The position numbers and the translations under genes are program-made. Shown here piece by piece: positions 1-64,000 of a stretch of DNA of 64,000 nt. Positions within the stretch are counted from its first letter, which is position 1. Each line of letters starts with the position of its first letter. The notes beneath the pieces are model-generated. The model searched no databases, was not told the origin of the DNA, and worked only from the letters and a program-made list of their open reading frames with translations. The stretch is taken from positions 1,178,001-1,242,000 of the forward strand of contig NZ_JALGBI010000001.1 of the NCBI RefSeq assembly GCF_022809125.1. The letters are read 5' to 3'. Origin of the DNA: Variovorax terrae. GTDB taxonomy: Bacteria > Pseudomonadota > Gammaproteobacteria > Burkholderiales > Burkholderiaceae_C.

Positions 1-669
1 CTTGACCATCAGGCGGCGCAGGAATTCGGCCTCGAGTTCCGGGTCGGTCGGGCGCGGCTGCCAGCGGGTGTCGGTCTTCTGCGAGTTCTCGGAGGTGTAG
101 ACCTCGACCATGCCGCGATGGCTGATGTAGACCTCGGTGCCGCCCGAGGGCGTGCGCTCGAGCCGGGTGCGGAACTTGTCGCGCTCGCCAGTGGAGTAGA
201 GCGAATCGAACACCTTGCCGATGGTGTTGCGGATGAAGTCCTGCGGCAGCTTGGCGCGGTTCTCGGCCCAGTCGGTTTCCATGATGCCGAGGTTCTGCTG
301 GTCCAGCGTCAGCAGGAAGCCGTTTTCCTGCCAGAAGTCGCGCACCGGGCCCCAGAGCTGGTCGGCCGAGCGGTTGACCACCAGCCAGCGCTGGTTGCCG
401 TCGCGCTCGATGCGCACGTCGCCGATGGCGGTGGCCGCGGTGGCCGTGGACGGATCGACCGCCCTGCCGACCTGCATGCTGGTGGCCGTGACGGCGCCGC
501 CGGGGATCGCATAACGCGTATCGCGCGAGAGCTGGGACAGGTCGGGCGGGATCTCGAGCGAGGGCGCCTTGCCGGCGCTCTTGTAGTCGATCTTGTCGCC
601 GTCCATGATGGTGCAGGCGGCCAGCGCCATCGAGAGGCCAAGCAGCCCGGCTCTTGCAAAATGATTCAC
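1..669 (-). CDS. bamC: Outer membrane assembly lipoprotein BamC (partial, runs off left edge)
   Basis: Lipoprotein of the BAM complex that inserts beta-barrel proteins into the outer membrane. The frame is open from a GTG at 669 to the window edge (223 codons). The start is chosen because GAGGA lies about 8 bases upstream and it gives a short signal peptide ending in a lipobox (MALAAC, Cys19). The mature N-terminus holds the BamC-like segment with IPPDLSQLSRDTRYAIP, and the last visible residues (DPELEAEFLRRLMVK) fit the family. It lies 28 bases downstream of dapA on the same strand, the dapA-bamC order common in proteobacteria, so co-transcription is likely. The C-terminal part lies outside the window. 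Confidence 0.85.
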   Translation of the reverse strand, partial: MNHFARAGLLGLSMALAACTIMDGDKIDYKSAGKAPSLEIPPDLSQLSRDTRYAIPGGAVTATSMQVGRAVDPSTATAATAIGDVRIERDGNQRWLVVNRSADQLWGPVRDFWQENGFLLTLDQQNLGIMETDWAENRAKLPQDFIRNTIGKVFDSLYSTGERDKFRTRLERTPSGGTEVYISHRGMVEVYTSENSQKTDTRWQPRPTDPELEAEFLRRLMVK

Positions 670-697
670 GTCGTGTTCCTCGGAAGGGTCGGTACTG

Positions 698-1582
698 TCA
701 GATCAGGCCGCTGGCGCGCAGGGCGCCTTCAACCACGGCTTCGTTGGCCTGGGCCAGCGGCGTCATCGGCAGGCGCATGGTGCCGCCGCACAGGCTCATG
801 CGGGCCATGGCCCACTTGAGCGGGATCGGGTTGGCTTCCACGAACAGGTGCTTGTGCACGGGCATCAGCCTGAACTGGATCTCCATGGCGCGCCGGGCGT
901 CGCCGGCCAGCGCCGCCACGCACAGTTCATGCATGGCGCGCGGCGCGATGTTGGCCGTCACGCTGATGTTGCCCTGGCCGCCGCACAGCATCAGGGCCAC
1001 GGCCGTCGGGTCGTCGCCCGAATAGACGGCGAAGCCCTGGGGCACGTCGCGGATCAGCCACTGCGCGCGCTCGATGTTGCCCGTGGCTTCCTTGATGCCG
1101 ACGATGCCGTGCACCTGGGCCAGGCGCAGCACGGTGTCGTGCGCCATATCGGCCACGGTGCGGCCCGGCACGTTGTACAGCACGATCGGCAGGTCGCCGG
1201 TGGCTTCGGCGATCGCCTTGAAGTGCTGGTACTGGCCTTCCTGCGTGGGCTTGTTGTAGTAGGGCACGACCTGCAGCTGGCAGTCGGCGCCGACGCTCTT
1301 GGCGAAGCGCGCGAGCTCGATCGCCTCGGCCGTCGAATTGGCGCCGCAGCCGGCCATGATGGGCACCCGGCCCTTGGCCTGCTCGACCGAGACGCGGATG
1401 ATCTCGCAATGTTCTTCCACGTTGACCGTGGGCGATTCGCCTGTGGTGCCGACCACGCCAATGCAGTCGGTGCCTTCGGCGATATGCCAGTCGATCAGCT
1501 TGCGCAGGGTGGGGTAGTCCACGCTGCCGTCATCAAGCATCGGGGTCACGAGCGCCACGATGCTGCCGGTAATGGGTGTCAT
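698..1582 (-). CDS. dapA: 4-hydroxy-tetrahydrodipicolinate synthase
   Basis: Cytoplasmic enzyme condensing pyruvate with aspartate semialdehyde, the first committed step of the diaminopimelate/lysine branch that feeds peptidoglycan. 294 residues, the normal family length for this TIM-barrel aldolase. Visible motifs are the GTTGE loop (45-49), the catalytic tyrosine in VLYNVPGRT (Tyr136) and the Schiff-base lysine in GIKEATG (Lys164). It starts 34 bases after the end of the methyltransferase gene and is followed by bamC, all on the minus strand, so the SDR-methyltransferase-dapA-bamC block may be one transcript. Confidence 0.97.
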
Positions 1583-1616
1583 GTCCGCAGTTTTGAACGG
1601 TAAACGAGCATTTTAC

Positions 1617-2186
1617 TCAGAGCCGGTGTCGCGCCGGCGGTTCCCCGGCGGGGCCTTCGCGCACGGCGGCGATGCGCTGCACGAAGCGCGCGGGCGCTTC
1701 CAGGAAACCGTCTTCGTAGGCCACCACGCGCAGGCCCTGGCAGGCCTGCAGCAGTTCGCCGGGGCGCAGCAGGAAATCCGGGCGCGCGGGCTTGCCCACG
1801 GTTTCGTTGCCGGCTGCGAAGGTTTCATAGAGCAGCACGCCGCCCGGCGCGACGCTGGCGGCGATGACCGGCAGCAGCGGCCGCCAGAGGTAGTTCGTGA
1901 CGACCACGCCCTCGAAGCGGCGGCCGGCCAGGGGCCAGGGCCCGCCTTCGATGTCGACCAGCAGGGCCTGGCCGAGCGGCGCCACGGCCTCGATGGCCTG
2001 CGGCGAACGGTCGACGCCGACCACCGGGTGGCCGTGCTGCGCAAACCAGCGCATGTGGCGGCCCAGGCCGCAGGCCACGTCGAGCACCGTGCCGTGCGCG
2101 GGCACGAGGTGCGACCAGCGCCGGACCCAGGCGGAGGGGGCTTCGCTGCCGTGCGCCGGCGGCGGGGCGGGAGACTGCGTGCTCAA
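1617..2186 (-). CDS. Class I SAM-dependent methyltransferase
   Basis: Predicted soluble methyltransferase of 189 residues; substrate unknown. Motif I of the Rossmann SAM fold is clear (TVLDVACGLGRHMRWF, about residues 34-49), followed by an acidic residue ending strand beta2 (VVGVDRS) and VVVTNYLWRPLLP in the motif IV region. No ATG lies upstream of motif I in this frame. The proposed start is the TTG at 2186, which overlaps the TGA stop of the upstream SDR gene as TTGA, suggesting translational coupling. The frame stays open far upstream, but that part is an out-of-frame shadow of the SDR gene. Fold assignment is firm, start moderate, function open. Confidence 0.8.
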   Translation of the reverse strand: MSTQSPAPPPAHGSEAPSAWVRRWSHLVPAHGTVLDVACGLGRHMRWFAQHGHPVVGVDRSPQAIEAVAPLGQALLVDIEGGPWPLAGRRFEGVVVTNYLWRPLLPVIAASVAPGGVLLYETFAAGNETVGKPARPDFLLRPGELLQACQGLRVVAYEDGFLEAPARFVQRIAAVREGPAGEPPARHRL

Positions 2187-2995
2187 TGCGGCTTGACCTC
2201 GTCCTTGAGCGCGGCCAGCGCCATCTTCTCCACCAGGCCGGGCGCCACGAGCTTCATGAAGCGGCCGAGCCGGCCCCTGGCCGTCATCACCACCTCGCGC
2301 TGGCGCCGCTCCATGCCCTCGAGGATCAGGCGCGCGCATTCCTCGGTGCTCATGGCGTCGTCCTCCTTGAGCCCGCTGGCACCGGCGGCCACGCCCTGGG
2401 CGTTGTAGCCGCGGTAGCGGATCTGGGTGGCCACCACGCCGGGGTAGGCCGTGGTGACACTCACGCCCGCGCCCCTGAGTTCGGCGCGCAGCGCCTCGAA
2501 GAAGCCGGTCATGGCGAACTTGGTGGCGCTGTAGGCGGTGCGCCCCGGGACGCCCATCAGGCCGGCCAGCGAAGACACGGCGACGATCTGGCCGCGCGTG
2601 GCCTTCAGGTGGGCGAGCGCCGCGTGGGTGCACCAGACGCTGCCCCACAGGTTGACGCGCATCAGGTTCTCGTACCAGGCCAGGTCCTCGGCCCGCACGT
2701 CCGAGAACAGCGCCTGGGCCGACACGCCCGCGTTGTTGATGAGCGCATCGAGCCGGCCGAAGGCCTGCATGGCGGCCGCGATCAGGGCGCGGCATTGGGC
2801 CTCGACCGAGACGTCGGTCTTCACCACCAGCACCTGCGCGCCCAGCTCGCGGCATTGCGCGGCCACGGCCTGCAGCGCCTCCTCGTTGCGGGCCGCCAGC
2901 ACCAGGGCCGCGCCGGCCCCGTGCGTGCGCGCCAGTTGCCGCGCCATCTCGGCGCCGATGCCATCCGACGCACCGGTGATCACTATGGTTTTCAT
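2183..2995 (-). CDS. SDR-family NAD(P)-dependent oxidoreductase
   Basis: Short-chain dehydrogenase of 270 residues, probably cytoplasmic. The cofactor motif TGASDGIG is at 7-14, NNAG at 87-90, and the catalytic Ser141, Tyr155 and Lys159 are present (YSATK). The C-terminal extension with several basic residues (RGRLGRFMKLVAPG) resembles classical SDRs annotated as fatty-acyl or steroid reductases, but the substrate cannot be called. The start is set at 2995 because it places the glycine motif at the usual distance; the frame is open 40 codons further upstream without family-like sequence. The first codons (ATGAAAACCATAG) are also the terminal dyad of a dispersed repeat copy. The stop overlaps the methyltransferase TTG. 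Confidence 0.9.
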   Translation of the reverse strand: MKTIVITGASDGIGAEMARQLARTHGAGAALVLAARNEEALQAVAAQCRELGAQVLVVKTDVSVEAQCRALIAAAMQAFGRLDALINNAGVSAQALFSDVRAEDLAWYENLMRVNLWGSVWCTHAALAHLKATRGQIVAVSSLAGLMGVPGRTAYSATKFAMTGFFEALRAELRGAGVSVTTAYPGVVATQIRYRGYNAQGVAAGASGLKEDDAMSTEECARLILEGMERRQREVVMTARGRLGRFMKLVAPGLVEKMALAALKDEVKPH

Positions 2996-3035
2996 AGCAG
3001 GAAATGACCTATCTGCCTGGACCTCAGGCCAAAAA
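2983..3035 (-). repeat. 55-bp dispersed repeat, copy 1 (overlaps SDR start)
   Basis: On the minus strand this reads GGCC..GAGGTCC..GGTCATTTCC then the dyad TGCTATgaaaaccATAG. This matches the consensus inferred from the eleven copies in the window: AAATCGGCC, GATGTCCTTGTC, GGTCATTT, then TGCTATnnATTnnATAGCA. The dyad contains the ATG of the SDR gene. Confidence 0.7.
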
Positions 3036-3050
3036 CGTCTGAACCAGGCC

Positions 3051-3176
3051 CTAAAAGCAGGCCCAGACCTGGTTGGCGAGTGTGACCAGGAAGTCGGGCC
3101 GCGTGTACAGGGCAAACACTGCCAGCAGCACCGCCAGCGCGGTGCCGTAGGCCAGCAGCTTGCGGCCTGTTGTCAT
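3051..3176 (-). CDS. 41-residue single-pass membrane protein
   Basis: Small reading frame: ATG at 3176, TAG at 3051. The product starts MTTGRKLLAYGTALAVLLAV and ends with a short soluble tail finishing NQVWACF. It has a positively charged N-terminus, one hydrophobic helix (about residues 7-24), then TRPDF, the layout of a bitopic small membrane protein. It lies 55 bases upstream of the SDR gene on the same strand. I recognise no function. The organised charge/helix/aromatic-tail pattern, high-GC codon use and convincing start and stop make it more than chance. A Cys-Phe carboxy end is visible. Confidence 0.6.
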   Translation of the reverse strand: MTTGRKLLAYGTALAVLLAVFALYTRPDFLVTLANQVWACF

Positions 3177-3248
3177 CTCAGCGCTCCATGAGCGCTACGC
3201 GCCGCCCGCAGCGGCTCCAAAGGCCGCGGAGCAGGCCATGCCAGTGCA

Positions 3249-3412
3249 CCCGCGGAACCGGCTTGGCCGGGCCGCTGGGTGAGCCCCCTTGAGGGGGCTG
3301 AGAGGCCGCGGCTCCAGACCTGCCTGCGCAGGTCTGGACGGACTCGAAGAGCCACTGCCTCTGGCAGCGGCATCACGCCGCAGGCGCTTCGGGGGTGTTT
3401 CATTTCAAGCCC
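3249..3412. repeat. GC-rich intergenic repeat with stacked hairpins, copy 1
   Basis: Fills most of the 228-bp gap 3177-3404. It begins CGCGGAACCGGCTTGGCCGG and ends near GGCGCTTCGGGGGTG; the same two blocks recur at 35384-35463. Between them are perfect stems: AGCCCCC/GGGGGCT (3282-3288 with 3293-3299) and CCAGACCTGC/GCAGGTCTGG (3314-3323 with 3328-3337). Similar elements are common in Comamonadaceae intergenic DNA as I recall. It may act as a transcript end for the MFS gene. No gene is seen here. Confidence 0.65.
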
Positions 3413-4622
3413 CCTGGGGCGCGGTGCGCCGGATCGCGTTTTCCTTGACCGGCAGGTTGACCAGGGCCGCGAAGATGCCCAGCGCGATCGCGATGTACCA
3501 GACCACGTCGTAGCTGCCGGTGCGGTCATACAGGTAGCCGCCCAGCCAGACGCCCATGAAGCTGCCGATCTGGTGGCTGAAGAACACGAAGCCGCTCAGC
3601 ATCGACAGGTGCGCCACGCCGAAGATCTGCGCCACCACCGCATTGGTGGGCGGCACGGTGGACAGCCACAGCAGGCCCATCACGGCCGAGAACAGGTAGA
3701 CGCTCGCCGGCGACAGCGGCGCCAGCAGGAACAGGCTGATGGCCACGGCGCGTGCGAAATAGATGAAGGCCAGGATGTTCTTCTTGGCCAGCCGCTGGCC
3801 CAGCGTGCCCGCGATGTAGGTGCCGAACACGTTGAACAGGCCGATCAGCGCCAGCGCGTAGCTGGCCACCTGGGGCGACAGGCCCTTGTCCTTGAGGTAG
3901 CTGGGCATGTGCACGCCGATGAACACCACCTGGAAGCCGCAGACGAAGTAGCCCGCCATCAGCAGCTGGAAGCTCGGGTACTTGAAGGCTTCGCGCAGCG
4001 CCTGGCCGATGGTCTGCTCGCGCCGCGGCGCGGCGCCGCCGGCGAAGCCCGGCTCGCGCAGGCCCCAGGCCAGCGGCACCATGAGCAGGGCGGCGAAGCC
4101 CAGCAGCGTCAGCGCTTGCTGCCAGCCGAAGCTGCTGATCAGGAAGCCCTCGGTCGGCACCATCAGGAACTGGCCGAATGAGCCGGCCGCCGCCGCGATG
4201 CCCATGGCCCAGGAGCGCTTGTCGGCCGCCACGTTGCGGCCGATCACGCCATAGATCACCGCGTAGGTGGTGCCGGCCTGCGCCGCGCCAATCAGCACGC
4301 CCGCCGTGCCCGCGAACAGCAGCGGCGTGGGCGAATGCGCCATGCCCATCAGGCCCAGCGCATAGAGCAGCGCGCCGCCGATGATGACGCGGAAGGCGCC
4401 GAAGCGGTCGGCCAGCATGCCCGCGAAGATGCCGGCGCAGCCCCAGGTCAGGTTCTGCAGGGCGATGGCGAAGGCGAAGGTCTCGCGGCTCCAGCCGTTG
4501 GCCTGGGTCACCGGCTGGAGCCAGAGCCCGAAGCCGTGGCGGATGCCCATGGACAGGGTCACGATGGCCGCGCCGCAGACCAGCAGCTGGGCCATCGACA
4601 GTTGTTTGGGTTGTGAACTCAT
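3405..4622 (-). CDS. MFS transporter
   Basis: Inner-membrane major facilitator of 405 residues with about twelve hydrophobic helices and a short cytoplasmic N-terminus (MSSQPKQLSMAQ). The helix1-2 region RHGFGLWLQPVTQANGWSRE and loop ADRFGAFR (the MFS loop 2-3 motif) are visible, with a charged central loop (REPGFAGGAAPRREQ) between the two six-helix halves. This N-terminal pattern is typical of MFS members annotated as YbfB/OFA or monocarboxylate-type transporters in betaproteobacteria. The substrate cannot be inferred from context. The gene is divergent from parE; the 113-bp gap must hold both promoters. Confidence 0.92.
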   Translation of the reverse strand: MSSQPKQLSMAQLLVCGAAIVTLSMGIRHGFGLWLQPVTQANGWSRETFAFAIALQNLTWGCAGIFAGMLADRFGAFRVIIGGALLYALGLMGMAHSPTPLLFAGTAGVLIGAAQAGTTYAVIYGVIGRNVAADKRSWAMGIAAAAGSFGQFLMVPTEGFLISSFGWQQALTLLGFAALLMVPLAWGLREPGFAGGAAPRREQTIGQALREAFKYPSFQLLMAGYFVCGFQVVFIGVHMPSYLKDKGLSPQVASYALALIGLFNVFGTYIAGTLGQRLAKKNILAFIYFARAVAISLFLLAPLSPASVYLFSAVMGLLWLSTVPPTNAVVAQIFGVAHLSMLSGFVFFSHQIGSFMGVWLGGYLYDRTGSYDVVWYIAIALGIFAALVNLPVKENAIRRTAPQGA

Positions 4623-4722
4623 GCGCAGAATGTAGCGATTTCGGGCCGAGGCTGCAGGCGGCCTCCGGGGTGTGCCGGCCAGGTGGCTGTATTTGTATCC
4701 AGTGGTTTGGGCGGCAAGCCAC

Positions 4723-4735
4723 TACAATCCGCCCC
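4723..4735 (+). promoter_or_regulatory. -10 element of parE, probably leaderless transcript
   Basis: TACAAT at 4723-4728 ends only 7 bases before the parE ATG (4736). With normal spacing, transcription would begin at or within a base or two of the start codon, and no ribosome-binding site is seen before the ATG. No strong -35 is visible 16-18 bases upstream. This is inference from position only. Confidence 0.4.
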
Positions 4736-6718
<1,983 letters not shown>

Positions 6719-6740
6719 GCGCACGCGAGAACCGCCCCGC

Positions 6741-7796
6741 ATGAACATCGTCTACAACGCAAGGCACGCCGCCCATGCGCCGCAGCAGGAATTTTTCCGC
6801 GGCCGGCTGGTGCCTGCCGTGGACCGGCCCGAACGCGCCGCGCAACTGTGGCAGGCGCTGCAGCACAGCGGCCTGGGCACGGAGCGGCCCCTGCGCGACC
6901 ACGGCCTGGCGCCGCTCGAGCGCGTGCACAGCCCGGCCTACCTGCGCTTCCTGCAGGGCGCCTACGCGCAGTGGCAAGCGCTGGGCGGCACGGGCGAGGC
7001 GTTTCCGGCGGTCTGGCCGGTGCGCACGCTGCGCCACGACATCGAGCCGCGCAATTTCTCGGGCCAGCTCGGCCTGTACTCCATGGACAACGGCACGCCG
7101 CTGACCGCCGGCGCCTGGGAGGCCGCCTACTGGGGCGCCCAGGCCGCGCTCAGCGGGCTGGACGCACTGGCCGGGCAAGGGGCGGGCGCCAGCGCCTACG
7201 TGCTCACGCGTCCGCCGGGCCACCATGCGGGGCGCGATTTCTTCGGCGGCTACTGCTTCGTCAACCACGCGGCCGTGGCGGCGCAGGCCGCGCTCGACGG
7301 CGGCGCGGCGCGCGTGGCCGTGCTCGACCTCGACTACCACCACGGCAACGGCACCCAGGCCCTGTTCTACGACCGCAGCGACGTGCTGTTCGTGAGCCTC
7401 CATGGCGACCCGCTGACCGAGTACCCGTTCTACCTCGGCCATGCCGACGAGCGCGGCGAAGGCGCGGGCCTGGGCTGCAACCTCAACCTGCCGCTGGCGG
7501 CCGGCACGAGCAACGCCGACTGGCTGGTGGCCCTGCGCGAGGCGCTGGCCTGCGTGAGCGCCTACGCGCCCGAGCTGCTGGTGGTCTCGCTCGGGCTCGA
7601 CACCAGCGCCGACGACCCGATCTGCAGCTTCTCGCTGGGCACGGACGAATTCACCGCCATCGGCCGCAGCCTGGCCGCGCTGGGCCTGCCCTGCCTGCTG
7701 GTGCAGGAGGGCGGCTACGCGGTCGAGGCCGTCGGAGCGCACCTGCTGGCGGTGCTCGGCGGGCTGGCCCGCCCTCGGCAGGGGGCCGTGGCATGA
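6741..7796 (+). CDS. Histone deacetylase-family / acetylpolyamine amidohydrolase-like protein
   Basis: Zinc-dependent amidohydrolase of 351 residues, probably cytoplasmic. Active-site signatures: RPPGHHAG (His161-His162), LDLDYHHGNGTQ with metal ligands Asp198 and His200, and GLDTSADDP with Asp287. The family hydrolyses acetyl-lysine or acetylpolyamines; length and the DLDYHHGNGT form are closest to bacterial acetylpolyamine amidohydrolases, an inference. It starts 22 bases after parE and its stop overlaps the next gene as ATGA. A second, different family member is at 36446. Confidence 0.92.
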   Translation: MNIVYNARHAAHAPQQEFFRGRLVPAVDRPERAAQLWQALQHSGLGTERPLRDHGLAPLERVHSPAYLRFLQGAYAQWQALGGTGEAFPAVWPVRTLRHDIEPRNFSGQLGLYSMDNGTPLTAGAWEAAYWGAQAALSGLDALAGQGAGASAYVLTRPPGHHAGRDFFGGYCFVNHAAVAAQAALDGGAARVAVLDLDYHHGNGTQALFYDRSDVLFVSLHGDPLTEYPFYLGHADERGEGAGLGCNLNLPLAAGTSNADWLVALREALACVSAYAPELLVVSLGLDTSADDPICSFSLGTDEFTAIGRSLAALGLPCLLVQEGGYAVEAVGAHLLAVLGGLARPRQGAVA

Positions 7797-8326
7797 GCAG
7801 CCGTGTGCGCCTGCGCCCCACCATGCAGAGCGACCTGGAGTTCGTGCTCTCGCTCGAGCAGGACCAGGCCAACCAGCCCTTCATCACGCCCTGGGAGCGC
7901 ACTCAGCACGAGGCGGCGATCCGCTTTCCCGATTTCCGGCACTTCATCATCGAGGGCGGCCCGGACCTGGACGCCGAGGGCTTCCTGATCCTGATCGGCT
8001 GTCGCAGCCCGCACCAGTCGCTGGAGCTCAAGCGCATGGTGGTGCGCACGCAGGGCGCGGGCTTCGGCCGCGCCGCCCTGCGCGTGGCCAAGAAGGTGGC
8101 GTTCGACGACCTCGGCGCGCACCGGCTGTGGCTGGACGTGAAGGCCCACAACACCCGGGCCCAGGCGCTGTACGACAGCGAGGGCTTCGTGGTCGAGGGC
8201 CGCCTGCGCGAGGCGGTGCGCGTGGCTCGCTCGGAAGGCGGCGGCTACGACTCGCTGATCGTCATGTCCATGCTGCAGCCCGAATTCGCCGCCCGACGCG
8301 GCCTCGGCCGGGAGCTCTTCGCATGA
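7793..8326 (+). CDS. GNAT-family N-acetyltransferase (RimJ/RimL-like)
   Basis: Acyl-CoA-dependent acetyltransferase, 177 residues. It begins with the family-typical RLRPTMQSDLEFVLSLE. The acetyl-CoA-binding motif A region is ELKRMVVRTQGAGFGRAALR, with a GxG turn in place of the full R/QxxGxG/A. The late motif HRLWLDVKAHNTRAQALYDSEGF is diagnostic of the RimJ/L-type subfamily. Both ends overlap neighbours by ATGA (start 7793 with the deacetylase stop, stop 8326 with the transglycosylase start), so it belongs to the parE-parC operon. The acceptor substrate is unknown; pairing with a deacetylase-fold enzyme is suggestive only. Confidence 0.9.
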   Translation: MSSRVRLRPTMQSDLEFVLSLEQDQANQPFITPWERTQHEAAIRFPDFRHFIIEGGPDLDAEGFLILIGCRSPHQSLELKRMVVRTQGAGFGRAALRVAKKVAFDDLGAHRLWLDVKAHNTRAQALYDSEGFVVEGRLREAVRVARSEGGGYDSLIVMSMLQPEFAARRGLGRELFA

Positions 8327-9180
8327 GCCGATTCTGGCATCAAATAGGCTGGAGGTCCTTGCTGGCGGGTCTTGGATTGCTATCAATTTTGCAGCAGCCG
8401 GCGCATGCCGACGTGTGGGGCTATGTCGACGAGAAGGGCGTGGCGCATTTCGCCGCGGAGCGCGAGGACGAGCGCTACGAGCTGTTCTTCCGCGGCGACG
8501 AGAGCTTCGACACCGCCCAGGGCGTGGCCCCCGGCGCGGCGGCCCGGGGCGCGGGCACGCCGCGCGCGGTCAGCGTGCCGACCGCCGGGCCCCGGCTGAT
8601 CGCCTTCTTCGAGGTGTCGCCGAGCTACAAGGCGATCAAGCATGTGCTGCGCGAGGCCTCGGACCTGCACAAGATCGACTACGAGCTGCTGCAGGCGCTG
8701 ATCGCCACCGAATCCGGCTTCGACACCGGCGCCGTCTCGCCCAAGGGCGCGGTCGGGCTGATGCAGATCATGCCCGCCACGGCGCAGCGCTACGGCGTGC
8801 AGGGCGACCGCACCGCCCCGGTCGAGAAGAAGCTGACCGATCCGCGTATCAACATCCGCGCCGGCGCGCGCTACCTGAGCGACCTGATCGCCATGTTCCC
8901 TGGCCGGCTCGAGCTGGCGCTGGCCGCCTACAACGCGGGCGAGGGCGCGGTGCAGCGCGCGGGCAACCAGATTCCCAATTACAAGGAAACGCAGAACTAT
9001 GTGAAGACGGTGATGCAGCTCTACACCATGCTGAAGCCGCCCTCCATGATGTCCACGCCCCGGCGCGTGCGCATGGAGCTGCCGGGCAGCGTGCCCGGGC
9101 GCGGCAACATGGTGGCCCCCCTGGGCGGCGCGGTCAGCGCGGCGCCCGTGTCTTCCGAATTCAAGATTGAACGCGACTAG
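8323..9180 (+). CDS. Periplasmic lytic transglycosylase (SLT domain)
   Basis: Peptidoglycan lytic transglycosylase of 285 residues. An N-terminal signal peptide (SLLAGLGLLSILQQPAHA, cleaved near residue 29) is followed by a DUF4124-like start (DVWGYVDEKGVAHF). The C-terminal SLT domain has the catalytic glutamate in ALIATESGFDTGAVSPKGAVG, then LMQIMPATAQRYG, GARYLSDL and ALAAYNAGEGAV. The start overlaps the GNAT stop (ATGA). Most of the signal peptide (about residues 7-25) is encoded by a copy of the dispersed 55-bp repeat (8342-8396). Confidence 0.94.
   Translation: MSRFWHQIGWRSLLAGLGLLSILQQPAHADVWGYVDEKGVAHFAAEREDERYELFFRGDESFDTAQGVAPGAAARGAGTPRAVSVPTAGPRLIAFFEVSPSYKAIKHVLREASDLHKIDYELLQALIATESGFDTGAVSPKGAVGLMQIMPATAQRYGVQGDRTAPVEKKLTDPRINIRAGARYLSDLIAMFPGRLELALAAYNAGEGAVQRAGNQIPNYKETQNYVKTVMQLYTMLKPPSMMSTPRRVRMELPGSVPGRGNMVAPLGGAVSAAPVSSEFKIERD
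8342..8396 (+). repeat. 55-bp dispersed repeat, copy 2 (inside transglycosylase signal peptide)
   Basis: Reads AAATAGGCTGGAGGTCC, TTGCTGGCGGGTC, then TTGCTATCAATTTTGCAGCA, in register with the consensus of the other copies. It lies wholly inside the reading frame and encodes the h-region of the signal peptide (LLAGLGLLSIL). Confidence 0.75.
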
Positions 9181-9203
9181 GGCCTGCGGGCACTGAAAAA
9201 ACA

Positions 9204-9252
9204 GTGTGAGCAGGCCTTGGTCTCCCGGCATGGACCGTGTGAACAGGCCCTG
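9204..9252 (+). repeat. Pair of 16-bp direct repeats before parC
   Basis: GTGTGAGCAGGCCTTG (9204-9219) and GTGTGAACAGGCCCTG (9237-9252) differ at two positions and sit 33 bases apart in the 80-bp gap before parC. A similar string (GTCTGAACCAGGCCCT) occurs near 3037-3052. Possibly a binding-site pair or repeat debris; function unknown. Confidence 0.4.
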
Positions 9253-9260
9253 ATTCTTCA

Positions 9261-11623
<2,363 letters not shown>

Positions 11624-11627
<4 letters not shown>

Positions 11628-11809
11628 TGGACGGCCTCAGCCTGTCGAGCGTGGTGGTGGCCGCGCTGGGCTTCGCCATCGCCTTCGGCATTGCCCGCAC
11701 CATCGCCACCGTGGTCGGCAAGCGCCGCCGCGCGCGCGAGCAGGCCGAGGCGCAGCGCCAGCAGAGCCGCCAGGTCAAGCGCGCGCTGGAGCGCAAGCGC
11801 AAGGGGTAG
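11624..11809 (+). CDS. Small membrane protein after parC
   Basis: 61-residue product starting [20 protein letters not shown]: one transmembrane helix (about 7-30) followed by a strongly basic, glutamine-rich tail ([29 protein letters not shown]) that could form a coil or bind nucleic acid or phospholipid heads. The ATG at 11624 overlaps the parC stop (ATGA); a second in-frame ATG follows at 11627. No family is recognised. Translational coupling to parC argues that it is a real gene. Confidence 0.7.
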
Positions 11810-11918
11810 TTTTCAGGTGAGGTGCTGCTGCGTGCGCCTGGGCAAGGAGCGCGAGCAGATGCTCTGGTGCGTGCCCCGAATGGCGTCGGGCGACACCACG
11901 TCGCTCCAGGCGCGGGTG

Positions 11919-12374
11919 TCAGCCGATCTCCGCGATCAGCTCGATCTCGACGCAGGCGCCCATCGGAATCTGCGCCACGCCGAAGGCGCTGCGCGCATGC
12001 GCGCCCTTGTCGCCGAACACCTGGCCGAACAGCTCGCTCGCGCCGTTGGTGACGAGGTGCTGCTCGGTGAAGTCGCCGGTGGAGTTCACCAGGCTCATGA
12101 GCTTGACGATGCGCTTGACCTTGTTCAGGTCGCCCACGGCGGCGTGCAGCGTGCCCAGCAGGTCCACGGCCACGGCGCGCGCGGCGGCCTTGCCTTCGTC
12201 GGTCGTCATGTCGCGGCCGAACTGGCCGGCCCAGGCCTTGCCGTCCTTCTTGGCGATGTGGCCGGACAGGAACACCAGGTTGCCGGTCTGCACGAAGGGC
12301 ACGTAGGCGGCGGCGGGCACGGCCACGGGCGGCAGGCTGATGTTCAGTTCCTTGAGTTTGTCGTACACGCTCAT
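11919..12374 (-). CDS. RidA/YjgF-family protein
   Basis: 151-residue member of the RidA superfamily, trimeric proteins that hydrolyse reactive enamine/imine intermediates from PLP enzymes. Family features: GNLVFLSGHIAKKDGK, the MTTDEGKAAARAVAVDLLGTLHAAVGDLNKVKRIVKL helix-strand block, and the C-terminal ARSAFGVAQIPMGACVEIELIAEI. The arginine in ARSAFGV is at the place of the RidA catalytic arginine, although this longer YjgF_like subgroup is not always deaminase-active. A strong ribosome-binding site (AAGGAAG) precedes the ATG at 12374. It is monocistronic, with a repeat copy just upstream. Confidence 0.92.
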   Translation of the reverse strand: MSVYDKLKELNISLPPVAVPAAAYVPFVQTGNLVFLSGHIAKKDGKAWAGQFGRDMTTDEGKAAARAVAVDLLGTLHAAVGDLNKVKRIVKLMSLVNSTGDFTEQHLVTNGASELFGQVFGDKGAHARSAFGVAQIPMGACVEIELIAEIG

Positions 12375-12393
12375 GATGCTTCCTTTTTTGAAT

Positions 12394-12450
12394 GAAATCG
12401 GCCGGATGTCCGCGCCGGATGGTCATCGGTTGCTATTGAATCGATAGCAG
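12394..12450 (+). repeat. 55-bp dispersed repeat, copy 3
   Basis: Full-length intergenic copy: GAAATCGGCCGGATGTCC, GGTCATCGG, then the dyad TTGCTATTGAATCGATAGCA. It lies between the RidA gene and the end of the transglutaminase gene. Confidence 0.8.
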
Positions 12451-12481
12451 TCCGGGTGTGCCGCGCAGCGCGGGCGGTGCG

Positions 12482-13396
12482 TCAGATTGTAGGCCGGGCC
12501 TGCGCGAGCGGCTGTGCCAACGGCTGCACCGTGACGGCCACGTCGAGCGTGTGGCGCGCGCCGCCGTGGATCACGCCGCGCACGGGCGACACGTCGGAGA
12601 AGTCGCGGCCCGTGGCCAGCGTCACGTAGTCCTCGCCCGGGGCACGGTTGTTGGTGGGGTCGAAGTCGCACCAGACGCCGCTGCCGCCTTCGGCGCCGGG
12701 CACGTAGACCGAGGCCCAGGCGTGCGAGGCGTCGCTGCCGATCAGGCGCGGCTGGCCGGGCGGCGGCTCGGTCAGCAGGTAGCCGCTGACGTAGCGCGCG
12801 CTCAGGCCCATGGCGCGCAGGCAGGCCACCATGATGTGGGCGAAATCCTGGCACACGCCCTTGCGCTGCGCCAGAGCCTCCAGCGCCGGGGTGCTGACTT
12901 CGGTGCTCTGCGATTCGTAGGTGAAGTCGCCGTGGATGCGCTCCATCAGGTCGTGCGCGGCCAGCAGCAGCGGCACGCCGGCGCCGAAGCTCGGCCGCGC
13001 ATAGGCCGCGAAGGCCTCGTGGCGCGGCGCGCAGGGCGAGGCGAACACGAACTCGGCCGCGCCGTCGTAGGCCGCGCCCGCGTGGTAGCGGAAACGCTCG
13101 CGCACCTGCTCCCAGGGCGGGCTGCTCGCGGGCGGCGCGGGGGCGCGGGTGGACACCACGCTGTCGGCGCGCACCAGCAGTTCGTCGTGCACGCTTTGCA
13201 GCGAGAAGAAGGAGCGCGTGTTGCCGTAGACATCGAGCGCCTCGGTCTGCTGCGCCGGCGCAGGCTCGACGGTCAGCGTGTGGCGCAGCAGCTGCTGCGT
13301 GGCGGTCTGCCGCGGCTTCAGGTGCGCCATGTGCTGCGCCGTCTCCACGGGCGGCGTGTAGGCGTATCGGGTGTCGTGGACGATGTGCAGCAGCAT
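12482..13396 (-). CDS. Transglutaminase-like cysteine protease-fold protein
   Basis: 304 residues of the bacterial transglutaminase N-terminal plus core architecture (COG1305 type). Catalytic triad Cys182 (KGVCQDFAH), His225 (SDASHAWASVY) and Asp246 (WCDFDPTNN) is intact. The N-terminus (LLHIVHDTRYAYTPPV) matches the beta-rich Bact_transglu_N domain. No signal peptide, so cytoplasmic. It starts 19 bases after the ATP-grasp/alpha-E gene ends, the standard pairing for this family. Comparative studies predict that these enzymes act with ATP-grasp ligases on peptides; that role is untested here. Confidence 0.93.
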   Translation of the reverse strand: MLLHIVHDTRYAYTPPVETAQHMAHLKPRQTATQQLLRHTLTVEPAPAQQTEALDVYGNTRSFFSLQSVHDELLVRADSVVSTRAPAPPASSPPWEQVRERFRYHAGAAYDGAAEFVFASPCAPRHEAFAAYARPSFGAGVPLLLAAHDLMERIHGDFTYESQSTEVSTPALEALAQRKGVCQDFAHIMVACLRAMGLSARYVSGYLLTEPPPGQPRLIGSDASHAWASVYVPGAEGGSGVWCDFDPTNNRAPGEDYVTLATGRDFSDVSPVRGVIHGGARHTLDVAVTVQPLAQPLAQARPTI

Positions 13397-13415
13397 GGTG
13401 GGCCTCGCGGGGGGC

Positions 13416-16037
13416 TCAGGCGCCGACGCTGTAGCGGGCCTCGCCCGAGTGCGTGAAGTACAGCGAGCCGATCTCGTCGGACACGCGGTAGGCCGCCGCG
13501 GTGCACTGCTGCAGCCGCTCGACCAGCGCGCGGTGGGCGCCGTCGGCGCCGGGCTCGCACAGCGGCGCCAGCGCCCAGGCGCCGGGGTCGGGCACGCCCA
13601 GGGCCAGTTCGCTCAGCTCGCCCGGCGCGCTGCCGGCCAGCTTGGCCAGGCGCCCGCGCAGGGTCTGCGCCACCCAGCCGAGCGAGCGCGGGTTGTCGCG
13701 GTCGAGCACCAGCAGGTCGAGCAGGGCGGCCACGTCGCGCCGCTGCTGGTACTGCGCGTGGAAGGTGATGGTGCTGTCGAACAGCGAGATCATGGCCTCG
13801 AAGCCGCCGTCGCCGTGCACCGAGCCGGTCTCGAAGCCCTCGGCCAGCGCCGAGGCGAGGAAGCCCAGGCGCTCCAGGTGGCGGCCGATGGACAGCAAGC
13901 GCCAGCCGTCGTCGCGCGTCATGCGGTCGGTTTGCGCGCCGGTCATGGCCGCCATGTAGCTGCTGGCCGATTCGAGCACGCGCAATGCCTCCACCGGGGA
14001 GTAGTCGCCGTCCTCGGCCTGCCCGGCGCAGCGCAGGAAGAACTCGTGCTCGGCGCGCACGATCACGTTCCACTGCTCGGGCGACAGCCGCTCGCGCACG
14101 GCCGAGGCCGCGCCCTTGAGCGCGCGCAGGTTGTAGCCCACGCTGGTGACGTCGGCATCGCCCAGGCCCGCGATCAGCGAGCGTTCGAACACGCGCCGCG
14201 CCTGGGCGGCCGACGGCACGCCGGGCCGCACCAGGGCATTGCCGGTGGCCAGCGCGTTGAGCCAGGCCAGCAGCGGCGGCGAGGACTGGTCTTCGCCATT
14301 GAGGCATTCGAGCGTGAGGCGCGCCAGGCGCAGGGTGTTCTCGGCGCGCTCGGTGTAGCGACCCAGCCAGAACAGGTTCTCGGCGGCACGGCTGGTGACC
14401 AGGCGCTTGCGGTGCGCCAGCGCGGCCGGCGTCAGCGGCGGCTGCAGCATCGTGGTGTGGTCGACCTCGCCGCGCGTGAGCGCCCAGGCGTCGGCGCTGC
14501 TGCCGCCGCGCTGCATGGAGGCGATCTCCTCACCCGCGGTGGCGATGCGCACCAGCCCGCCGGGCAGCACGTGCCAGGACTGCGGGCCGTCGCACAGCGC
14601 GAACACGCGCAGCATGGCCGAGCGCGGCGCGATGCGCTCGTCCTGCCAGGTGGGCATCTGCGACAGCGGCAGGTAGGCCTGCACCGTGTGCTCGTCGCCC
14701 TGGCGCAGGATGCGGCCGCTCCATTCGTCGAGCCCGCGGCGCGACAGCGTGCGCCCCACCACGGCATTGAACGATCCGTGGCTGGCCGAGCCCGGGTAGG
14801 TGGGCTTGATCACGCAGTCGCGCAGCTGCGGCAGCACCTCCTCCAGGGCCGCGCGCTCGCCGCACCACCAGGTGGGCAGGGCGGGCAGCAGCAGCTCCTC
14901 GCCCAGCAGGTGGCGCGACAGCGCCGGCAGGAAGCCCAGCAGCGCGGTGGATTCGAGGAAGGCCGAGCCTGGCGCGTTGGCCACCAGCACGTTGCCCGCG
15001 CGGATGGCCTGCAGCAGCCCGGGCACGCCCAGGGTGGAGTCGGAGCGCAGCTCCAGAGGATCGAGGTACTGGTCGTCCAGCCGCTTGAGCAGGCCGTGCA
15101 CCGGCTCCAGGCCCTGCAGGGTCTTGAGGTACAGGCGCTGGTCGCGCACCGTGAGGTCGCTGCCCTCGACCAGCGTGAGGCCGAGGTAGCGCGCCAGGTA
15201 GGCGTGCTCGAAATAGGTTTCGTTGTAGGGGCCGGGCGTGAGCAGGGCGATGTGCGAGTCGGCGCCGGCCGGGCTCATCTGCTTGAGGCCATCGACCAGC
15301 GCGCGGTAGCTCGCGGCCAGGCGCTGCACCTGCATGGACTCGAAGGCCTGCGGAAACAGGCGCGAGGTGATGATGCGGTTTTCCAGCAGATAGCCCAGGC
15401 CCGAGGGCGCCTGGGTGCGCTGCGACACCACCCACCAGTTGCCGTCGGGGCCGCGCGCCAGATCGAAGGCCGCGATGTGCAGGTGTGTGCCGCCCACCGG
15501 CGGCACGCCATGCATGGCGCGCAGGTAGCCGGGATGGCCCTGCACCAGCGCCGCCGGCAGCAGGCCCTGGGCCAGCAGCTCCTGCGGGCCGTAGACGTCG
15601 GCCATCACGCGGTCGAGCACGCGCACGCGCTGCTGCACGCCGGCCTCGATCTGCTGCCAGCTCTCGGGCGAGAGGATCAGCGGAAACAGGTCGAGCGACC
15701 AGGGCCGCTGCGGGCCGTGGCGGTCGGCATAGACGTTGTAGGTGATGCCGTTGTCGCGCACCTGCCGCTCCAGGTTGGCGGTGCGGCGGTCCAGGTCGCC
15801 GAAGCCGTCGGTGCCAAGATGTTCGAAGAATTGGCTCCAGGTCCGCGCCAGCGGGTCATTTTCTGCTACTGATTTGGGAGCGCCCTGGCCATCGTCGCGG
15901 CGCTGCCCGCGCAGTTCGTCGTAGTGGCCGGGCGCGGCAGGAGCCGCCAGGGCCGAGGCCAACTGGGCGGGGGCTTCAAGCGCGCCGGCTTCGAAGAGGG
16001 AGGTGTTGTGTTTTTCCACTTGTCGCTGGATTGTCAC
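13416..16037 (-). CDS. Fused circularly permuted ATP-grasp / alpha-E domain protein
   Basis: 873-residue fusion. Residues about 60-540 are a circularly permuted type-2 ATP-grasp ligase (COG2308), with GLGYLLENRIITSRLFPQAF, LTPGPYNETYFEHAYLARYLG and CVIKPTYPGSASHGSFNAVVG. Residues about 545-865 are the all-helical alpha-E domain (COG2307), opening SRAAENLFWLGRYTERAENT. ATP-grasp members make carboxylate-amine bonds; this set is predicted to build or attach peptides. The frame begins at GTG 16037 with no clear ribosome-binding site; residues 1-55 are low-complexity, so a later start is possible. A repeat-like stretch encodes part of this N-terminus. Separate versions of both domains are at 25359 and 26886. 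Confidence 0.9.
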   Translation of the reverse strand: MTIQRQVEKHNTSLFEAGALEAPAQLASALAAPAAPGHYDELRGQRRDDGQGAPKSVAENDPLARTWSQFFEHLGTDGFGDLDRRTANLERQVRDNGITYNVYADRHGPQRPWSLDLFPLILSPESWQQIEAGVQQRVRVLDRVMADVYGPQELLAQGLLPAALVQGHPGYLRAMHGVPPVGGTHLHIAAFDLARGPDGNWWVVSQRTQAPSGLGYLLENRIITSRLFPQAFESMQVQRLAASYRALVDGLKQMSPAGADSHIALLTPGPYNETYFEHAYLARYLGLTLVEGSDLTVRDQRLYLKTLQGLEPVHGLLKRLDDQYLDPLELRSDSTLGVPGLLQAIRAGNVLVANAPGSAFLESTALLGFLPALSRHLLGEELLLPALPTWWCGERAALEEVLPQLRDCVIKPTYPGSASHGSFNAVVGRTLSRRGLDEWSGRILRQGDEHTVQAYLPLSQMPTWQDERIAPRSAMLRVFALCDGPQSWHVLPGGLVRIATAGEEIASMQRGGSSADAWALTRGEVDHTTMLQPPLTPAALAHRKRLVTSRAAENLFWLGRYTERAENTLRLARLTLECLNGEDQSSPPLLAWLNALATGNALVRPGVPSAAQARRVFERSLIAGLGDADVTSVGYNLRALKGAASAVRERLSPEQWNVIVRAEHEFFLRCAGQAEDGDYSPVEALRVLESASSYMAAMTGAQTDRMTRDDGWRLLSIGRHLERLGFLASALAEGFETGSVHGDGGFEAMISLFDSTITFHAQYQQRRDVAALLDLLVLDRDNPRSLGWVAQTLRGRLAKLAGSAPGELSELALGVPDPGAWALAPLCEPGADGAHRALVERLQQCTAAAYRVSDEIGSLYFTHSGEARYSVGA
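15828..15881 (+). repeat. 55-bp dispersed repeat, degenerate copy 4 (inside ATP-grasp N-terminus)
   Basis: Plus strand reads GAATTGGCTCCAGGTCC, GCGGGTCATTTTCTGCTACT, then GATTTGGGAGC, matching the order of repeat blocks but with a decayed dyad. It underlies codons for the residues around AENDPLARTWSQFF. The left half may match partly by chance, since W..FF is conserved in the family. Confidence 0.45.
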
Positions 16038-16332
16038 ACCGAGGTGTAAAGCCGCCGAAACAGCAGGCCACAGGGCTCATGCAGTTGTTGTGCCAAAGCG
16101 ACTTTTGCGGCGCTCGGCCCCGGGCGGCCTCGCCATGGGAGATGCACCATGCGCTGCAGCAAGCAGCCACGGCGCCGAGATGCTTCATTCAAAGCGCGAT
16201 TCCCTTCAATGCGAAAAAGCCGGGTTGACGATATTGAAGCTGCATGGCTCAATTGTTTTGATTTGAAAAATCCATCTCTATAGAAGTATAGAAAATGGTT
16301 CTAAAAGTGGTTGTGGGACGAGGGAATTCAAG
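16038..16332. other. AT-richer divergent intergenic region
   Basis: 295 bases between two divergently oriented genes. The part next to the propeller gene (16200-16332) is clearly richer in A and T than the flanks and carries weak -35/-10 candidates (TTGATT at 16258 with TATAGA at 16279, spacer 15). No gene, tRNA or strong hairpin is seen. It must hold promoters for both sides. The composition change suggests the left edge of an acquired segment. Confidence 0.4.
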
Positions 16333-17460
16333 ATGAGGTGGCGTGCTCGCTGTTTGGGGCTGGTTTCCATGGTGCTGTCGATTTCAGGATGCTGGGGGGA
16401 CGGCAACTCCGGTGGTTTTTCAAGCCAGGAGGATGGCGTGTTCTATCGCCCCAAGGCCATCGCCCTGCAAGCCGACGCCGCGGGAGAGGCGGTGCGTCTC
16501 TTCGTGGTCAATGACGACGACTCACTGACCTCCTGCGGCCTGCAGCCCGATGGCTCCATGGCGGCTTGCAGCAACCGCAAGAACCCCCACCTCGCGGCCG
16601 TCAACCATGTCGCCATCCACCCGGGGACCCAGACGCTCCTGTTCGATCAGGCGGCGGGGGCTTCGCTCACGAGCTGCGCGCTCGATGCGGGCCTGGGCCT
16701 CGCCGCGTGCCAGCCGAGCACCGATGGCGGCGCCATCCAGGACGCCCGGTCGGTGGCGTTCAATGCGAGCGGACGGCAGGCCTACGTCGTCCTGGCGGAC
16801 AGCCGCGTCGTCCGTTGTGCGGTGGCCGGCAACGGCGTCCTGCAGAGCTGTGCCACGGTGCCGCTTCCCGGCGGACTGGGGCGGCCCGCCACCCTCCGGC
16901 TGCTCGCCACGGCCTCCGGCGAATATGCCTATCTGCTGAACAGCGGTGGGGATGCGTCCATTTCGGTCTGCACGGTCTCGCCGTCCACCGGAAACTTTGA
17001 GCGCTGTGTGGCCGAGCGTGGGAACGGTGTTTTCACGGCCCCGTCCTCCATGACCTTCAATCCGGCCAGAAGCCACGCCTACATTGCGAATGCAGACACG
17101 AACAGCATTGCGATCTGCGGCGTGTCGGCAACGGGCGGGCTGGTGTCGTGCCGCAACTCGGATGGCGAGGGCACCTTTGCGGCGGTCAGCGCGCTGTCGT
17201 TCGATCCCGCCGGGAAACGCGCCTATGCGGCCAATGCGCTGAACAGCACGATCTCGGTCTGCACGGTGGCGAGCCAGGGCGGGGATCTCAACGCCTGCTC
17301 CGTGTTCACCATCGAGGATTTCGAGTACACGACCGACATGGTCATCGGCACCCGGCAGGGGGGCTTGATCGCGTACATCGTCAGCTTCAGCAACGGGGCC
17401 GTCTACGGCTGTCCGCTCGACAAGGCGGGCGAATTCACGTCGTGCGCCAGTACCGAGTGA
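16333..17460 (+). CDS. Seven-bladed beta-propeller lipoprotein with paired cysteines
   Basis: 375-residue predicted lipoprotein: signal peptide with lipobox LSISGC (Cys20). The rest is seven repeats of about 47 residues, each with two cysteines 11-12 residues apart (68/79, 115/126, 162/173, 213/225, 262/273, 310/322, 360/371). The best repeats carry FNPARSHAYIANADTNSIAI and FDPAGKRAYAANALNSTISV, a YVTN/NHL-like propeller pattern. One disulfide per blade is inferred. It probably faces the periplasm or outer surface as a binding scaffold; no enzymatic motif is seen. It lies 15 bases upstream of the phospholipase gene, so they likely share a transcript and perhaps act together. Confidence 0.75.
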   Translation: MRWRARCLGLVSMVLSISGCWGDGNSGGFSSQEDGVFYRPKAIALQADAAGEAVRLFVVNDDDSLTSCGLQPDGSMAACSNRKNPHLAAVNHVAIHPGTQTLLFDQAAGASLTSCALDAGLGLAACQPSTDGGAIQDARSVAFNASGRQAYVVLADSRVVRCAVAGNGVLQSCATVPLPGGLGRPATLRLLATASGEYAYLLNSGGDASISVCTVSPSTGNFERCVAERGNGVFTAPSSMTFNPARSHAYIANADTNSIAICGVSATGGLVSCRNSDGEGTFAAVSALSFDPAGKRAYAANALNSTISVCTVASQGGDLNACSVFTIEDFEYTTDMVIGTRQGGLIAYIVSFSNGAVYGCPLDKAGEFTSCASTE

Positions 17461-17475
17461 GGGCGGGAGATAAAA

Positions 17476-18480
17476 ATGAAGTATTGCCGCCCCCTTGTTT
17501 TCGCCCTGTGGTCCCTGCTGCTGTCCATGCAGGCGCTGGCCCAGCCGCTGTACTACAACATCGCTCACGCCATCAACAACTCCCGCTACATCGGCTGGGC
17601 CGTGGCCGGCGGAGCCAACGGCATCGAAGCCGACCTGAATTTTGCGCAGGATGGCGCGCTCACCACCTTCCAGCACAGGACGATGTGCGAATGCCAGACC
17701 ATTGGCATCAAGCCCTTTGATATTTCAATCCATCTGTTCAAGGAAACGGGAATTTGCAAACGGATGATGCATGAGGATCCGGAATACAAACCGGATTCGT
17801 CGAGCAGCGTCACCCTGCGCGTCACGGACGCAGCCTCTGCCTGCAACGTGTATGAAAACGCCACGAGCTATCTCCGGAATCTGGCGGCGCATCCATCGAT
17901 CGCGCTGTTCATCATCGATTCGAAGGTGGCCCGCTCCTTCAACAAAAACGATGATGTCGTGCGTGGCGCGGCCGGCCGCAACGTCGTGGCGGCCATCAAT
18001 CAGCACCTGTTCGGCGCCGGCTACCGAGGCAAAGTGGTGGTCGGGGTCGCCGACTCGAAGGACCATGCCTACATCCGCGGCGCCGTGGAGGCCGCAAAAA
18101 GCTCCCCATACCGGGACAGGATCTATTTCTCGTTCGACGAGGATGGCGGTGGCTGGGTGTTCGTGGCGAAAGAGGCTAGAAGCACCATTGCGCTGATCAA
18201 CTCCATTGCAGGGAACAAGGCCGTGTATGGCTATGGCATATCGGCCAACCTGGAGCGCCGGGTCGGGGCCAAGATGGAAGTTGGAGTGGCCGCCGAGAAG
18301 GCGGGCCAGGTCCAGGGAAACTATGTCTGGACCATCGACGCCGCTTCGTCCATGGACGACTACCTCAAGATGGGCGTCCGAGGCATCATGACCAACTGGC
18401 CGTCTCGCCTGAATGAGCGGATTGCGGCCTACATCCGCCTCCGTGGCGGACGCCTGGCGGAGCCCGGCGATCCCTTTTGA
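17476..18480 (+). CDS. Secreted sphingomyelinase D / phospholipase D-like protein (GDPD-fold)
   Basis: 334 residues with a signal peptide (cleavage near QALA, residue 22). The order of residues matches the sphingomyelinase D toxins of recluse spiders and Corynebacterium: first catalytic His31 (YYNIAHAIN), metal ligands Glu51 and Asp53 (GANGIEADLNF), second His67 next to a Cys-x-Cys (FQHRTMCEC), Asp148 and Lys150 (LFIIDSK), a Trp in NYVWTID, and a C-terminal GIMTNWPSRLN resembling the family tail motif. Such enzymes cleave choline or ethanolamine head groups from sphingolipids and lysolipids. A GDPD-type glycerophosphodiesterase is the alternative. Codon use is less GC-extreme than its neighbours. 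The ribosome-binding site is GGCGGGAG. Confidence 0.8.
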   Translation: MKYCRPLVFALWSLLLSMQALAQPLYYNIAHAINNSRYIGWAVAGGANGIEADLNFAQDGALTTFQHRTMCECQTIGIKPFDISIHLFKETGICKRMMHEDPEYKPDSSSSVTLRVTDAASACNVYENATSYLRNLAAHPSIALFIIDSKVARSFNKNDDVVRGAAGRNVVAAINQHLFGAGYRGKVVVGVADSKDHAYIRGAVEAAKSSPYRDRIYFSFDEDGGGWVFVAKEARSTIALINSIAGNKAVYGYGISANLERRVGAKMEVGVAAEKAGQVQGNYVWTIDAASSMDDYLKMGVRGIMTNWPSRLNERIAAYIRLRGGRLAEPGDPF

Positions 18481-18504
18481 CGAGGCTCGGCGCTTTGATG
18501 ACTG

Positions 18505-19257
18505 CTACGGCCCGGGCAACAGCTCCGCAAAATCATGGGCCAAGCGATGCGCATCGCCGGGCCAGCGGGCAGAGAGGTAGTTGCCGTCCCGCACGCTGAA
18601 GCCCAGGTCCAGGCGTTCGGGGTGGTCGCGCTTCAGGGCCGGCGGGCCCTGGATGAAGTCCCCGGGCTGCGCCAGGGCCTGGGTCACTTCCTCTTCGACG
18701 GTCTGCGGGTAGGTGCGGTAGTAGTCGCCGAGCCACAGGCGCGTCAGGTTCCACGCTGTCAGCTCCATCTGCCGGGTCAGCGCGGTGGTCTTGCGGCCGT
18801 ACAGCACCGACCGCCCCGAGGCGTTGCGCGAGCGGGCGGCCACCAGCACGCCGTGGCAGATCGCGCCCACCGGCCGGCCGGCCTCGAACATCGCCGCCAC
18901 CTTGGCCTGCACCAGCACCGATTCGAGGTAGGGCTTCATGCCCACCGCGTGGCCGCCGGGCAGGAACAGCGCATCGCAGGCCGTGGCCGCGAGCTGGCCG
19001 TAGGCCAGCGGGTTCTGGAATTCGGGGCTCTGCACCAGCGCGTCATAGGCCTGCCGGCCGTTGGCATCGGCCCGCAGCAGCGGGGCGAGCAGGCCCAGCC
19101 CGTCGCCCGTGACCATGCGCGGGTCGGCCGCGCCCATGCGCCCGTCGGGCGTGGCGAAGACGAGGGTGTGGCCGAGCGCGCGCCAGACCTGCCAGGGCAC
19201 GGCGGCCTCGGTGGGGTCGAAGTCGCTGGCCGGGAGTGGAACCAGGATGGTGGCCAT
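18505..19257 (-). CDS. DJ-1/PfpI-family protein (Hsp31/glyoxalase III-like)
   Basis: 250-residue class I glutamine amidotransferase-like protein. The nucleophile elbow is GAICHGVL (Cys134, His135), with an upstream acidic stretch FDPTEAAVPW and the FLPGGHAVGM loop, consistent with the Hsp31-like branch whose members act as glutathione-independent glyoxalases or deglycases. Which activity it has is not decided by sequence. The ATG is 3 bases after the stop of the transglutaminase/DUF2126 gene, so the two are co-translated. It ends 24 bases from the convergent phospholipase gene. Confidence 0.88.
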   Translation of the reverse strand: MATILVPLPASDFDPTEAAVPWQVWRALGHTLVFATPDGRMGAADPRMVTGDGLGLLAPLLRADANGRQAYDALVQSPEFQNPLAYGQLAATACDALFLPGGHAVGMKPYLESVLVQAKVAAMFEAGRPVGAICHGVLVAARSRNASGRSVLYGRKTTALTRQMELTAWNLTRLWLGDYYRTYPQTVEEEVTQALAQPGDFIQGPPALKRDHPERLDLGFSVRDGNYLSARWPGDAHRLAHDFAELLPGP

Positions 19258-19260
19258 CGC

Positions 19261-22200
19261 CTAGCTCCGCCGCAGGTCCAGCGTGAACGGAAACTCGCGG
19301 CTGCCCGGCACATGGATCGTGGCGGGCGGCACCTCGAGCGTGCCCGGCGTGTGGCCCATGCGGAAGAAGCGCGCCAGGCGCCGGCTCTCGGCCTCGTAGG
19401 CGTTGACCGGGAAGGTGAGGTAGTTGCGTCCGCCGGGGTGGGCCACGTGGTACTGGCAGCCGCCGAGCGAGCGCTTCATCCAGGTGTCGACGATGTCGAA
19501 GGTCAGCGGCGCGTGCACGCCGATGGTGGGGTGCAGCGCCGAGGGCGGGTTCCAGGCCTTGTAGCGCACGCCGGCCACATACTCGCCGGCCACGCCGGTG
19601 GGCTGCAGCGGCAGGGCCTGGCCGTTCACGGTGACGACGTAGCGGCTCTCGTTGAGGCCGGTCACGCGCACCTCGATGCGCTCGAGCGACGAGTCCACAT
19701 AGCGCACGGTGCCGCCGGGCGCGCCTTCCTCGCCCATCACGTGCCAGGGCTCCAGCGCGTTGCGCAGCGTGAGCTCGATGCCGCGCGACTGCACCTCGCC
19801 CACCAGCGGGAAGCGGAACTCGAAGTGCGGCGCGAACCATGAGGTGTCGAAGGCGTAGCCGGCCTCGCGCATCTCGGTCATCACGTCGTTGAAGTCCATC
19901 TTCACGAAGCTGGGCAGCAGGAAGCGGTCGTGCAGCTCGGTGCCCCAGCGCGTGGCCGGCGCCTGGTAGGGCGCCTTCCAGAAGCGCGCAACCAGGGCGC
20001 GCAGCAGCAGCTGCTGCGCGATGCTCATGCGCGCGTGCGGCGGCATCTCGAAGGCGCGCAGCTCCAGCAGGCCCAGGCGGCCGGTGGCCGAATCGGGCGA
20101 GTACATCTTGTCGATGCAGAACTCGCTGCGGTGGGTGTTGCCGGTGACGTCGATCAGGATGTTGCGCAGCGTGCGGTCCACCAGCCACGGCGGCATGTCC
20201 TGGCCGTGGATCTCGCGGTTGCGGCGGATCTCGCGCAGCGCGATCTCCAGTTCGTAGAGCTGGTCGTTGCGGGCTTCGTCCACGCGCGGGGCCTGGCTGG
20301 TAGGGCCGATGAACATGCCGCTGAACAGGTAGCTCAGGGACGGATGGTTGTGCCAGTAGAGGATCAGGCTGGCCAGCAGCTCGGGCTTGCGCAGGAACGG
20401 GCTGTCGGCGGGCGTGGCGCCGCCCATCACGAAGTGGTTGCCGCCGCCGGTGCCGGTGTGGCGGCCGTCGGTCATGAATTTCTCGGCAGACAGCCGGGTC
20501 TCGAAAGCGGCGTTGTAGAGGAACTCGGTGTGTGCCACCAGTTCGCCCCAGTGGTGCGCGGGATGGATGTTGACCTCGATCACGCCGGGATCGGGCGTGA
20601 CCTGCAGCAGCTTCAGGCGCGCATCGCGCGGCGGCGGGTAGCCCTCGAGCACGATCTTCACGCCCAGTTCCTCGGCCGTGCCTTCCACGGCGGCGAGCAG
20701 GTCGAGATAGTCTTCCAGCCGCGCCAGCGGCGGCATGAAGACGTAGAGCAGGCAGGACTTGCGGCCCACGGTTTCGGCCTTCGGGCCGTTGGCGCGGCGC
20801 GGGTCGCGTGCTTCCACGCACAGCGCGGTGCGGGTGTGGCCCTGGGCCGACTCGAAGCGGCCCGGCGGGCGCACGAAGCCGCGGGGCTCGGGCTGGCCCG
20901 CCTCGCGCGCGTTGCCCGGGGTGGCGAAGCGGCCCAGGCCGTCCTGCTGCACGCGGGCTGCCTCGCCCTGCGGCCCGGCGCCCGAGAGGTAGGGTACGGC
21001 GCTGCGCTCGTCGCCCGGTGCGCCGGCGGCCTGGCGCACCTGCCGCATGGCGGCCGCCGGCAGGGCATCGCGCGGGGCGGTCGGGTCCTGCTCGATCAGG
21101 TAGGGGTAGTCGGCCTTGCTGACCCAGGGCAGCGAGTCCAGCGGCAGGCGGTAGCCCATGGGCGAGTCGCCGGGGATCAGGTACATGCGCTCGTCGCGGA
21201 AGAACCAGGGGCCGGTGCTCCACACCGAGCCCGACAGGCGGGGCGCGCCGGCGGCGCCGGGGCCCGGGTTGACCTGCAGCGGCAGCACATAGCCGACCAC
21301 GGCGTCGAGCTTCTGCTCGAACACGCGGCGCAGGCGGGCGCGCTCAAGCTCGTCATCGAGCCGCGAGTCGAACGGGTCCACGTTCACCGGCAGGCGGCGC
21401 TCGCGCCACAGGTAGTACCAGACATCCTCGTAGCCGGGCTCGATGTAGCGGGGGCTCAGGTTCAGCCGGGCTGCGAGCCGCTGGGTGAAGCGTTCCGCAT
21501 CTTCGCTGGTGTAGTGCGAGGGCTCGCGTTCGTCGGCGAACAGCGCGGGGTTGTTCCAGGCCGGCTGGCCGTCGGCGCGCCAGCAGATGCTCAGGGCCCA
21601 GCGCGGCAGCTGTTCGCCGGGATACCACTTGCCCTGGCCGAAATGCAGAAAGCCGCCCTGGCCGTACTCGGCGCGCAGCCGGTGCACCAGCTCGGTGGCG
21701 TAGCCGCGCTTGGTGGGGCCGAGCGCATCGGTGTTCCACTCAGCCGCGTCGCGGTCGTCGGTGGCGACATAGGTGGGCTCGCCGCCCATGGTCAGGCGCA
21801 CGTCGCCGGCCATCAGCTCGCGGTCCACAGCCTCGCCCAGCGCCAATACGGCAGCCCATTGCGCGTCGGTGTAGGGCTGGGTGACGCGCGGCGATTCATA
21901 GATGCGCGTGACCTGCATGTGGTGGCTGAACTCGACCTCGGCCTGGTCCACGGCGCCCTCGATCGGCGCGGCGCTGGAGGGCTGCGGCGTGCAGGCCAGC
22001 GGGATGTGGCCTTCGCCGGCCAGCAGGCCCGAGGTGGCGTCCAGCCCGATCCAGCCGGCGCCGGGCAGGAACACCTCGCACCAGGCGTGCAGGTCGGTGA
22101 AGTCGACCGTGGTGCCGCTCGGGCCGTCCAGCGACTTGACGTCGGGCGTGAGCTGGATCAGGTAGCCCGAGACGAAGCGCGCGGCCAGCCCGCAATGGCG

Positions 22201-22773
22201 CAGCAGCTGCACCAGCAGCCAGCCCGAGTCGCGGCAGGAGCCGGAGGCGTTCTTCAGCGTCTCCTCGGGCGTCTGTACGCCGGGCTCCATGCGGATCAGG
22301 TATTGGATGTCCTGCTGCACCTGCTGGTTGATGGCGACGAGGAAGTCGATGGTGCGGCGCTCGCTGCGGTCGATTTTGGCGAGGTAGGCCTTGAGCAGCG
22401 GCGTGGCCTTCTCGGTGACGAGGTAGGGCGCGAGCTCGCGCTCCTGGGATTCGGTGTAGCGGAACGGGAAGTTCTCGGCCTGCGGTTCGAGGAAGAAGTC
22501 GAACGGGTTGTAGACCGACATCTCGACCACGAGGTCCACCGTGACCTTGAATTCGGTGGTTTTCTCGGGGAACACCAGCCGCGCGAGGTAGTTGGCGAAC
22601 GGGTCCTGCTGCCAGTTGATGAAGTGGTGGGCGGGCTCGACCTTCAGCGAATAGGAAATGATGTTGCTGCGGCAATGCGGCGCCGGCCGCAATCGGATCA
22701 CCTGGGGGCCGAGCTGGACCGGACGGTCGTACCTGTAGTGGGTGACGTGATTCAGGGCGGCGTGGATGGACAT
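19261..22773 (-). CDS. Transglutaminase-like / DUF2126 protein
   Basis: 1170 residues. The N-terminal third is a bacterial transglutaminase with an intact triad: Cys180 (SGSCRDSGWLL), His229 (TDLHAWCEVFL) and Asp245 (GLDATSG). From about residue 320 it is DUF2126 (COG4196), beginning LTMGGEPTYVATDDRDAAEW. The start at 22773 gives MSIHAALNHVTHYRYDRPV, the typical opening; 31 more upstream codons in frame are not family-like. Homologues are usually adjacent to ATP-grasp/alpha-E genes; here a PfpI gene and a two-gene accessory locus separate it from them. Predicted cytoplasmic, role in peptide processing or ligation inferred from genome context. Confidence 0.92.
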   Translation of the reverse strand: MSIHAALNHVTHYRYDRPVQLGPQVIRLRPAPHCRSNIISYSLKVEPAHHFINWQQDPFANYLARLVFPEKTTEFKVTVDLVVEMSVYNPFDFFLEPQAENFPFRYTESQERELAPYLVTEKATPLLKAYLAKIDRSERRTIDFLVAINQQVQQDIQYLIRMEPGVQTPEETLKNASGSCRDSGWLLVQLLRHCGLAARFVSGYLIQLTPDVKSLDGPSGTTVDFTDLHAWCEVFLPGAGWIGLDATSGLLAGEGHIPLACTPQPSSAAPIEGAVDQAEVEFSHHMQVTRIYESPRVTQPYTDAQWAAVLALGEAVDRELMAGDVRLTMGGEPTYVATDDRDAAEWNTDALGPTKRGYATELVHRLRAEYGQGGFLHFGQGKWYPGEQLPRWALSICWRADGQPAWNNPALFADEREPSHYTSEDAERFTQRLAARLNLSPRYIEPGYEDVWYYLWRERRLPVNVDPFDSRLDDELERARLRRVFEQKLDAVVGYVLPLQVNPGPGAAGAPRLSGSVWSTGPWFFRDERMYLIPGDSPMGYRLPLDSLPWVSKADYPYLIEQDPTAPRDALPAAAMRQVRQAAGAPGDERSAVPYLSGAGPQGEAARVQQDGLGRFATPGNAREAGQPEPRGFVRPPGRFESAQGHTRTALCVEARDPRRANGPKAETVGRKSCLLYVFMPPLARLEDYLDLLAAVEGTAEELGVKIVLEGYPPPRDARLKLLQVTPDPGVIEVNIHPAHHWGELVAHTEFLYNAAFETRLSAEKFMTDGRHTGTGGGNHFVMGGATPADSPFLRKPELLASLILYWHNHPSLSYLFSGMFIGPTSQAPRVDEARNDQLYELEIALREIRRNREIHGQDMPPWLVDRTLRNILIDVTGNTHRSEFCIDKMYSPDSATGRLGLLELRAFEMPPHARMSIAQQLLLRALVARFWKAPYQAPATRWGTELHDRFLLPSFVKMDFNDVMTEMREAGYAFDTSWFAPHFEFRFPLVGEVQSRGIELTLRNALEPWHVMGEEGAPGGTVRYVDSSLERIEVRVTGLNESRYVVTVNGQALPLQPTGVAGEYVAGVRYKAWNPPSALHPTIGVHAPLTFDIVDTWMKRSLGGCQYHVAHPGGRNYLTFPVNAYEAESRRLARFFRMGHTPGTLEVPPATIHVPGSREFPFTLDLRRS

Positions 22774-22887
22774 GCGCTGGGCCTCGGTCTCGGTAGGTCT
22801 CGTGACGTTGCGGCGAAGCAAACCCTCGCCGAGCTGCATCCTAGCAAGAGCCGAGCCAGTCGGCACACTTTTCGTCTGGCCCGTTTA

Positions 22888-22901
22888 GCATGACGTCATG
22901 C
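22888..22901. promoter_or_regulatory. 14-bp perfect palindrome over the comEC start codon
   Basis: GCATGACGTCATGC is its own reverse complement and contains the comEC ATG (22898). It lies in the 124-bp divergent region shared with the DUF2126 gene. It could be an operator or an mRNA hairpin limiting initiation; no evidence beyond symmetry. Confidence 0.4.
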
Positions 22902-25300
22902 AGAACACGGGGCATCAGGAGGGCGCCGCATGCGGCGGGCTGGAGGCGGCGCTGGCGGGCTTCGTGGCCGGCACGGCCCTGCAGCTGCAGCAGCCGGCCC
23001 TGTGGCCCTGGCCGGTCTATGCCGCTCTGGTTCTGGCGGCGCTGGCGCTGGGAGCTTGGCTCGTCATGCGCGCGGGGGCAGGGCGTGGCCGCCGCCGCTG
23101 GGCGTGGACGGCCCTGGTGGCTTTCGCGGCACTGGCGTTTGGCGGCTGCGGCCTGCGCGCGCTGGTCTTCACGGCCGGCGCGCTGCCGCCGGCGCTGGAG
23201 GGGCGCGACCTGGCCGTCACGGGCGTGGTGGCCGCCATGCCGCAGCGCAACGAGAGCGGCCTGCGCTTCAGGCTCGCGGTGGAATCGGCCCGGCTCGATG
23301 GCGTGCCTATCCGCCTGCCGCCGCTGCTGGAGCTCGGCTGGTATGGCGACGAGCGCGCGCAGCGCCAGCCTGGCGACCTGAAGGCCGGCGAGCGCTGGCA
23401 GATGACGGTGCGCCTCAAGGCGCCGCACGGCGGCAGCAACCCGCATGGCTTCGACTACGAGCTGTGGCTGTGGGAGCAGGGCGTGCAGGCCACCGGCTAT
23501 GTGCGCAGCGGCGCGAAGGACCCGCCGCCCCGGCGCCTGGGCCAGACCTGGCGGCACCCGGTGGAGCGCGCCCGGCAGGCGGTGCGCGACGAGGTGTTCG
23601 AGCGCGTGGACGACCGCAAGAGCGCCGGCGTGCTGGCCGCATTGATCACGGGCGACCAGAACGCGATCGACCGCGCCGACTGGGACGTCTTTCGCGCCAC
23701 CGGCGTGGCCCACCTCATGAGCATCTCGGGCCTGCACGTGACCATGTTCGCCTGGGTCGCGGCCGGGCTGGTGGGCTGGCTGTGGCGGCGCTCGGCCCGC
23801 CTGTGCCTGCTGTTCCCCGCGCCCGGCGCGGCCTGGATCGGCGGCGTGCTGCTGGCCGGGGCCTATGCCGTGTTCAGCGGCTGGGGCGTGCCCGCGCAGC
23901 GCACGCTCTGGATGCTGGCCACGGCGGCGCTGCTGCGCCTGAGCGGCCGGCGCTGGCCCTGGCCGCAGCAATGGCTGCTGGTCATGGCCGTGGTGGTGGC
24001 GGTCGATCCCTGGGCGCTGCTGCAGGCCGGCTTCTGGCTCAGCTTCGTCGCGGTCGGCGTTCTGTTTGCTACGGATTCAGGAGCAGGAAATGACCGCCCG
24101 ACAAGGACATCGGGCCGATTTCTTTCATTTTTTCGGGAACAGTGGGTGATCACGCTGGCCTTGACGCCGCTGACCCTGCTGCTGTTCAGCCAGGTCTCGC
24201 TGGTGGGCCTGCTGGCCAATGCGCTGGCGATTCCCTGGGTGACGCTGGTGGTCACGCCGCTGGCCCTGCTCGGTGTGCTGTGGGCGCCGCTGTGGGGGCC
24301 GGCCGCCTGGGCGCTGCAGGCGCTGGCCGTGTTCCTGCAATGGCTGGCCGGCTGGCCCTGGGCCACGCTGTCCACCGCGACGCCGGCCCTGTGGGCCTCG
24401 GCCGCGGGCGTGCTGGGCGGGCTGCTGCTGGCGATGCGCCTGCCCTGGAGCCTGCGCGCGCTGGGCCTGCCGCTGCTGCTGCCCGTGCTGCTGTGGCAGG
24501 CGCCGCGGCCGGCGCCGGGCCAGTTCGAGCTGCTGGCGGCCGACATCGGGCAGGGCAATGCCGTGATCGTGCGCACCGCCGGCCACACCCTGGTGTTCGA
24601 CGCCGGGCCGCGCTTCTCGCGCGAGAGCGATGCCGGCCACCGCGTGCTGGTGCCGCTGCTGCGCGCGCTGGGGGAACGGGTGGACACGCTGGTGCTGAGC
24701 CATCGCGACAGCGACCATACGGGCGGGGCCGCCGCCGTGCTCGCGATGCAGCCGCAGGCGGCGCTGCTCAGTTCCATCGAGGCCGGCCACGAGTTGCAGG
24801 CGCTGCGCCCGGCCACCCGCTGCGTGGCGGGCCAGAGCTGGGACTGGGATGGCGTGGCGTTCGAGGTGCTGCACCCGCAGGCCGGCGACTACGAAGCGCC
24901 GGCCAAGCCCAACGCCCTGAGCTGCGTGCTGCGCCTCTCGAACGGCGCCGCCACCGCGCTGCTCGCGGGCGACATCGAGGCGCCGCAGGAAGCGCGGCTG
25001 GTGCAGGACGCCGCCGCGCTGGAGGCCGATGTGCTGCTGGTGCCGCACCACGGCAGCCGCACCTCCTCCAGCGCCGCGTTCCTGGACGCCGTGCAGCCGC
25101 AGATCGCGCTGGTGCAGGCCGGCTACCGCAACCGCTTCGGCCACCCGGCACCGGCGGTGCTGGAGCGCTATGCGCAGCGCGACGTGCGCGTGGTGGATTC
25201 CGTGCACTGCGGGGCCGCCACCTGGAACTCCGACCAGCCGCAACGGCTGCGCTGCCAGCGCGAGGCCGGGCGGCGGTACTGGCATCACCTCGTGCCCTGA
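22898..25300 (+). CDS. comEC: ComEC/Rec2 DNA-uptake channel protein
   Basis: Inner-membrane channel that passes single-stranded DNA into the cytoplasm during transformation. 800 residues: N-terminal helices, the soluble DUF4131-type domain (about 90-240), the Competence helical domain (HLMSISGLHVTMFAW onward, about 270-530) and a C-terminal metallo-beta-lactamase-like domain with LSHRDSDHTGG (about 605) and LVPHHGSRTSSS (about 712). HRDSDH replaces the usual HADxDH, keeping the three metal-type ligands. About 20 residues at 390-410 (TDSGAGNDRPTRTSGRF) are encoded by an embedded dispersed repeat and form a hydrophilic loop between membrane helices. Alone; other competence genes are not in the window. 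Confidence 0.93.
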   Translation: MQNTGHQEGAACGGLEAALAGFVAGTALQLQQPALWPWPVYAALVLAALALGAWLVMRAGAGRGRRRWAWTALVAFAALAFGGCGLRALVFTAGALPPALEGRDLAVTGVVAAMPQRNESGLRFRLAVESARLDGVPIRLPPLLELGWYGDERAQRQPGDLKAGERWQMTVRLKAPHGGSNPHGFDYELWLWEQGVQATGYVRSGAKDPPPRRLGQTWRHPVERARQAVRDEVFERVDDRKSAGVLAALITGDQNAIDRADWDVFRATGVAHLMSISGLHVTMFAWVAAGLVGWLWRRSARLCLLFPAPGAAWIGGVLLAGAYAVFSGWGVPAQRTLWMLATAALLRLSGRRWPWPQQWLLVMAVVVAVDPWALLQAGFWLSFVAVGVLFATDSGAGNDRPTRTSGRFLSFFREQWVITLALTPLTLLLFSQVSLVGLLANALAIPWVTLVVTPLALLGVLWAPLWGPAAWALQALAVFLQWLAGWPWATLSTATPALWASAAGVLGGLLLAMRLPWSLRALGLPLLLPVLLWQAPRPAPGQFELLAADIGQGNAVIVRTAGHTLVFDAGPRFSRESDAGHRVLVPLLRALGERVDTLVLSHRDSDHTGGAAAVLAMQPQAALLSSIEAGHELQALRPATRCVAGQSWDWDGVAFEVLHPQAGDYEAPAKPNALSCVLRLSNGAATALLAGDIEAPQEARLVQDAAALEADVLLVPHHGSRTSSSAAFLDAVQPQIALVQAGYRNRFGHPAPAVLERYAQRDVRVVDSVHCGAATWNSDQPQRLRCQREAGRRYWHHLVP
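24067..24127 (-). repeat. 55-bp dispersed repeat, copy 5 (inside comEC)
   Basis: Minus strand reads GAAAGAAATCGGCCCGATG, TCCTTGTCGGGCGGTCATTT, then CCTGCTCCTGAATCCGTAGC. It is full length and in frame with comEC, adding about 20 hydrophilic residues in a loop. Confidence 0.8.
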
Positions 25301-25358
25301 GAGCCTAGGTGAAAACACCGGCCTGGAACTTGCTAAGCTAGCGACAGGAGATGGTCTT

Positions 25359-26882
25359 ATGCAGAAATTCGACGAGATGTATGCGAAGCTGCCCTATGAC
25401 AGCGGCAGCGTGCGCGAGCATTACCGGGGCTACGGCCAGTGGCTGGCGCGCCAGCCGGGCGACACCATGCGGGCCCGGCGCGAAGAGGCGGAGCTGATCT
25501 TCCGGCGTGTCGGCATCACCTTCGCGGTCTATGGCGCCAAGGACGAGGACGGCGCCGGTACCGAGCGGCTGATCCCCTTCGACCTGATTCCGCGCATCAT
25601 TCCGGCCCACGAATGGGCCAGCATGGAACGGGGCCTGGTGCAGCGCGTGACCGCGCTCAACCGCTTCATCCACGACGTCTACCACGAGCAGGAGATCATC
25701 AAGGCGGGCGTGATCCCGTCCGACCAGATCCTGCAGAACGCGCAGTTCCGCCCCGAGATGATGGGCGTCAACGTGCCGGGCGAGATCTACTCGCACATCT
25801 CGGGCATCGACATCGTGCGCGCGCCCAATGCCCGGGGCGAGGGCGAGTACTACGTGCTGGAAGACAACCTGCGCGTGCCCAGCGGCGTGAGCTACATGCT
25901 GGAAGACCGCAAGATGATGATGCGGCTGTTTCCCGACCTGTTCAGCCAGCATCGCGTGGCGCCCGTGGCGCACTACCCCGATCTGCTGCTGGAAACCCTG
26001 CGCGCCTCCTGCCCGGCGACCACGGCCGAGCCCACCGTGGTGGTGCTCACGCCCGGCATGTACAACAGCGCCTACTTCGAGCACGCCTTCCTGGCGCAGC
26101 AGATGGGTGTGGAGCTGGTCGAGGGCCAGGACCTGTTCGTCAAGGACAACTTCGTCTACATGCGCACCACGCGCGGCCCCAAGCGCGTGGACGTGATCTA
26201 CCGCCGGGTGGACGACGACTTCCTCGACCCGCTGGTGTTCCGCCCCACCTCGACGCTGGGCTGCGCGGGCCTGCTCGGGGTGTACCGCGCCGGCAACGTG
26301 AGCATCTGCAATGCGGTGGGCACCGGCGTGGCCGACGACAAGTCGATCTATCCCTACGTGCCCAAGATGATCGAGTTCTACCTCGGCGAGAAGCCCATCC
26401 TCAACAACGTGCCCACCTACCAGTGCCGCAATTCGGAAGACCTGCAGTACACGCTGGCCCACCTCAAGGACCTGGTGGTCAAGGAGGTGCACGGCGCAGG
26501 CGGCTACGGCATGCTGGTGGGCCCGGCAGCCACCACGGCCGAGATCGAGGACTTCCGCCGGGCGCTGCTGGCCAACCCGGGCGGCTACATCGCGCAGCCC
26601 ACCTTGAGCCTCTCGAGCTGCCCGACCTTCGTGGACAGCGGCATCGCGCCGCGCCACATCGACCTGCGCCCCTTCGTGCTCAGCGGCAAGGAGGTGCAGA
26701 TGGTGCCCGGCGGCCTCACGCGCGTGGCGCTCAAGGAGGGCTCGCTGGTGGTGAACTCGTCGCAGGGCGGCGGCACCAAGGACACCTGGATCCTGGAGGA
26801 GGGGCCGCGCGTGGCGCCGCACCCGTCTCCCTCGCAATTCCAATCGCAATCGCAATCCGCATCATCGGCACCCAGGAGCTAA
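25359..26882 (+). CDS. Circularly permuted type-2 ATP-grasp protein
   Basis: 507-residue ATP-grasp ligase (COG2308) without a fused alpha-E domain. It carries the family blocks GVSYMLEDRKMMMRLFPDLF, VLTPGMYNSAYFEHAFLAQQMG, RRVDDDFLDPLVFRP and VVKEVHGAGGYGMLVGP, and ends in a glutamine/serine-rich tail (FQSQSQSQSAS). The ATG at 25359 follows AGGAG by 8 bases; the frame continues upstream only as a shadow of comEC. The stop is 3 bases from the alpha-E gene, so the two are co-translated. Predicted to form an amide bond on an unknown peptide substrate; this assignment rests on family studies. Confidence 0.93.
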   Translation: MQKFDEMYAKLPYDSGSVREHYRGYGQWLARQPGDTMRARREEAELIFRRVGITFAVYGAKDEDGAGTERLIPFDLIPRIIPAHEWASMERGLVQRVTALNRFIHDVYHEQEIIKAGVIPSDQILQNAQFRPEMMGVNVPGEIYSHISGIDIVRAPNARGEGEYYVLEDNLRVPSGVSYMLEDRKMMMRLFPDLFSQHRVAPVAHYPDLLLETLRASCPATTAEPTVVVLTPGMYNSAYFEHAFLAQQMGVELVEGQDLFVKDNFVYMRTTRGPKRVDVIYRRVDDDFLDPLVFRPTSTLGCAGLLGVYRAGNVSICNAVGTGVADDKSIYPYVPKMIEFYLGEKPILNNVPTYQCRNSEDLQYTLAHLKDLVVKEVHGAGGYGMLVGPAATTAEIEDFRRALLANPGGYIAQPTLSLSSCPTFVDSGIAPRHIDLRPFVLSGKEVQMVPGGLTRVALKEGSLVVNSSQGGGTKDTWILEEGPRVAPHPSPSQFQSQSQSASSAPRS

Positions 26883-26885
26883 ACC

Positions 26886-27845
26886 ATGCTGAGCCGCACT
26901 GCCGACCACCTGTTCTGGATGTCCCGCTACACCGAGCGGGCAGAAAACACCGCACGCATGCTGGACGTGAACTACCAGACCTCGCTGCTGCCGCAGTCCG
27001 CCGCCGTGGCGCAGGTGGGCTGGCAGGGCCTGCTGTCGATCAGCGAGCTGCTGCCGTCCTATGGCGCGCTGTATGGCGAAGTCGCGTCCGACAAGGTGAT
27101 GGAGTTCATGGTCAAGGACGAGGACAACCCCTCGTCCATCATCTCCTGCCTGCGCGCCGCGCGCGAGAATGCGCGCGCCGTGCGCGGCACGCTGACCACC
27201 GAGGTGTGGGAGACGCAGAACCAGACTTGGCTCGAAGTCAACCGCATGCTGCGCTCGGGTGAATTCGAGCGCGATCCGGGCCAGTTCTTCGAGTGGGTCA
27301 AGTTCCGCTCGCACCTCTCGCGCGGTGTCACCGTAGGCACCATGCTGATGGACGAGGCGCTGCACTTCATGCGCCTGGGCACCTTTTTGGAGCGCGCCGA
27401 CAACACCGCGCGCCTGGTGGACGTGAAGTTCCACGCGGTGCAGAGCGATTTCTTCGGCGCCGCCACCGAGCAGGACCAGGAGTACGACTTCTACCACTGG
27501 AGCGCGATCCTGCGCAGCGTGAGCGGCTTCGAGATCTACCGCAAGGTCTACCGCGACGTGATCAAGCCCGAGCGCGTGGCCGACCTGCTGATCCTGCGCG
27601 CCGACATGCCGCGCTCGCTGCACGCCAGCCTCAACGAAGTGGTGAGCAACCTCGCGATGGTGGCCAACGACCAGTCGTCCGAAACCCAGCGGCGCGCCGG
27701 CAAGCTGCGCGCCGACCTGCAGTACGGCCACATCGAGGAAATCCTCGCCACGGGCCTGCATGCCTTCCTCACGCAGTTCCTCGACCGCGTGAACGAGCTG
27801 GGCGCGCGCATCAGCCGCGATTTCCTGATTCCGGCGACGGCCTGA
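26886..27845 (+). CDS. Alpha-E domain protein
   Basis: 319-residue all-helical alpha-E protein (COG2307), opening MLSRTADHLFWMSRYTERAE, which repeats the opening of the alpha-E half of the fused protein at 13416. Further matches are LRAARENARAVRGTL and MRLGTFLERADNTARLVDVK. It has no catalytic motif and is thought to act as partner of the preceding ATP-grasp enzyme. The gap between the genes is 3 bases. In many genomes a transglutaminase and a proteasome-like peptidase follow; neither is found downstream here, where a convergent cupin gene begins at 27881. Confidence 0.93.
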   Translation: MLSRTADHLFWMSRYTERAENTARMLDVNYQTSLLPQSAAVAQVGWQGLLSISELLPSYGALYGEVASDKVMEFMVKDEDNPSSIISCLRAARENARAVRGTLTTEVWETQNQTWLEVNRMLRSGEFERDPGQFFEWVKFRSHLSRGVTVGTMLMDEALHFMRLGTFLERADNTARLVDVKFHAVQSDFFGAATEQDQEYDFYHWSAILRSVSGFEIYRKVYRDVIKPERVADLLILRADMPRSLHASLNEVVSNLAMVANDQSSETQRRAGKLRADLQYGHIEEILATGLHAFLTQFLDRVNELGARISRDFLIPATA

Positions 27846-27880
27846 GGCGTCGGGCCGGTGGCGCGCTCACCCCGGGCGCT

Positions 27881-28372
27881 TCACATGAACTCGCATTTGG
27901 CGACGTTGCCGGGCTGCACCGCCAGCAGCAGGCCGAACTCGCTGCCGGCGCCCGGCTCGAGGTTGATGAAGCGGCGCGGCACGAAGGGCGGCATGGCGCA
28001 CACGTCCAGCGGGTCAAGGTCGACCGAGTGCTCCTGGTTCAGCCCCCAGATCACGCGCCAGCGGCCCTTGAGCGCGACAAAGGTTTCGTTGGTGTCGTGG
28101 TTGTGCAGCTTCGGGCCATTGCCGGGCTTGGCCTCGACATACGACATCTGAAAGCCTTCCTCGATCGGGATGGCCGACATCGGGTCCTTGCCGCCGTCGA
28201 CGATCAGCCCCTGGCCGACGACCAGGTAGTTGCGCCGCTCGTGGCCGGGCAGCAGGCTGTCGGGGTAGCGGTCGGGCGGGTACTTGAGCGACTTGAAGCG
28301 GGCCACGCGCTGCTCCATCTGCTGCGGGGACACGGTCCGGATTTCCATCTCGTAGTTCTTGGTGGTTGTCAT
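27881..28372 (-). CDS. Cupin-domain protein
   Basis: 163-residue cupin-fold protein. The metal-binding motif 1 is KLHNHDTNETFVALKGRWRVIWG (His residues and a glutamate), followed by PPFVPRRFINLEPGAGSEFGLLLAV for motif 2, which lacks a clear histidine. The substrate is unknown; it resembles small cupins placed near aromatic or dicarboxylate catabolic genes. The ATG at 28372 has a strong site (AAAGGAAAG). It lies 38 bases downstream of a Bug-type binding protein gene on the same strand, suggesting a shared substrate. Confidence 0.85.
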   Translation of the reverse strand: MTTTKNYEMEIRTVSPQQMEQRVARFKSLKYPPDRYPDSLLPGHERRNYLVVGQGLIVDGGKDPMSAIPIEEGFQMSYVEAKPGNGPKLHNHDTNETFVALKGRWRVIWGLNQEHSVDLDPLDVCAMPPFVPRRFINLEPGAGSEFGLLLAVQPGNVAKCEFM

Positions 28373-28410
28373 GGGTTGCTTTCCTTTCGTGATGAGGGGG
28401 TGAACAGGGC

Positions 28411-29385
28411 TTACTCGCCCAGCCGGACACCGGCTGCCTTGACGAGGCGGTCCCACTTGGTGATTTCGGCCGTGACGAAGCTGCTGAACTCGGGTACCGA
28501 GTACAGGCGCACCTCCGAGCCCGTGCGCGCCAGCGCGTCCTTCACGTCGGGCTGGTTGCTGGCGGAGACGATGGCCTGGTTCAACTGTTCGACGATGGCG
28601 GTGGGCGTGCCGGCCGGCGCGAAGATGCCGCCCCAGACGACCAGGTCGAGCCCGGGGTAGCCGAGCTCGATCAGCGTGGGCGTCTGCGGCAGAAAGGGGT
28701 TGCGGCGCGTGCCCGCGATCGCCAGCGCGCGGGCCTTGCCGCTGTTGATGTGCGCAACGGTTTCGGCGGGGTAGCCCACCATGCCGTCGATCTGCCCGCC
28801 CAGCACGTCGTTCATGGCCAGGGCCGTGCCCTTGTAGTAGACGATGTTGAGGTCCACGGCCGCGGCTTTCTGGAACGAGGCCATCACCACCTGCTGGAAG
28901 GCATTGACCGAGGCCCAGTTCACCTGGCCCGGCCGGGCCTTGGCGGCCTCGACCAGCCCGGGCAGGCTGGTGAGCCTGGAAGCGTTGCTGGCGATCAGCA
29001 CCGGGTTGGTCGTGAACAGCAGCCCGACCGGCAGGAAGTCCCGGGCCGGGTCGAAGCGCATCTTCATGCCCCCGGGCTTGTTGATGGCCATCTCGCTGGT
29101 GGTGCCGGCATACAGCGTGTAGCCGTCGGCCGCGGCCTTGGCCACCGTTTCCCCCGCGATGTTGCCGCTGGCGCCCGGACGGTTCTCCACCACGAAGGAC
29201 TGGCCGAGATCGGCCGTCAGTTTCAGGGCCACACGGCGCGCGGCGACATCGGTGGCGCTGCCCGGCGGGAAGCCCACGACGATGCGCACGGGCTTGCTGG
29301 GGTATTTGTCGGGCTGGGCCGTGGCAGCGAGGCTCAGCGCCGCGAGCAGCAGGCCGAGCAGGGGAGAGGGCAGGCGAAAGGTCAT
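28411..29385 (-). CDS. Bug/TctC-family periplasmic substrate-binding protein
   Basis: 324-residue solute-binding protein of the tripartite tricarboxylate transporter type. Signal peptide MTFRLPSPLLGLLLAALSLA, cleaved after ATA. Family blocks: YPSKPVRIVVGFPPGSATDVAAR, VVENRPGASGNIAGE, ADGYTLYAGTTSEMAINK and PTLIELGYPGLDLVVWGGIFAPAGTP. Orphan Bug proteins are greatly expanded in Comamonadaceae and Alcaligenaceae, with ligands such as carboxylates or aromatics. No TctAB membrane genes are adjacent. It heads a two-gene unit with the cupin and is divergent from the alpha/beta hydrolase. Confidence 0.93.
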   Translation of the reverse strand: MTFRLPSPLLGLLLAALSLAATAQPDKYPSKPVRIVVGFPPGSATDVAARRVALKLTADLGQSFVVENRPGASGNIAGETVAKAAADGYTLYAGTTSEMAINKPGGMKMRFDPARDFLPVGLLFTTNPVLIASNASRLTSLPGLVEAAKARPGQVNWASVNAFQQVVMASFQKAAAVDLNIVYYKGTALAMNDVLGGQIDGMVGYPAETVAHINSGKARALAIAGTRRNPFLPQTPTLIELGYPGLDLVVWGGIFAPAGTPTAIVEQLNQAIVSASNQPDVKDALARTGSEVRLYSVPEFSSFVTAEITKWDRLVKAAGVRLGE

Positions 29386-29522
29386 GGGCAGGGTCTCCAG
29401 CGTGGAATGTTGTGGTCTGTCAAAGCGAGCGGATTATGCGAACGGCATGCGGCGCTGCCCATCACCGGCGGCGCATGTGCGCATGGCGCTGCATGCATGC
29501 CGCCGGGCCGCAGAATCCCGGC

Positions 29523-30290
29523 ATGGAAACGAAACAAGACGAGAAACTGCCCATCGACCTGGTCGAGCTTGCCGTGCAAGATCCGCGGCTGCGCATCCGC
29601 GAGTTCACGCTCGACGTGGCGGGCCGCCGCGTGCCCGCGCGGCTCTGGTCGGCGCGCCAGGCCGCCGGGCCGGCCCCGCTGGTGCTGGTGGGCCATGGCG
29701 GCAGCGGCCACAAGGCCTCGCAGCTGGTGCTGGACATCGCGGCGCTGCTGGCCGGCGACCACGGCTTCGTGGTGGCGGCCATCGACGGGCCGGTGCATGG
29801 CGCGCGCCGCGCCAGCTTCGCGGACGGGCCGGTGGTGCGGCAGGCCTTCCGCGAGCTGTGGGCCGCGGGTACGAGCATCGACGCCATGGTGGACGACTGG
29901 CGCGCGGTCACCGACGTGCTGTGCCGCCTGCCCGAGGTCGATGCTTCCGCGCTGGGCTGGTACGGCATCTCGATGGGCACGGCCTACGGCATTCCCGTGG
30001 TGGCCGCCGATGCGCGCATCCGCGCCGCGGTGCTGGGGATGTGGGGCACCTGCCGCGCCGGCAGCGAGCGCCTGGTGACCGATGGGCGCAGGATCGGCTG
30101 CCCGGTGCTGTTCCAGCAGAAGACCGATGACGAGGTGTTCACCCCGGCGGGCCAGGCCGACCTGTACGCGCAGATCGGCAGTGAGCGCAAGGAGCTGCGT
30201 CTCTACCCGGGCCGGCACACCGATCCCGAGGGGGCACAACTGGCCGATATTGCGCAGTTCCTGGTGCGGCAGCTGCGGCCGGAGGCTTAA
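29523..30290 (+). CDS. Alpha/beta hydrolase (dienelactone hydrolase-like)
   Basis: 255-residue alpha/beta-hydrolase. Nucleophile elbow GWYGISMGTAYG (Ser150), oxyanion-region VLVGHGGSGH, acid residue in the KTDDEV segment and a late histidine in PGRHTD. It resembles dienelactone-hydrolase or peptidase-type esterases. The start at 29523 is preferred over an in-frame ATG at 29412, whose extra residues do not fit the fold. Its TAA overlaps the LysR TAA on the other strand (TTAA), a tight convergent junction. Confidence 0.85.
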   Translation: METKQDEKLPIDLVELAVQDPRLRIREFTLDVAGRRVPARLWSARQAAGPAPLVLVGHGGSGHKASQLVLDIAALLAGDHGFVVAAIDGPVHGARRASFADGPVVRQAFRELWAAGTSIDAMVDDWRAVTDVLCRLPEVDASALGWYGISMGTAYGIPVVAADARIRAAVLGMWGTCRAGSERLVTDGRRIGCPVLFQQKTDDEVFTPAGQADLYAQIGSERKELRLYPGRHTDPEGAQLADIAQFLVRQLRPEA

Positions 30291-31213
30291 GGCGCGGCCA
30301 GCGGCGCGGCAACCTGCTTGAACTGCTGGCGCAGCCAGCGGTGGGCCGGGTTGTTCTGCATGCGTTCGTGCCAGAACATCGAGGTGTGTACGTCGTCCAG
30401 CGGCAGCGGCGGCGCCAGCACCTGCAGCGCGAGCTGCTGCGCGAAGTGCCGCGCAATGCGTTCGGGAATCGTGGCCAGCAGGTCGGACCCGGCCACGACG
30501 GCCGGCGACGACAGGGTCGACGGCAGCCGCGCGCCGATGGCGCGGACCATGCCGGCGCGCGACAGGGTTTCGTCGACCAGGGTCTCGATGGTCGAGCCCC
30601 CGGTGCGGCCCAGCGCATACATGGCGTGGGGCGAGCCGACGTACTGCGCCAGGGACAGGGTGCCGCGGATGTCGGGGTGGTCCTGCGCCGCGATCACGCA
30701 GAGCTTCTGCTGCATCAGCGAGGTGGAGCGCAGGCCCTGCGGCGCATTGCGCAGGAACGCTACCACCAGATCGGCCTCGCCTTCCTCCAGCTCCTGGCGC
30801 ACGCGCGGCAGCTCGGGGGGATGCACGCTCACCTGCACGGCCGGGGCGCAGGCGCGCAGGCGGGCGATCAGCGCCGGCATCAGCAGGAAGCCCACCGATT
30901 CGCTGGCGGCGATGCGGAAGTGCGCGCGCGCCCGGGCCGGGTCGAACGGCGCGCCCTCCGTCAGCGCCTGGTCGATCAGCTCCAGCGCGTGCTGGACCTG
31001 GTCGGCCACCTCCTGCGCACGGGGCGTGGCCACCATGCCCTTCTGGGTGCGCACCAGCAGCGGGTCGGCAAACAGCACGCGCAGCCGCGCCAGGGTGGCG
31101 CTCATGGCGGGCTGCCCGATGCCCATGCGCTCGGCCGCGCGCGTGACATGGGCCTCGCTCACCAGCGCCTGCAGGCAGCGCAGGAGGTAGACGTCGAGAT
31201 GCCGGTGGTCCAT
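30287..31213 (-). CDS. LysR-family transcriptional regulator (NodD-like subgroup)
   Basis: 308-residue LysR regulator. The N-terminal helix-turn-helix reads EAHVTRAAERMGIGQPAMSATLARLR (about 21-46), followed by PLLVRT and the linker helix; the C-terminal half is a periplasmic-binding-like effector domain (RIAASESVGFLLMPALIARL). ATG at 31213 puts the HTH at the family-usual distance. A TTG at 31222 is also possible and would overlap the mltB stop (TTGA). Regulated genes are unknown; the convergent hydrolase and the Bug/cupin unit are candidates. Confidence 0.92.
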   Translation of the reverse strand: MDHRHLDVYLLRCLQALVSEAHVTRAAERMGIGQPAMSATLARLRVLFADPLLVRTQKGMVATPRAQEVADQVQHALELIDQALTEGAPFDPARARAHFRIAASESVGFLLMPALIARLRACAPAVQVSVHPPELPRVRQELEEGEADLVVAFLRNAPQGLRSTSLMQQKLCVIAAQDHPDIRGTLSLAQYVGSPHAMYALGRTGGSTIETLVDETLSRAGMVRAIGARLPSTLSSPAVVAGSDLLATIPERIARHFAQQLALQVLAPPLPLDDVHTSMFWHERMQNNPAHRWLRQQFKQVAAPLAAP

Positions 31214-31218
31214 GGCGG

Positions 31219-32301
31219 TCAACGCGGCAGCGCCGACTTGACCGCCTGCCCCAGCTCGATCACGGCCATCGCGTAGTAGCTGCTCCAGTTGTAGCGCGTG
31301 ATCACGTAGAAGTTCTCGGTGCCGGCCACGTAGCTCGGTTCGTCGCCGCCGTTCTGCAGCTCGATCAGCGCCAGCGGGCCCGGGTGCTGCAGCGCTTCGC
31401 CTTCCAGCACGGCGCCCTTGGCCATGAAGCTGGCGACGCTGAAGGTGGGCAGGATGTCGGGCAGCAGCAGCGTCTCCTTGTCCAGGCGCTCGGCATCGAA
31501 GCGCACCGGGTAGTGGGTCGGCATGCCGGGCTGCCAGCCGAAGGCCTTGAAGTAGTTGGCCACCGAGCCGATCACGTCGGACGGGCTGTTGACGAGGTCG
31601 ATCCGGCCGTCGCCGTCGTTGTCGACCGCGTACTTGACCCAGCTCGACGGCATGAACTGCGGCATGCCCATGGCGCCGGCGTAGCTGCCCAGCGGCGCCA
31701 TCGGGTCGCCGCCGATGCGGCTTTCCTGGCTCAGGAATTGCTCCAGCTCGCCCTTGAAGAACGCGGCGCGTTCGCGCGCGCGCGGGTGCGAGGTGGGGAA
31801 GTCGAAGGCCAGCGTGGTGAGCGCGTCCATCACGCGGAAGTTGCCCATCTGCTGGCCGTAGATGGTCTCCACGCCGATGATGCCGACGATGATCTCGGCC
31901 GGCACGCCGTACTCTTGCTCGGCCCGCGCCAGCGTGCCGGCATGGGCTTGCCAGAAGCGCACGCCGGCCGCGATGCGGATCGGTTCGACGAAGCGGCTGC
32001 GGTAGACGCGCCAGTTCTTGGGCGTGCCCGCGGGCGGCGGCTGCATCAGGCGCGCCGCCGCCGGCAGGTAGCGCGCCTGGCCGACGGCCTGGCGCACCCA
32101 GTCGCGGTCGAGGTCGCGGCGCTGCGCGATGTCGTCGGCCTCGCGCATCACGTCCTCGCGCGTGGCATAGGCGGGGCCGGCGGCGGGCTGGCGCGCCGAG
32201 ACCGGAGTCTTTTTGGCACCTTTGGCGGCGAGGGTCCCCGTGCAGAGGACGCAGGATGCTATCAAAACGGTAGCAACCCGGAGGAGTTTCTTGGATGTCA
32301 T
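31219..32301 (-). CDS. mltB: Membrane-bound lytic murein transglycosylase B
   Basis: 360-residue lytic transglycosylase of the MltB/SLT_2 family, cleaving the MurNAc-GlcNAc bond with 1,6-anhydro product. Catalytic glutamate Glu145 in GIIGVETIYGQQMG; also AGAMGMPQFMPSSW and VDNDGDGRIDL. The N-terminus (KKLLRVATVLIASC) offers a lipobox (IASC, Cys17); an alternative is signal peptidase I cleavage after LAA. A dispersed repeat copy encodes residues about 9-24, including the lipobox. The ATG overlaps the TgpA stop (ATGA), so it is the last gene of the MoxR-DUF58-TgpA unit. Confidence 0.93.
   Translation of the reverse strand: MTSKKLLRVATVLIASCVLCTGTLAAKGAKKTPVSARQPAAGPAYATREDVMREADDIAQRRDLDRDWVRQAVGQARYLPAAARLMQPPPAGTPKNWRVYRSRFVEPIRIAAGVRFWQAHAGTLARAEQEYGVPAEIIVGIIGVETIYGQQMGNFRVMDALTTLAFDFPTSHPRARERAAFFKGELEQFLSQESRIGGDPMAPLGSYAGAMGMPQFMPSSWVKYAVDNDGDGRIDLVNSPSDVIGSVANYFKAFGWQPGMPTHYPVRFDAERLDKETLLLPDILPTFSVASFMAKGAVLEGEALQHPGPLALIELQNGGDEPSYVAGTENFYVITRYNWSSYYAMAVIELGQAVKSALPR
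32229..32277 (+). repeat. 55-bp dispersed repeat, copy 6 (inside mltB signal sequence)
   Basis: Plus strand reads GAGGGTCCCCGTGCAG, then GGATGCTATCAAAACGGTAGC. On the coding strand the dyad encodes the hydrophobic core and lipobox (VATVLIASC). Confidence 0.65.
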
Positions 32302-34292
32302 GGCTTGGGCCAGGCCAGTTGATTGAATTCGCGCCGCAGGGCGGCGAGGTTGCCGCGCGGGTCCCGGGCGTAGCGCTGGGCTTCCAGCCGCAGCAGCCAG
32401 TCGGCCAGCGCGTCGGCGCCCGCGCCGAAGCGCCGGCGCGCGAGGGCGGCGATCTGGCGCGGCGGGCTGGCGGGCGCCATCTCCAGGCCTGCCTCGTGCA
32501 GGCGCCGGCGCGCCCGGCCCAGTAGGCGCAGCCAGGGGTCGTGCTGGCTGCGCTCCCACAGCGTCCAGGCGGCGCCGCCCAGGCTGACCAGCACCACCAG
32601 GCCGATCAGCACGTAGCTCAGGTCTTCCCAGCTCGGCGACTCGAAGCCGAGGTTCTTGAGCAGGTCGAGCTGCTTGCTCTGGGTGTAGTTGAGCACCCAC
32701 TGGTTCCAGCCGTTGTTGACGGCCTCCCAGGCGGCGCGCAGGGTCTCGGCCAGGCCCGGGCTCACGGTGCCGATGGCGCTGGCGAACACGCCGCGCGGCG
32801 CCTGCAGCCGCTGCAGCGCGCCGATGCGGGACGGCGCCACGGCCGCCGTCGGGTCCACGCGCACCCAGCCGCGCCCCGCCATCCAGACTTCAGCCCAGGC
32901 ATGGGCATCGCTCTGGCGCACGATCCAGTAGTCGTCCACGCTGTTGCGCTCGCCGCCCTGGTAGCCGGTGACCACGCGCGCCGGGATGTCCAGCGCGCGC
33001 ATCAGCACCACGAAGGCCGAGGCGATGTGCTCGCAAAAGCCCTCCTTGCGGTCGAACCAGAACTCGTCGGCCGTGTTCGCGCCATAGACGCCGGGGTCCA
33101 GCGTGTAGGTGTAGCCGCCGCTGCGCAGCCGGTCCAGCACGGCCGCCACCAGCGCGGCGCTGTCGGCGCGCGGCTGCTGGTTGCGTAGCTCGGCGGCCAG
33201 CGCCCGGGTGCGCGGGTTGAAGCCGTCGGGCAGCAGCTGGTACTCGGCCAGCCCGGCCGCGAAGCGCTGCGGGCCGTGGCGGAAGTCGGCGTAGCTGACG
33301 GCCTTGTAGCGCGTGAGGTCGGTGACCGGCCGGTTGCTCAGCCACTGCAGGTCGGGCGTCATGGCCAGCTCGGCGCCGGGCAGCTCGGGGCGCTGCTCGG
33401 CGGCCTCCATCACAAAGATCCAGGGGCGGTTGTTGGGTTCGAGCGTCACCTCGTAGCGGTAGGGCGCGCCCACCACCTCCAGCGCGGCCGGCACGCCGTT
33501 GCGCTGCGAGAAGCGCGAGGCCAGCGGGCGCCACTCGCGCCCGTCGAACGCCGACAGCACGGGCCCGCGGAAGTACAGGTCCTGCTGCGGCGGGATCCGG
33601 CCGTCCTCGAAGCGGATGCGCATGGCGATGCTCTCGTCCAGCGCCAGGCTCGCGATGTTGCCCACCTGCATGCTGGCCGACAGCCCGCTGCGCCCGCTCA
33701 TGGCGTCGCTCGGGATGCCCCACAGCGGCGCCAGCCGCGGGAACAGCATGAACAGCACGGCCATGATGGGCGCGCCCAGCAGCGCCATCCAGCCGGCGGT
33801 GCGGGCCGCCTGCAGGAGCGGCGGCTTGCCCACCGGCATGTGGGCGTTGACCAGCGCCGTCAGCAGGCCCAGCAGCGCGACCAGCATGGCGGCGGCGGTC
33901 AGCAGCGACTGCGAGAAGAAGAAGTTGGTGAGCATCGTGAAGAAGCCCAGGAAGAAGATCACGAAGGCATCGCGCCGCGCGCGCAGCTCCAGCGTCTTGA
34001 GCGCCAGCAGCACCACGATCAGCGTGACGCCGGCATCGCGCCCGAGCAGCGTGCGGTGCGTGGCCAGCGTGGCGGCCAGCGTGGCGGCCAGCAGGCCGAG
34101 CAGCCACCACTTGCCGGGCAGCGGACGCGCCGTGACGGCGAGCCAGCCGCGCCACAGCAGCACGCCGGCGGCCAGCAGGCTGCACCACAGCGGCAGGTTG
34201 CCGACCTGCGGCAGCACGACCCAGGCGATCACCAGCAGCAGGAACAGGGTGTCGCGCGCGTCGCGCGGGAGGGCGGACAGGCGGCTCAGCAT
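32298..34292 (-). CDS. TgpA-type membrane transglutaminase (DUF3488/DUF4129)
   Basis: 664 residues. Several N-terminal transmembrane helices (DUF3488, about 1-195) precede a periplasmic transglutaminase core with Cys420 (EGFCEHIASAF), His464 (SDAHAWAEVW) and Asp480 (VDPTAAV); a late helix (YVLIGLVVLVSLGG) and a cytoplasmic DUF4129 tail follow. The founding member in Pseudomonas is essential; cell-envelope function is inferred. ATG at 34292 follows GGAGG by 10 bases. The MoxR-DUF58-TgpA order is the classical one for this system. Confidence 0.94.
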   Translation of the reverse strand: MLSRLSALPRDARDTLFLLLVIAWVVLPQVGNLPLWCSLLAAGVLLWRGWLAVTARPLPGKWWLLGLLAATLAATLATHRTLLGRDAGVTLIVVLLALKTLELRARRDAFVIFFLGFFTMLTNFFFSQSLLTAAAMLVALLGLLTALVNAHMPVGKPPLLQAARTAGWMALLGAPIMAVLFMLFPRLAPLWGIPSDAMSGRSGLSASMQVGNIASLALDESIAMRIRFEDGRIPPQQDLYFRGPVLSAFDGREWRPLASRFSQRNGVPAALEVVGAPYRYEVTLEPNNRPWIFVMEAAEQRPELPGAELAMTPDLQWLSNRPVTDLTRYKAVSYADFRHGPQRFAAGLAEYQLLPDGFNPRTRALAAELRNQQPRADSAALVAAVLDRLRSGGYTYTLDPGVYGANTADEFWFDRKEGFCEHIASAFVVLMRALDIPARVVTGYQGGERNSVDDYWIVRQSDAHAWAEVWMAGRGWVRVDPTAAVAPSRIGALQRLQAPRGVFASAIGTVSPGLAETLRAAWEAVNNGWNQWVLNYTQSKQLDLLKNLGFESPSWEDLSYVLIGLVVLVSLGGAAWTLWERSQHDPWLRLLGRARRRLHEAGLEMAPASPPRQIAALARRRFGAGADALADWLLRLEAQRYARDPRGNLAALRREFNQLAWPKP

Positions 34293-34335
34293 GCGGGGCG
34301 GCCTCCGTGCCGGGGTTGGGAGCCAAATTTCAAGC

Positions 34336-34391
34336 AAAATCGGCCAAAGGTCCTTGTCGGGTGGTCATTCATTGCTATTGAATTGATAGCA
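34336..34391 (+). repeat. 55-bp dispersed repeat, copy 7
   Basis: Intergenic copy between the DUF58 and TgpA genes: AAAATCGGCCAAAGGTCC, TTGTCGGGTGGTCATTC, then the dyad TTGCTATTGAATTGATAGCA, one of the best preserved. Confidence 0.85.
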
Positions 34392-34419
34392 AAAGAAGCG
34401 GCTTGCCGGTCGGCCGGGG

Positions 34420-35459
34420 TCAGCATAGCGCCAGCGCCTCCAGGCAGCGCCGCTTGTGGGCTTCGCCCGACGCCGGCTTCAGTTCGAGGCCGGGCAGGCG
34501 CAGGCCGTAGTCCACTCCCAGCCGGTCGGCCTGCAGCACCCAGGCGCACAGCCGGGACAGCCGGTGCTCGGTGCCCAGGGAGCCGGCCTGCGCGAGGTCG
34601 AGCCACAGCTCGTGGCGCTGCGCCTGCTGGCTGTCGCGGCTCACCAGTTCGTCGGCCTTGGCGGCCTTCTTCCAGACCACCAGCTTGAGCGGGTCGCCGC
34701 GCCGGTAGGCGCGCACGCCGTCGAATTCACCGGTGGATTGCACCCGCGCCGCCGCGGCGCCGCCCGAGCGCGGCTCGCCGGGCGGCAGCGGTGGCGCGAA
34801 GGCCTCGGGCGCGGGATAGACCAGCACCTGCGCCGCCGGCCGCCAGACCGTCCAGACGCGGAAGGTGCCGAGCGGAAAGCGCGTCTCGGCGGTCAGCGGT
34901 GGCACGCGGTGCAGGCCGCGGCTGGCCGGCGTGAAGGCCACCTGCACGCTGGCGCTGCCCTGGGCTGGCACGTCGGTCCAGGCCCAGTGGTCCGATTCCA
35001 GCACGCTCAGGCCGATGCCATGCCGCGGCGAGCGGCGCTCGTTCACGAGCGTGATGCCCAGCGTGGCGCTGGCACCCATGAACTGGGTATCGGGCGGGCT
35101 CAGGTGCATCGTGAGGCCGCGCAGCGTGGCGTGGCACACGTGCATGCCCACGATGGCGCTGCCGGCCAGCAGGAAGGTCAGCAGGTAGCCGAGGTTGAGC
35201 TGGTAGTTGATGGAGGCGACCAGCAGCACCAGCAGCGTGGCGCCCAGCATGAAGCCGGGCCGCGTCGGCAGGATGTAGACGTTGCGCTGGGTCAGCGTGG
35301 TGGTGTCGGCCAGCGGCAGGCGCGACTGCCACCACTGGCGAAAGCGCGCGCGCACGAGATTCAAGGGATTCCAGCCAGCGGCCACCGCGGAACCGGCTAC
35401 GCCGGGCCGCTGGTGGCGCCCCCCGGGGGGGGAGGCGCCGAAGGCGCTTCGGGGGGCGT

Positions 35460-35463
<4 letters not shown>
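34420..35463 (-). CDS. DUF58-domain protein
   Basis: 347 residues as read from TTG 35463. Two adjacent transmembrane helices (FMLGATLLVLLVASINYQLN and LGYLLTFLLAGSAIVGMHV) are followed by a beta-rich region and the DUF58 core with GEFDGVRAYRRGDPLKLVVWKKAAK, a von Willebrand factor A-related fold. DUF58 proteins act with MoxR ATPases. The TTG overlaps the moxR stop (TTGA). The first ~30 residues (MNAPRSAFGASPPGGRHQRP) are encoded by the GC-rich repeat and are not family-like. Alternative starts are TTG 35364 and GTG 35355, just before the conserved part. Confidence 0.88.
35384..35463. repeat. GC-rich repeat, copy 2 (at the moxR/DUF58 junction)
   Basis: CGCGGAACCGGCTACGCCGG followed by GCCGCTGGTGGCGCC, a long C/G run and GGCGCTTCGGGGGGCGTTCA: the same end blocks as the element at 3249-3412, but with a shorter centre. 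It lies inside the open frame of the DUF58 gene. Confidence 0.7.
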
Positions 35464-36392
<929 letters not shown>

Positions 36393-36445
36393 CGCCAGAC
36401 CATACCGTAAATCGGAAGAAATGAGATTCTTGACCGACTCCGAAC

Positions 36446-37399
36446 ATGGGTAAAACAGGCTACTTCACCCACCGCGACTGCTGGAAACATGAAATGGGCG
36501 AGGGGCACCCCGAGTGCCCCGCACGGCTCGATGCGATCGAGGACCGGCTGCTGGCCGCCGGCGTGGGCGATGCGCTGGACCGGCGCGAGGCGCCCCTGGC
36601 CGGCGAGGCCGACATCGAGCTCGCGCACGACCGCATGCACGTGGCGGCCCTGCGCGGCCTGAGCAGCCGGCTGGCCGAGGAGATCGAGGCCGGCGGCCCG
36701 CCCTATGCGCAGATCGACCCCGACACCGCGATGAACCCCCATACCTGGAACGCGGCGTTGAGGGCGGCCGGCGCCGCGCTGGCCGCCACCGACGCCATCC
36801 TGGCGGGCGAGCTGGAAAACGCCTTCTGCTCGGTGCGCCCGCCGGGCCACCATGCCACCCATGACCGCGCCATGGGCTTTTGCTTCTTCAACAATGTGGC
36901 GATCGCCGCCAAGTACGCGCTCGAGCGCCACGGCCTGCGCCGGGTGGCGGTGGTGGATTTCGACGTGCACCACGGCAACGGCACCGAGGACATCCTGAGC
37001 GGCGACGAGCGCGCGCTGATGGTCGGCTTTTTCCAGCACCCGTTCTATCCCTACGGCGGCACGGACCATCCGGCGCGCAACATGCTCAACCTGCCGGTGC
37101 CGGCCTACACCCGCGGCATGGAGATCCGGGAGCTGATCGAGGCCCACTGGCTCCCGCGCCTGCACGCCTTCCGGCCCGAGATGATCTTCGTCAGCGCCGG
37201 CTTCGATGCCCACCGCGACGACGATCTCGGCCAATTGGGCCTGACCGAGCAGGACTACGCCTGGATCACGATGCGCATCCAGGAAGTGGCGCGCCGCCAT
37301 GCCGGCGGCCGCATCGTGTCCTGCCTCGAAGGCGGTTACCACCTCGATGCGCTGGCCCGCAGCGTGGAAGCGCATATCCGCGTGCTGGCCGATCTGTGA
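36446..37399 (+). CDS. Histone deacetylase-family protein
   Basis: 317-residue zinc deacetylase fold protein. Signatures: GHPECPARLDAIEDRL at the N-terminus, VRPPGHHATHDRAMGFC (His135-His136), VVDFDVHHGNGTED with metal ligands Asp173 and His175, SAGFDAHRDD with Asp254, and SCLEGGYHLDALARSV. The N-terminal pattern is that of class II-type bacterial deacetylase-like proteins, distinct from the acetylpolyamine type at 6741. Substrate unknown. Followed after 29 bases by an enoyl-CoA hydratase-like gene on the same strand. Confidence 0.93.
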   Translation: MGKTGYFTHRDCWKHEMGEGHPECPARLDAIEDRLLAAGVGDALDRREAPLAGEADIELAHDRMHVAALRGLSSRLAEEIEAGGPPYAQIDPDTAMNPHTWNAALRAAGAALAATDAILAGELENAFCSVRPPGHHATHDRAMGFCFFNNVAIAAKYALERHGLRRVAVVDFDVHHGNGTEDILSGDERALMVGFFQHPFYPYGGTDHPARNMLNLPVPAYTRGMEIRELIEAHWLPRLHAFRPEMIFVSAGFDAHRDDDLGQLGLTEQDYAWITMRIQEVARRHAGGRIVSCLEGGYHLDALARSVEAHIRVLADL

Positions 37400-37428
37400 C
37401 GACACCCGCGACCGCGAAGGTTCACCCC

Positions 37429-38253
37429 ATGAGCAACATCCCCGACACCCCGACCGCCCCGGTCCTGCACAGCCGCGACCCGCGCGGCGTGGTGCATCTC
37501 ACGATGAACCGGCCGCAGAACTTCAATGCGCTGGGCGAAGAGATGCTGGCCGCCCTGCAGCAGGCGCTGGACGCCGTGGCGCGCGACGGCGATGCGCGCG
37601 TGGTGGTGCTGGCCGCGGCCGGCAAGGCGTTCTGCCCGGGCCACAACCTCAAGGAAATGATCGCCCGGCCCGACGAGGCCTACTACCGCGCGCTGTTCGC
37701 GCAGTGCAGCCGCATGATGCTGTCGATCCAGAAGCTGCCGGTGCCCGTGATCGCGCGGGTGCAGGGCATGGCCACGGCGGCGGGCTGCCAGCTGGTGGCC
37801 CAGTGCGACCTCGCCGTGGCCTCCAGCGAGGCGTCGTTCGCGGTCAGCGGCGTCAATTTCGGCCTGTTCTGCGCCACGCCCAGCGTGCCGCTGCTGCGCA
37901 ACATCGGATCCAAGCAGGCCATGGAAATGCTGCTGACCGGCGATTTCATCAACGCAGAGCAGGCCCTGCAGCGCGGGCTGGTGAACCAGGTCACGGCGCC
38001 CGACCAGCTGGACGCGGAGGTCGAGCGCCTGGTGCAGAGCATCCTGCAGAAGCCGCGCGTGGCCATCGCCATGGGCAAGGAGCTGTTCTACAAGCAGCGC
38101 GAGATGGGCATCGAGGCGGCCTACCAACTGGCCGGGCAGGCCATGGCGGTCAACATGATGGACGCCTGCGCCCAGGAAGGCGTGAGCGCCTTCGTGGAAA
38201 AGCGCGCGCCGTCCTGGCGCCCGCCCCAGGGCGGAACGGGGGAGCATTCATGA
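37429..38253 (+). CDS. Enoyl-CoA hydratase/isomerase-family protein
   Basis: 274-residue crotonase-fold protein. The oxyanion-hole segments are KAFCPGHNLKEMIARPDE and VQGMATAAGCQLVAQCDLAVAS. The second catalytic region reads FAVSGVNFGLFCATPSVPLLRNIG and lacks the glutamate-bearing PEI motif of true hydratases, as in the ECHDC3-like branch, so classic hydration is doubtful. The ATG at 37429 is used because homologous sequence begins there; upstream frame is shadow of the deacetylase. The stop overlaps the MscS start (ATGA). Confidence 0.9.
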   Translation: MSNIPDTPTAPVLHSRDPRGVVHLTMNRPQNFNALGEEMLAALQQALDAVARDGDARVVVLAAAGKAFCPGHNLKEMIARPDEAYYRALFAQCSRMMLSIQKLPVPVIARVQGMATAAGCQLVAQCDLAVASSEASFAVSGVNFGLFCATPSVPLLRNIGSKQAMEMLLTGDFINAEQALQRGLVNQVTAPDQLDAEVERLVQSILQKPRVAIAMGKELFYKQREMGIEAAYQLAGQAMAVNMMDACAQEGVSAFVEKRAPSWRPPQGGTGEHS

Positions 38254-39557
38254 TCATGCCGAGCCTGCTGACCGAGCTGGTCAGCGATGCCCGCGCCAAC
38301 GGGCTGTGGCTGGAGGCCCTGGTGCTGGTGCTGAGCCTGGTGGCCGGCATCGCGATCCAGCGGGGCATCATGCGCAGCTACCCCGGCACCCCGCGCCGCA
38401 AGTTCGACCTGGTGATCCCCATGGTGATGAGCCTGGGCGTGTTCTTCGGGCAGTCGGTGCTCGCGCTGACGGAGAAGGTGCCGCTGCTCAAGCTCTCGCT
38501 CGCGGTGCTGCTGGCCTGGCTGTTCTCGCGCTTCATCGCCCGGCTGCTGACCGGCATGTTCCCGCAGTCGCCCACGGCGCGCTGGATGTCGCGGGTGCTG
38601 CGCTGGGGCGGCTGGCTGGTGGCCGTGCTGATCATCTCCGACTGGCTCGGCATCATCACCACCTACCTCGATTCGATCTACCTGCCGATCGGCAAGCACC
38701 GCACCAGCCTGCAGTCCCTGCTCGAAGGCGGCATCGGCGTGCTCGTCACCCTGCTGGTGGCGCTGTGGCTGTCGTCGGCGCTGGAAGCGCGGCTGATGAA
38801 GTCGCAGTTCATCGAGATGAACCTGCGGCTGGTGCTGAGCAAGCTGCTGCGCAGCGTGCTGCTGGTGGTGGGCGTGCTGCTCGCGCTGTCGGTGGCCGGC
38901 ATCGACCTGACGGTGCTCTCGGTCTTCGGCGGCGCGCTGGGCGTGGGCCTGGGCCTGGGCCTGCAGAAGCTGGCGGCCAACTACGTCAGTGGCTTCGTGA
39001 TCCTGCTGGAGCGCAGCGTGAAGGTGGGCGACAACGTGCGCGTGGACAACTTCGAGGGCCAGGTCACCGCGATCCGCACGCGCTACACGCTGGTGCAGGC
39101 CTCCAACGGGCGCGAGGCCATCGTGCCGAACGAGACGCTCACCTCCAACCGCGTGGAGAACCTGTCGCTGGCCAACAGCAACCTGCTGGTCTCGATGGTG
39201 GTGAGCTGCGGCTACGAAAGCGACGTGGACCGGGCGCTGGCGATCCTGATGGAGGCGGCGCAGGCCCAGCCGCGCGTGCTCAAGGCGCCGGGGCCGACGG
39301 CCGTGATCAGCGCCTTCGCGGCAGACGGCATCGAACTGACGCTGATGTTCTGGATCGCCGATCCGGAGAACGGCCAGGCCTCGCTCAAGGGCGCTGTCTT
39401 CCGCCAGACCTGGGCCCAGTTCCAGCGCGAAGGCATCGACGTGCCGTATCCGCAGCGCGTGCTGCGCATGCAGCAGCCGGTGCGGGTCGAGCCGGTGGCG
39501 GCGGCCGCCCCGCCGGCCGATGGGCCCGCGGATCAGCCCTTGCCCAAGCCCAGGTAG
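38250..39557 (+). CDS. MscS-family mechanosensitive ion channel
   Basis: 435-residue inner-membrane channel. Several hydrophobic helices precede the pore-lining TM3, seen as VLSVFGGALGVGLGLGLQKLAANYVSGFVIL (Gly/Ala packing pattern), then the MscS beta domain ERSVKVGDNVRVDNFEGQVTAIRTRYT and NETLTSNRVENLS. The C-terminal 30 residues are proline/alanine-rich. Opens under membrane tension to release solutes on osmotic downshock. ATGA overlap with the crotonase gene; the last 25 bases overlap the convergent livF gene. Confidence 0.93.
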   Translation: MIMPSLLTELVSDARANGLWLEALVLVLSLVAGIAIQRGIMRSYPGTPRRKFDLVIPMVMSLGVFFGQSVLALTEKVPLLKLSLAVLLAWLFSRFIARLLTGMFPQSPTARWMSRVLRWGGWLVAVLIISDWLGIITTYLDSIYLPIGKHRTSLQSLLEGGIGVLVTLLVALWLSSALEARLMKSQFIEMNLRLVLSKLLRSVLLVVGVLLALSVAGIDLTVLSVFGGALGVGLGLGLQKLAANYVSGFVILLERSVKVGDNVRVDNFEGQVTAIRTRYTLVQASNGREAIVPNETLTSNRVENLSLANSNLLVSMVVSCGYESDVDRALAILMEAAQAQPRVLKAPGPTAVISAFAADGIELTLMFWIADPENGQASLKGAVFRQTWAQFQREGIDVPYPQRVLRMQQPVRVEPVAAAAPPADGPADQPLPKPR

Positions 39558-40282
39558 GTGCTGGCCACGCGCTTGTCGTGCATCAGCTCTGCGGCCGGTC
39601 CTTCGAGCGTGACGCGGCCGGTTTCCAGCACATAGCCGTAGTCGGCCACCTGCAGCGCGGCGCGCGCGTTCTGCTCCACCAGCAGGATGCCAACGCCGCT
39701 TTCGCGCAGGCCGGAGATGATGTGGAAGATTTCCTTCACCACCAGCGGCGCCAGGCCCAGGCTGGGCTCGTCCAGCATCAGCAGCTTGGGCCGGCCCATC
39801 AGGGCGCGGCCGATCGCCAGCATCTGGCGCTCGCCGCCCGACAGGGTGCCGGCCAGCTGCCGGCGCCGCTCGGCCAGGCGCGGGAACAGGCGATAGACCT
39901 GGGCCTGCGTGTCTTCCGCGCCGCGGCCCAGGTTGTCCAGCCGCACGTAGGCGCCGAGCAGCAGGTTGTCTTCCACCGTCATGGTGGCGAACAGCTCGCG
40001 CTTCTCGGGCACCAGGCTCATGCCGTGGGCGACGCGGGCCTCGATGGTGCCGCGCTCGGGCCGGCCGGCGAACTGCACCGCGCCGGCGGCCACGGGCAGC
40101 ACGCCCATGACGGCATTGAGCAGGGTGGACTTGCCGGCGCCATTGGGGCCGATCACGGTCACGATGCTGCCGGCCTGCACGTGGAGCGAGGCGCCCGTGA
40201 GCGCGCGCACCTTGCCGTAGTCGACCGACAGGTCGCTGACCTGCAGCAGGTGCGCGGCCGCGGCGGTGGCGGGTTCGGTCAT
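39533..40282 (-). CDS. livF: Branched-chain amino acid-type ABC transporter ATPase LivF
   Basis: 249-residue ATPase of the HAAT importer family. Walker [10 protein letters not shown] (45-53), signature LSGGERQ (147-153), Walker B LLMLDEPSLGLAPL. The LVPEKRELFATMTVEDNL region (Q-loop replaced in the typical LivF form) supports LivF over LivG. ATG overlaps the stop of the fused permease/ATPase gene (ATGA). Substrate could be branched-chain amino acids or, as often in this lineage, amides or aromatic acids. Confidence 0.94.
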   Translation of the reverse strand: MTEPATAAAAHLLQVSDLSVDYGKVRALTGASLHVQAGSIVTVIGPNGAGKSTLLNAVMGVLPVAAGAVQFAGRPERGTIEARVAHGMSLVPEKRELFATMTVEDNLLLGAYVRLDNLGRGAEDTQAQVYRLFPRLAERRRQLAGTLSGGERQMLAIGRALMGRPKLLMLDEPSLGLAPLVVKEIFHIISGLRESGVGILLVEQNARAALQVADYGYVLETGRVTLEGPAAELMHDKRVASTYLGLGKG

Positions 40283-42111
40283 TCCACACCTCCCAGGTAG
40301 GCTTCGATCACGGCCGGGTTGTAGCGGATCGCCTCGGGCTCGCCCTCGGCGATGCGGGTGCCGAAATCCATCACCACCAGCCGGTCCACCAGGCCCATCA
40401 CGAAGTCCATGTCGTGCTCCACCAGCAGGATGCTCACGCCCTCGCTGCGCAGCTGGCGCAGCACGGCGGCCAGCGCCAGCTTTTCCTGGTGCCGCAGGCC
40501 GGCGGCCGGCTCGTCGAGCAGCAGCAGCACCGGGTCGCAGGCCAGGGCCCGCGCGATTTCGAGAATGCGCTGCTGGCCCAGCGCCAGGCTGCCGGCCTCG
40601 CGCGTGGCCGCCTCGCCCAGGCCGACGCGGTCCAGCTGCGTGCGGGCTTCCGCGAACAGGCTGGCCTCTTCCGTGCGGTTGAGGCGCAGCACGCCGGCCA
40701 GCCAGCCTTTGTGGCCGCGCAGGTGGGCGCCGATCGCCACGTTCTCGATCACGCTCATCGCAGGCAGCAGGCGCACATGCTGGAAGGTACGCGCCATGCC
40801 CGCCGCCGCGAGCTTGCGGGAGGGCTGGCCGTCCACGCGCTCGCCCATGAAATGCACTTCGCCCGCGGTCAGCGGCAGCACCCCGCTGATGAGGTTGAAC
40901 AGGGTGCTCTTGCCCGCGCCGTTGGGCCCGATCAGGCCGACGATTTCGCCGGCGTTCAGCGCGAAGCTCACGTCGTTGACCGCCACCAGGCCGCCAAAGG
41001 CCTTGCGCGCCTGCCGCACGTCCAGCACCGGGCTGCCGGTGGCCGGCTGCGAGCGCCGGGCCAGCGGCTGCGCCGCCCCGGGGAAGCGCAGGCCCAGCGG
41101 CGGCCGGCCGTCGGCGCCGTTGCCCGAGCGGCCCAGGCCCCGCTGGGCGAGGCGGACCAGCACCGGCCAGAGGCCGCCGGGCGCGCGCTGCAGCAGCAGG
41201 ATCAGGATCATGCCGGAGACGATGACCTCGAAGTTGCCGCTCTGCCCGAGCAACTGGGGCAGCAGGCCCTGCAGCCAGTCGCCCAGCAGCGTCATCAGCG
41301 CCGCGCCCGCCAGCGCGCCCCAGACATGGCCCGCGCCGCCCACTACGGCCATGAACAGGTAGCCGATGCCGGCGTTGAGCCCGAACGGCGTCGGGTTGAC
41401 GGCGCGCTGCAGGTGTGCGTAGAGCCAGCCCGAGAGGCCGGCCAGCGCCGCCGCCAGCACGAAGGCCAGCAGCTTGGTGCGCGCGGTGTTCACGCCGCAG
41501 GATTCGGCCATCACCACGCCGCCCTTGAGCGCGCGGATGGTGCGGCCGGTGCGCGAGTCGAGCAGGTGCAGCACGGCCACCACCGACAGCGCCACGATGG
41601 CCCAGATCAAGAGGTAGATGTGGCGGCCGGCGTGCAGGTCGAACCCGAACAGGCTGATGGCCGGGATGCCGGTGATGCCGTCGAACTTCTTCAGCAGCTC
41701 CAGGTTGCCGAACAGGTAGAACAGGCTCAGGCCCCAGGCGATGGTGCCCAGCGGGAGGTAGTGGCCCGACAGCCGCATGGTGATGGCGCCCAGCGCCGCC
41801 GCGGCGAGCACGGTCAGTGCCAGGGCGGCCAGCAGGCCGATCCAGGGCGAGGCGCCGTAGGCCGTGGTGAGCACGGCGCTGGCATAGGCGCCGATGCCGA
41901 CGAAGGCGGCCTGGCCGAACGAGGTCATGCCGGCGATGCCGGTGAGCAGCACGAGGCCGAGCGCGACCAGGCTGTACAGGCCAATGTAGTTGGCCAGCGT
42001 GATCCAGAATTCGGGCACCGGCAGGAAGGCCATGGCGGCCATCGCGAGCAGCCAGAGCGCCATGCCGGCCTGGCCGGTCCTCAGGCGGGAGAGCAGGGGG
42101 GCCGCCATCAT
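40279..42111 (-). CDS. Fused LivM permease / LivG ATPase
   Basis: 610 residues. Residues 1-320 are a LivM-type membrane protein with about nine helices ([57 protein letters not shown]). A 40-residue linker (about 321-360) leads to a LivG-type ATPase with Walker [10 protein letters not shown] (395-403), [15 protein letters not shown] and [11 protein letters not shown]. The fusion ties one permease to one ATPase in a fixed ratio. There is no internal stop or frame break. ATGA overlaps on both sides (42108-42111 with livH, 40279-40282 with livF). Confidence 0.94.
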
Positions 42112-43163
42112 GATTCCTCGTCGTCCAGCAGGGTGTGGCTGGTGAACGAGCGCCAGACCAGCACCGGAACGATCAGCGTGAACACCAGCACTTCCTTGTA
42201 GGCGCTGGCCGAGAACGAGGCATAGGCCTCCATCAGGCCCACCAGCAGGGCGCCGCCGGCGGCCACCGGATAGCTGGCGAGGCCGCCGATGATGGCGCCG
42301 ACGAAGCCTTTCAGGCCGATCAGGAACCCCGAGTCGTAGTACACCGTGGTGACCGGGCCGATCAGCACGCCCGAGAAGGCGCCGATCAGTCCGGCCAGCA
42401 GGAAGGCGAGCCGGCCCGAGCGCGCGACCTCGATCCCCATCAGGCGCGCGCCCAGGCGGTTGACCGCCGTGGCGCGCAGCGCCTTGCCGGCCACTGTAAG
42501 GCTGAAGAACAGCGACAGCGCCGCCATGATGAGGACCGACGAGAAGATCACCGACAGGCCCTGGCCCGTGAGGTTCAGCGGCCCGAGGTCGAAGCGCAGC
42601 TCGGAGAACGGCTGCGAGCGCGCGCCCTCGGCGCCGAACATCACCAGCCCGAAGCCCAGCAGCACGAAGTGCGCTGCCACCGAGACGATCAGCAGCACCA
42701 GCACGCTGGCATGCGCCAGCGGCTCATAGGCCAGCCGGTACAGCATGGGGCCCAGCGGGGCGACGATGGCCAGCGTCAGCAGCACCTGCAGGGGCAGCGC
42801 CAGCGTCTCCAGCGGCGTGGCCTTCGCCACGGCATACGCGAGGGCAGGCCAGGCCAGGTTGGCCAGCACCGAGTTGCGCAGGGCGCCGGGCGCGGCGGGC
42901 AGGGCGCCCGGGCGCAGCCGCGCCCAGAGGTCGGTCGCGAACACCATCAGGCCCATGGCCAGCAGCAGCCAGACCGTGGCCGGGAACTTGCCGGCCTGCA
43001 GCATGGCGATGGTGAGCGCGCCGTAGGCGACCAGCTCGCCTTGCGGAATGAAGATCACGCGGGTGACGGCAAAGACCAGCACCAGGCCGACGGCCAGCAG
43101 CGCGTAGACCGCGCCGGTCGTGATGCCGTCCTGAGCCAGGATCAGGGCGATTGATGCGTCCAT
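42108..43163 (-). CDS. livH: Branched-chain amino acid-type ABC permease LivH
   Basis: 351-residue inner-membrane permease. The N-terminus has the LivH pattern [32 protein letters not shown], and the C-terminal half has the conserved [20 protein letters not shown] and [27 protein letters not shown]. It carries an unusual hydrophobic stretch at about 60-130 compared with the ~300-residue family mean. Lies downstream of a terminator-like hairpin that separates it from livK, and overlaps the fused gene by ATGA. Confidence 0.92.
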
Positions 43164-43176
43164 CGGATTCCAGACA

Positions 43177-43207
43177 AGAAAAAGGCGCTGCCTTTCGCGC
43201 AGCGCCT
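43177..43207 (-). terminator. Rho-independent terminator between livK and livH
   Basis: On the minus strand AGGCGCTGC - loop - GCAGCGCCT (43207-43199 and 43191-43183) is followed by TTTTTC, a 9-bp GC-rich stem with a U tract. It directly follows the livK stop, so partial termination would make more binding protein than permease. Confidence 0.8.
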
Positions 43208-43228
43208 CGATGACAAGGCCTCAGGCAC

Positions 43229-44377
43229 TTACTGAACGAGCTTCCACTGGCCGTTCTCGATCTTCACCATGACGCGGGCGCGCTGGTCGAAGCCCATGTG
43301 GTCGGTCTTGCTCATGTTCATGACGCCATGCGTGGTGACCAGGTCGCGGGTGTTCTCGATGGCGTCGCGCAGCGCCTTGCGGAACTCCTTGGTGCCGGGC
43401 TGCGCCGTCTTCAGCGCCACGGGCACGGCATGCTGCAGCATCAGGTAGGTGTTCCAGGCATGGGCCGAGAACGAGTTGGCCGTGCCGGGCGGGTACTTGG
43501 CGTCGTGCAGCTTGATGAAGTCCAGCGAGACCTTCTTGATCGGGTTGCTGTCGGGCAGCTGCTTGGCCACCACGAACGGGCCGGCCGGCAGGAAGGCGCC
43601 TTCGAGGTCCTTGCCGCCCACGCGCAGGAAGTCGTCGTTGATCACGCCGTCGGTGAAATAGATCTTGCCCTTGTAGCCGCGCTCCTTGAGCGTCTTGGCG
43701 GGCAGGGCCGCGGGCGTGCCCGAGGCGGCGATCATGATGGCGTCGGGGTTGGCCGCCATCAGCTTGAGCACCTGGCCGGTGACGGAGGTGTCGGTGCGGG
43801 CGTAGCGCTCGGTGGCCACCACGTTGAGCTTGCGCGCGCCGGTGAGCTTGCCGAACTCGCTCATCACGCCTTCGCCGTAGGCATCGTTGAAGCCGATCAG
43901 GCCGACCGTCTTGATGCCGTTGTCGGCCATGTGGGCCGACATGGCGGTCATCATGTGGGCGTCGTTCTGCGGCGTCTTGAACACCCAGTAGCGCTTGGCG
44001 TCCACCGGATCGACGATGCGCAGCGAGGAGGCGATGGCGATCATCGGCGTCTCGGATTCGGCCGCGACGTCGATCATGGCCAGACTGTTGGGCGTGATCG
44101 AGGAGCCCAGCAGGATGTCCACCTTGTCCTCGGACACGAACTTGCGCGCGTTCTTGACGGCGGCCACCGGGTCGGAGGCGTCGTCCAGCACGATGTACTC
44201 GACCTTCTTGCCGGCGATCTCGCGCGGCATGATCGCGAACGCGTTCTTTTCCGGGATGCCCAGCGAGGCCGCCGGCCCGGTGGTGGAGATGGTCACGCCC
44301 ACCTTGATCTGCGCGTGGACGGCGAACGTCATGGTGGACAAGCCAAGGGCTGAGACGATCAGCAGCTTTTTGAGCAT
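43229..44377 (-). CDS. Branched-chain amino acid-type ABC substrate-binding protein
   Basis: 382-residue periplasmic LivK-like protein. Signal peptide MLKKLLIVSALGLSTMTFAVHA with cleavage after AHA-type VHA. Mature start QIKVGVTISTTGPAASLGIPEKNA and VEYIVLDDASDPVAAVKNARK are family-typical, as are GIKTVGLIGFNDAYGEG and ARTDTSVTGQVLKLMAANPDAI. The ligand pocket cannot be read with confidence; homologues bind amino acids or aromatic carboxylates. Weak TATAGT at 44406-44411 (minus strand) and an 18-bp palindrome at 44454 lie upstream. Confidence 0.93.
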   Translation of the reverse strand: MLKKLLIVSALGLSTMTFAVHAQIKVGVTISTTGPAASLGIPEKNAFAIMPREIAGKKVEYIVLDDASDPVAAVKNARKFVSEDKVDILLGSSITPNSLAMIDVAAESETPMIAIASSLRIVDPVDAKRYWVFKTPQNDAHMMTAMSAHMADNGIKTVGLIGFNDAYGEGVMSEFGKLTGARKLNVVATERYARTDTSVTGQVLKLMAANPDAIMIAASGTPAALPAKTLKERGYKGKIYFTDGVINDDFLRVGGKDLEGAFLPAGPFVVAKQLPDSNPIKKVSLDFIKLHDAKYPPGTANSFSAHAWNTYLMLQHAVPVALKTAQPGTKEFRKALRDAIENTRDLVTTHGVMNMSKTDHMGFDQRARVMVKIENGQWKLVQ

Positions 44378-44453
44378 GGGTTTCTCCGGTTATTTGCTGC
44401 TGTGCACTATAAGAGCGTTGCATGGCGGCCGGCGTCATGGCTTACCCGGATTA

Positions 44454-44471
44454 ACCGACCACGTGGTCGGT
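44454..44471. promoter_or_regulatory. 18-bp perfect palindrome, TetR-type operator candidate
   Basis: ACCGACCACGTGGTCGGT is fully self-complementary. It lies about 77 bases upstream of livK, near its probable -35 region, and about 60 bases before the -10 box on the etfB side. Symmetry and the ACCGACC half-site are like operators of TetR-family regulators; no regulator gene is adjacent. Confidence 0.55.
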
Positions 44472-44531
44472 GAACTGTCGTCGATCCGACAAAGATGGAC
44501 GGCCGCGTGCCATTTGCGGTGCAATCGCTTC

Positions 44532-44556
44532 TATAATAAAAAAGAACGATCGTTCT
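44532..44556 (+). promoter_or_regulatory. etfBA promoter with perfect palindromic operator
   Basis: A consensus -10 TATAAT (44532-44537) is followed 5 bases later by the 14-bp perfect palindrome AGAACGATCGTTCT (44543-44556). The palindrome covers the expected transcription start, an arrangement typical of repression by a TetR-family regulator. The -35 is poor. Controls the etfB-etfA-acyl-CoA dehydrogenase genes; leader about 120 bases. Confidence 0.6.
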
Positions 44557-44665
44557 ATTTTTGATTCACCCGGCAAGATCAAGGGAGCCGGGGATTGATG
44601 CGGTGCCGCATAGAATCAACAGGTTTACGTCAACGTCAATTCAACAACTCTATGGAGCCGCAGCA

Positions 44666-45415
44666 ATGAAGGTCCTGGTACCAGTCAAACGCGTGGTGGA
44701 CTACAACGTGAAAGTCCGGGTGAAGTCGGACAACACGGGTGTGGACATCGCGAACGTGAAGATGAGCATGAACCCCTTTGACGAGATTGCCGTCGAAGAG
44801 GCCGTGCGCCTGAAGGAGAAAGGCGTGGTCACCGAAGTGATCGCTGTTTCCTGCGGGGTGAGCCAGTGCCAGGAAACGCTGCGCACCGCCATGGCCATCG
44901 GCGCCGACCGCGCCATCCTGGTCGAAACCACCGAAGAACTGCAGCCGCTGGCCGTGGCCAAGCTGCTCAAGGCCCTGGTCGACAAGGAACAGCCCCAGCT
45001 CGTGATCCTGGGCAAGCAGGCCATCGACGACGACTGCAACCAGACCGGCCAGATGCTCGCCGCGCTGGCCGACCTGCCCCAGGCCACCTTCGCCTCCAAG
45101 GTCGAAGTCGACGGCGGCAAGGCCAAGGTCACGCGCGAAGTGGACGGCGGCCTCGAAACCCTCTCCATCAGCCTGCCGGCCGTCATCACCACCGACCTGC
45201 GCCTGAACGAGCCGCGCTACGTGACCTTGCCCAACATCATGAAGGCCAAGAAGAAGCAGATGGACATCGTCAAGCCCGAAGACCTCGGCGTGGACGTGGC
45301 CCCGCGCATCAAGACCCTCAAGGTCAGCGAGCCCCCGAAGCGCAGCGCCGGCATCAAGGTGCCCGACGTGGCCACGTTGGTGAGCAAACTCAAGAATGAA
45401 GCGAAGGTGATCTAA
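44666..45415 (+). CDS. etfB: Electron transfer flavoprotein beta subunit
   Basis: 249-residue ETF beta, which with EtfA carries electrons from acyl-CoA dehydrogenases to ETF-ubiquinone oxidoreductase. Start [62 protein letters not shown] and [20 protein letters not shown] are conserved, the last being the EtfB signature region. The ATG at 44666 is chosen as homology begins there; an in-frame extension to 44561 is not family-like. etfA follows with no spacer (TAA then ATG). Confidence 0.96.
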
Positions 45416-46348
45416 ATGGCAGCCCTGGTTATTGCAGAACACGACAACGCCTCCATCAAGGGCGCCACGCTCAACACCGTGACCGCCGCGGCGGCCTGCG
45501 GCGGCGACGTGCACGTGCTGGTGGCCGGCCACAATGCCGCCGAGGCCGCCAAGGCTGCCGCGCAGATCGCCGGCGTCTCCAAGGTCCTCCATGCCGACGG
45601 CGAGCCCTTTGCCCACGGCCTGGCCGAGAACGTGGCCGCCCAGGTGCTGGCCGTCGCCTCCGGCTACAGCCACATCCTGTTCCCGGCCACCGCCGGCGGC
45701 AAGAACGTCGCCCCGCGCGTGGCCGCCAAACTGGACGTGGCCCAGATCAGCGACATCATCAAGGTCGACAGCCCCGACACCTTCGAGCGCCCGATCTATG
45801 CCGGCAACGCCATCGCCACCGTGCAGAGCCAGGACGCCACGAAGGTCATCACGGTGCGCACCACCGGCTTCGACCCGGCGGCCGCCAGCGGCGGCACGGC
45901 CGCGGTGGAAACCCTGAGCGGCGTGGCCGACAGCGGCAAGAGCCACTTCGAGGGCAGCGAGATCGCCAAGAACGACCGCCCCGAGCTGACCGCCGCCAAG
46001 ATCATCGTCTCCGGCGGACGGGCCCTGGGCTCGGCCGAGAAGTTCAATGAAGTGATGACGCCGCTGGCCGACAAGCTGGGCGCCGCTCTGGGCGCCAGCC
46101 GCGCGGCGGTGGACGCGGGCTACGCGCCCAACGACTGGCAGGTCGGGCAGACCGGCAAGATCGTGGCGCCGCAGCTGTACATCGCCTGCGGCATCAGCGG
46201 CGCGATCCAGCACCTGGCGGGCATGAAAGACTCCAAGGTGATCGTGGCGATCAACAAGGACCCGGAGGCGCCGATCTTCTCGGTGGCTGACTACGGCCTG
46301 GAGGCCGATCTGTTCACCGCCGTGCCCGAGCTGGTCGCGGCCCTGTAA
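45416..46348 (+). CDS. etfA: Electron transfer flavoprotein alpha subunit
   Basis: 310-residue ETF alpha, which binds FAD in its C-terminal domain. N-terminus [24 protein letters not shown]; the FAD-binding segment [35 protein letters not shown] (about 262-297) is complete. Immediately downstream of etfB. A stable hairpin separates it from the acyl-CoA dehydrogenase gene. Confidence 0.96.
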
Positions 46349-46361
46349 TTTGCGAAGTGAA

Positions 46362-46385
46362 AAGGGCATCGTTCGCGATGCCCTT
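46362..46385 (+). terminator. Perfect hairpin with UUCG loop between etfA and acyl-CoA dehydrogenase
   Basis: AAGGGCATCG - TTCG - CGATGCCCTT, a 10-bp stem. Only GTTGT follows, so the U tract is weak: partial terminator or mRNA-stabilising/processing hairpin that could lower dehydrogenase expression relative to ETF. Confidence 0.55.
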
Positions 46386-46405
46386 GTTGTATCTGGAGAC
46401 ATCCC

Positions 46406-48196
46406 ATGAGCTACACCGCCCCCGTCAAGGACATGCTGTTCGACATCCGGCACCTGGCCGGCATCGACCAGGTTGCGCAGATTCCCGGCTTCGAGGAAGC
46501 GGGCTTCGAGACGGCGCAGGCCGTGCTGGAAGAGTGCGCCAAATTCAACGAGGGCGTGCTGGCGCCGCTGAATTTCGAGGGCGACAAGAACCCCTCGAGC
46601 TGGAAGGACGGCCGGGTCACCACCACCCCGGGCTTCAAGGAGGCCTTCAGGCAGTACGCCGAAGGCGGCTGGCAGGGCCTGCAGCACCCGGTGGATTTCG
46701 GCGGCCAGGGCCTGCCCAAGACCATCGGCGCGGCCTGCGGCGAAATGCTCAACTCGGCCAACATGAGCTTCGCGCTGTGCCCGCTGCTGACCGATGGCGC
46801 GATCGAGGCGCTGCTGACGGCGGGCAGCGACGAGCTCAAGGCCATCTACCTCGAAAAGCTGATCAGCGGCCAGTGGACCGGCACCATGAACCTGACCGAG
46901 CCGCAGGCCGGCTCCGATCTGGCCCTGGTGCGCACCCGCGCCGAGCCGCAGCCCGACGGCAGCTACAAGGTCTTCGGCACCAAGATCTTCATCACCTACG
47001 GTGAGCACGACATGGCCGAGAACATCGTGCACCTGGTGCTGGCCCGCGTGCAGGGCGCGCCCGAGGGCGTGAAGGGCATCAGCCTGTTCGTGGTGCCGAA
47101 GTTCATGGTCAACAAGGATGGTTCGCTGGGCGGCCGCAACGATGCGCACTGCGTGAGCATCGAGCACAAGATGGGCATCAAGGCCTCGCCCACGGCCGTG
47201 CTGCAGTTCGGCGACCATGGGGGAGCCGTGGGCTATCTCGTGGGCCAGGAAAACCGCGGCCTCGAGTACATGTTCATCATGATGAACGCCGCGCGCTACG
47301 CCGTCGGCGTGCAGGGCATCGCGATCGCCGAGCGCGCCTACCAGAAGGCCGTGGCCTACGCCAAGGACCGGGTGCAGAGCCGCCCGGTGGATGGCAGCAT
47401 CAACGCCAGCGCGCCCATCATCCATCACCCCGATGTGAAGCGCATGCTCATGACCATGCGCGCCTACACCGAGGGCTGCCGGGCCATGGCATCGGTGGCC
47501 GCTGCCGCCTACGATGCCGCGCACCACCATCCCGATGCCGACGTGCGCAAGCAGAATGCGGCCTTCTACGAGTTCATGGTGCCGCTGGTCAAGGGCTACA
47601 GCACCGAGATGAGCCTCGAAGTCACCTCGCTGGGCGTGCAGGTGCACGGCGGCATGGGCTTCATCGAGGAAACCGGCGCCGCCCAGTACTACCGCGACGC
47701 CAAGATCCTGACCATCTACGAAGGCACGACCGCGATCCAGGCCAACGACCTGGTGGGCCGCAAGACCGCGCGCGACGGCGGCCAGACGGCCAAGGCCATC
47801 GCCCAGCAGATCGAGGCGACCGAGGCCGAACTGGCGCAGCGCGGCAGCGATGACGCCCTGGCCGTGGCGAAGCGCCTGAAGGCCGCGCGCCTGGCCTTCC
47901 TCGACGTGGTGGATTTCGTGGCCGGCAACACCAAGGCCAGCCCGAATGCCGTGTTCGCCGGCAGCGTGCCCTACCTGATGCTGGCGGGCAACCTGGTGGC
48001 AGGCTGGCAGATGGCCCGCTCGCTGCGGGTGGCCGAGGAGCTGCTGGCCCAGGGCCAGGACACGGCCTTCATGCAGGCCAAGATCGCCACCGCGCGCTTC
48101 TACGCGGAACACCTGCTGGCCAAGGCCCCCGGCGTGCGCGACAGCATCGTCGATGGTGCCGGCAGCGTGACCGCGCTGGCCCTCGACGCCTTCTGA
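46406..48196 (+). CDS. Acyl-CoA dehydrogenase (long DmdC/FadE5-like subgroup)
   Basis: 596-residue flavoenzyme that oxidises acyl-CoA to the 2-enoyl ester and passes electrons to ETF, encoded directly upstream. [12 protein letters not shown], the [15 protein letters not shown] loop and catalytic Glu439 in [15 protein letters not shown] are present. The extra C-terminal domain (about 450-596) marks the long subgroup that includes DmdC and the FadE5 type. The substrate chain length is not set by sequence; the crotonase-like and Liv genes nearby hint at branched or aromatic acids only weakly. Confidence 0.94.
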
Positions 48197-48197
48197 T

Positions 48198-48262
48198 TTG
48201 CTATTGAATTGATAGCGCGTGTCGCCCGCTTGACAAGGACATCCGGGCGATTTCTTTCAAAA
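48198..48262 (-). repeat. 55-bp dispersed repeat, copy 8
   Basis: Intergenic copy after the acyl-CoA dehydrogenase: minus strand GAAATCGCCCGGATGTCC, TTGTCAAGCGGGCGACA, then GCTATCAATTCAATAGCAAA. The dyad is perfect. Confidence 0.85.
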
Positions 48263-48287
48263 TCGGTTGCCTAACCCCCTCAACGCC

Positions 48288-49238
48288 ATGTCCAGACTGC
48301 CCCCGCCCCTGCAAAACCTGCCGCTGCCCATCATCGGCTCGCCGCTGTTCATCATCAGCAACCCCAAACTCGTGATCGAGCAGTGCAAGGCCGGCGTCAT
48401 CGGCGCCATGCCCGCGCTCAATGCGCGCCCGGCCTCGCAGCTGGAGGACTGGCTGGCCGAGATCACCGAGGCCCTCGCCGCGCACAACCGGGCCCACCCC
48501 GACCGGCCCGCTGCGCCGTTCGCCATCAACCAGATCGTGCACAAGTCCAATGACCGGCTCGAGCACGACATGGCGATGGTGGTCAAGTACAAGGTGCCCG
48601 TCATCATCACCTCGCTGGGCGCGCGCACCGACGTCAACGACGCCATCCACAGCTATGGCGGCGTGGTGCTGCACGACATCATCAACAACAGCTTCGCGAA
48701 GAAGGCCATCGAGAAGGGCGCCGACGGCCTGATCGCGGTGGCGGCCGGCGCCGGCGGCCATGCCGGTGTGAAGAGCCCGTTCGCGCTGATCCAGGAAATC
48801 CGCCAATGGTTCGACGGCCCGCTGGCGCTGAGTGGCGCCATCGCCACCGGCGGCGCGGTGCTGGCGGCCCAGGCCATGGGCGCCGACTTCGCCTACATCG
48901 GCTCGGCCTTCATCGCCACCGAAGAAGCCCGCGCCAGCGAGGCCTACAAGCAGGCCATCGTGGAAGGCAACTCCGACGACATCGTCTACAGCAACCTGTT
49001 CACCGGCGTGCACGGCAACTACCTCAAGCCCAGCATCCGCGCGGCCGGCCTCGACCCCGACAACCTGCCTGAGAGCGATCCGAGCAAGATGAACTTCGGC
49101 GGCGATGCCAAGAAGGCCTGGAAGGACATCTGGGGCTGCGGCCAGGGCATCGGCGCGGTCGAGCAGGTGCTGCCCGCGGCGGAGCTGATCGGCCGCCTGG
49201 CGCGCGAGTACGCCGAGGCCCGGGCCCGGCTGCGCTAG
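48288..49238 (+). CDS. Nitronate monooxygenase family flavoprotein
   Basis: 316-residue NPD/2-nitropropane dioxygenase-like TIM barrel binding FMN. Motifs: PIIGSPLFIISNPKLV at the N-terminus, QIVHKSNDRLEHDMAM, the phosphate-binding AAGAGGHAGVKSPFALIQEI and ATGGAVLAAQAMGADFAYIGSAFIAT. It oxidises alkyl nitronates or related substrates; physiological substrate unclear. ATG 48288 is used instead of an in-frame TTG at 48267. The gene is separated from the acyl-CoA dehydrogenase by a repeat copy and is probably transcribed on its own. Confidence 0.92.
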   Translation: MSRLPPPLQNLPLPIIGSPLFIISNPKLVIEQCKAGVIGAMPALNARPASQLEDWLAEITEALAAHNRAHPDRPAAPFAINQIVHKSNDRLEHDMAMVVKYKVPVIITSLGARTDVNDAIHSYGGVVLHDIINNSFAKKAIEKGADGLIAVAAGAGGHAGVKSPFALIQEIRQWFDGPLALSGAIATGGAVLAAQAMGADFAYIGSAFIATEEARASEAYKQAIVEGNSDDIVYSNLFTGVHGNYLKPSIRAAGLDPDNLPESDPSKMNFGGDAKKAWKDIWGCGQGIGAVEQVLPAAELIGRLAREYAEARARLR

Positions 49239-49304
49239 AAAAGGCAGAGCCGGCCGCAGAACCCGTTCGACCGGAGCCAAGGCCAGCTTCCTCCATTCCT
49301 GCCC

Positions 49305-50420
49305 ATGCACGCGCTTCCTGGACGGCTGCCGCTGATCGACGCCCTCAAGGGCCTCGCGTGCGTGCTCATCGTCTGGCATCACCTGGCGTTCTACGGGCCG
49401 ATGTCGGACATCGCCTATCCGCTCGCGCCCCGGCTGATCAGCTGGCTGTACGACTACGGCCGCCTGGCGGTGCATGTGTTCCTCGTGATCGGCGGCTTCC
49501 TGGCGGCCGCCAGCCTGGCGCCGGCCGGCGTGGCGCGGTTCGAGCAGCCGGGCCTGCAGATCCTGCGCCGCTACTGCCGCCTCGTCGTGCCGTACCTCGC
49601 GGCGCTGGTCCTGAGCGTGGCTGCCGCCGCCCTGGCGCGCCACGGGCTGCGCGACGAATCGGTGCCGTCGGTGCCCACGGTCGCGCAACTGCTCGCGCAT
49701 GGCCTGCTGCTGCAGGACTTGCTCAACCAGGAGGCGCTGTCAGCCGGCGTCTGGTACGTGGCCATCGACTTCCAGCTGTTCGCGCTCACGGTGCTGCTGT
49801 TCAGCGGCGTGCGCTGGGCGCAGCGGCGCTGGCCCGGCACGACGGCGCGGCTGGGCGTGGTGCTGGTGCTCGGCCTGGCGCTGCTGTCGCTGCTGTACTT
49901 CAACCGGCATCCGGGGCTCGATGAAACCGGGCTGTACTTCTTCGGCTCCTACGGGCTCGGCCTGCTGGCCTTCTGGGCCGGCCGCTCGCCTCGGCCGTGG
50001 CTCTGGCTGGGCGGCATGGCCGCGATGGGGGCGCTGGCACTGGCCATCGATTTCCGGGCCCGCATCGCCACCGCGCTCGCCGTCGCGCTCATGCTGGCCT
50101 GGGCCCAGCGCAGCGAATGGATGCGGCGCTGGCCGCATCCGCCGCTGGTGCGCACGCTGGGCCAGACCTCCTACTCGGTGTTCCTGGTGCATTTCCCGGT
50201 CTGCCTGCTGGTGAACCTGCTGGTCAGCCGCCTCTGGCCCACGCAGCCGCTGGCCAACGCCCTGGGCATGCTGACCGCGTTCGTGCTGTCGGTCCTGGCC
50301 GGCCAGCTGCTGCACCGGGGGGTGGAGGCGCGCCCGCCCTCGACCCGCCAGGTACTCCAATGGATGGTGGGGCTGATGGCGATCGGGCTGTGCGTGATCG
50401 GCTTCGAGCACCTGGCCTGA
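49305..50420 (+). CDS. Acyltransferase 3 / OafA-OpgC-type membrane protein
   Basis: 371 residues with about ten transmembrane helices. The N-terminus LIDALKGLACVLIVWHHLAFYG is the Acyl_transf_3 signature (catalytic-type His in VWHH), followed by GRLAVHVFLVIGGFLAA, and late VRTLGQTSYSVFLVHFPVCLL. Members O-acylate polysaccharides, glucans or peptides at the inner membrane. It lacks the SGNH extension. Single gene; the glycan target is unknown. Confidence 0.9.
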   Translation: MHALPGRLPLIDALKGLACVLIVWHHLAFYGPMSDIAYPLAPRLISWLYDYGRLAVHVFLVIGGFLAAASLAPAGVARFEQPGLQILRRYCRLVVPYLAALVLSVAAAALARHGLRDESVPSVPTVAQLLAHGLLLQDLLNQEALSAGVWYVAIDFQLFALTVLLFSGVRWAQRRWPGTTARLGVVLVLGLALLSLLYFNRHPGLDETGLYFFGSYGLGLLAFWAGRSPRPWLWLGGMAAMGALALAIDFRARIATALAVALMLAWAQRSEWMRRWPHPPLVRTLGQTSYSVFLVHFPVCLLVNLLVSRLWPTQPLANALGMLTAFVLSVLAGQLLHRGVEARPPSTRQVLQWMVGLMAIGLCVIGFEHLA

Positions 50421-50467
50421 AGAGGCCGGGCGGGGTGCCGGATAACCCTGGCTTTCACTTGGAAGGC

Positions 50468-50496
50468 TTGGCAAACGGTGGTGCCCCCTGTATGGT
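50468..50496 (+). promoter_or_regulatory. Candidate sigma-70 promoter of the cyd operon
   Basis: TTGGCA (50468-50473), 17-base spacer, TATGGT (50491-50496), about 150 bases before the cydD start. The 232-bp gap 50421-50652 holds no other gene; no clear Fnr or ArcA-like site was recognised. Confidence 0.4.
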
Positions 50497-50652
50497 CGGG
50501 CGATCTGGTTGACAGGGCGGCGGGCACGACGGTCCGGGCCCGGCGCGGCGGCCCCGTCCGCGGCAACCGCGACACTTTCCCCTTCGTCTTCCTTGCCCAA
50601 ACCACCCCCAACCTCGCCACCCCCGGCCTCCCGCCAGCAGGAGCCGCTGGCG

Positions 50653-52314
50653 ATGGGTTGGAGCTGGGGCAGCCTGCTGCAGGCCATGGCCTCCGCGCTT
50701 TGGCTGCCGCAGGCGGCCTGCCTGGCCTATGCCGTGCAGCGCTTGGCCGACGCCGCGGCGCAGGACGCCGCGGGCTGGCGCATCGTGGCCGGGCCTGCCG
50801 CGCTGCTGTTGCTGCTGGGGCTGCTGCGCGCGGCGCTCGAAGGCTGGGGCTTGCGCCGGGTGTTCCGGCAGGCGCGGGCAGGCCTGTCGCAACTGCGCGA
50901 ACAGGTGGCAGCGGCACTGGCCCTGGGCTCGCCGCTGGACCGTGCGCGCCCCGCCTCGGGGCTCGCCGCCAGCGCAATCGCTGAGCAGGCGGAGGCGGTG
51001 GTGCCCTATCTCACGCGCTACCAGCCCGCGCGCCTGCGCGTGATGGTGCTGCCGCTGCTGATCCTGGCGGCGGTGTCGCCCCTGTCCTGGGCGGCGGCGC
51101 TGGTGCTGCTGCTCGCGGCGCCGCTGATTCCCCTGTTCATGGCGCTGGTCGGATGGCGGGCCCAGGCGGCCAGCGAGGCCCAGATGGTCGAGATGGGCGG
51201 CATGAGCGCCTTCCTGCTGGACCGCCTGCGCGGGCTCGCCACCGTGCGCGCGCTCGACGCGGTGCAGGCCACGGCGCAGCGCCTGGACGACGCCGCGCAG
51301 TCGCTGCGCCAGCGCACCCTGCGCGTGCTGCGCATCGCCTTCCTGTCCTCGGCCGTGCTGGAGCTGTTCTCGGCGCTCGGCGTGGCGATGGTGGCCGTCT
51401 ATGTAGGCTTTCACCTGTTGGGCCAGCTCGAGTTCGGCGCCTGGGGCCGGCGGCTGTCGCTGGGTGAGGGGCTGTTCATCCTGCTGCTGGCGCCGGCGTT
51501 CTTCGAGCCGCTGCGCGAGCTGTCGGCGGTCTGGCACGACCGGGCCGCGGGTGAGGCCGCGCTGCAGGCGCTGCGGCGCCTGGGCGAGGCGCGGCCGGCG
51601 CTGCTCGCGGCGCCCGGCAGTGGTGGCGCCAGTGCGCATCTCGGCGCGGACCGCCCCGCCGCGGTGGCGCTGCGCATCGAGGGTCTGCGCTTCGCCTACC
51701 CCGGCACCCCGGCGCCCGTGTTCGGCGCGTTCGGCCTGCAGGTGGCACCCGGCGAGCATGTGGCCGTCATGGGCGGCAGCGGTTGCGGTAAATCGACCCT
51801 GCTGGCCCTGATCGCAGGGCTGGCCCCGGTGCAGGCCGGCCGCATCGAGATCGACGGCGTGCCGCTGTCGGCCGCCACGGCGGACGGCCTGCGCGAATGC
51901 ATGGCCTGGATCGGCCAGCGGCCGCATGTGTTCGCCGGCTCGGTGCAGGCCAACGTGGCGCTGGGCCGGCCGGGCGTCGGCGCCGCGCAGGTGCGGGCCG
52001 CGCTGCAGGCCGCGGCGCTGGAGCGGGTGGCGCAGGCGCATCCCGGCACCGGGCTGGGCGAGGGCGGCGCTGGCCTGTCGGGCGGGGAGGCGGTGCGGCT
52101 GGCCCTGGCCCGCGCGGCGGCCTGGCCGCAGGCCGGCCTACTGCTGGCCGACGAGCCGACCGCCCATCTCGATGCGCAGACCGCGCACGAGGTGACGCAG
52201 GCCCTGCTGCTACTGGCCCGCGGCCGCACACTGATCGTCGCAACGCACGACCCGGTGCTGGCGGCGCGCCTGGGCCGCCAGGTCCGGCTCGATATGCCGC
52301 AGGAGCCGGCATGA
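50653..52314 (+). CDS. cydD: Thiol reductant ABC exporter subunit CydD
   Basis: Half of the heterodimeric CydDC exporter, which sends cysteine/glutathione to the periplasm and is needed for cytochrome bd assembly. 553 residues: six-helix membrane domain (about 1-320) and ATPase with Walker A GGSGCGKST (about 374-382), signature LSGGEAVRLALARA and LLADEPTAHLD. ATG 50653 is chosen because AGGAG lies 9 bases upstream; the frame extends to TTG 50509 but with low-complexity proline-rich sequence. Overlaps cydC by ATGA. Order cydD-cydC-cydA-cydB-cydX confirms identity. Confidence 0.92.
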   Translation: MGWSWGSLLQAMASALWLPQAACLAYAVQRLADAAAQDAAGWRIVAGPAALLLLLGLLRAALEGWGLRRVFRQARAGLSQLREQVAAALALGSPLDRARPASGLAASAIAEQAEAVVPYLTRYQPARLRVMVLPLLILAAVSPLSWAAALVLLLAAPLIPLFMALVGWRAQAASEAQMVEMGGMSAFLLDRLRGLATVRALDAVQATAQRLDDAAQSLRQRTLRVLRIAFLSSAVLELFSALGVAMVAVYVGFHLLGQLEFGAWGRRLSLGEGLFILLLAPAFFEPLRELSAVWHDRAAGEAALQALRRLGEARPALLAAPGSGGASAHLGADRPAAVALRIEGLRFAYPGTPAPVFGAFGLQVAPGEHVAVMGGSGCGKSTLLALIAGLAPVQAGRIEIDGVPLSAATADGLRECMAWIGQRPHVFAGSVQANVALGRPGVGAAQVRAALQAAALERVAQAHPGTGLGEGGAGLSGGEAVRLALARAAAWPQAGLLLADEPTAHLDAQTAHEVTQALLLLARGRTLIVATHDPVLAARLGRQVRLDMPQEPA

Positions 52315-54014
52315 GCTTCTGGCACGAGCTTCGCCCGGTGCTGGCCCTGTTCCTGGCGGGTCGCCGCCGCGCCCTGCTCGCAGGGGCGGCACTGGCCGCG
52401 GCGACGGTGCTGGCGGGCATGGCGCTGCTGGGCCTGTCGGGCTGGTTCATCAGCGCCACGGCGCTGGCCGGCCTGAGCAGTGCCACAGCGCTGGTCTTCG
52501 ACGTGTTCATGCCCTCGGCCGGCATCCGCCTGCTGGCGCTGGGCCGGACGGCGGCGCGCTACGCCGAGCGCCTGGTGACCCATGACGCGACGCTGGCCGT
52601 GCTGGCCGATCTGCGCGTGCGGCTGTTCAGGGGCTGGGCCCGGCCCGAGGCCGCGCGGCAACTGCTGCTGCGGCCGGCACGGCTGCTGTTTCGCCTGACG
52701 GCGGACATCGATGCGCTGGACTCGCTCTACCTGCGGCTCATGGTGCCCGTGGCCTCCGCGCTGGTGGCCGCGCTGGCGGCGGGCGTGGCGCTCGGGCTGG
52801 CCAATGCCTGGCTCGGGCTGGCGATGGCACTCTGGCTGATCGCCGCCTGTGTGGCCATGCTGGGATGGGTGGCGCGGCGCTCGCGCGGCGCGGCGCGCCG
52901 GCGCGCCTACGGCATCGAGGCGCTGCGCGCGCGCAGCGTGGACCTGGTGGCGGGGCAGACCGACCTCGCCATGGCCGGGCGCCTCGAGGCCCAGTGCGCA
53001 GCCCTGGCGGCTGCCGACCGCTATGTGGCGCGCGCCGACGATGCGCTGAACCGGCTGGAGGCGCAGGCCGGCGCCGCGCAGGGCGTGATCTCGGCGCTGA
53101 CGCTGTGTGGCGCGCTGCTGGCGGCGGGCCTGCTGGTGGGGCACGGGACGATCGGCGTTCCGGGGGCGGCGCTGATCCTGCTGATCGCGCTCACCGCCGC
53201 GGAGCCGCTGGCCGGCCTGCGCCGCGGCGCGCTGGAGCTGGGGCGCACCCTGCTGGCGGCCCGGCGGCTGCTGCCGAACATGGTTGAGGCCGCGCCGGCA
53301 CCGGACGCGGCAGCCGCAGCGGGTGGTGGCTTGGCGGCCGGGTGCGCCGTGCAGGCCCGGGGGCTGGGCGTGGCGCATGCAGGCGCAGGCGTGGCCGCGC
53401 TGCAGGACATTTCGCTGACGCTGCAGGCCGGGGAACATGTGGCGCTGGTCGGGCCCAGCGGCGCCGGCAAGTCGACGCTGCTGGCGGCGATTGCCGGCGA
53501 ACTGGCGCCGCAAGCCGGGCAGGTGCGGGCGCTGCCGCACACGCTGCTGACGCAGCGCACCGAGCTGTTCCAGGACAGCCTGCGCGACAACCTGCGCCTG
53601 GCCTGCCCCGGTGCGGCGGACGCGCAGCTCTGGGCGGCCCTGCAGGCCGCCGGCCTGGAGGAGACCGCCCAAGCCCTGCCGCAGGGGCTGGACACCCGGC
53701 TCGGCGAAGGCGGGCTGGGCCTGTCGGGCGGGCAGGCGCGCCGCCTCGCGCTGGCGCGCCTGCTGCTGCGGCAGGTGCCGCTGTGGCTGCTCGACGAGCC
53801 CACCGAGGGGCTCGACGCGGCCACCGCCCGCGACGTGCTGGGGCGGCTGCACGGCCTGTCGCAGGAGCGTGCCATACTGGTGGCCACACATGTGCGGCGC
53901 GAAGCGGCGCTGGCCGACCGGTTGCTGACGATGCACGGCGGCCGCATCGTTTCCGAGGCGAGGCGGGGCGAGGCTGGTTTCGAGGCGGCGCTGCAGGCGC
54001 TGCGGCCCGATTGA
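52311..54014 (+). CDS. cydC: Thiol reductant ABC exporter subunit CydC
   Basis: 567-residue partner of CydD. Membrane domain contains LGLSGWFISATALAGL and GRTAARYAERLVTHDATLAVLADLR, typical of CydC. ATPase: Walker A GPSGAGKST (about 381-389), LSGGQARRLALARLLL and LWLLDEPTEGLD. The D-loop and H-loop (VATHVRREA) are intact, so it is probably catalytically competent. Ends 63 bases before cydA. Confidence 0.94.
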   Translation: MSFWHELRPVLALFLAGRRRALLAGAALAAATVLAGMALLGLSGWFISATALAGLSSATALVFDVFMPSAGIRLLALGRTAARYAERLVTHDATLAVLADLRVRLFRGWARPEAARQLLLRPARLLFRLTADIDALDSLYLRLMVPVASALVAALAAGVALGLANAWLGLAMALWLIAACVAMLGWVARRSRGAARRRAYGIEALRARSVDLVAGQTDLAMAGRLEAQCAALAAADRYVARADDALNRLEAQAGAAQGVISALTLCGALLAAGLLVGHGTIGVPGAALILLIALTAAEPLAGLRRGALELGRTLLAARRLLPNMVEAAPAPDAAAAAGGGLAAGCAVQARGLGVAHAGAGVAALQDISLTLQAGEHVALVGPSGAGKSTLLAAIAGELAPQAGQVRALPHTLLTQRTELFQDSLRDNLRLACPGAADAQLWAALQAAGLEETAQALPQGLDTRLGEGGLGLSGGQARRLALARLLLRQVPLWLLDEPTEGLDAATARDVLGRLHGLSQERAILVATHVRREAALADRLLTMHGGRIVSEARRGEAGFEAALQALRPD

Positions 54015-54077
54015 ACCCCGTGGGACAGAGCGGGAAAAGTCCGGAACACCCAGACATCATGCAGAAAGGGAACCCAC

Positions 54078-55664
54078 ATGGAACTTGACATTGTTGGACT
54101 GTCGCGATTGCAGTTCGCCATCACGGCGCTCTACCACTTCCTCTTCGTGCCGCTGACGATCGGCCTGTCGATCGTCATCGCCATCATGGAGACGGTCTTC
54201 GTCATGACCGGACGCACCATCTGGCGCGACATGACCAAGTTCTGGGGCGCGCTGTTCGGCATCAACTTCGCCATGGGCGTGGCCACCGGCATCGTCATGG
54301 AGTTCCAGTTCGGCATGAACTGGAGCTACTACAGCCACTACGTGGGCGACATCTTCGGCGCGCCGCTGGCGATCGAGGGGCTGATGGCCTTCTTCATGGA
54401 AGCCACCTTCGTGGGCCTGTTCTTCTTCGGCTGGGACAAGCTCTCCAAGGTCGGCCACCTGATCGCCACCTGGGCCGTGGCCATCGGCTCCAACTTCTCG
54501 GCGCTGTGGATCCTGATCGCCAACGGCTGGATGCAGAACCCGGTGGGCGCGGCCTTCAACCCGCAGACCATGCGCATGGAGGTGACCGATTTCTTCGCGG
54601 TGCTGACCAACCCGGTGGCGCAGGCCAAGTTCGTGCACACGGTGTCGGCGGGCTACGTCACCGCCTCCATCTTCGTGCTCGGCGTGTCGGCCTGGTACCT
54701 GCTCAAGGGCCGGCACCTGCAGCTGGCCAGGCGCTCGATGACGGTGGCGGCCTCGTTCGGCCTGGCCTCGGCGCTGTCGGTGGTGGTGCTGGGCGACGAG
54801 AGCGGCTACCTGTCCACCGAGCACCAGAAGATGAAGCTGGCCGCGATCGAGGCCATGTGGAAGACCGAGCCCGCGCCCGCGGCCTTCACGGCCTTCGGCT
54901 TCCCGGACCAGGAGACGCGCGAGACCCACTACGCGATCCACATCCCGGCCGTGATGGGCCTGATCGGCACGCGCTCGCTGACCACGGAGATCCCGGGCAT
55001 CGAAGACCTGGTCAAGCTGGCCGAGCTGCGCATCCAGCAGGGCATCAAGGCCTACGACGCGCTGCAGGCCATCCGCGCCGCCGGCAGCACGGCCGCCATT
55101 GCGCCCGAGGTGCGCGCCGCCTTCGAGGAGAACGGCCCCGAGCTCGGCTACGCGCTGCTGCTCAAGCGTTACGTGGACGATCCGCGGCAGGCCACGCCCG
55201 AGCAGATCTCCAAGGCGGCCTGGGACACGGTGCCGCGGGTGGCGCCGCTGTACTGGTCGTTCCGCGTCATGGTCGGCCTCGGCATGTTCTTCATCCTGCT
55301 GACGGGCACCTTCTTCGTGCTGTCGGCGCGGCGCCAGCTCGATCGCCGGCGCTGGCTGCTCAAGGTCGCGGTGCTGGCCATCCCGCTGCCCTGGATCGCC
55401 GCCGAGTGCGGCTGGGTGGTGGCCGAACTCGGCCGCCAGCCCTGGGTCATCGAAGGCGTGCTGCCCACGGCCGCCGCCGTCTCCAGCCTGGGCGCGACCA
55501 CCGTGCTGTTCACCATCGCCGGCTTCGTGCTGATCTACTCGACCTTGTTCGTGATCGAGATGAAGCTGATGCTCAAGGCCATCCGCAAGGGGCCCGACGA
55601 GCATCCCGCCCCGGCGCCTGGGCGGCTCGCGCCCAGCGCCTCCCCCCTCGCCACTGCGGAGTAA
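54078..55664 (+). CDS. cydA: Cytochrome bd ubiquinol oxidase subunit I
   Basis: Quinol-oxidising, haem-bearing subunit of the high-affinity terminal oxidase in the inner membrane. 528 residues. His20 (LYHFLF) and His187 (FVHTVSAGY) are at the haem ligand positions; Glu100 and Glu108 (LAIEGLMAFFMEATF) match the proton-channel glutamates; GWVVAELGRQPW is the Q-loop-end motif. The ribosome-binding site is AAAGGGAA. cydB starts 5 bases after its stop. Confidence 0.97.
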   Translation: MELDIVGLSRLQFAITALYHFLFVPLTIGLSIVIAIMETVFVMTGRTIWRDMTKFWGALFGINFAMGVATGIVMEFQFGMNWSYYSHYVGDIFGAPLAIEGLMAFFMEATFVGLFFFGWDKLSKVGHLIATWAVAIGSNFSALWILIANGWMQNPVGAAFNPQTMRMEVTDFFAVLTNPVAQAKFVHTVSAGYVTASIFVLGVSAWYLLKGRHLQLARRSMTVAASFGLASALSVVVLGDESGYLSTEHQKMKLAAIEAMWKTEPAPAAFTAFGFPDQETRETHYAIHIPAVMGLIGTRSLTTEIPGIEDLVKLAELRIQQGIKAYDALQAIRAAGSTAAIAPEVRAAFEENGPELGYALLLKRYVDDPRQATPEQISKAAWDTVPRVAPLYWSFRVMVGLGMFFILLTGTFFVLSARRQLDRRRWLLKVAVLAIPLPWIAAECGWVVAELGRQPWVIEGVLPTAAAVSSLGATTVLFTIAGFVLIYSTLFVIEMKLMLKAIRKGPDEHPAPAPGRLAPSASPLATAE

Positions 55665-55668
55665 CACC

Positions 55669-56823
55669 ATGATCCTGCATGAACTCATCAACTACGACAC
55701 GCTGCGCATGATCTGGTGGCTGCTGCTGGGCGTGCTGCTGATCGGCTTCGCCGTGACCGACGGCTTCGACCTGGGCACCGGCATGCTGCTGCCGTTCGCC
55801 GCGCACGACGACATCGAGCGGCGCGTGGTCATCAACACCATCGGCCCGGTCTGGGAGGGCAACCAGGTGTGGCTGATCCTTGGCGGCGGCGCCATCTTCG
55901 CGGCCTGGCCGCAGCTCTATGCCGTGTCGTTCTCGGGCTTCTACCTGGCCATGTTCGCCACCCTCGTGGCGCTGATCCTGCGGCCCGTGGCCTTCAAGTT
56001 CCGCAGCAAGCGTGAAGGCGCGCGCTGGCGCGCGAGCTGGGACTGGATTTTGTGCGTGGGCGGCTTCGTGCCCGCGCTGATCTTTGGCGTGGCCGTGGGC
56101 AACGTGCTGCAGGGCGTGCCGTTCCGGATCGAGTCCGACATGCGCATCTTCTACGAAGGCACGTTCTTCGGCCTGCTCAATCCGTTTGCCGTGCTGTGCG
56201 GACTGGTGTCGGTGGCGATGCTGATGCTGCACGGCAGCGCCTGGCTGCAGCTCAAGACGCAGGGGCCGGTGGCCGAGCGCTCGCGGGCCTGGGGCAGCGC
56301 GGCGGCGTTGCTGACGGTGGCGCTGTACGCGCTGGCCGGCGTGCTGCTCTGGTTCTTCATCGACGGCTACCGGCTGACCGGTCCGGCCAACATGACCGGC
56401 CCCTCCAACCCGCTGCTCAAGGGCGCCGAGCGGCATGCCGGCGCGTGGTTCGCCAACTACGCTGCGCATCCCTGGCTGTGGCTCGCGCCCCTGCTGGGCC
56501 TGGCGGGGCCGCTGCTGGCGCTGCTCGGGCTGCGCCTGCGCCGGCCGGTGCTGGCCCTGCTGAGCAGCGCCCTGGGCATCACCGGCATCATCCTCAGCGT
56601 CGGCGTCTCGATGTTCCCGTTCATCCTGCCGTCCTCGCTGAACCCGCGCGCCAGCCTCACGGTCTGGGATTCGTCGTCGAGCCACCTGACGCTGTTCATC
56701 ATGCTGGTGGTGACGGCGATCTTCATCCCGCTGATCGTGGCCTACACCTCCTGGGTCTACAAGGTGCTGTGGGGCAAGGTGGACGAGCAGGCCATCCGCG
56801 ACGAGCGTGGCCATGCGTATTGA
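55669..56823 (+). CDS. cydB: Cytochrome bd ubiquinol oxidase subunit II
   Basis: 384-residue membrane subunit that stabilises the haem-binding CydA. The opening MIWWLLLGVLLIGFAVTDGFDLGTGMLLPF (near residues 10-40) with acidic TDGFDLG is the family signature; GPVWEGNQVWLILGGGAIFAAWP and SVGVSMFPFILPSS follow. Nine or so transmembrane helices. Length normal. Confidence 0.97.
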   Translation: MILHELINYDTLRMIWWLLLGVLLIGFAVTDGFDLGTGMLLPFAAHDDIERRVVINTIGPVWEGNQVWLILGGGAIFAAWPQLYAVSFSGFYLAMFATLVALILRPVAFKFRSKREGARWRASWDWILCVGGFVPALIFGVAVGNVLQGVPFRIESDMRIFYEGTFFGLLNPFAVLCGLVSVAMLMLHGSAWLQLKTQGPVAERSRAWGSAAALLTVALYALAGVLLWFFIDGYRLTGPANMTGPSNPLLKGAERHAGAWFANYAAHPWLWLAPLLGLAGPLLALLGLRLRRPVLALLSSALGITGIILSVGVSMFPFILPSSLNPRASLTVWDSSSSHLTLFIMLVVTAIFIPLIVAYTSWVYKVLWGKVDEQAIRDERGHAY

Positions 56824-56891
56824 GCCTGGCCCCGCAACGGGTCCGCTCCATGCCGCTGCTGCCCCGCGGGGCTTGAGAAAGGATTGTTGAG

Positions 56892-57014
56892 ATGTGGTAC
56901 TTCTCCTGGTTGTTGGGCCTGCCCCTGGCGGCGGCCTTTGCGGTGCTCAATGCGATGTGGTTCGAGCTGATGGAGGACGAGGCCATCCGCCACGACAAGA
57001 TGGACAAGCCCTGA
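56892..57014 (+). CDS. cydX: Cytochrome bd oxidase small subunit CydX
   Basis: 40-residue single-helix protein. Opening MWYFSWLLGLPLAAAFAVLN, then the family-typical MWFELMEDEA turn and a charged tail ending DKMDKP. CydX is required for stable haem binding in cytochrome bd. It follows cydB by 68 bases, in the expected operon position; this short start-to-stop frame has the near-invariant WYFxWxLG opening. Confidence 0.93.
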   Translation: MWYFSWLLGLPLAAAFAVLNAMWFELMEDEAIRHDKMDKP

Positions 57015-57030
57015 GACCGAAGTTTCAGAG

Positions 57031-57088
57031 GGTTTTTGCCTGGATGTCCGCGTGCAGCGGTCATCGGGTGCTATTGATTTTGTAGCAA
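57031..57088 (+). repeat. 55-bp dispersed repeat, copy 9
   Basis: Intergenic copy after cydX: GGTTTTTGCCTGGATGTCC, GCAGCGGTCATCGGG, then TGCTATTGATTTTGTAGCA, lying between convergent transcription units. Confidence 0.8.
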
Positions 57089-57122
57089 TCCCCGAGCGAC
57101 CGGGGCACTGCGCCGGGGCCGC

Positions 57123-57470
57123 TCAGCCGCCGAAGACGTGCAGGTTCAGCGGCGTCGGCCGGCCCAGCCAGCTGGCATGCGTGGTGTGGTCCTCGAGGTC
57201 GTTGCCGGTCAGTCCGTGCACCAGCACGTCCAGCCCCTGCCGGTGCTGCTCCAGCCAGGCCATCACGGCATCGAACTGCGTGTGGTCGAACGCGAGCTGG
57301 CAGCTCCAGTGCGGATGCGGGCCCACGATCTTCTCGTGCACGCGGCCCACCGCCACGCCAAGCTGTTCGCCCGCCGCGTGGCACAGCGCACGCGCCTGTT
57401 CCACGGTGGACGGCCCGAAGTAGACATGGGCGTGGTAGTTCGAGTAAAGGTTCTGGGGTCTCGGAATCAT
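57123..57470 (-). CDS. DOPA 4,5-dioxygenase-family protein
   Basis: 115-residue small protein of the DOPA_dioxygen family. Conserved histidine motifs are YHAHVYFG at the N-terminus, GPHPHWSCQLAF in the middle and LVHGLTGNDLEDHTTHASWLG near the end, a probable non-haem iron centre. Fungal homologues cleave catechol rings of DOPA; the bacterial role is unclear. Single gene on the minus strand, divergent from the radical SAM gene. Confidence 0.9.
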   Translation of the reverse strand: MIPRPQNLYSNYHAHVYFGPSTVEQARALCHAAGEQLGVAVGRVHEKIVGPHPHWSCQLAFDHTQFDAVMAWLEQHRQGLDVLVHGLTGNDLEDHTTHASWLGRPTPLNLHVFGG

Positions 57471-57622
57471 GGCTGAGGGTCGATGTGCCGCCGCAGGCGG
57501 GCGGCGGCCTGCGGAGGACCGGTCTCGCCCATTGTGCCGCCAAAGCGGCGCCCGCGTTTCAGCGCCCGGCGGGCGCCGGGTTTCTCACCGAAAACTGTCA
57601 GAGGAGGTGGGCTGCAAGCCGC

Positions 57623-57666
57623 TTGCATATTGATGTTCCTTGAATATACTGTATTTATGAACAGTA
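57623..57666 (+). promoter_or_regulatory. LexA (SOS) box over a sigma-70 promoter
   Basis: TACTGTATTTATGAACAGTA (57647-57666) fits the gammaproteobacterial-type LexA consensus CTGT-N8-ACAG exactly. It overlaps the -10 TATACT (57645-57650), which is 16 bases from TTGCAT (57623-57628). The downstream plus-strand gene is the radical SAM protein. An in-frame 33-codon mini-ORF starts at the ATG inside the box (57657) and ends over the radical SAM start; probably chance. Confidence 0.85.
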
Positions 57667-57750
57667 TTTTCTTGAATGCGGAAAGCCGCACATCGGCGGC
57701 CCTGGCCAACGACGCGCCGCACCGGGCGCTTGCCGGGGAAGGCACCCGCG

Positions 57751-58839
57751 ATGGATGAAGTCCGCATCCCCGTGCAGGCCCTCAAGGGCCGTGGCGCCGC
57801 CTCGCGGCTGGCGCACCGTTTCGAGAAGGACGCGCGCGCCGCGTTCGACGACGGATGGGGCACGCTCGAGGAAGGCGCCATGGCGCCGTTGCCGCCGCTG
57901 CAGACCGAGGTGATCTGGGAAGACGCCAGAAGCATCATCACCGGCAACGATTCGCCCGACATCTACTTCGAGCGTTCGATCAACCCCTACCGCGGCTGCG
58001 AGCATGGCTGCATCTACTGCTATGCGCGCCCCACGCACAGCTACCTCGGCCTGTCGCCGGGGCTGGATTTCGAGACCAGGATCATCGCCAAGCGCAACAT
58101 CGCGCAGGTGCTGCGCGCCGAGCTCGCGAGGAAAAGCTACCGGCCCGCCCACCTCGCCATCGGCACCGTGACCGACTGCTACCAGCCGGTGGAGCGCGAG
58201 CTGCGCCTCACGCGCGCCGTGATCGAGCTGCTGCACGAAACCCGCCACGCCTTCGGCCTCGTCACCAAATCGAGCGCGGTGGAGCGCGACCTCGACCTGC
58301 TGGCGCCGATGGCGGCAGAGCGGCTCGCGGCGGTCTACGTCACCATCACCACGCTCGACGGCGAGCTCGCGCGCAAGCTCGAGCCGCGCGCGGCCGCGCC
58401 GCACCGGCGGCTGCGCACCCTGCGCACGCTGGCCGAGCAGGGCGTGCCGGTGGGCGTGAGCGTGTCGCCGCAGATTCCCTTCGTCAACGAGGACATGGAG
58501 CAGGTGCTGGAGGCCGCCTGGGACGCCGGCGCGCGCAGCGCCTTCTACAACGTGATCCGCCTGCCGTGGGAGCTGAGCCCGCTGTTCCGCGAGTGGCTGG
58601 CGCTGCACTACCCGCTGCGCGCGGACCGCATCATGGCGCGCATCCAGGAGATGCGCGGCGGCAAGGACTACGACAGCGATTTCGCCACGCGCATGAAGGG
58701 CAGCGGCCTGTGGGCCGAGCTGATCCGCCAGCGCTTCGAGAAGGCCACGGCCCGGCTGGGCTACAACCGCGCGCGCATCGCGCTCGACCTGCGGGCCTTC
58801 CGCCCGCCGGGCGGCGCGGGGCAAGGCCACCTGTTCTGA
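57751..58839 (+). CDS. PA0069-family radical SAM protein (spore photoproduct lyase-like)
   Basis: 362-residue radical SAM enzyme. The 4Fe-4S cluster motif Cys-x3-Cys-x2-Cys is GCEHGCIYC (Cys83, Cys87, Cys90), preceded by ERSINPYRG. KGRGAASRLAHRFE at the N-terminus is the family hallmark. Homologues are related to DNA-repair spore photoproduct lyase, and from memory PA0069 of Pseudomonas aeruginosa belongs to its LexA regulon; the LexA box upstream here agrees. ATG 57751 follows GGGGAAGG; an in-frame ATG at 57676 is possible. Substrate not established. Confidence 0.9.
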   Translation: MDEVRIPVQALKGRGAASRLAHRFEKDARAAFDDGWGTLEEGAMAPLPPLQTEVIWEDARSIITGNDSPDIYFERSINPYRGCEHGCIYCYARPTHSYLGLSPGLDFETRIIAKRNIAQVLRAELARKSYRPAHLAIGTVTDCYQPVERELRLTRAVIELLHETRHAFGLVTKSSAVERDLDLLAPMAAERLAAVYVTITTLDGELARKLEPRAAAPHRRLRTLRTLAEQGVPVGVSVSPQIPFVNEDMEQVLEAAWDAGARSAFYNVIRLPWELSPLFREWLALHYPLRADRIMARIQEMRGGKDYDSDFATRMKGSGLWAELIRQRFEKATARLGYNRARIALDLRAFRPPGGAGQGHLF

Positions 58840-58846
58840 TCGGGTA

Positions 58847-58880
58847 TTGACGCGGGTCAAATTTGGTTGATATTATCAAC
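58847..58880 (+). promoter_or_regulatory. Promoter with palindromic operator of the Bug/Rieske operon
   Basis: TTGACG (58847-58852), 18-base spacer, TATTAT (58871-58876). The perfect inverted repeat GTTGATATTATCAAC (58866-58880) covers the -10, as expected for a repressor; the TTGATA-type half-sites are reminiscent of GntR/FCD regulators. No regulator gene is adjacent in the window. Confidence 0.65.
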
Positions 58881-58905
58881 AAAACAAACCCGTTGGAGAC
58901 AACCC

Positions 58906-59910
58906 ATGACCCACGACGCCTTCGCTTCCTCCCCCGGCCGCCGCCGCGCGCTGCAGGCCCTGGCCGCCACCGCGGCCGCCGGCCTGGCCTGGCCGCTGCG
59001 AGCCCAGGACGCCTTTCCCTCCAAGCCGATCCGCGTGGTCGTGCCGTTCGCGCCCGGCGGCGCGATCGACGTGGCCGTGCGCGCCATGGCCGAGAAGGTG
59101 GCCACCCTGCTGAACCAGCCGGTGGTGGTGGACGCCAAGCCCGGCGCCGCCACCATCGTCGGCGCGGATGCCGTGGCCAAGGCCGCGCCCGACGGCTACA
59201 CGGTGCTCATCACCACCAGCTCCACCACCATCAACAACGCCGCGGTCTACAAGAAGCTGCCCTACGACCCGGCCACCAGTTTCGCGCCCGTGACCATGGT
59301 CTCGCTGGGCAGCGTGATGTTCGCCGGCCCGGCCACGGCGCCCTACAGCAACCTCAAGGAATTCGCGGCCTGGGCCAAGGCGCAGAACCGGCCGATCAGC
59401 TTCGGCTCCTGGGGCGTGGGCTCCTCCGCACACCTGTTCGGCGAATTGCTGCGCACCCGCTACGGCCTGAACATGCAGCACGTGGCCTACAAGGGCGACG
59501 TTGCCGCGCTGACCGACGTGCGCGGCGGCGTGCTCGACACCACCTTCTCCAGCCCGGTCAGCGCGCGGCCGCTGGTGAGGGCCGGCAGCATCAAGGCGCT
59601 GGGCATGACCGGCCCGCGCCGCTCGGGCGGCCTGCCCGAGCTGGCCACCTTCGGCGAGCAGGGCTTTGCCGGCTTCGAGCTCGCGGGCTATGTGGCCGTG
59701 TACGTGCCTGCCGGCACGCCGCGCCCCGTCATCGACCGGCTCAACAAGGCTTTCGTGGCGGCCATCCGCTCGCCCGACGTGACACAGCGCCTGATCGACC
59801 AGGGGCAGGACCCGATCGCCGGCACGCCCGAAGAACTGCAGGCCATCTACAACCACGACTTTCCCCTGTGGACCGGCATGCTCAAGGCCGCCGGCATCCA
59901 GCCGGAGTAA
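58906..59910 (+). CDS. Bug/TctC-family periplasmic substrate-binding protein
   Basis: 334-residue solute-binding protein. The N-terminus SSPGRRRALQALAATAAAGLAWPLRAQ has a twin-arginine-like start but without the full Tat motif; cleavage after LRA. Family blocks: FPSKPIRVVVPFAPGGAIDVAVR, VVDAKPGAATIVGADAVAKAAPDGYTVL, and VPAGTPRPVIDRLNKAF. First gene of a unit with a ferredoxin and a Rieske oxygenase, so its ligand is likely the oxygenase substrate or a related aromatic acid (inference). ATG 58906 is preceded by a TTGGAGA-type site. Confidence 0.93.
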   Translation: MTHDAFASSPGRRRALQALAATAAAGLAWPLRAQDAFPSKPIRVVVPFAPGGAIDVAVRAMAEKVATLLNQPVVVDAKPGAATIVGADAVAKAAPDGYTVLITTSSTTINNAAVYKKLPYDPATSFAPVTMVSLGSVMFAGPATAPYSNLKEFAAWAKAQNRPISFGSWGVGSSAHLFGELLRTRYGLNMQHVAYKGDVAALTDVRGGVLDTTFSSPVSARPLVRAGSIKALGMTGPRRSGGLPELATFGEQGFAGFELAGYVAVYVPAGTPRPVIDRLNKAFVAAIRSPDVTQRLIDQGQDPIAGTPEELQAIYNHDFPLWTGMLKAAGIQPE

Positions 59911-59916
59911 ACCCGC

Positions 59917-60204
59917 ATGACGCAAGCCACGGCCGACAAGGCCTTTCAGGTGGTGCTGGCCCGCTCGGGCCGCACCGTGGCGGTGGGCGAGGGCGAGAGC
60001 ATCCTCGATGTGCTGCTGCTCGAGGGGCTCGACGTGCCCAGCTCCTGCCAGCAGGGCATCTGCGGCACCTGCGAGACGCGGGTGCTGGCCGGCACGCCCG
60101 ACCACCGCGACCTGCTGCTCAGCGACAGCGAGAAGGCCAGCGGCAAGACCCTGCTGATCTGCTGCTCGCGCAGCCATACCGACACCCTGACCCTGGACCT
60201 CTGA
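59917..60204 (+). CDS. Stand-alone 2Fe-2S plant-type ferredoxin
   Basis: 95-residue ferredoxin. Cysteine pattern Cys44-x4-Cys49-x2-Cys52 and a distal Cys82 (or 83). SCQQGICGTCETRVLAGTPDHRD is the sequence style of the C-terminal ferredoxin domain of class IA oxygenase reductases (phthalate or vanillate type), but the flavin and NAD domains are absent. It probably feeds electrons to the Rieske oxygenase encoded one base after its stop; the reductase must come from elsewhere. Gap to the Bug gene is 6 bases. Confidence 0.92.
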   Translation: MTQATADKAFQVVLARSGRTVAVGEGESILDVLLLEGLDVPSSCQQGICGTCETRVLAGTPDHRDLLLSDSEKASGKTLLICCSRSHTDTLTLDL

Positions 60205-60205
60205 C

Positions 60206-61411
60206 ATGAACGCCCGCCAAGACCCCCGACCGATCATCCCCATCCGCAACGCCTACGAGCTGCCCGCGCCGACCTCGCGCGACGACCTCACGCGCGTGGG
60301 CCGCGGCACGCCCATGGGCGAGCTGCTGCGCCGCTACTGGCACCCCGTGGGCCTGTCCACGGACGCTGGCGACACGCCGCGCGAGGTGCAGGTGCTGGGC
60401 GAGACGCTGATCCTGTTTCGCGCCGGCAACGGCGAGCCCGGCCTGCTGTACCCGCGCTGCGCGCACCGCGGCACCTCGCTGATCTACGGCAAGGTCGAGG
60501 ACGACGGCATCCGCTGCTGCTACCACGGCTGGAAGTTCGGCCCGCAGGGCCAGTGCCTGGACCAGCCCTGCGAGCCCGAGGGCGGCAAGATGCGCCACAA
60601 GGTGCAGCAGCCAGGCTACTCGGTGGCCGAGCGCTATGGCCTGATCTGGACCTACATGGGCCCGCCGGACCGCCAGCCGGTGCTGCCGCAGTTCGAGCCG
60701 CTCGAACACCTGGCCGAGGGCGAGTTCCTGGAAGCCGACGACCAGAGCATCGGCGGCGGCGGCCCGGTGGTGATCGACTGCAACTGGCTGCAGCACTACG
60801 AGAACGTGGTCGACCCCTGGCACGTGCTGGTGCTGCACGGCACCTTCTCGGGCGTGCAGTTCACCGACATGATGCTGCGCGCGCCCACCATCAGTTTCGA
60901 CTACACGCCGATCGGCGTGAAGGTGACCTCGCTGCGCACGCTGGACGACGGCTCGATCTTCCGCCGCGTCACCGAGGCCAGCCTGCCCACGCTGCGCGTG
61001 GTGCCCAACCCGCGCGTGGGCCAGTACGCACGGGTGGAATCGATCGGCTTCGTGCTGCCGATGGACGACACGCATTTCCGCATCTACACCGTGGCGCGGG
61101 TGCGCGAGAAAGGCGAGCTCACCGCCTTCCGCTCGCGCCAGGGCGGCAAGCTGTGGCGCGAGCTCACGCCCGAGGAGCACCGCCAGTACCCGGGCGACTA
61201 CGAGGCGCAGGTGGGGCAGGGCGCCATCACCTTCCACTCGGAGGAGCACCTGGCTACCACCGACAAAGGCATCGCCATGCTGCGCCGCATGCTGGCGCAG
61301 CAGCTCGACGTGCTGGCCGCGGGGGGCAACCCGGCGGGGGTGAGCTTTGATCCGGCCGAGGCGATGATTCGCTTCGAGGCGGGGAATTTTCATGATCCGC
61401 TGGTGGGGTGA
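60206..61411 (+). CDS. Rieske 2Fe-2S aromatic ring-hydroxylating oxygenase alpha subunit
   Basis: 401-residue terminal oxygenase. Rieske centre: Cys85-Ala-His87 (YPRCAHRGTSL) and Cys104/His107 (GIRCCYHGWKFGPQG). Mononuclear iron ligands His206 and His211 with the bridging Asp203 lie in YENVVDPWHVLVLHGTFS. The length and single-subunit context resemble phthalate-4,5-dioxygenase or vanillate demethylase-type enzymes, which oxidise or demethylate aromatics; exact substrate unknown. Last gene of the operon, followed by repeat DNA. Confidence 0.93.
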   Translation: MNARQDPRPIIPIRNAYELPAPTSRDDLTRVGRGTPMGELLRRYWHPVGLSTDAGDTPREVQVLGETLILFRAGNGEPGLLYPRCAHRGTSLIYGKVEDDGIRCCYHGWKFGPQGQCLDQPCEPEGGKMRHKVQQPGYSVAERYGLIWTYMGPPDRQPVLPQFEPLEHLAEGEFLEADDQSIGGGGPVVIDCNWLQHYENVVDPWHVLVLHGTFSGVQFTDMMLRAPTISFDYTPIGVKVTSLRTLDDGSIFRRVTEASLPTLRVVPNPRVGQYARVESIGFVLPMDDTHFRIYTVARVREKGELTAFRSRQGGKLWRELTPEEHRQYPGDYEAQVGQGAITFHSEEHLATTDKGIAMLRRMLAQQLDVLAAGGNPAGVSFDPAEAMIRFEAGNFHDPLVG

Positions 61412-61456
61412 TCTGAGGCTTGAGATTTCTTGATTTCGAGGTGAAATCGGGCTGAT

Positions 61457-62117
61457 GTCCTTGTGCTGCGGTCGTTTCTTGCTATGGATTCAGGAGTTCT
61501 TTGCTCGTTGTCTTAGATGGCTGGCTCGCCTGCAGGCCGGGACTCGGCCCGGCGGCCGACTCACTTTTCTTTGCTTCGCCAAAGAAAAGTAAGCAAAAGA
61601 AAGGCGAGCCGGGTTCGTCGGCCCTGCGCTTCGCTTCGGGCACGCTGCGCTACTCGGGCCGGGCGGGAGGCTCAGAAACTCGCCCTGCGGGCTCAAACAT
61701 CTTCGCCTCTTTTCCCGCCCGCCCCTGCGTTGCTCGCCTCCTCACAACGGCGGTGGGAAACCAACTCCCCCTCTCATTGACAGGACGCGCCATGGCGCGT
61801 TCTTGTGGGCTTGGTTTTTTGTCTTTCTCCCCCACGCCGTCCTGGCATGGCCGAGCAGCGCAGCGGCAGGTGGATCAGGGCTGGCGTTGTTTGAGCGAAG
61901 CGAGTTTAGCCAGACCCCACCTGGCGCGAGCAGCGCAGGGAACCCCGAAGGGGCCATGACTGCGGCTCGCCTTTCTTTTGCTTACTTTTCTTTGGCGAAG
62001 CAAAGAAAAGTGAGTCGCCTGCCGGGGCGAGTCCCGGCTTGCAGGCGAGCCAGCCATCTAAGACAACGAGCAAAGAACTCCTGAATCGATAGCAAGAAAC
62101 GACCGTAGCACAAGGAC
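61457..62117. repeat. 661-bp inverted-repeat (MITE-like) element with two 55-bp repeat copies (10 and 11)
   Basis: Arms 61457-61611 and 61963-62117 are both 155 bp and match as an inverted repeat with about 6 mismatches by my count. Each arm has an inner stem ACTTTTCTTTG/CAAAGAAAAGT (61563-61590; 61984-62011) and an outer copy of the dispersed repeat (61442-61499 plus; 62076-62140 minus). The 351-bp centre has only short, unconvincing frames. The whole 778-bp gap 61412-62189 has no gene. No transposase or obvious target duplication is seen. Confidence 0.85.
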
Positions 62118-62189
62118 CTCTGGCCAATTGAGCCCAAAAAATCCAGAATTTCCAGCCCATGAGGCACAACAGCCCCACCTGCCAGCCGC

Positions 62190-62675
62190 TCAGGCCTGCC
62201 CCCCCGCCTGCAGCGCCTCCTCACTGGCCACCAACTCCTGCGCCTTGGCCTTGAGCTTGGCCAGGCTGCTGACGAGCTGGTCGATCTCGGCCTGCGTCAG
62301 CGCGCTGCGCAGCACGCGGTCGCGGTCGCGCGCCGCTTCGCCGAGGCCCTTCACGATCCTGCGCCCGGCGGCGGTGAGCTTGATGCGGGCCGAGCGCGCG
62401 TCGGCGGCATCGGCGCGCCGCTCGGCGAAGCCGCGCTCCACGAGGCCGGTGACGATGCGGCTGATCTGCGCCTTGTCGGTGCTGGAGTAGGCCACCAGGT
62501 CGCGCAAGGCCACCGGCTGCAGGTACTCGATCAGCGCCAGCGTGCGCCACTCCATCAGGCTCACGTCGTGCTCGCGGCGAAAGCGCATCGACGCGCTGCG
62601 CCGCAGCACGTCGGAGGTGCTGTTGACTTCGTAGCTCAGCAGGGGGCGGAAGGCGGGCGTTCGGGGGGCGGCCAT
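62190..62675 (-). CDS. MarR-family transcriptional regulator
   Basis: 161-residue winged-helix regulator. MEWRTLALIEYLQPVALRDLVAYSSTDKAQISRIVTGLVERGF is the helix-turn-helix region, followed by the wing (ADARSARIKLTAAGRRIV). ATG 62675 is chosen since AGGAG lies 10 bases upstream; a TTG at 62681 is in frame. Target genes are unknown; the phosphoethanolamine transferase gene is immediately upstream on the same strand (21-bp gap), so they may form one unit. Confidence 0.92.
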   Translation of the reverse strand: MAAPRTPAFRPLLSYEVNSTSDVLRRSASMRFRREHDVSLMEWRTLALIEYLQPVALRDLVAYSSTDKAQISRIVTGLVERGFAERRADAADARSARIKLTAAGRRIVKGLGEAARDRDRVLRSALTQAEIDQLVSSLAKLKAKAQELVASEEALQAGGQA

Positions 62676-62696
62676 GGGCAAGGGGCTCCTGGCCTC

Positions 62697-64000
62697 TCAG
62701 GGCGTGGTGCAGGGGCGGAACATGTCGAGCGACGGCTGGTAGGCCGCCGTCTGCACATGGAGCAGCCCGAGCACCGAGTGGAAATAGTTGTCGTGCGACA
62801 GCGGCGCGTCGAGCCGCTGCTTGAGGCAGGCGGTGGACACCTTGCCGGCCTGCGCGAAGGCGGGCGACAGCCAGGTGATCCAGGGCACGTGCTTTTGCAC
62901 GTCCGGCGCGATCGAGTACGGCAGGCCGTGCAGGTAGAGGTTGTTCTCGCCCAGCGACTCGCCGTGGTCCGAGACGTAGAGCATGGCGGGCAGCGAGCGC
63001 GGCTCCTGGGCCTTGAGCCAGCCGATCACGGACGACAGGAACTGGTCTGTGTACAGGATGGTGTTGTCGAAGGCGTTGACCACCTGCTCGCGCGCGCAGT
63101 CCTGCAGCGCGTTGCTGGTGCATTCGGGCTGGAACTTCTTGAACGCGGCGGGCACCCGCTTGTAGTAGGCCGGGCCGTGGCTGCCCATCTGGTGCATCAC
63201 GATCACCACGCCCTTGGCGCGGCGCTCGGCCGGCAGCGCGGCGATGCGCTGGTCGAGCTGGTTCAGCATGATCTCGTCGAAGCACTCGCCGCCCTCGCAC
63301 AGGCCCGGCACCTTGAGGTTCGAGGTGTCGGCCTGCGCCACGCGGTCGCACACGCCCTTGCAGCCCGACTGGTTGTCGATCCACAGCACGGCGAGGCCGG
63401 CGCGCTGCAGCACGTCGAGCAGGTTCTCGTAGTTGGCCTTGCGGCTCTCGAACGCCTGGCGCCCCAGGTGCGAGAACATGCAGGGCAGCGAGGCCGCCGT
63501 GCTGGTGCCGCAGGACCAGGCGTTGCGAAAGCTCTGAACATCCTCGCCGGCCAGCTTCGGGTTGGTGGGGCGGCCATAGCCGTTGAGCGCGAAGTTGCCG
63601 CTGCGCGCCGTCTCGCCCAGCACCAGCACCAGCAGCGGCGGCCGGGCCGGCTTGCCGGGCAGCGGGGCGAGCCGGGCGTCCTCGCCCAGCGGCAGCAAGG
63701 TGTTGCTGTCGAGCTGGAAGGGCTTGCTGGCGAGGTCGACCAGCGCATAGAGCGAGTTGAGCGGGTTGATGAGGTAGCGCACCTGGGTGTGGTTGCGCAT
63801 CACCGACGAAAAGTCCTGGAAGATCAGCAGCAGGGTGCCCGCCAGCAGGGCGCAGGACGCGATGAACAGGAGCGCGTTCTGGAACAGCCGCCGCAGCCAC
63901 GGCACGCGCTTGACGGGGGTGCGCCAGAGCCACAGCAGGGGCAGCAGCGCCAGCACCAGCACGGTGAGCAGCAGCCGCAGGTTGAGCAGGTCCAGCGTCT
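62697..64000 (-). CDS. Phosphoethanolamine transferase, EptA/MCR-type (partial, N-terminus off right edge)
   Basis: At least 434 residues; the frame remains open to the edge (TLDLLNLRLLLTVLVLALLP). Membrane helices are followed by a periplasmic sulfatase-fold catalytic domain: LVLVLGETARSGNFALNGYG, the nucleophilic threonine in CGTSTAASLPCMFSHLGR, MHQMGSHGPAYYKRVP and YVSDHGESLGENNLYLHG with metal ligands. Several paired cysteines fit the family. It adds phosphoethanolamine to lipid A (or another glycolipid), lowering negative charge and affecting polymyxin sensitivity; the lipid target here is inferred. Confidence 0.93.
   Translation of the reverse strand, partial: TLDLLNLRLLLTVLVLALLPLLWLWRTPVKRVPWLRRLFQNALLFIASCALLAGTLLLIFQDFSSVMRNHTQVRYLINPLNSLYALVDLASKPFQLDSNTLLPLGEDARLAPLPGKPARPPLLVLVLGETARSGNFALNGYGRPTNPKLAGEDVQSFRNAWSCGTSTAASLPCMFSHLGRQAFESRKANYENLLDVLQRAGLAVLWIDNQSGCKGVCDRVAQADTSNLKVPGLCEGGECFDEIMLNQLDQRIAALPAERRAKGVVIVMHQMGSHGPAYYKRVPAAFKKFQPECTSNALQDCAREQVVNAFDNTILYTDQFLSSVIGWLKAQEPRSLPAMLYVSDHGESLGENNLYLHGLPYSIAPDVQKHVPWITWLSPAFAQAGKVSTACLKQRLDAPLSHDNYFHSVLGLLHVQTAAYQPSLDMFRPCTTP

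Follow-up and report, generated by a model that had tools for sequence, protein, structure and literature searches.

Uptake sequences of the Pasteurellaceae (USS) are about 30 bp long and combine a core with A/T blocks placed about one helical turn apart in both coding and non-coding DNA, while those of the Neisseriaceae (DUS) span 10-12 bp and commonly form inverted pairs at terminators, an arrangement outside their functional definition. As set out in part of PMC3630211, DUS dialects are over-represented in genes and spacers alike without any inserted element, and vary by genus or species around a constant core. Verminephrobacter and Acidovorax of the Comamonadaceae are reported to be naturally competent with sequence-selective uptake, and the portion of PMC4212676 drawn on here names no uptake signal for this family. 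From two of its members, spaced motif pairs were reported in 2017, namely GCTTAT(N)5AAGCG in Acidovorax ebreus and ATAGCT(N)22CAAAAG in Polaromonas naphthalenivorans, with their function left unexplained in the relevant part of PMC5217627.

Architecture and abundance of the motif

The 64-kb stretch of DNA analysed here (the window) had been described in a first-pass annotation as holding eleven copies of a ~55-bp repeat. A profile of 61 positions (R1) trained on ten of them scores these at 43.7-56.7 bits and the eleventh (32229) as a partial match of 17.1 bits, which rises to 20.9 bits after retraining on a sample of 864 kb of the same genome; all eleven are thus confirmed, the last one weakly. 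The repeat is real but longer than described: in the profile of the sampled matches a T-rich block sits upstream as part of the unit, which brings the conserved length to ~68 bp. The copies, with scores from the retrained model unless R1 is named, and the one competence gene are:

2980..3046, minus strand: motif copy, 37.7 bits (43.7 with R1), extending into the start of an SDR oxidoreductase gene (2183-2995, minus strand)
8331..8397, plus strand: motif copy, 34.5 bits, at the 5' end of a lytic-transglycosylase-like gene
12384..12450, plus strand: intergenic motif copy, 51.9 bits
15817..15883, plus strand: motif copy, 39.1 bits, within a gene at 13416-16019 (minus strand)
22898..25300, plus strand: comEC, DNA internalization-related competence protein ComEC/Rec2 (TIGR00361, 362 bits, cut-off 190)
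24066..24132, minus strand: motif copy, 53.7 bits, the top score in the window, in comEC on the opposite strand
32210..32276, plus strand: weak intergenic motif copy, 20.9 bits (partial, 17.1 bits with R1)
34326..34392, plus strand: intergenic motif copy, 51.9 bits
48198..48264, minus strand: intergenic motif copy, 39.1 bits
57022..57088, plus strand: intergenic motif copy between convergent gene calls, 45.5 bits
61433..61499, plus strand: motif copy at the left end of a ~700-bp composite, 43.5 bits
62075..62141, minus strand: motif copy, inverted, at the right end of the composite, 44.6 bits

An earlier count of six intergenic and five intragenic copies gives way to eight intergenic, two wholly intragenic (15817, 24066) and one lying over a gene start (2980), a recount that follows our own gene calling, in which gene starts are uncertain, with copy 8331 placed among the eight. 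At the latter, a signal-peptide-like stretch appears if the gene begins at the ATG at 8323, while the gene caller puts the start downstream at 8413.

The 98 sampled matches of 18 bits or more form a gap-free alignment, bearing out the claim that the blocks co-occur in the same order and fixing their spacing as well. Three spaced parts are apparent: a T-rich/A-rich block, a dyad that differs between genera (the dialect dyad) and a nearly constant dyad, TGCTAT-N7-ATAGCA. In the consensus three dyad-like parts lie ~23-25 bp apart, the copies have a GC content of 42-60%, and the A/T blocks show a marginal 10-bp period (p=0.05).

The 98 copies extrapolate to about 540 per genome, with none in shuffled sequence. 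At E<=1 the 864 kb hold 136 matches against none in one set of first-order Markov shuffles and one (9.5 bits) in the reversed sequence, which settles the excess over shuffled sequence that the annotation had asked to be checked. Its estimate of about one copy per 6 kb agrees with the 5.8-kb spacing in the window; genome-wide the copies are sparser, at one per 9.2 kb over 40 evenly spaced 20-kb stretches. Counts per 20 kb are marginally too even (variance/mean 0.59, Poisson 95% 0.62-1.49), and copy number is higher in GC-rich stretches and lower in low-GC ones (r=0.39). Copies are mostly solitary, and no inverted terminator-like pairs occur in the sample, where the nearest neighbours are 602 bp apart.

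Placement is strongly non-random: convergent spacers hold 21 of the 98 copies (random share 0.8%), divergent spacers 2 (2.1%) and genes 34 (83%). The spacer figures come from a third gene caller, the first having given 18 convergent and 2 divergent of 97. A second caller (6 convergent and 11 divergent of 98) was set aside: its training set consisted of the longest ORFs, and in a genome of 69% GC these include false frames. Among the other genomes, G015 does not avoid divergent spacers (7 of 61 copies, random share 2.6%).

The concentration near stop codons and between convergent genes would suit a signal acting in RNA, either a bidirectional terminator or a stabiliser of mRNA 3' ends. Nevertheless, we regard this as very improbable, and the mRNA 3' processing signal mooted earlier as unlikely: over a third of the copies are intragenic and use both strands (18 the same as the gene and 16 opposite; in Polaromonas G047 they lean to the gene's strand, 15 to 4), and in a covariation check on both genomes the dyad arms pair no better than expected under independence. 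The excess along the whole pairing diagonal (own genome, reached in 4 of 200 permutations; G047, in 10 of 200) stems in the former from the A/T blocks rather than the dyad arms and in the latter from a mix of A/T columns and a few others. Further, the profile has no T-rich tract 3' of the last dyad, which is itself A/T-rich and followed by C/G-rich positions, and hence lacks the G+C-rich hairpin and T run of an intrinsic terminator; nor does any Rfam family reach its gathering threshold in the window.

Judged by length, composition, arrangement and copy number, it is very improbable that the motif is the published Beta-proteobacterial repeat element (BRE). The host families overlap and BRE likewise occurs in spacers and genes; however, as described for Bordetella in part of PMC3110155, BRE is 75-91 bp long, has 69% GC, is often tandem and numbers at most 29 copies, features that set it apart from our shorter, less GC-rich, mostly solitary motif with hundreds of copies.

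Dialects across the Comamonadaceae

A strict search of 39 other genomes with the own-genome model found nothing at E<=1e-5 (136 candidates scored per genome), and the exact 20-mer of the own dialect was absent from the genome contigs searched, from which the own genome was possibly left out. The strict search had first suggested a repeat private to the genus, a notion overturned when the constant-dyad pattern was found across the family: at least eight strict dyads are present in 54 of 200 family genomes. TGCTAT-N7-ATAGCA is constant across genera, while the two arms of the adjoining dyad change together from one genus to the next. For instance, Acidovorax facilis, described as competent in part of PMC4212676, has the dialect AGCGCTT/AAGCGC, with 289 matches to the dyad pattern as opposed to 11 to reversed-pattern controls. 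The AGCGC-dialect pattern is also present in eight viral contigs; phage records gave no match, and the 55 plasmid records included 3 named Comamonadaceae.

These genus versions resemble the dialects of uptake sequences, and like the DUS, going by the part of PMC3630211 cited above, the motif is over-represented in genes and spacers without an inserted element and joins a constant core to a variable rest. DUS copies, however, number in the thousands and often form inverted pairs at terminators, as against hundreds of rarely paired copies with two dyads here. The likeness to the USS lies in the core, in A/T blocks set at about a helical turn and in the use of coding as well as non-coding DNA; the motif is longer, has two dyads, one of them an exchangeable dialect dyad, and belongs to another taxon. 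It is far longer and sparser than either, seven sampled genomes having one copy per 3.5-28.6 kb.

The pair GCTTAT(N)5AAGCG agrees in sequence and spacing with the dialect dyad that G015 and A. facilis carry, and ATAGCT(N)22CAAAAG is a putative part of the motif. The part of PMC5217627 that covers these pairs shows the same convergent bias (44 convergent, 4 divergent and 59 co-oriented of 107) and presents them as fragments in single genomes, to which dialects, orthology and in-place origin are added here. Searches of the main text of open PMC papers yielded no description of the whole motif or of a Comamonadaceae uptake sequence.

Origin of the copies inside genes

We tested 22 intragenic copies, 21 of which have orthologues in other genera, and for 19 of these 21 an orthologue aligns across the copy without indels. 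Relative to solved relatives, LigA, PurL (second site) and EarP are likewise ungapped, while the own protein is longer across the copy in PurL site 1 (by 7 residues), ThiL (by 7) and CobU (~10). In the window, two orthologues of comEC align indel-free across copy 24066, both without a dyad; at copy 15817, whose host protein matches no NCBIfam family, the sole orthologue found has 20 extra residues. Of 50 orthologue pairs compared between genera, 30 have a dyad at the matching position in both (0.38 expected), the second genus showing its own version. From these alignments we infer that each copy arose where it stands and is maintained there, without transposition, insertion being unsupported at the tested gene sites.

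This bears directly on the earlier proposal of a REP-like mobile element, spread by a RAYT-like Y1 transposase. The predicted hundreds of copies are indeed there, though this is insufficient alone as evidence for mobility. As described in part of PMC2817692, REP/RAYT systems share with the motif copies that are palindromic, number in the hundreds and lie mostly close to the 3' ends of genes, as well as one RAYT-like gene in most genomes. The Y1 gene in question is mostly single-copy, scores 79.2 bits against the RAYT model (cut-off 80; 80.5 in a second search) and is commoner with the motif, occurring in 47 of 54 motif-bearing genomes versus 72 of 146 others (E<=1e-15, kinship not corrected; G204, G215 and G216, which have no match and no dyads, counted as motif-free). 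One copy lies after the stop codon of this gene in G047 and one before it in G010, and in G047 three dyad pairs are spaced 67-68 bp apart.

Despite these points, we hold the mobile-element explanation to be improbable, and for gene sites largely refuted, because the tested sites show no insertion, orthologues in different genera carry dyads at the same places, each in its own dialect, and copies flank the RAYT-like gene only inconsistently. Adjacent copies are confined to G047 and G010 among six genomes examined with models or dyads of their own, none with two inverted repeats flanking the gene; the own genome has no copy closer to it than 4.6 kb, and both sampled species of genus g21 (G020 and G171) lack a good RAYT match yet have 96 and 119 dyads. 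In contrast to the systems covered in that part of PMC2817692, the motif is not inserted, does not flank the RAYT-like gene of the own genome, has arms without covariation and occupies positions common to genera; it is no mobile extragenic palindrome with paired arms. REP elements bear a GTAG or CGTC tag at one end, according to part of PMC3733652, and none is apparent in the motif consensus.

A candidate signal for DNA uptake

Given the in-place origin, the same sites held in another genus's version, the family-wide dialects and the bias to convergent spacers, we propose that the motif may be a DNA-uptake signal of the Comamonadaceae, a function to which we would give an even chance on these sequence comparisons. 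A copy number far above chance, in-place origin in genes and dialects between related taxa are features that it shares with uptake sequences; the use of both strands, the slightly even spacing and GC-rich bias, the presence of ComEC and the reported competence were also counted in its favor. The motif would serve self-recognition in natural transformation: free DNA carrying it would be bound by a receptor associated with type IV pili, the retracting pilus would pull the bound DNA in and ComEC would hand one strand to the cytoplasm. Preferential import and recombination would then enrich the motif genome-wide, and a shift in receptor specificity would slowly rewrite all sites into a new dialect.

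ComEC has a match in all 35 family genomes searched, 32 above the cut-off. Against the uptake signal, motif-free genomes also have ComEC, and G003 has the motif with comEC only in pieces. Also weighed against it were the great length and low density of the motif relative to known uptake sequences, the strand lean in G047, the divergent spacers in G015, the longer PurL site 1, ThiL and CobU, the eight viral contigs, and the marginal strength of the evenness and of the 10-bp A/T period.

Further, a cytoplasmic dimer would suit the symmetric dyads as well as an uptake receptor does, if not better. A less likely but plausible alternative is that a DNA-binding protein inside the cell, probably a dimer, recognises the motif and thereby organises or marks the chromosome (nucleoid, segregation or topology), with protein and sites co-evolving in each genus. 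The symmetric half-sites in the dialect dyads of G015 and G020 agree with this, as do the regularly spaced dyad-like parts, the slight evenness of the copies and the near-helical period of the A/T blocks. Yet selection would have to rewrite hundreds of sites per genus with no known drive, binding inside essential genes should carry a cost, and no candidate protein was found. Of the three options in the first-pass annotation, a protein-binding site was probably the right class.

If the motif does act in uptake, it might, with confidence evenly poised, add a third family of DNA uptake sequences, of independent origin, to those of the Neisseriaceae and Pasteurellaceae. Such a signal would be long and built of three blocks, with a constant dyad and an exchangeable dialect dyad, and would separate own-type from foreign DNA in natural transformation. 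The motif is a concrete and testable candidate signal for the reported sequence-selective transformation in an environmental family, with the dialects as built-in controls. If so, evolution would have produced genome-wide uptake signals once more, now longer and built on dyads, and the dialects would predict which genera can exchange DNA. Should the function differ, the genus-to-genus rewriting at orthologous sites would still need a genome-wide driving force.

Copies, anatomy and gene context of the repeat

The eleven copies reported in the window by the first-pass annotation are real and have ordered blocks in common: ten of them score 43.7-56.7 bits against a model built from those ten, while the copy at 32229 is present but partial and weak (17.1 bits, or 20.9 bits with a retrained model). 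Across 864 kb of the 4.93-Mb genome (the window plus 40 evenly spaced 20-kb stretches), 136 matches with E<=1 were recovered, as against none in shuffled sequence and one in reversed DNA. With a threshold of 15 bits there are 98 non-overlapping copies, of which the window contributes 11 and the 800-kb sample 87; the latter figure gives an estimate of about 540 per genome, bearing out the prediction of hundreds. A model search of the whole genome returned at least 150 matches (the best 150 of 4024 candidates were scored and 150 matched). The number of copies varies slightly too little from one 20-kb stretch to the next (variance/mean 0.59; Poisson 95% range 0.62-1.49), four of the 40 stretches are free of copies, and the number increases with GC (r=0.39) despite the motif being A/T-richer than the genome.

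A gap-free alignment of 97 copies with full flanks revealed a constant block order: first a T-rich block, then AAAT(C)GGCC and A(T/G)GTCC, next a variable stretch, and finally CGGTC(A/G)TT and TGCTAT-N7-ATAGCA. Conservation reaches 95-100% at GTCC, GG, GCT and the final AG, with several positions in between being nearly free. Positions 17-18, after GTCC, are AG in 33, TT in 28 and GC in 26 of the 97 copies and show the strongest correlation within the motif. When covariation of the dyad arms was looked for, they were found to vary independently, with paired cells at the expectation from column make-up; hence, the motif reads as a DNA site rather than a folded RNA or a single strand. The strongest periodicity of its A/T content is at 10.1 bp (permutation p=0.05), which is suggestive only.

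With a filtered gene caller, 34 of the 98 copies are intragenic (random share 83%), 28 lie in tandem spacers (5%), 21 between convergent genes (0.8%) and two in divergent spacers (2.1%), while 13 overlap gene ends (8%). Convergent-spacer copies in two sampled family genomes, G047 (13 of 62) and G020 (6 of 21), agree with this pattern; a third, G015, has eight convergent and seven divergent among 61 copies. Intragenic orientation is even in the V. terrae genome (18 versus 16) and uneven in G047 (15 versus 4). At 8323-9180 of the window, a start at 8323 would have a motif copy encode most of the signal-peptide-like stretch of a transglycosylase-like protein. G047 also has three dyad pairs 67-68 bp apart (C1:54850/54917, C1:757504/757572 and C2:57283/57351 on its contigs); in the one pair inspected, the full dialect block is present in the second unit but not in the first. 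Three places whose flanks are unrelated hold a composite of about 700 bp that has 184-nt arms and is bounded on either side by motif copies in inverted orientation:

Window 61433-62141: composite
L005 (contig C1 of genome G000, ~83539-84243): composite, interior apparently inverted relative to the other two
L041, another DNA stretch, 3510-4216: composite

Tests of mobility, and spread among relatives

With the first gene calls, 33 of 97 copies in the V. terrae sample were intragenic, and for the 22 top-scoring of these we sought orthologues in three genomes of other genera. Orthologues were found for 21, and in 19 of these cases at least one spans the 23-residue stretch free of indels. The two others are L070_19445 and window 15817, the orthologue of the latter being 20 residues longer. 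The deficit of about 22 residues expected after insertion was seen in none of 50 orthologue pairs (>=45% identity), 39 of which show zero net indel, the other orthologues being five residues shorter to 12 longer; dyad-less orthologues show zero net indel in 13 of 20 pairs. The intragenic copies tested are thus very probably not inserted elements, contrary to the earlier suggestion of a mobile repeat. Against solved relatives, LigA, the second PurL site and EarP align ungapped across the copy. The V. terrae proteins are longer at the first PurL site (7 residues), ThiL (7) and CobU (~10), and at these three sites an ancient insertion that has since partly eroded would be compatible with the alignments.

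The motif may have some link to a RAYT-like Y1 transposase gene, as had been proposed, although its spread by that gene is improbable. Of 35 family genomes, 29 have a Y1_Tnp match, mostly one per genome, and strong RAYT matches are commoner with the motif (47 of 54 genomes versus 72 of 146 motif-free ones, raw counts that ignore kinship); the V. terrae protein falls just under the cut-off of 80 bits with 79.2 bits but reaches 80.5 bits in the genome search. However, the gene is not regularly flanked by motif copies, and g21, the genus of G020, lacks a good RAYT match while carrying about 100 dyads. A RAYT-like Y1 transposase gene of ~235 aa, at C2:424485-424892 in V. terrae, is present, mostly as a single copy, in most sampled family genomes, where it is retained with or without the motif and has no regular flanking repeats. 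G015 has 20 Y1_Tnp matches, many of them identical IS200-like copies or fragments, besides a single RAYT-like gene.

Among 60 relatives, at least eight strict dyads were found in 16 of 36 genomes that bear the same family label in the database, as against 0-2 in each of 24 from other families and 0-2 for reversed-pattern controls; in a wider sample, 54 of 200 family genomes reach this threshold. The matches listed name Acidovorax, Polaromonas, Rhodoferax, Giesbergeria, Simplicispira, Variovorax and others, plus scattered unrelated organisms, and from these names we infer the carriers to be Comamonadaceae. In a class 1 integron of plasmid R751, the DUF1010 reading frame (1397-1687) that sits between dfrB3 and qacE matches the AGCGC dialect (38 nt, 89.5%), as do many enterobacterial plasmids; it may be of Comamonadaceae origin.

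Dialects at shared sites and a proposed role in biased DNA uptake

In 30 of 50 orthologue pairs the other genus has a dyad at the corresponding place (0.38 expected), often beside its own block, for instance in PurL, ThiL, CobU and two genes that presumably encode UbiA and LpxK. The dialect dyad is ATGTCC/GGTCAT in V. terrae, AGCGCTTG/CAAGCGC in G015 (similar in A. facilis and A. defluvii) and AGCCGGCG/CGCCGGC in G020, with G047 having TAGCCGGCGTATTTATTGCC. Both arms have the same half-site in G015 and G020, so that recognition is probably symmetric.

PMC5217627 lists as unexplained GCTTAT(N)5AAGCG (A. ebreus), identical to the dialect dyad seen in G015 and A. facilis, and ATAGCT(N)22CAAAAG (P. 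naphthalenivorans), which may be another part of the motif, and credits Rhodoferax ferrireducens with the most motif pairs of all. Our search of the open-access literature found no account that brings the parts together, describes dialects or an origin in place, or suggests a role in uptake.

According to parts of PMC4212676, Verminephrobacter transformation depends on the type IV pilus, with excess salmon DNA causing only a roughly tenfold reduction, and A. temperans is transformed solely by own-species DNA; its authors infer selective uptake, those passages naming no signal. Recombination barriers could also account for the A. temperans effect. The same parts describe A. facilis as competent in mineral medium and A. 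defluvii as untransformed, yet both are motif-rich (289 dyad-pattern matches versus 11 controls, and 279 versus five, some sites of this near-symmetric pattern being counted on both strands); thus, the motif is no marker of competence under that assay. The motif length, a density lower than that of known uptake sequences and the presence of ComEC in motif-free genera speak against an uptake function. The best-scoring window copy lies inside the DNA-uptake gene comEC (22898-25300), as far as can be told a coincidence. In three family genomes (G003, G016 and G044) ComEC was recovered in pieces only, below the family cut-off; those of G003 are in different frames, and this genome has 22 strict dyads despite that.

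In the Pasteurellaceae, DNA is known to be taken up with a bias and then recombined. PMC3630211 describes this process for the Neisseriaceae as well. As many orthologous sites of the motif have changed in coordination, their rewriting would call for a reader acting in trans together with a drive, and biased DNA uptake with subsequent recombination is the leading candidate for what might drive the motif at many sites.
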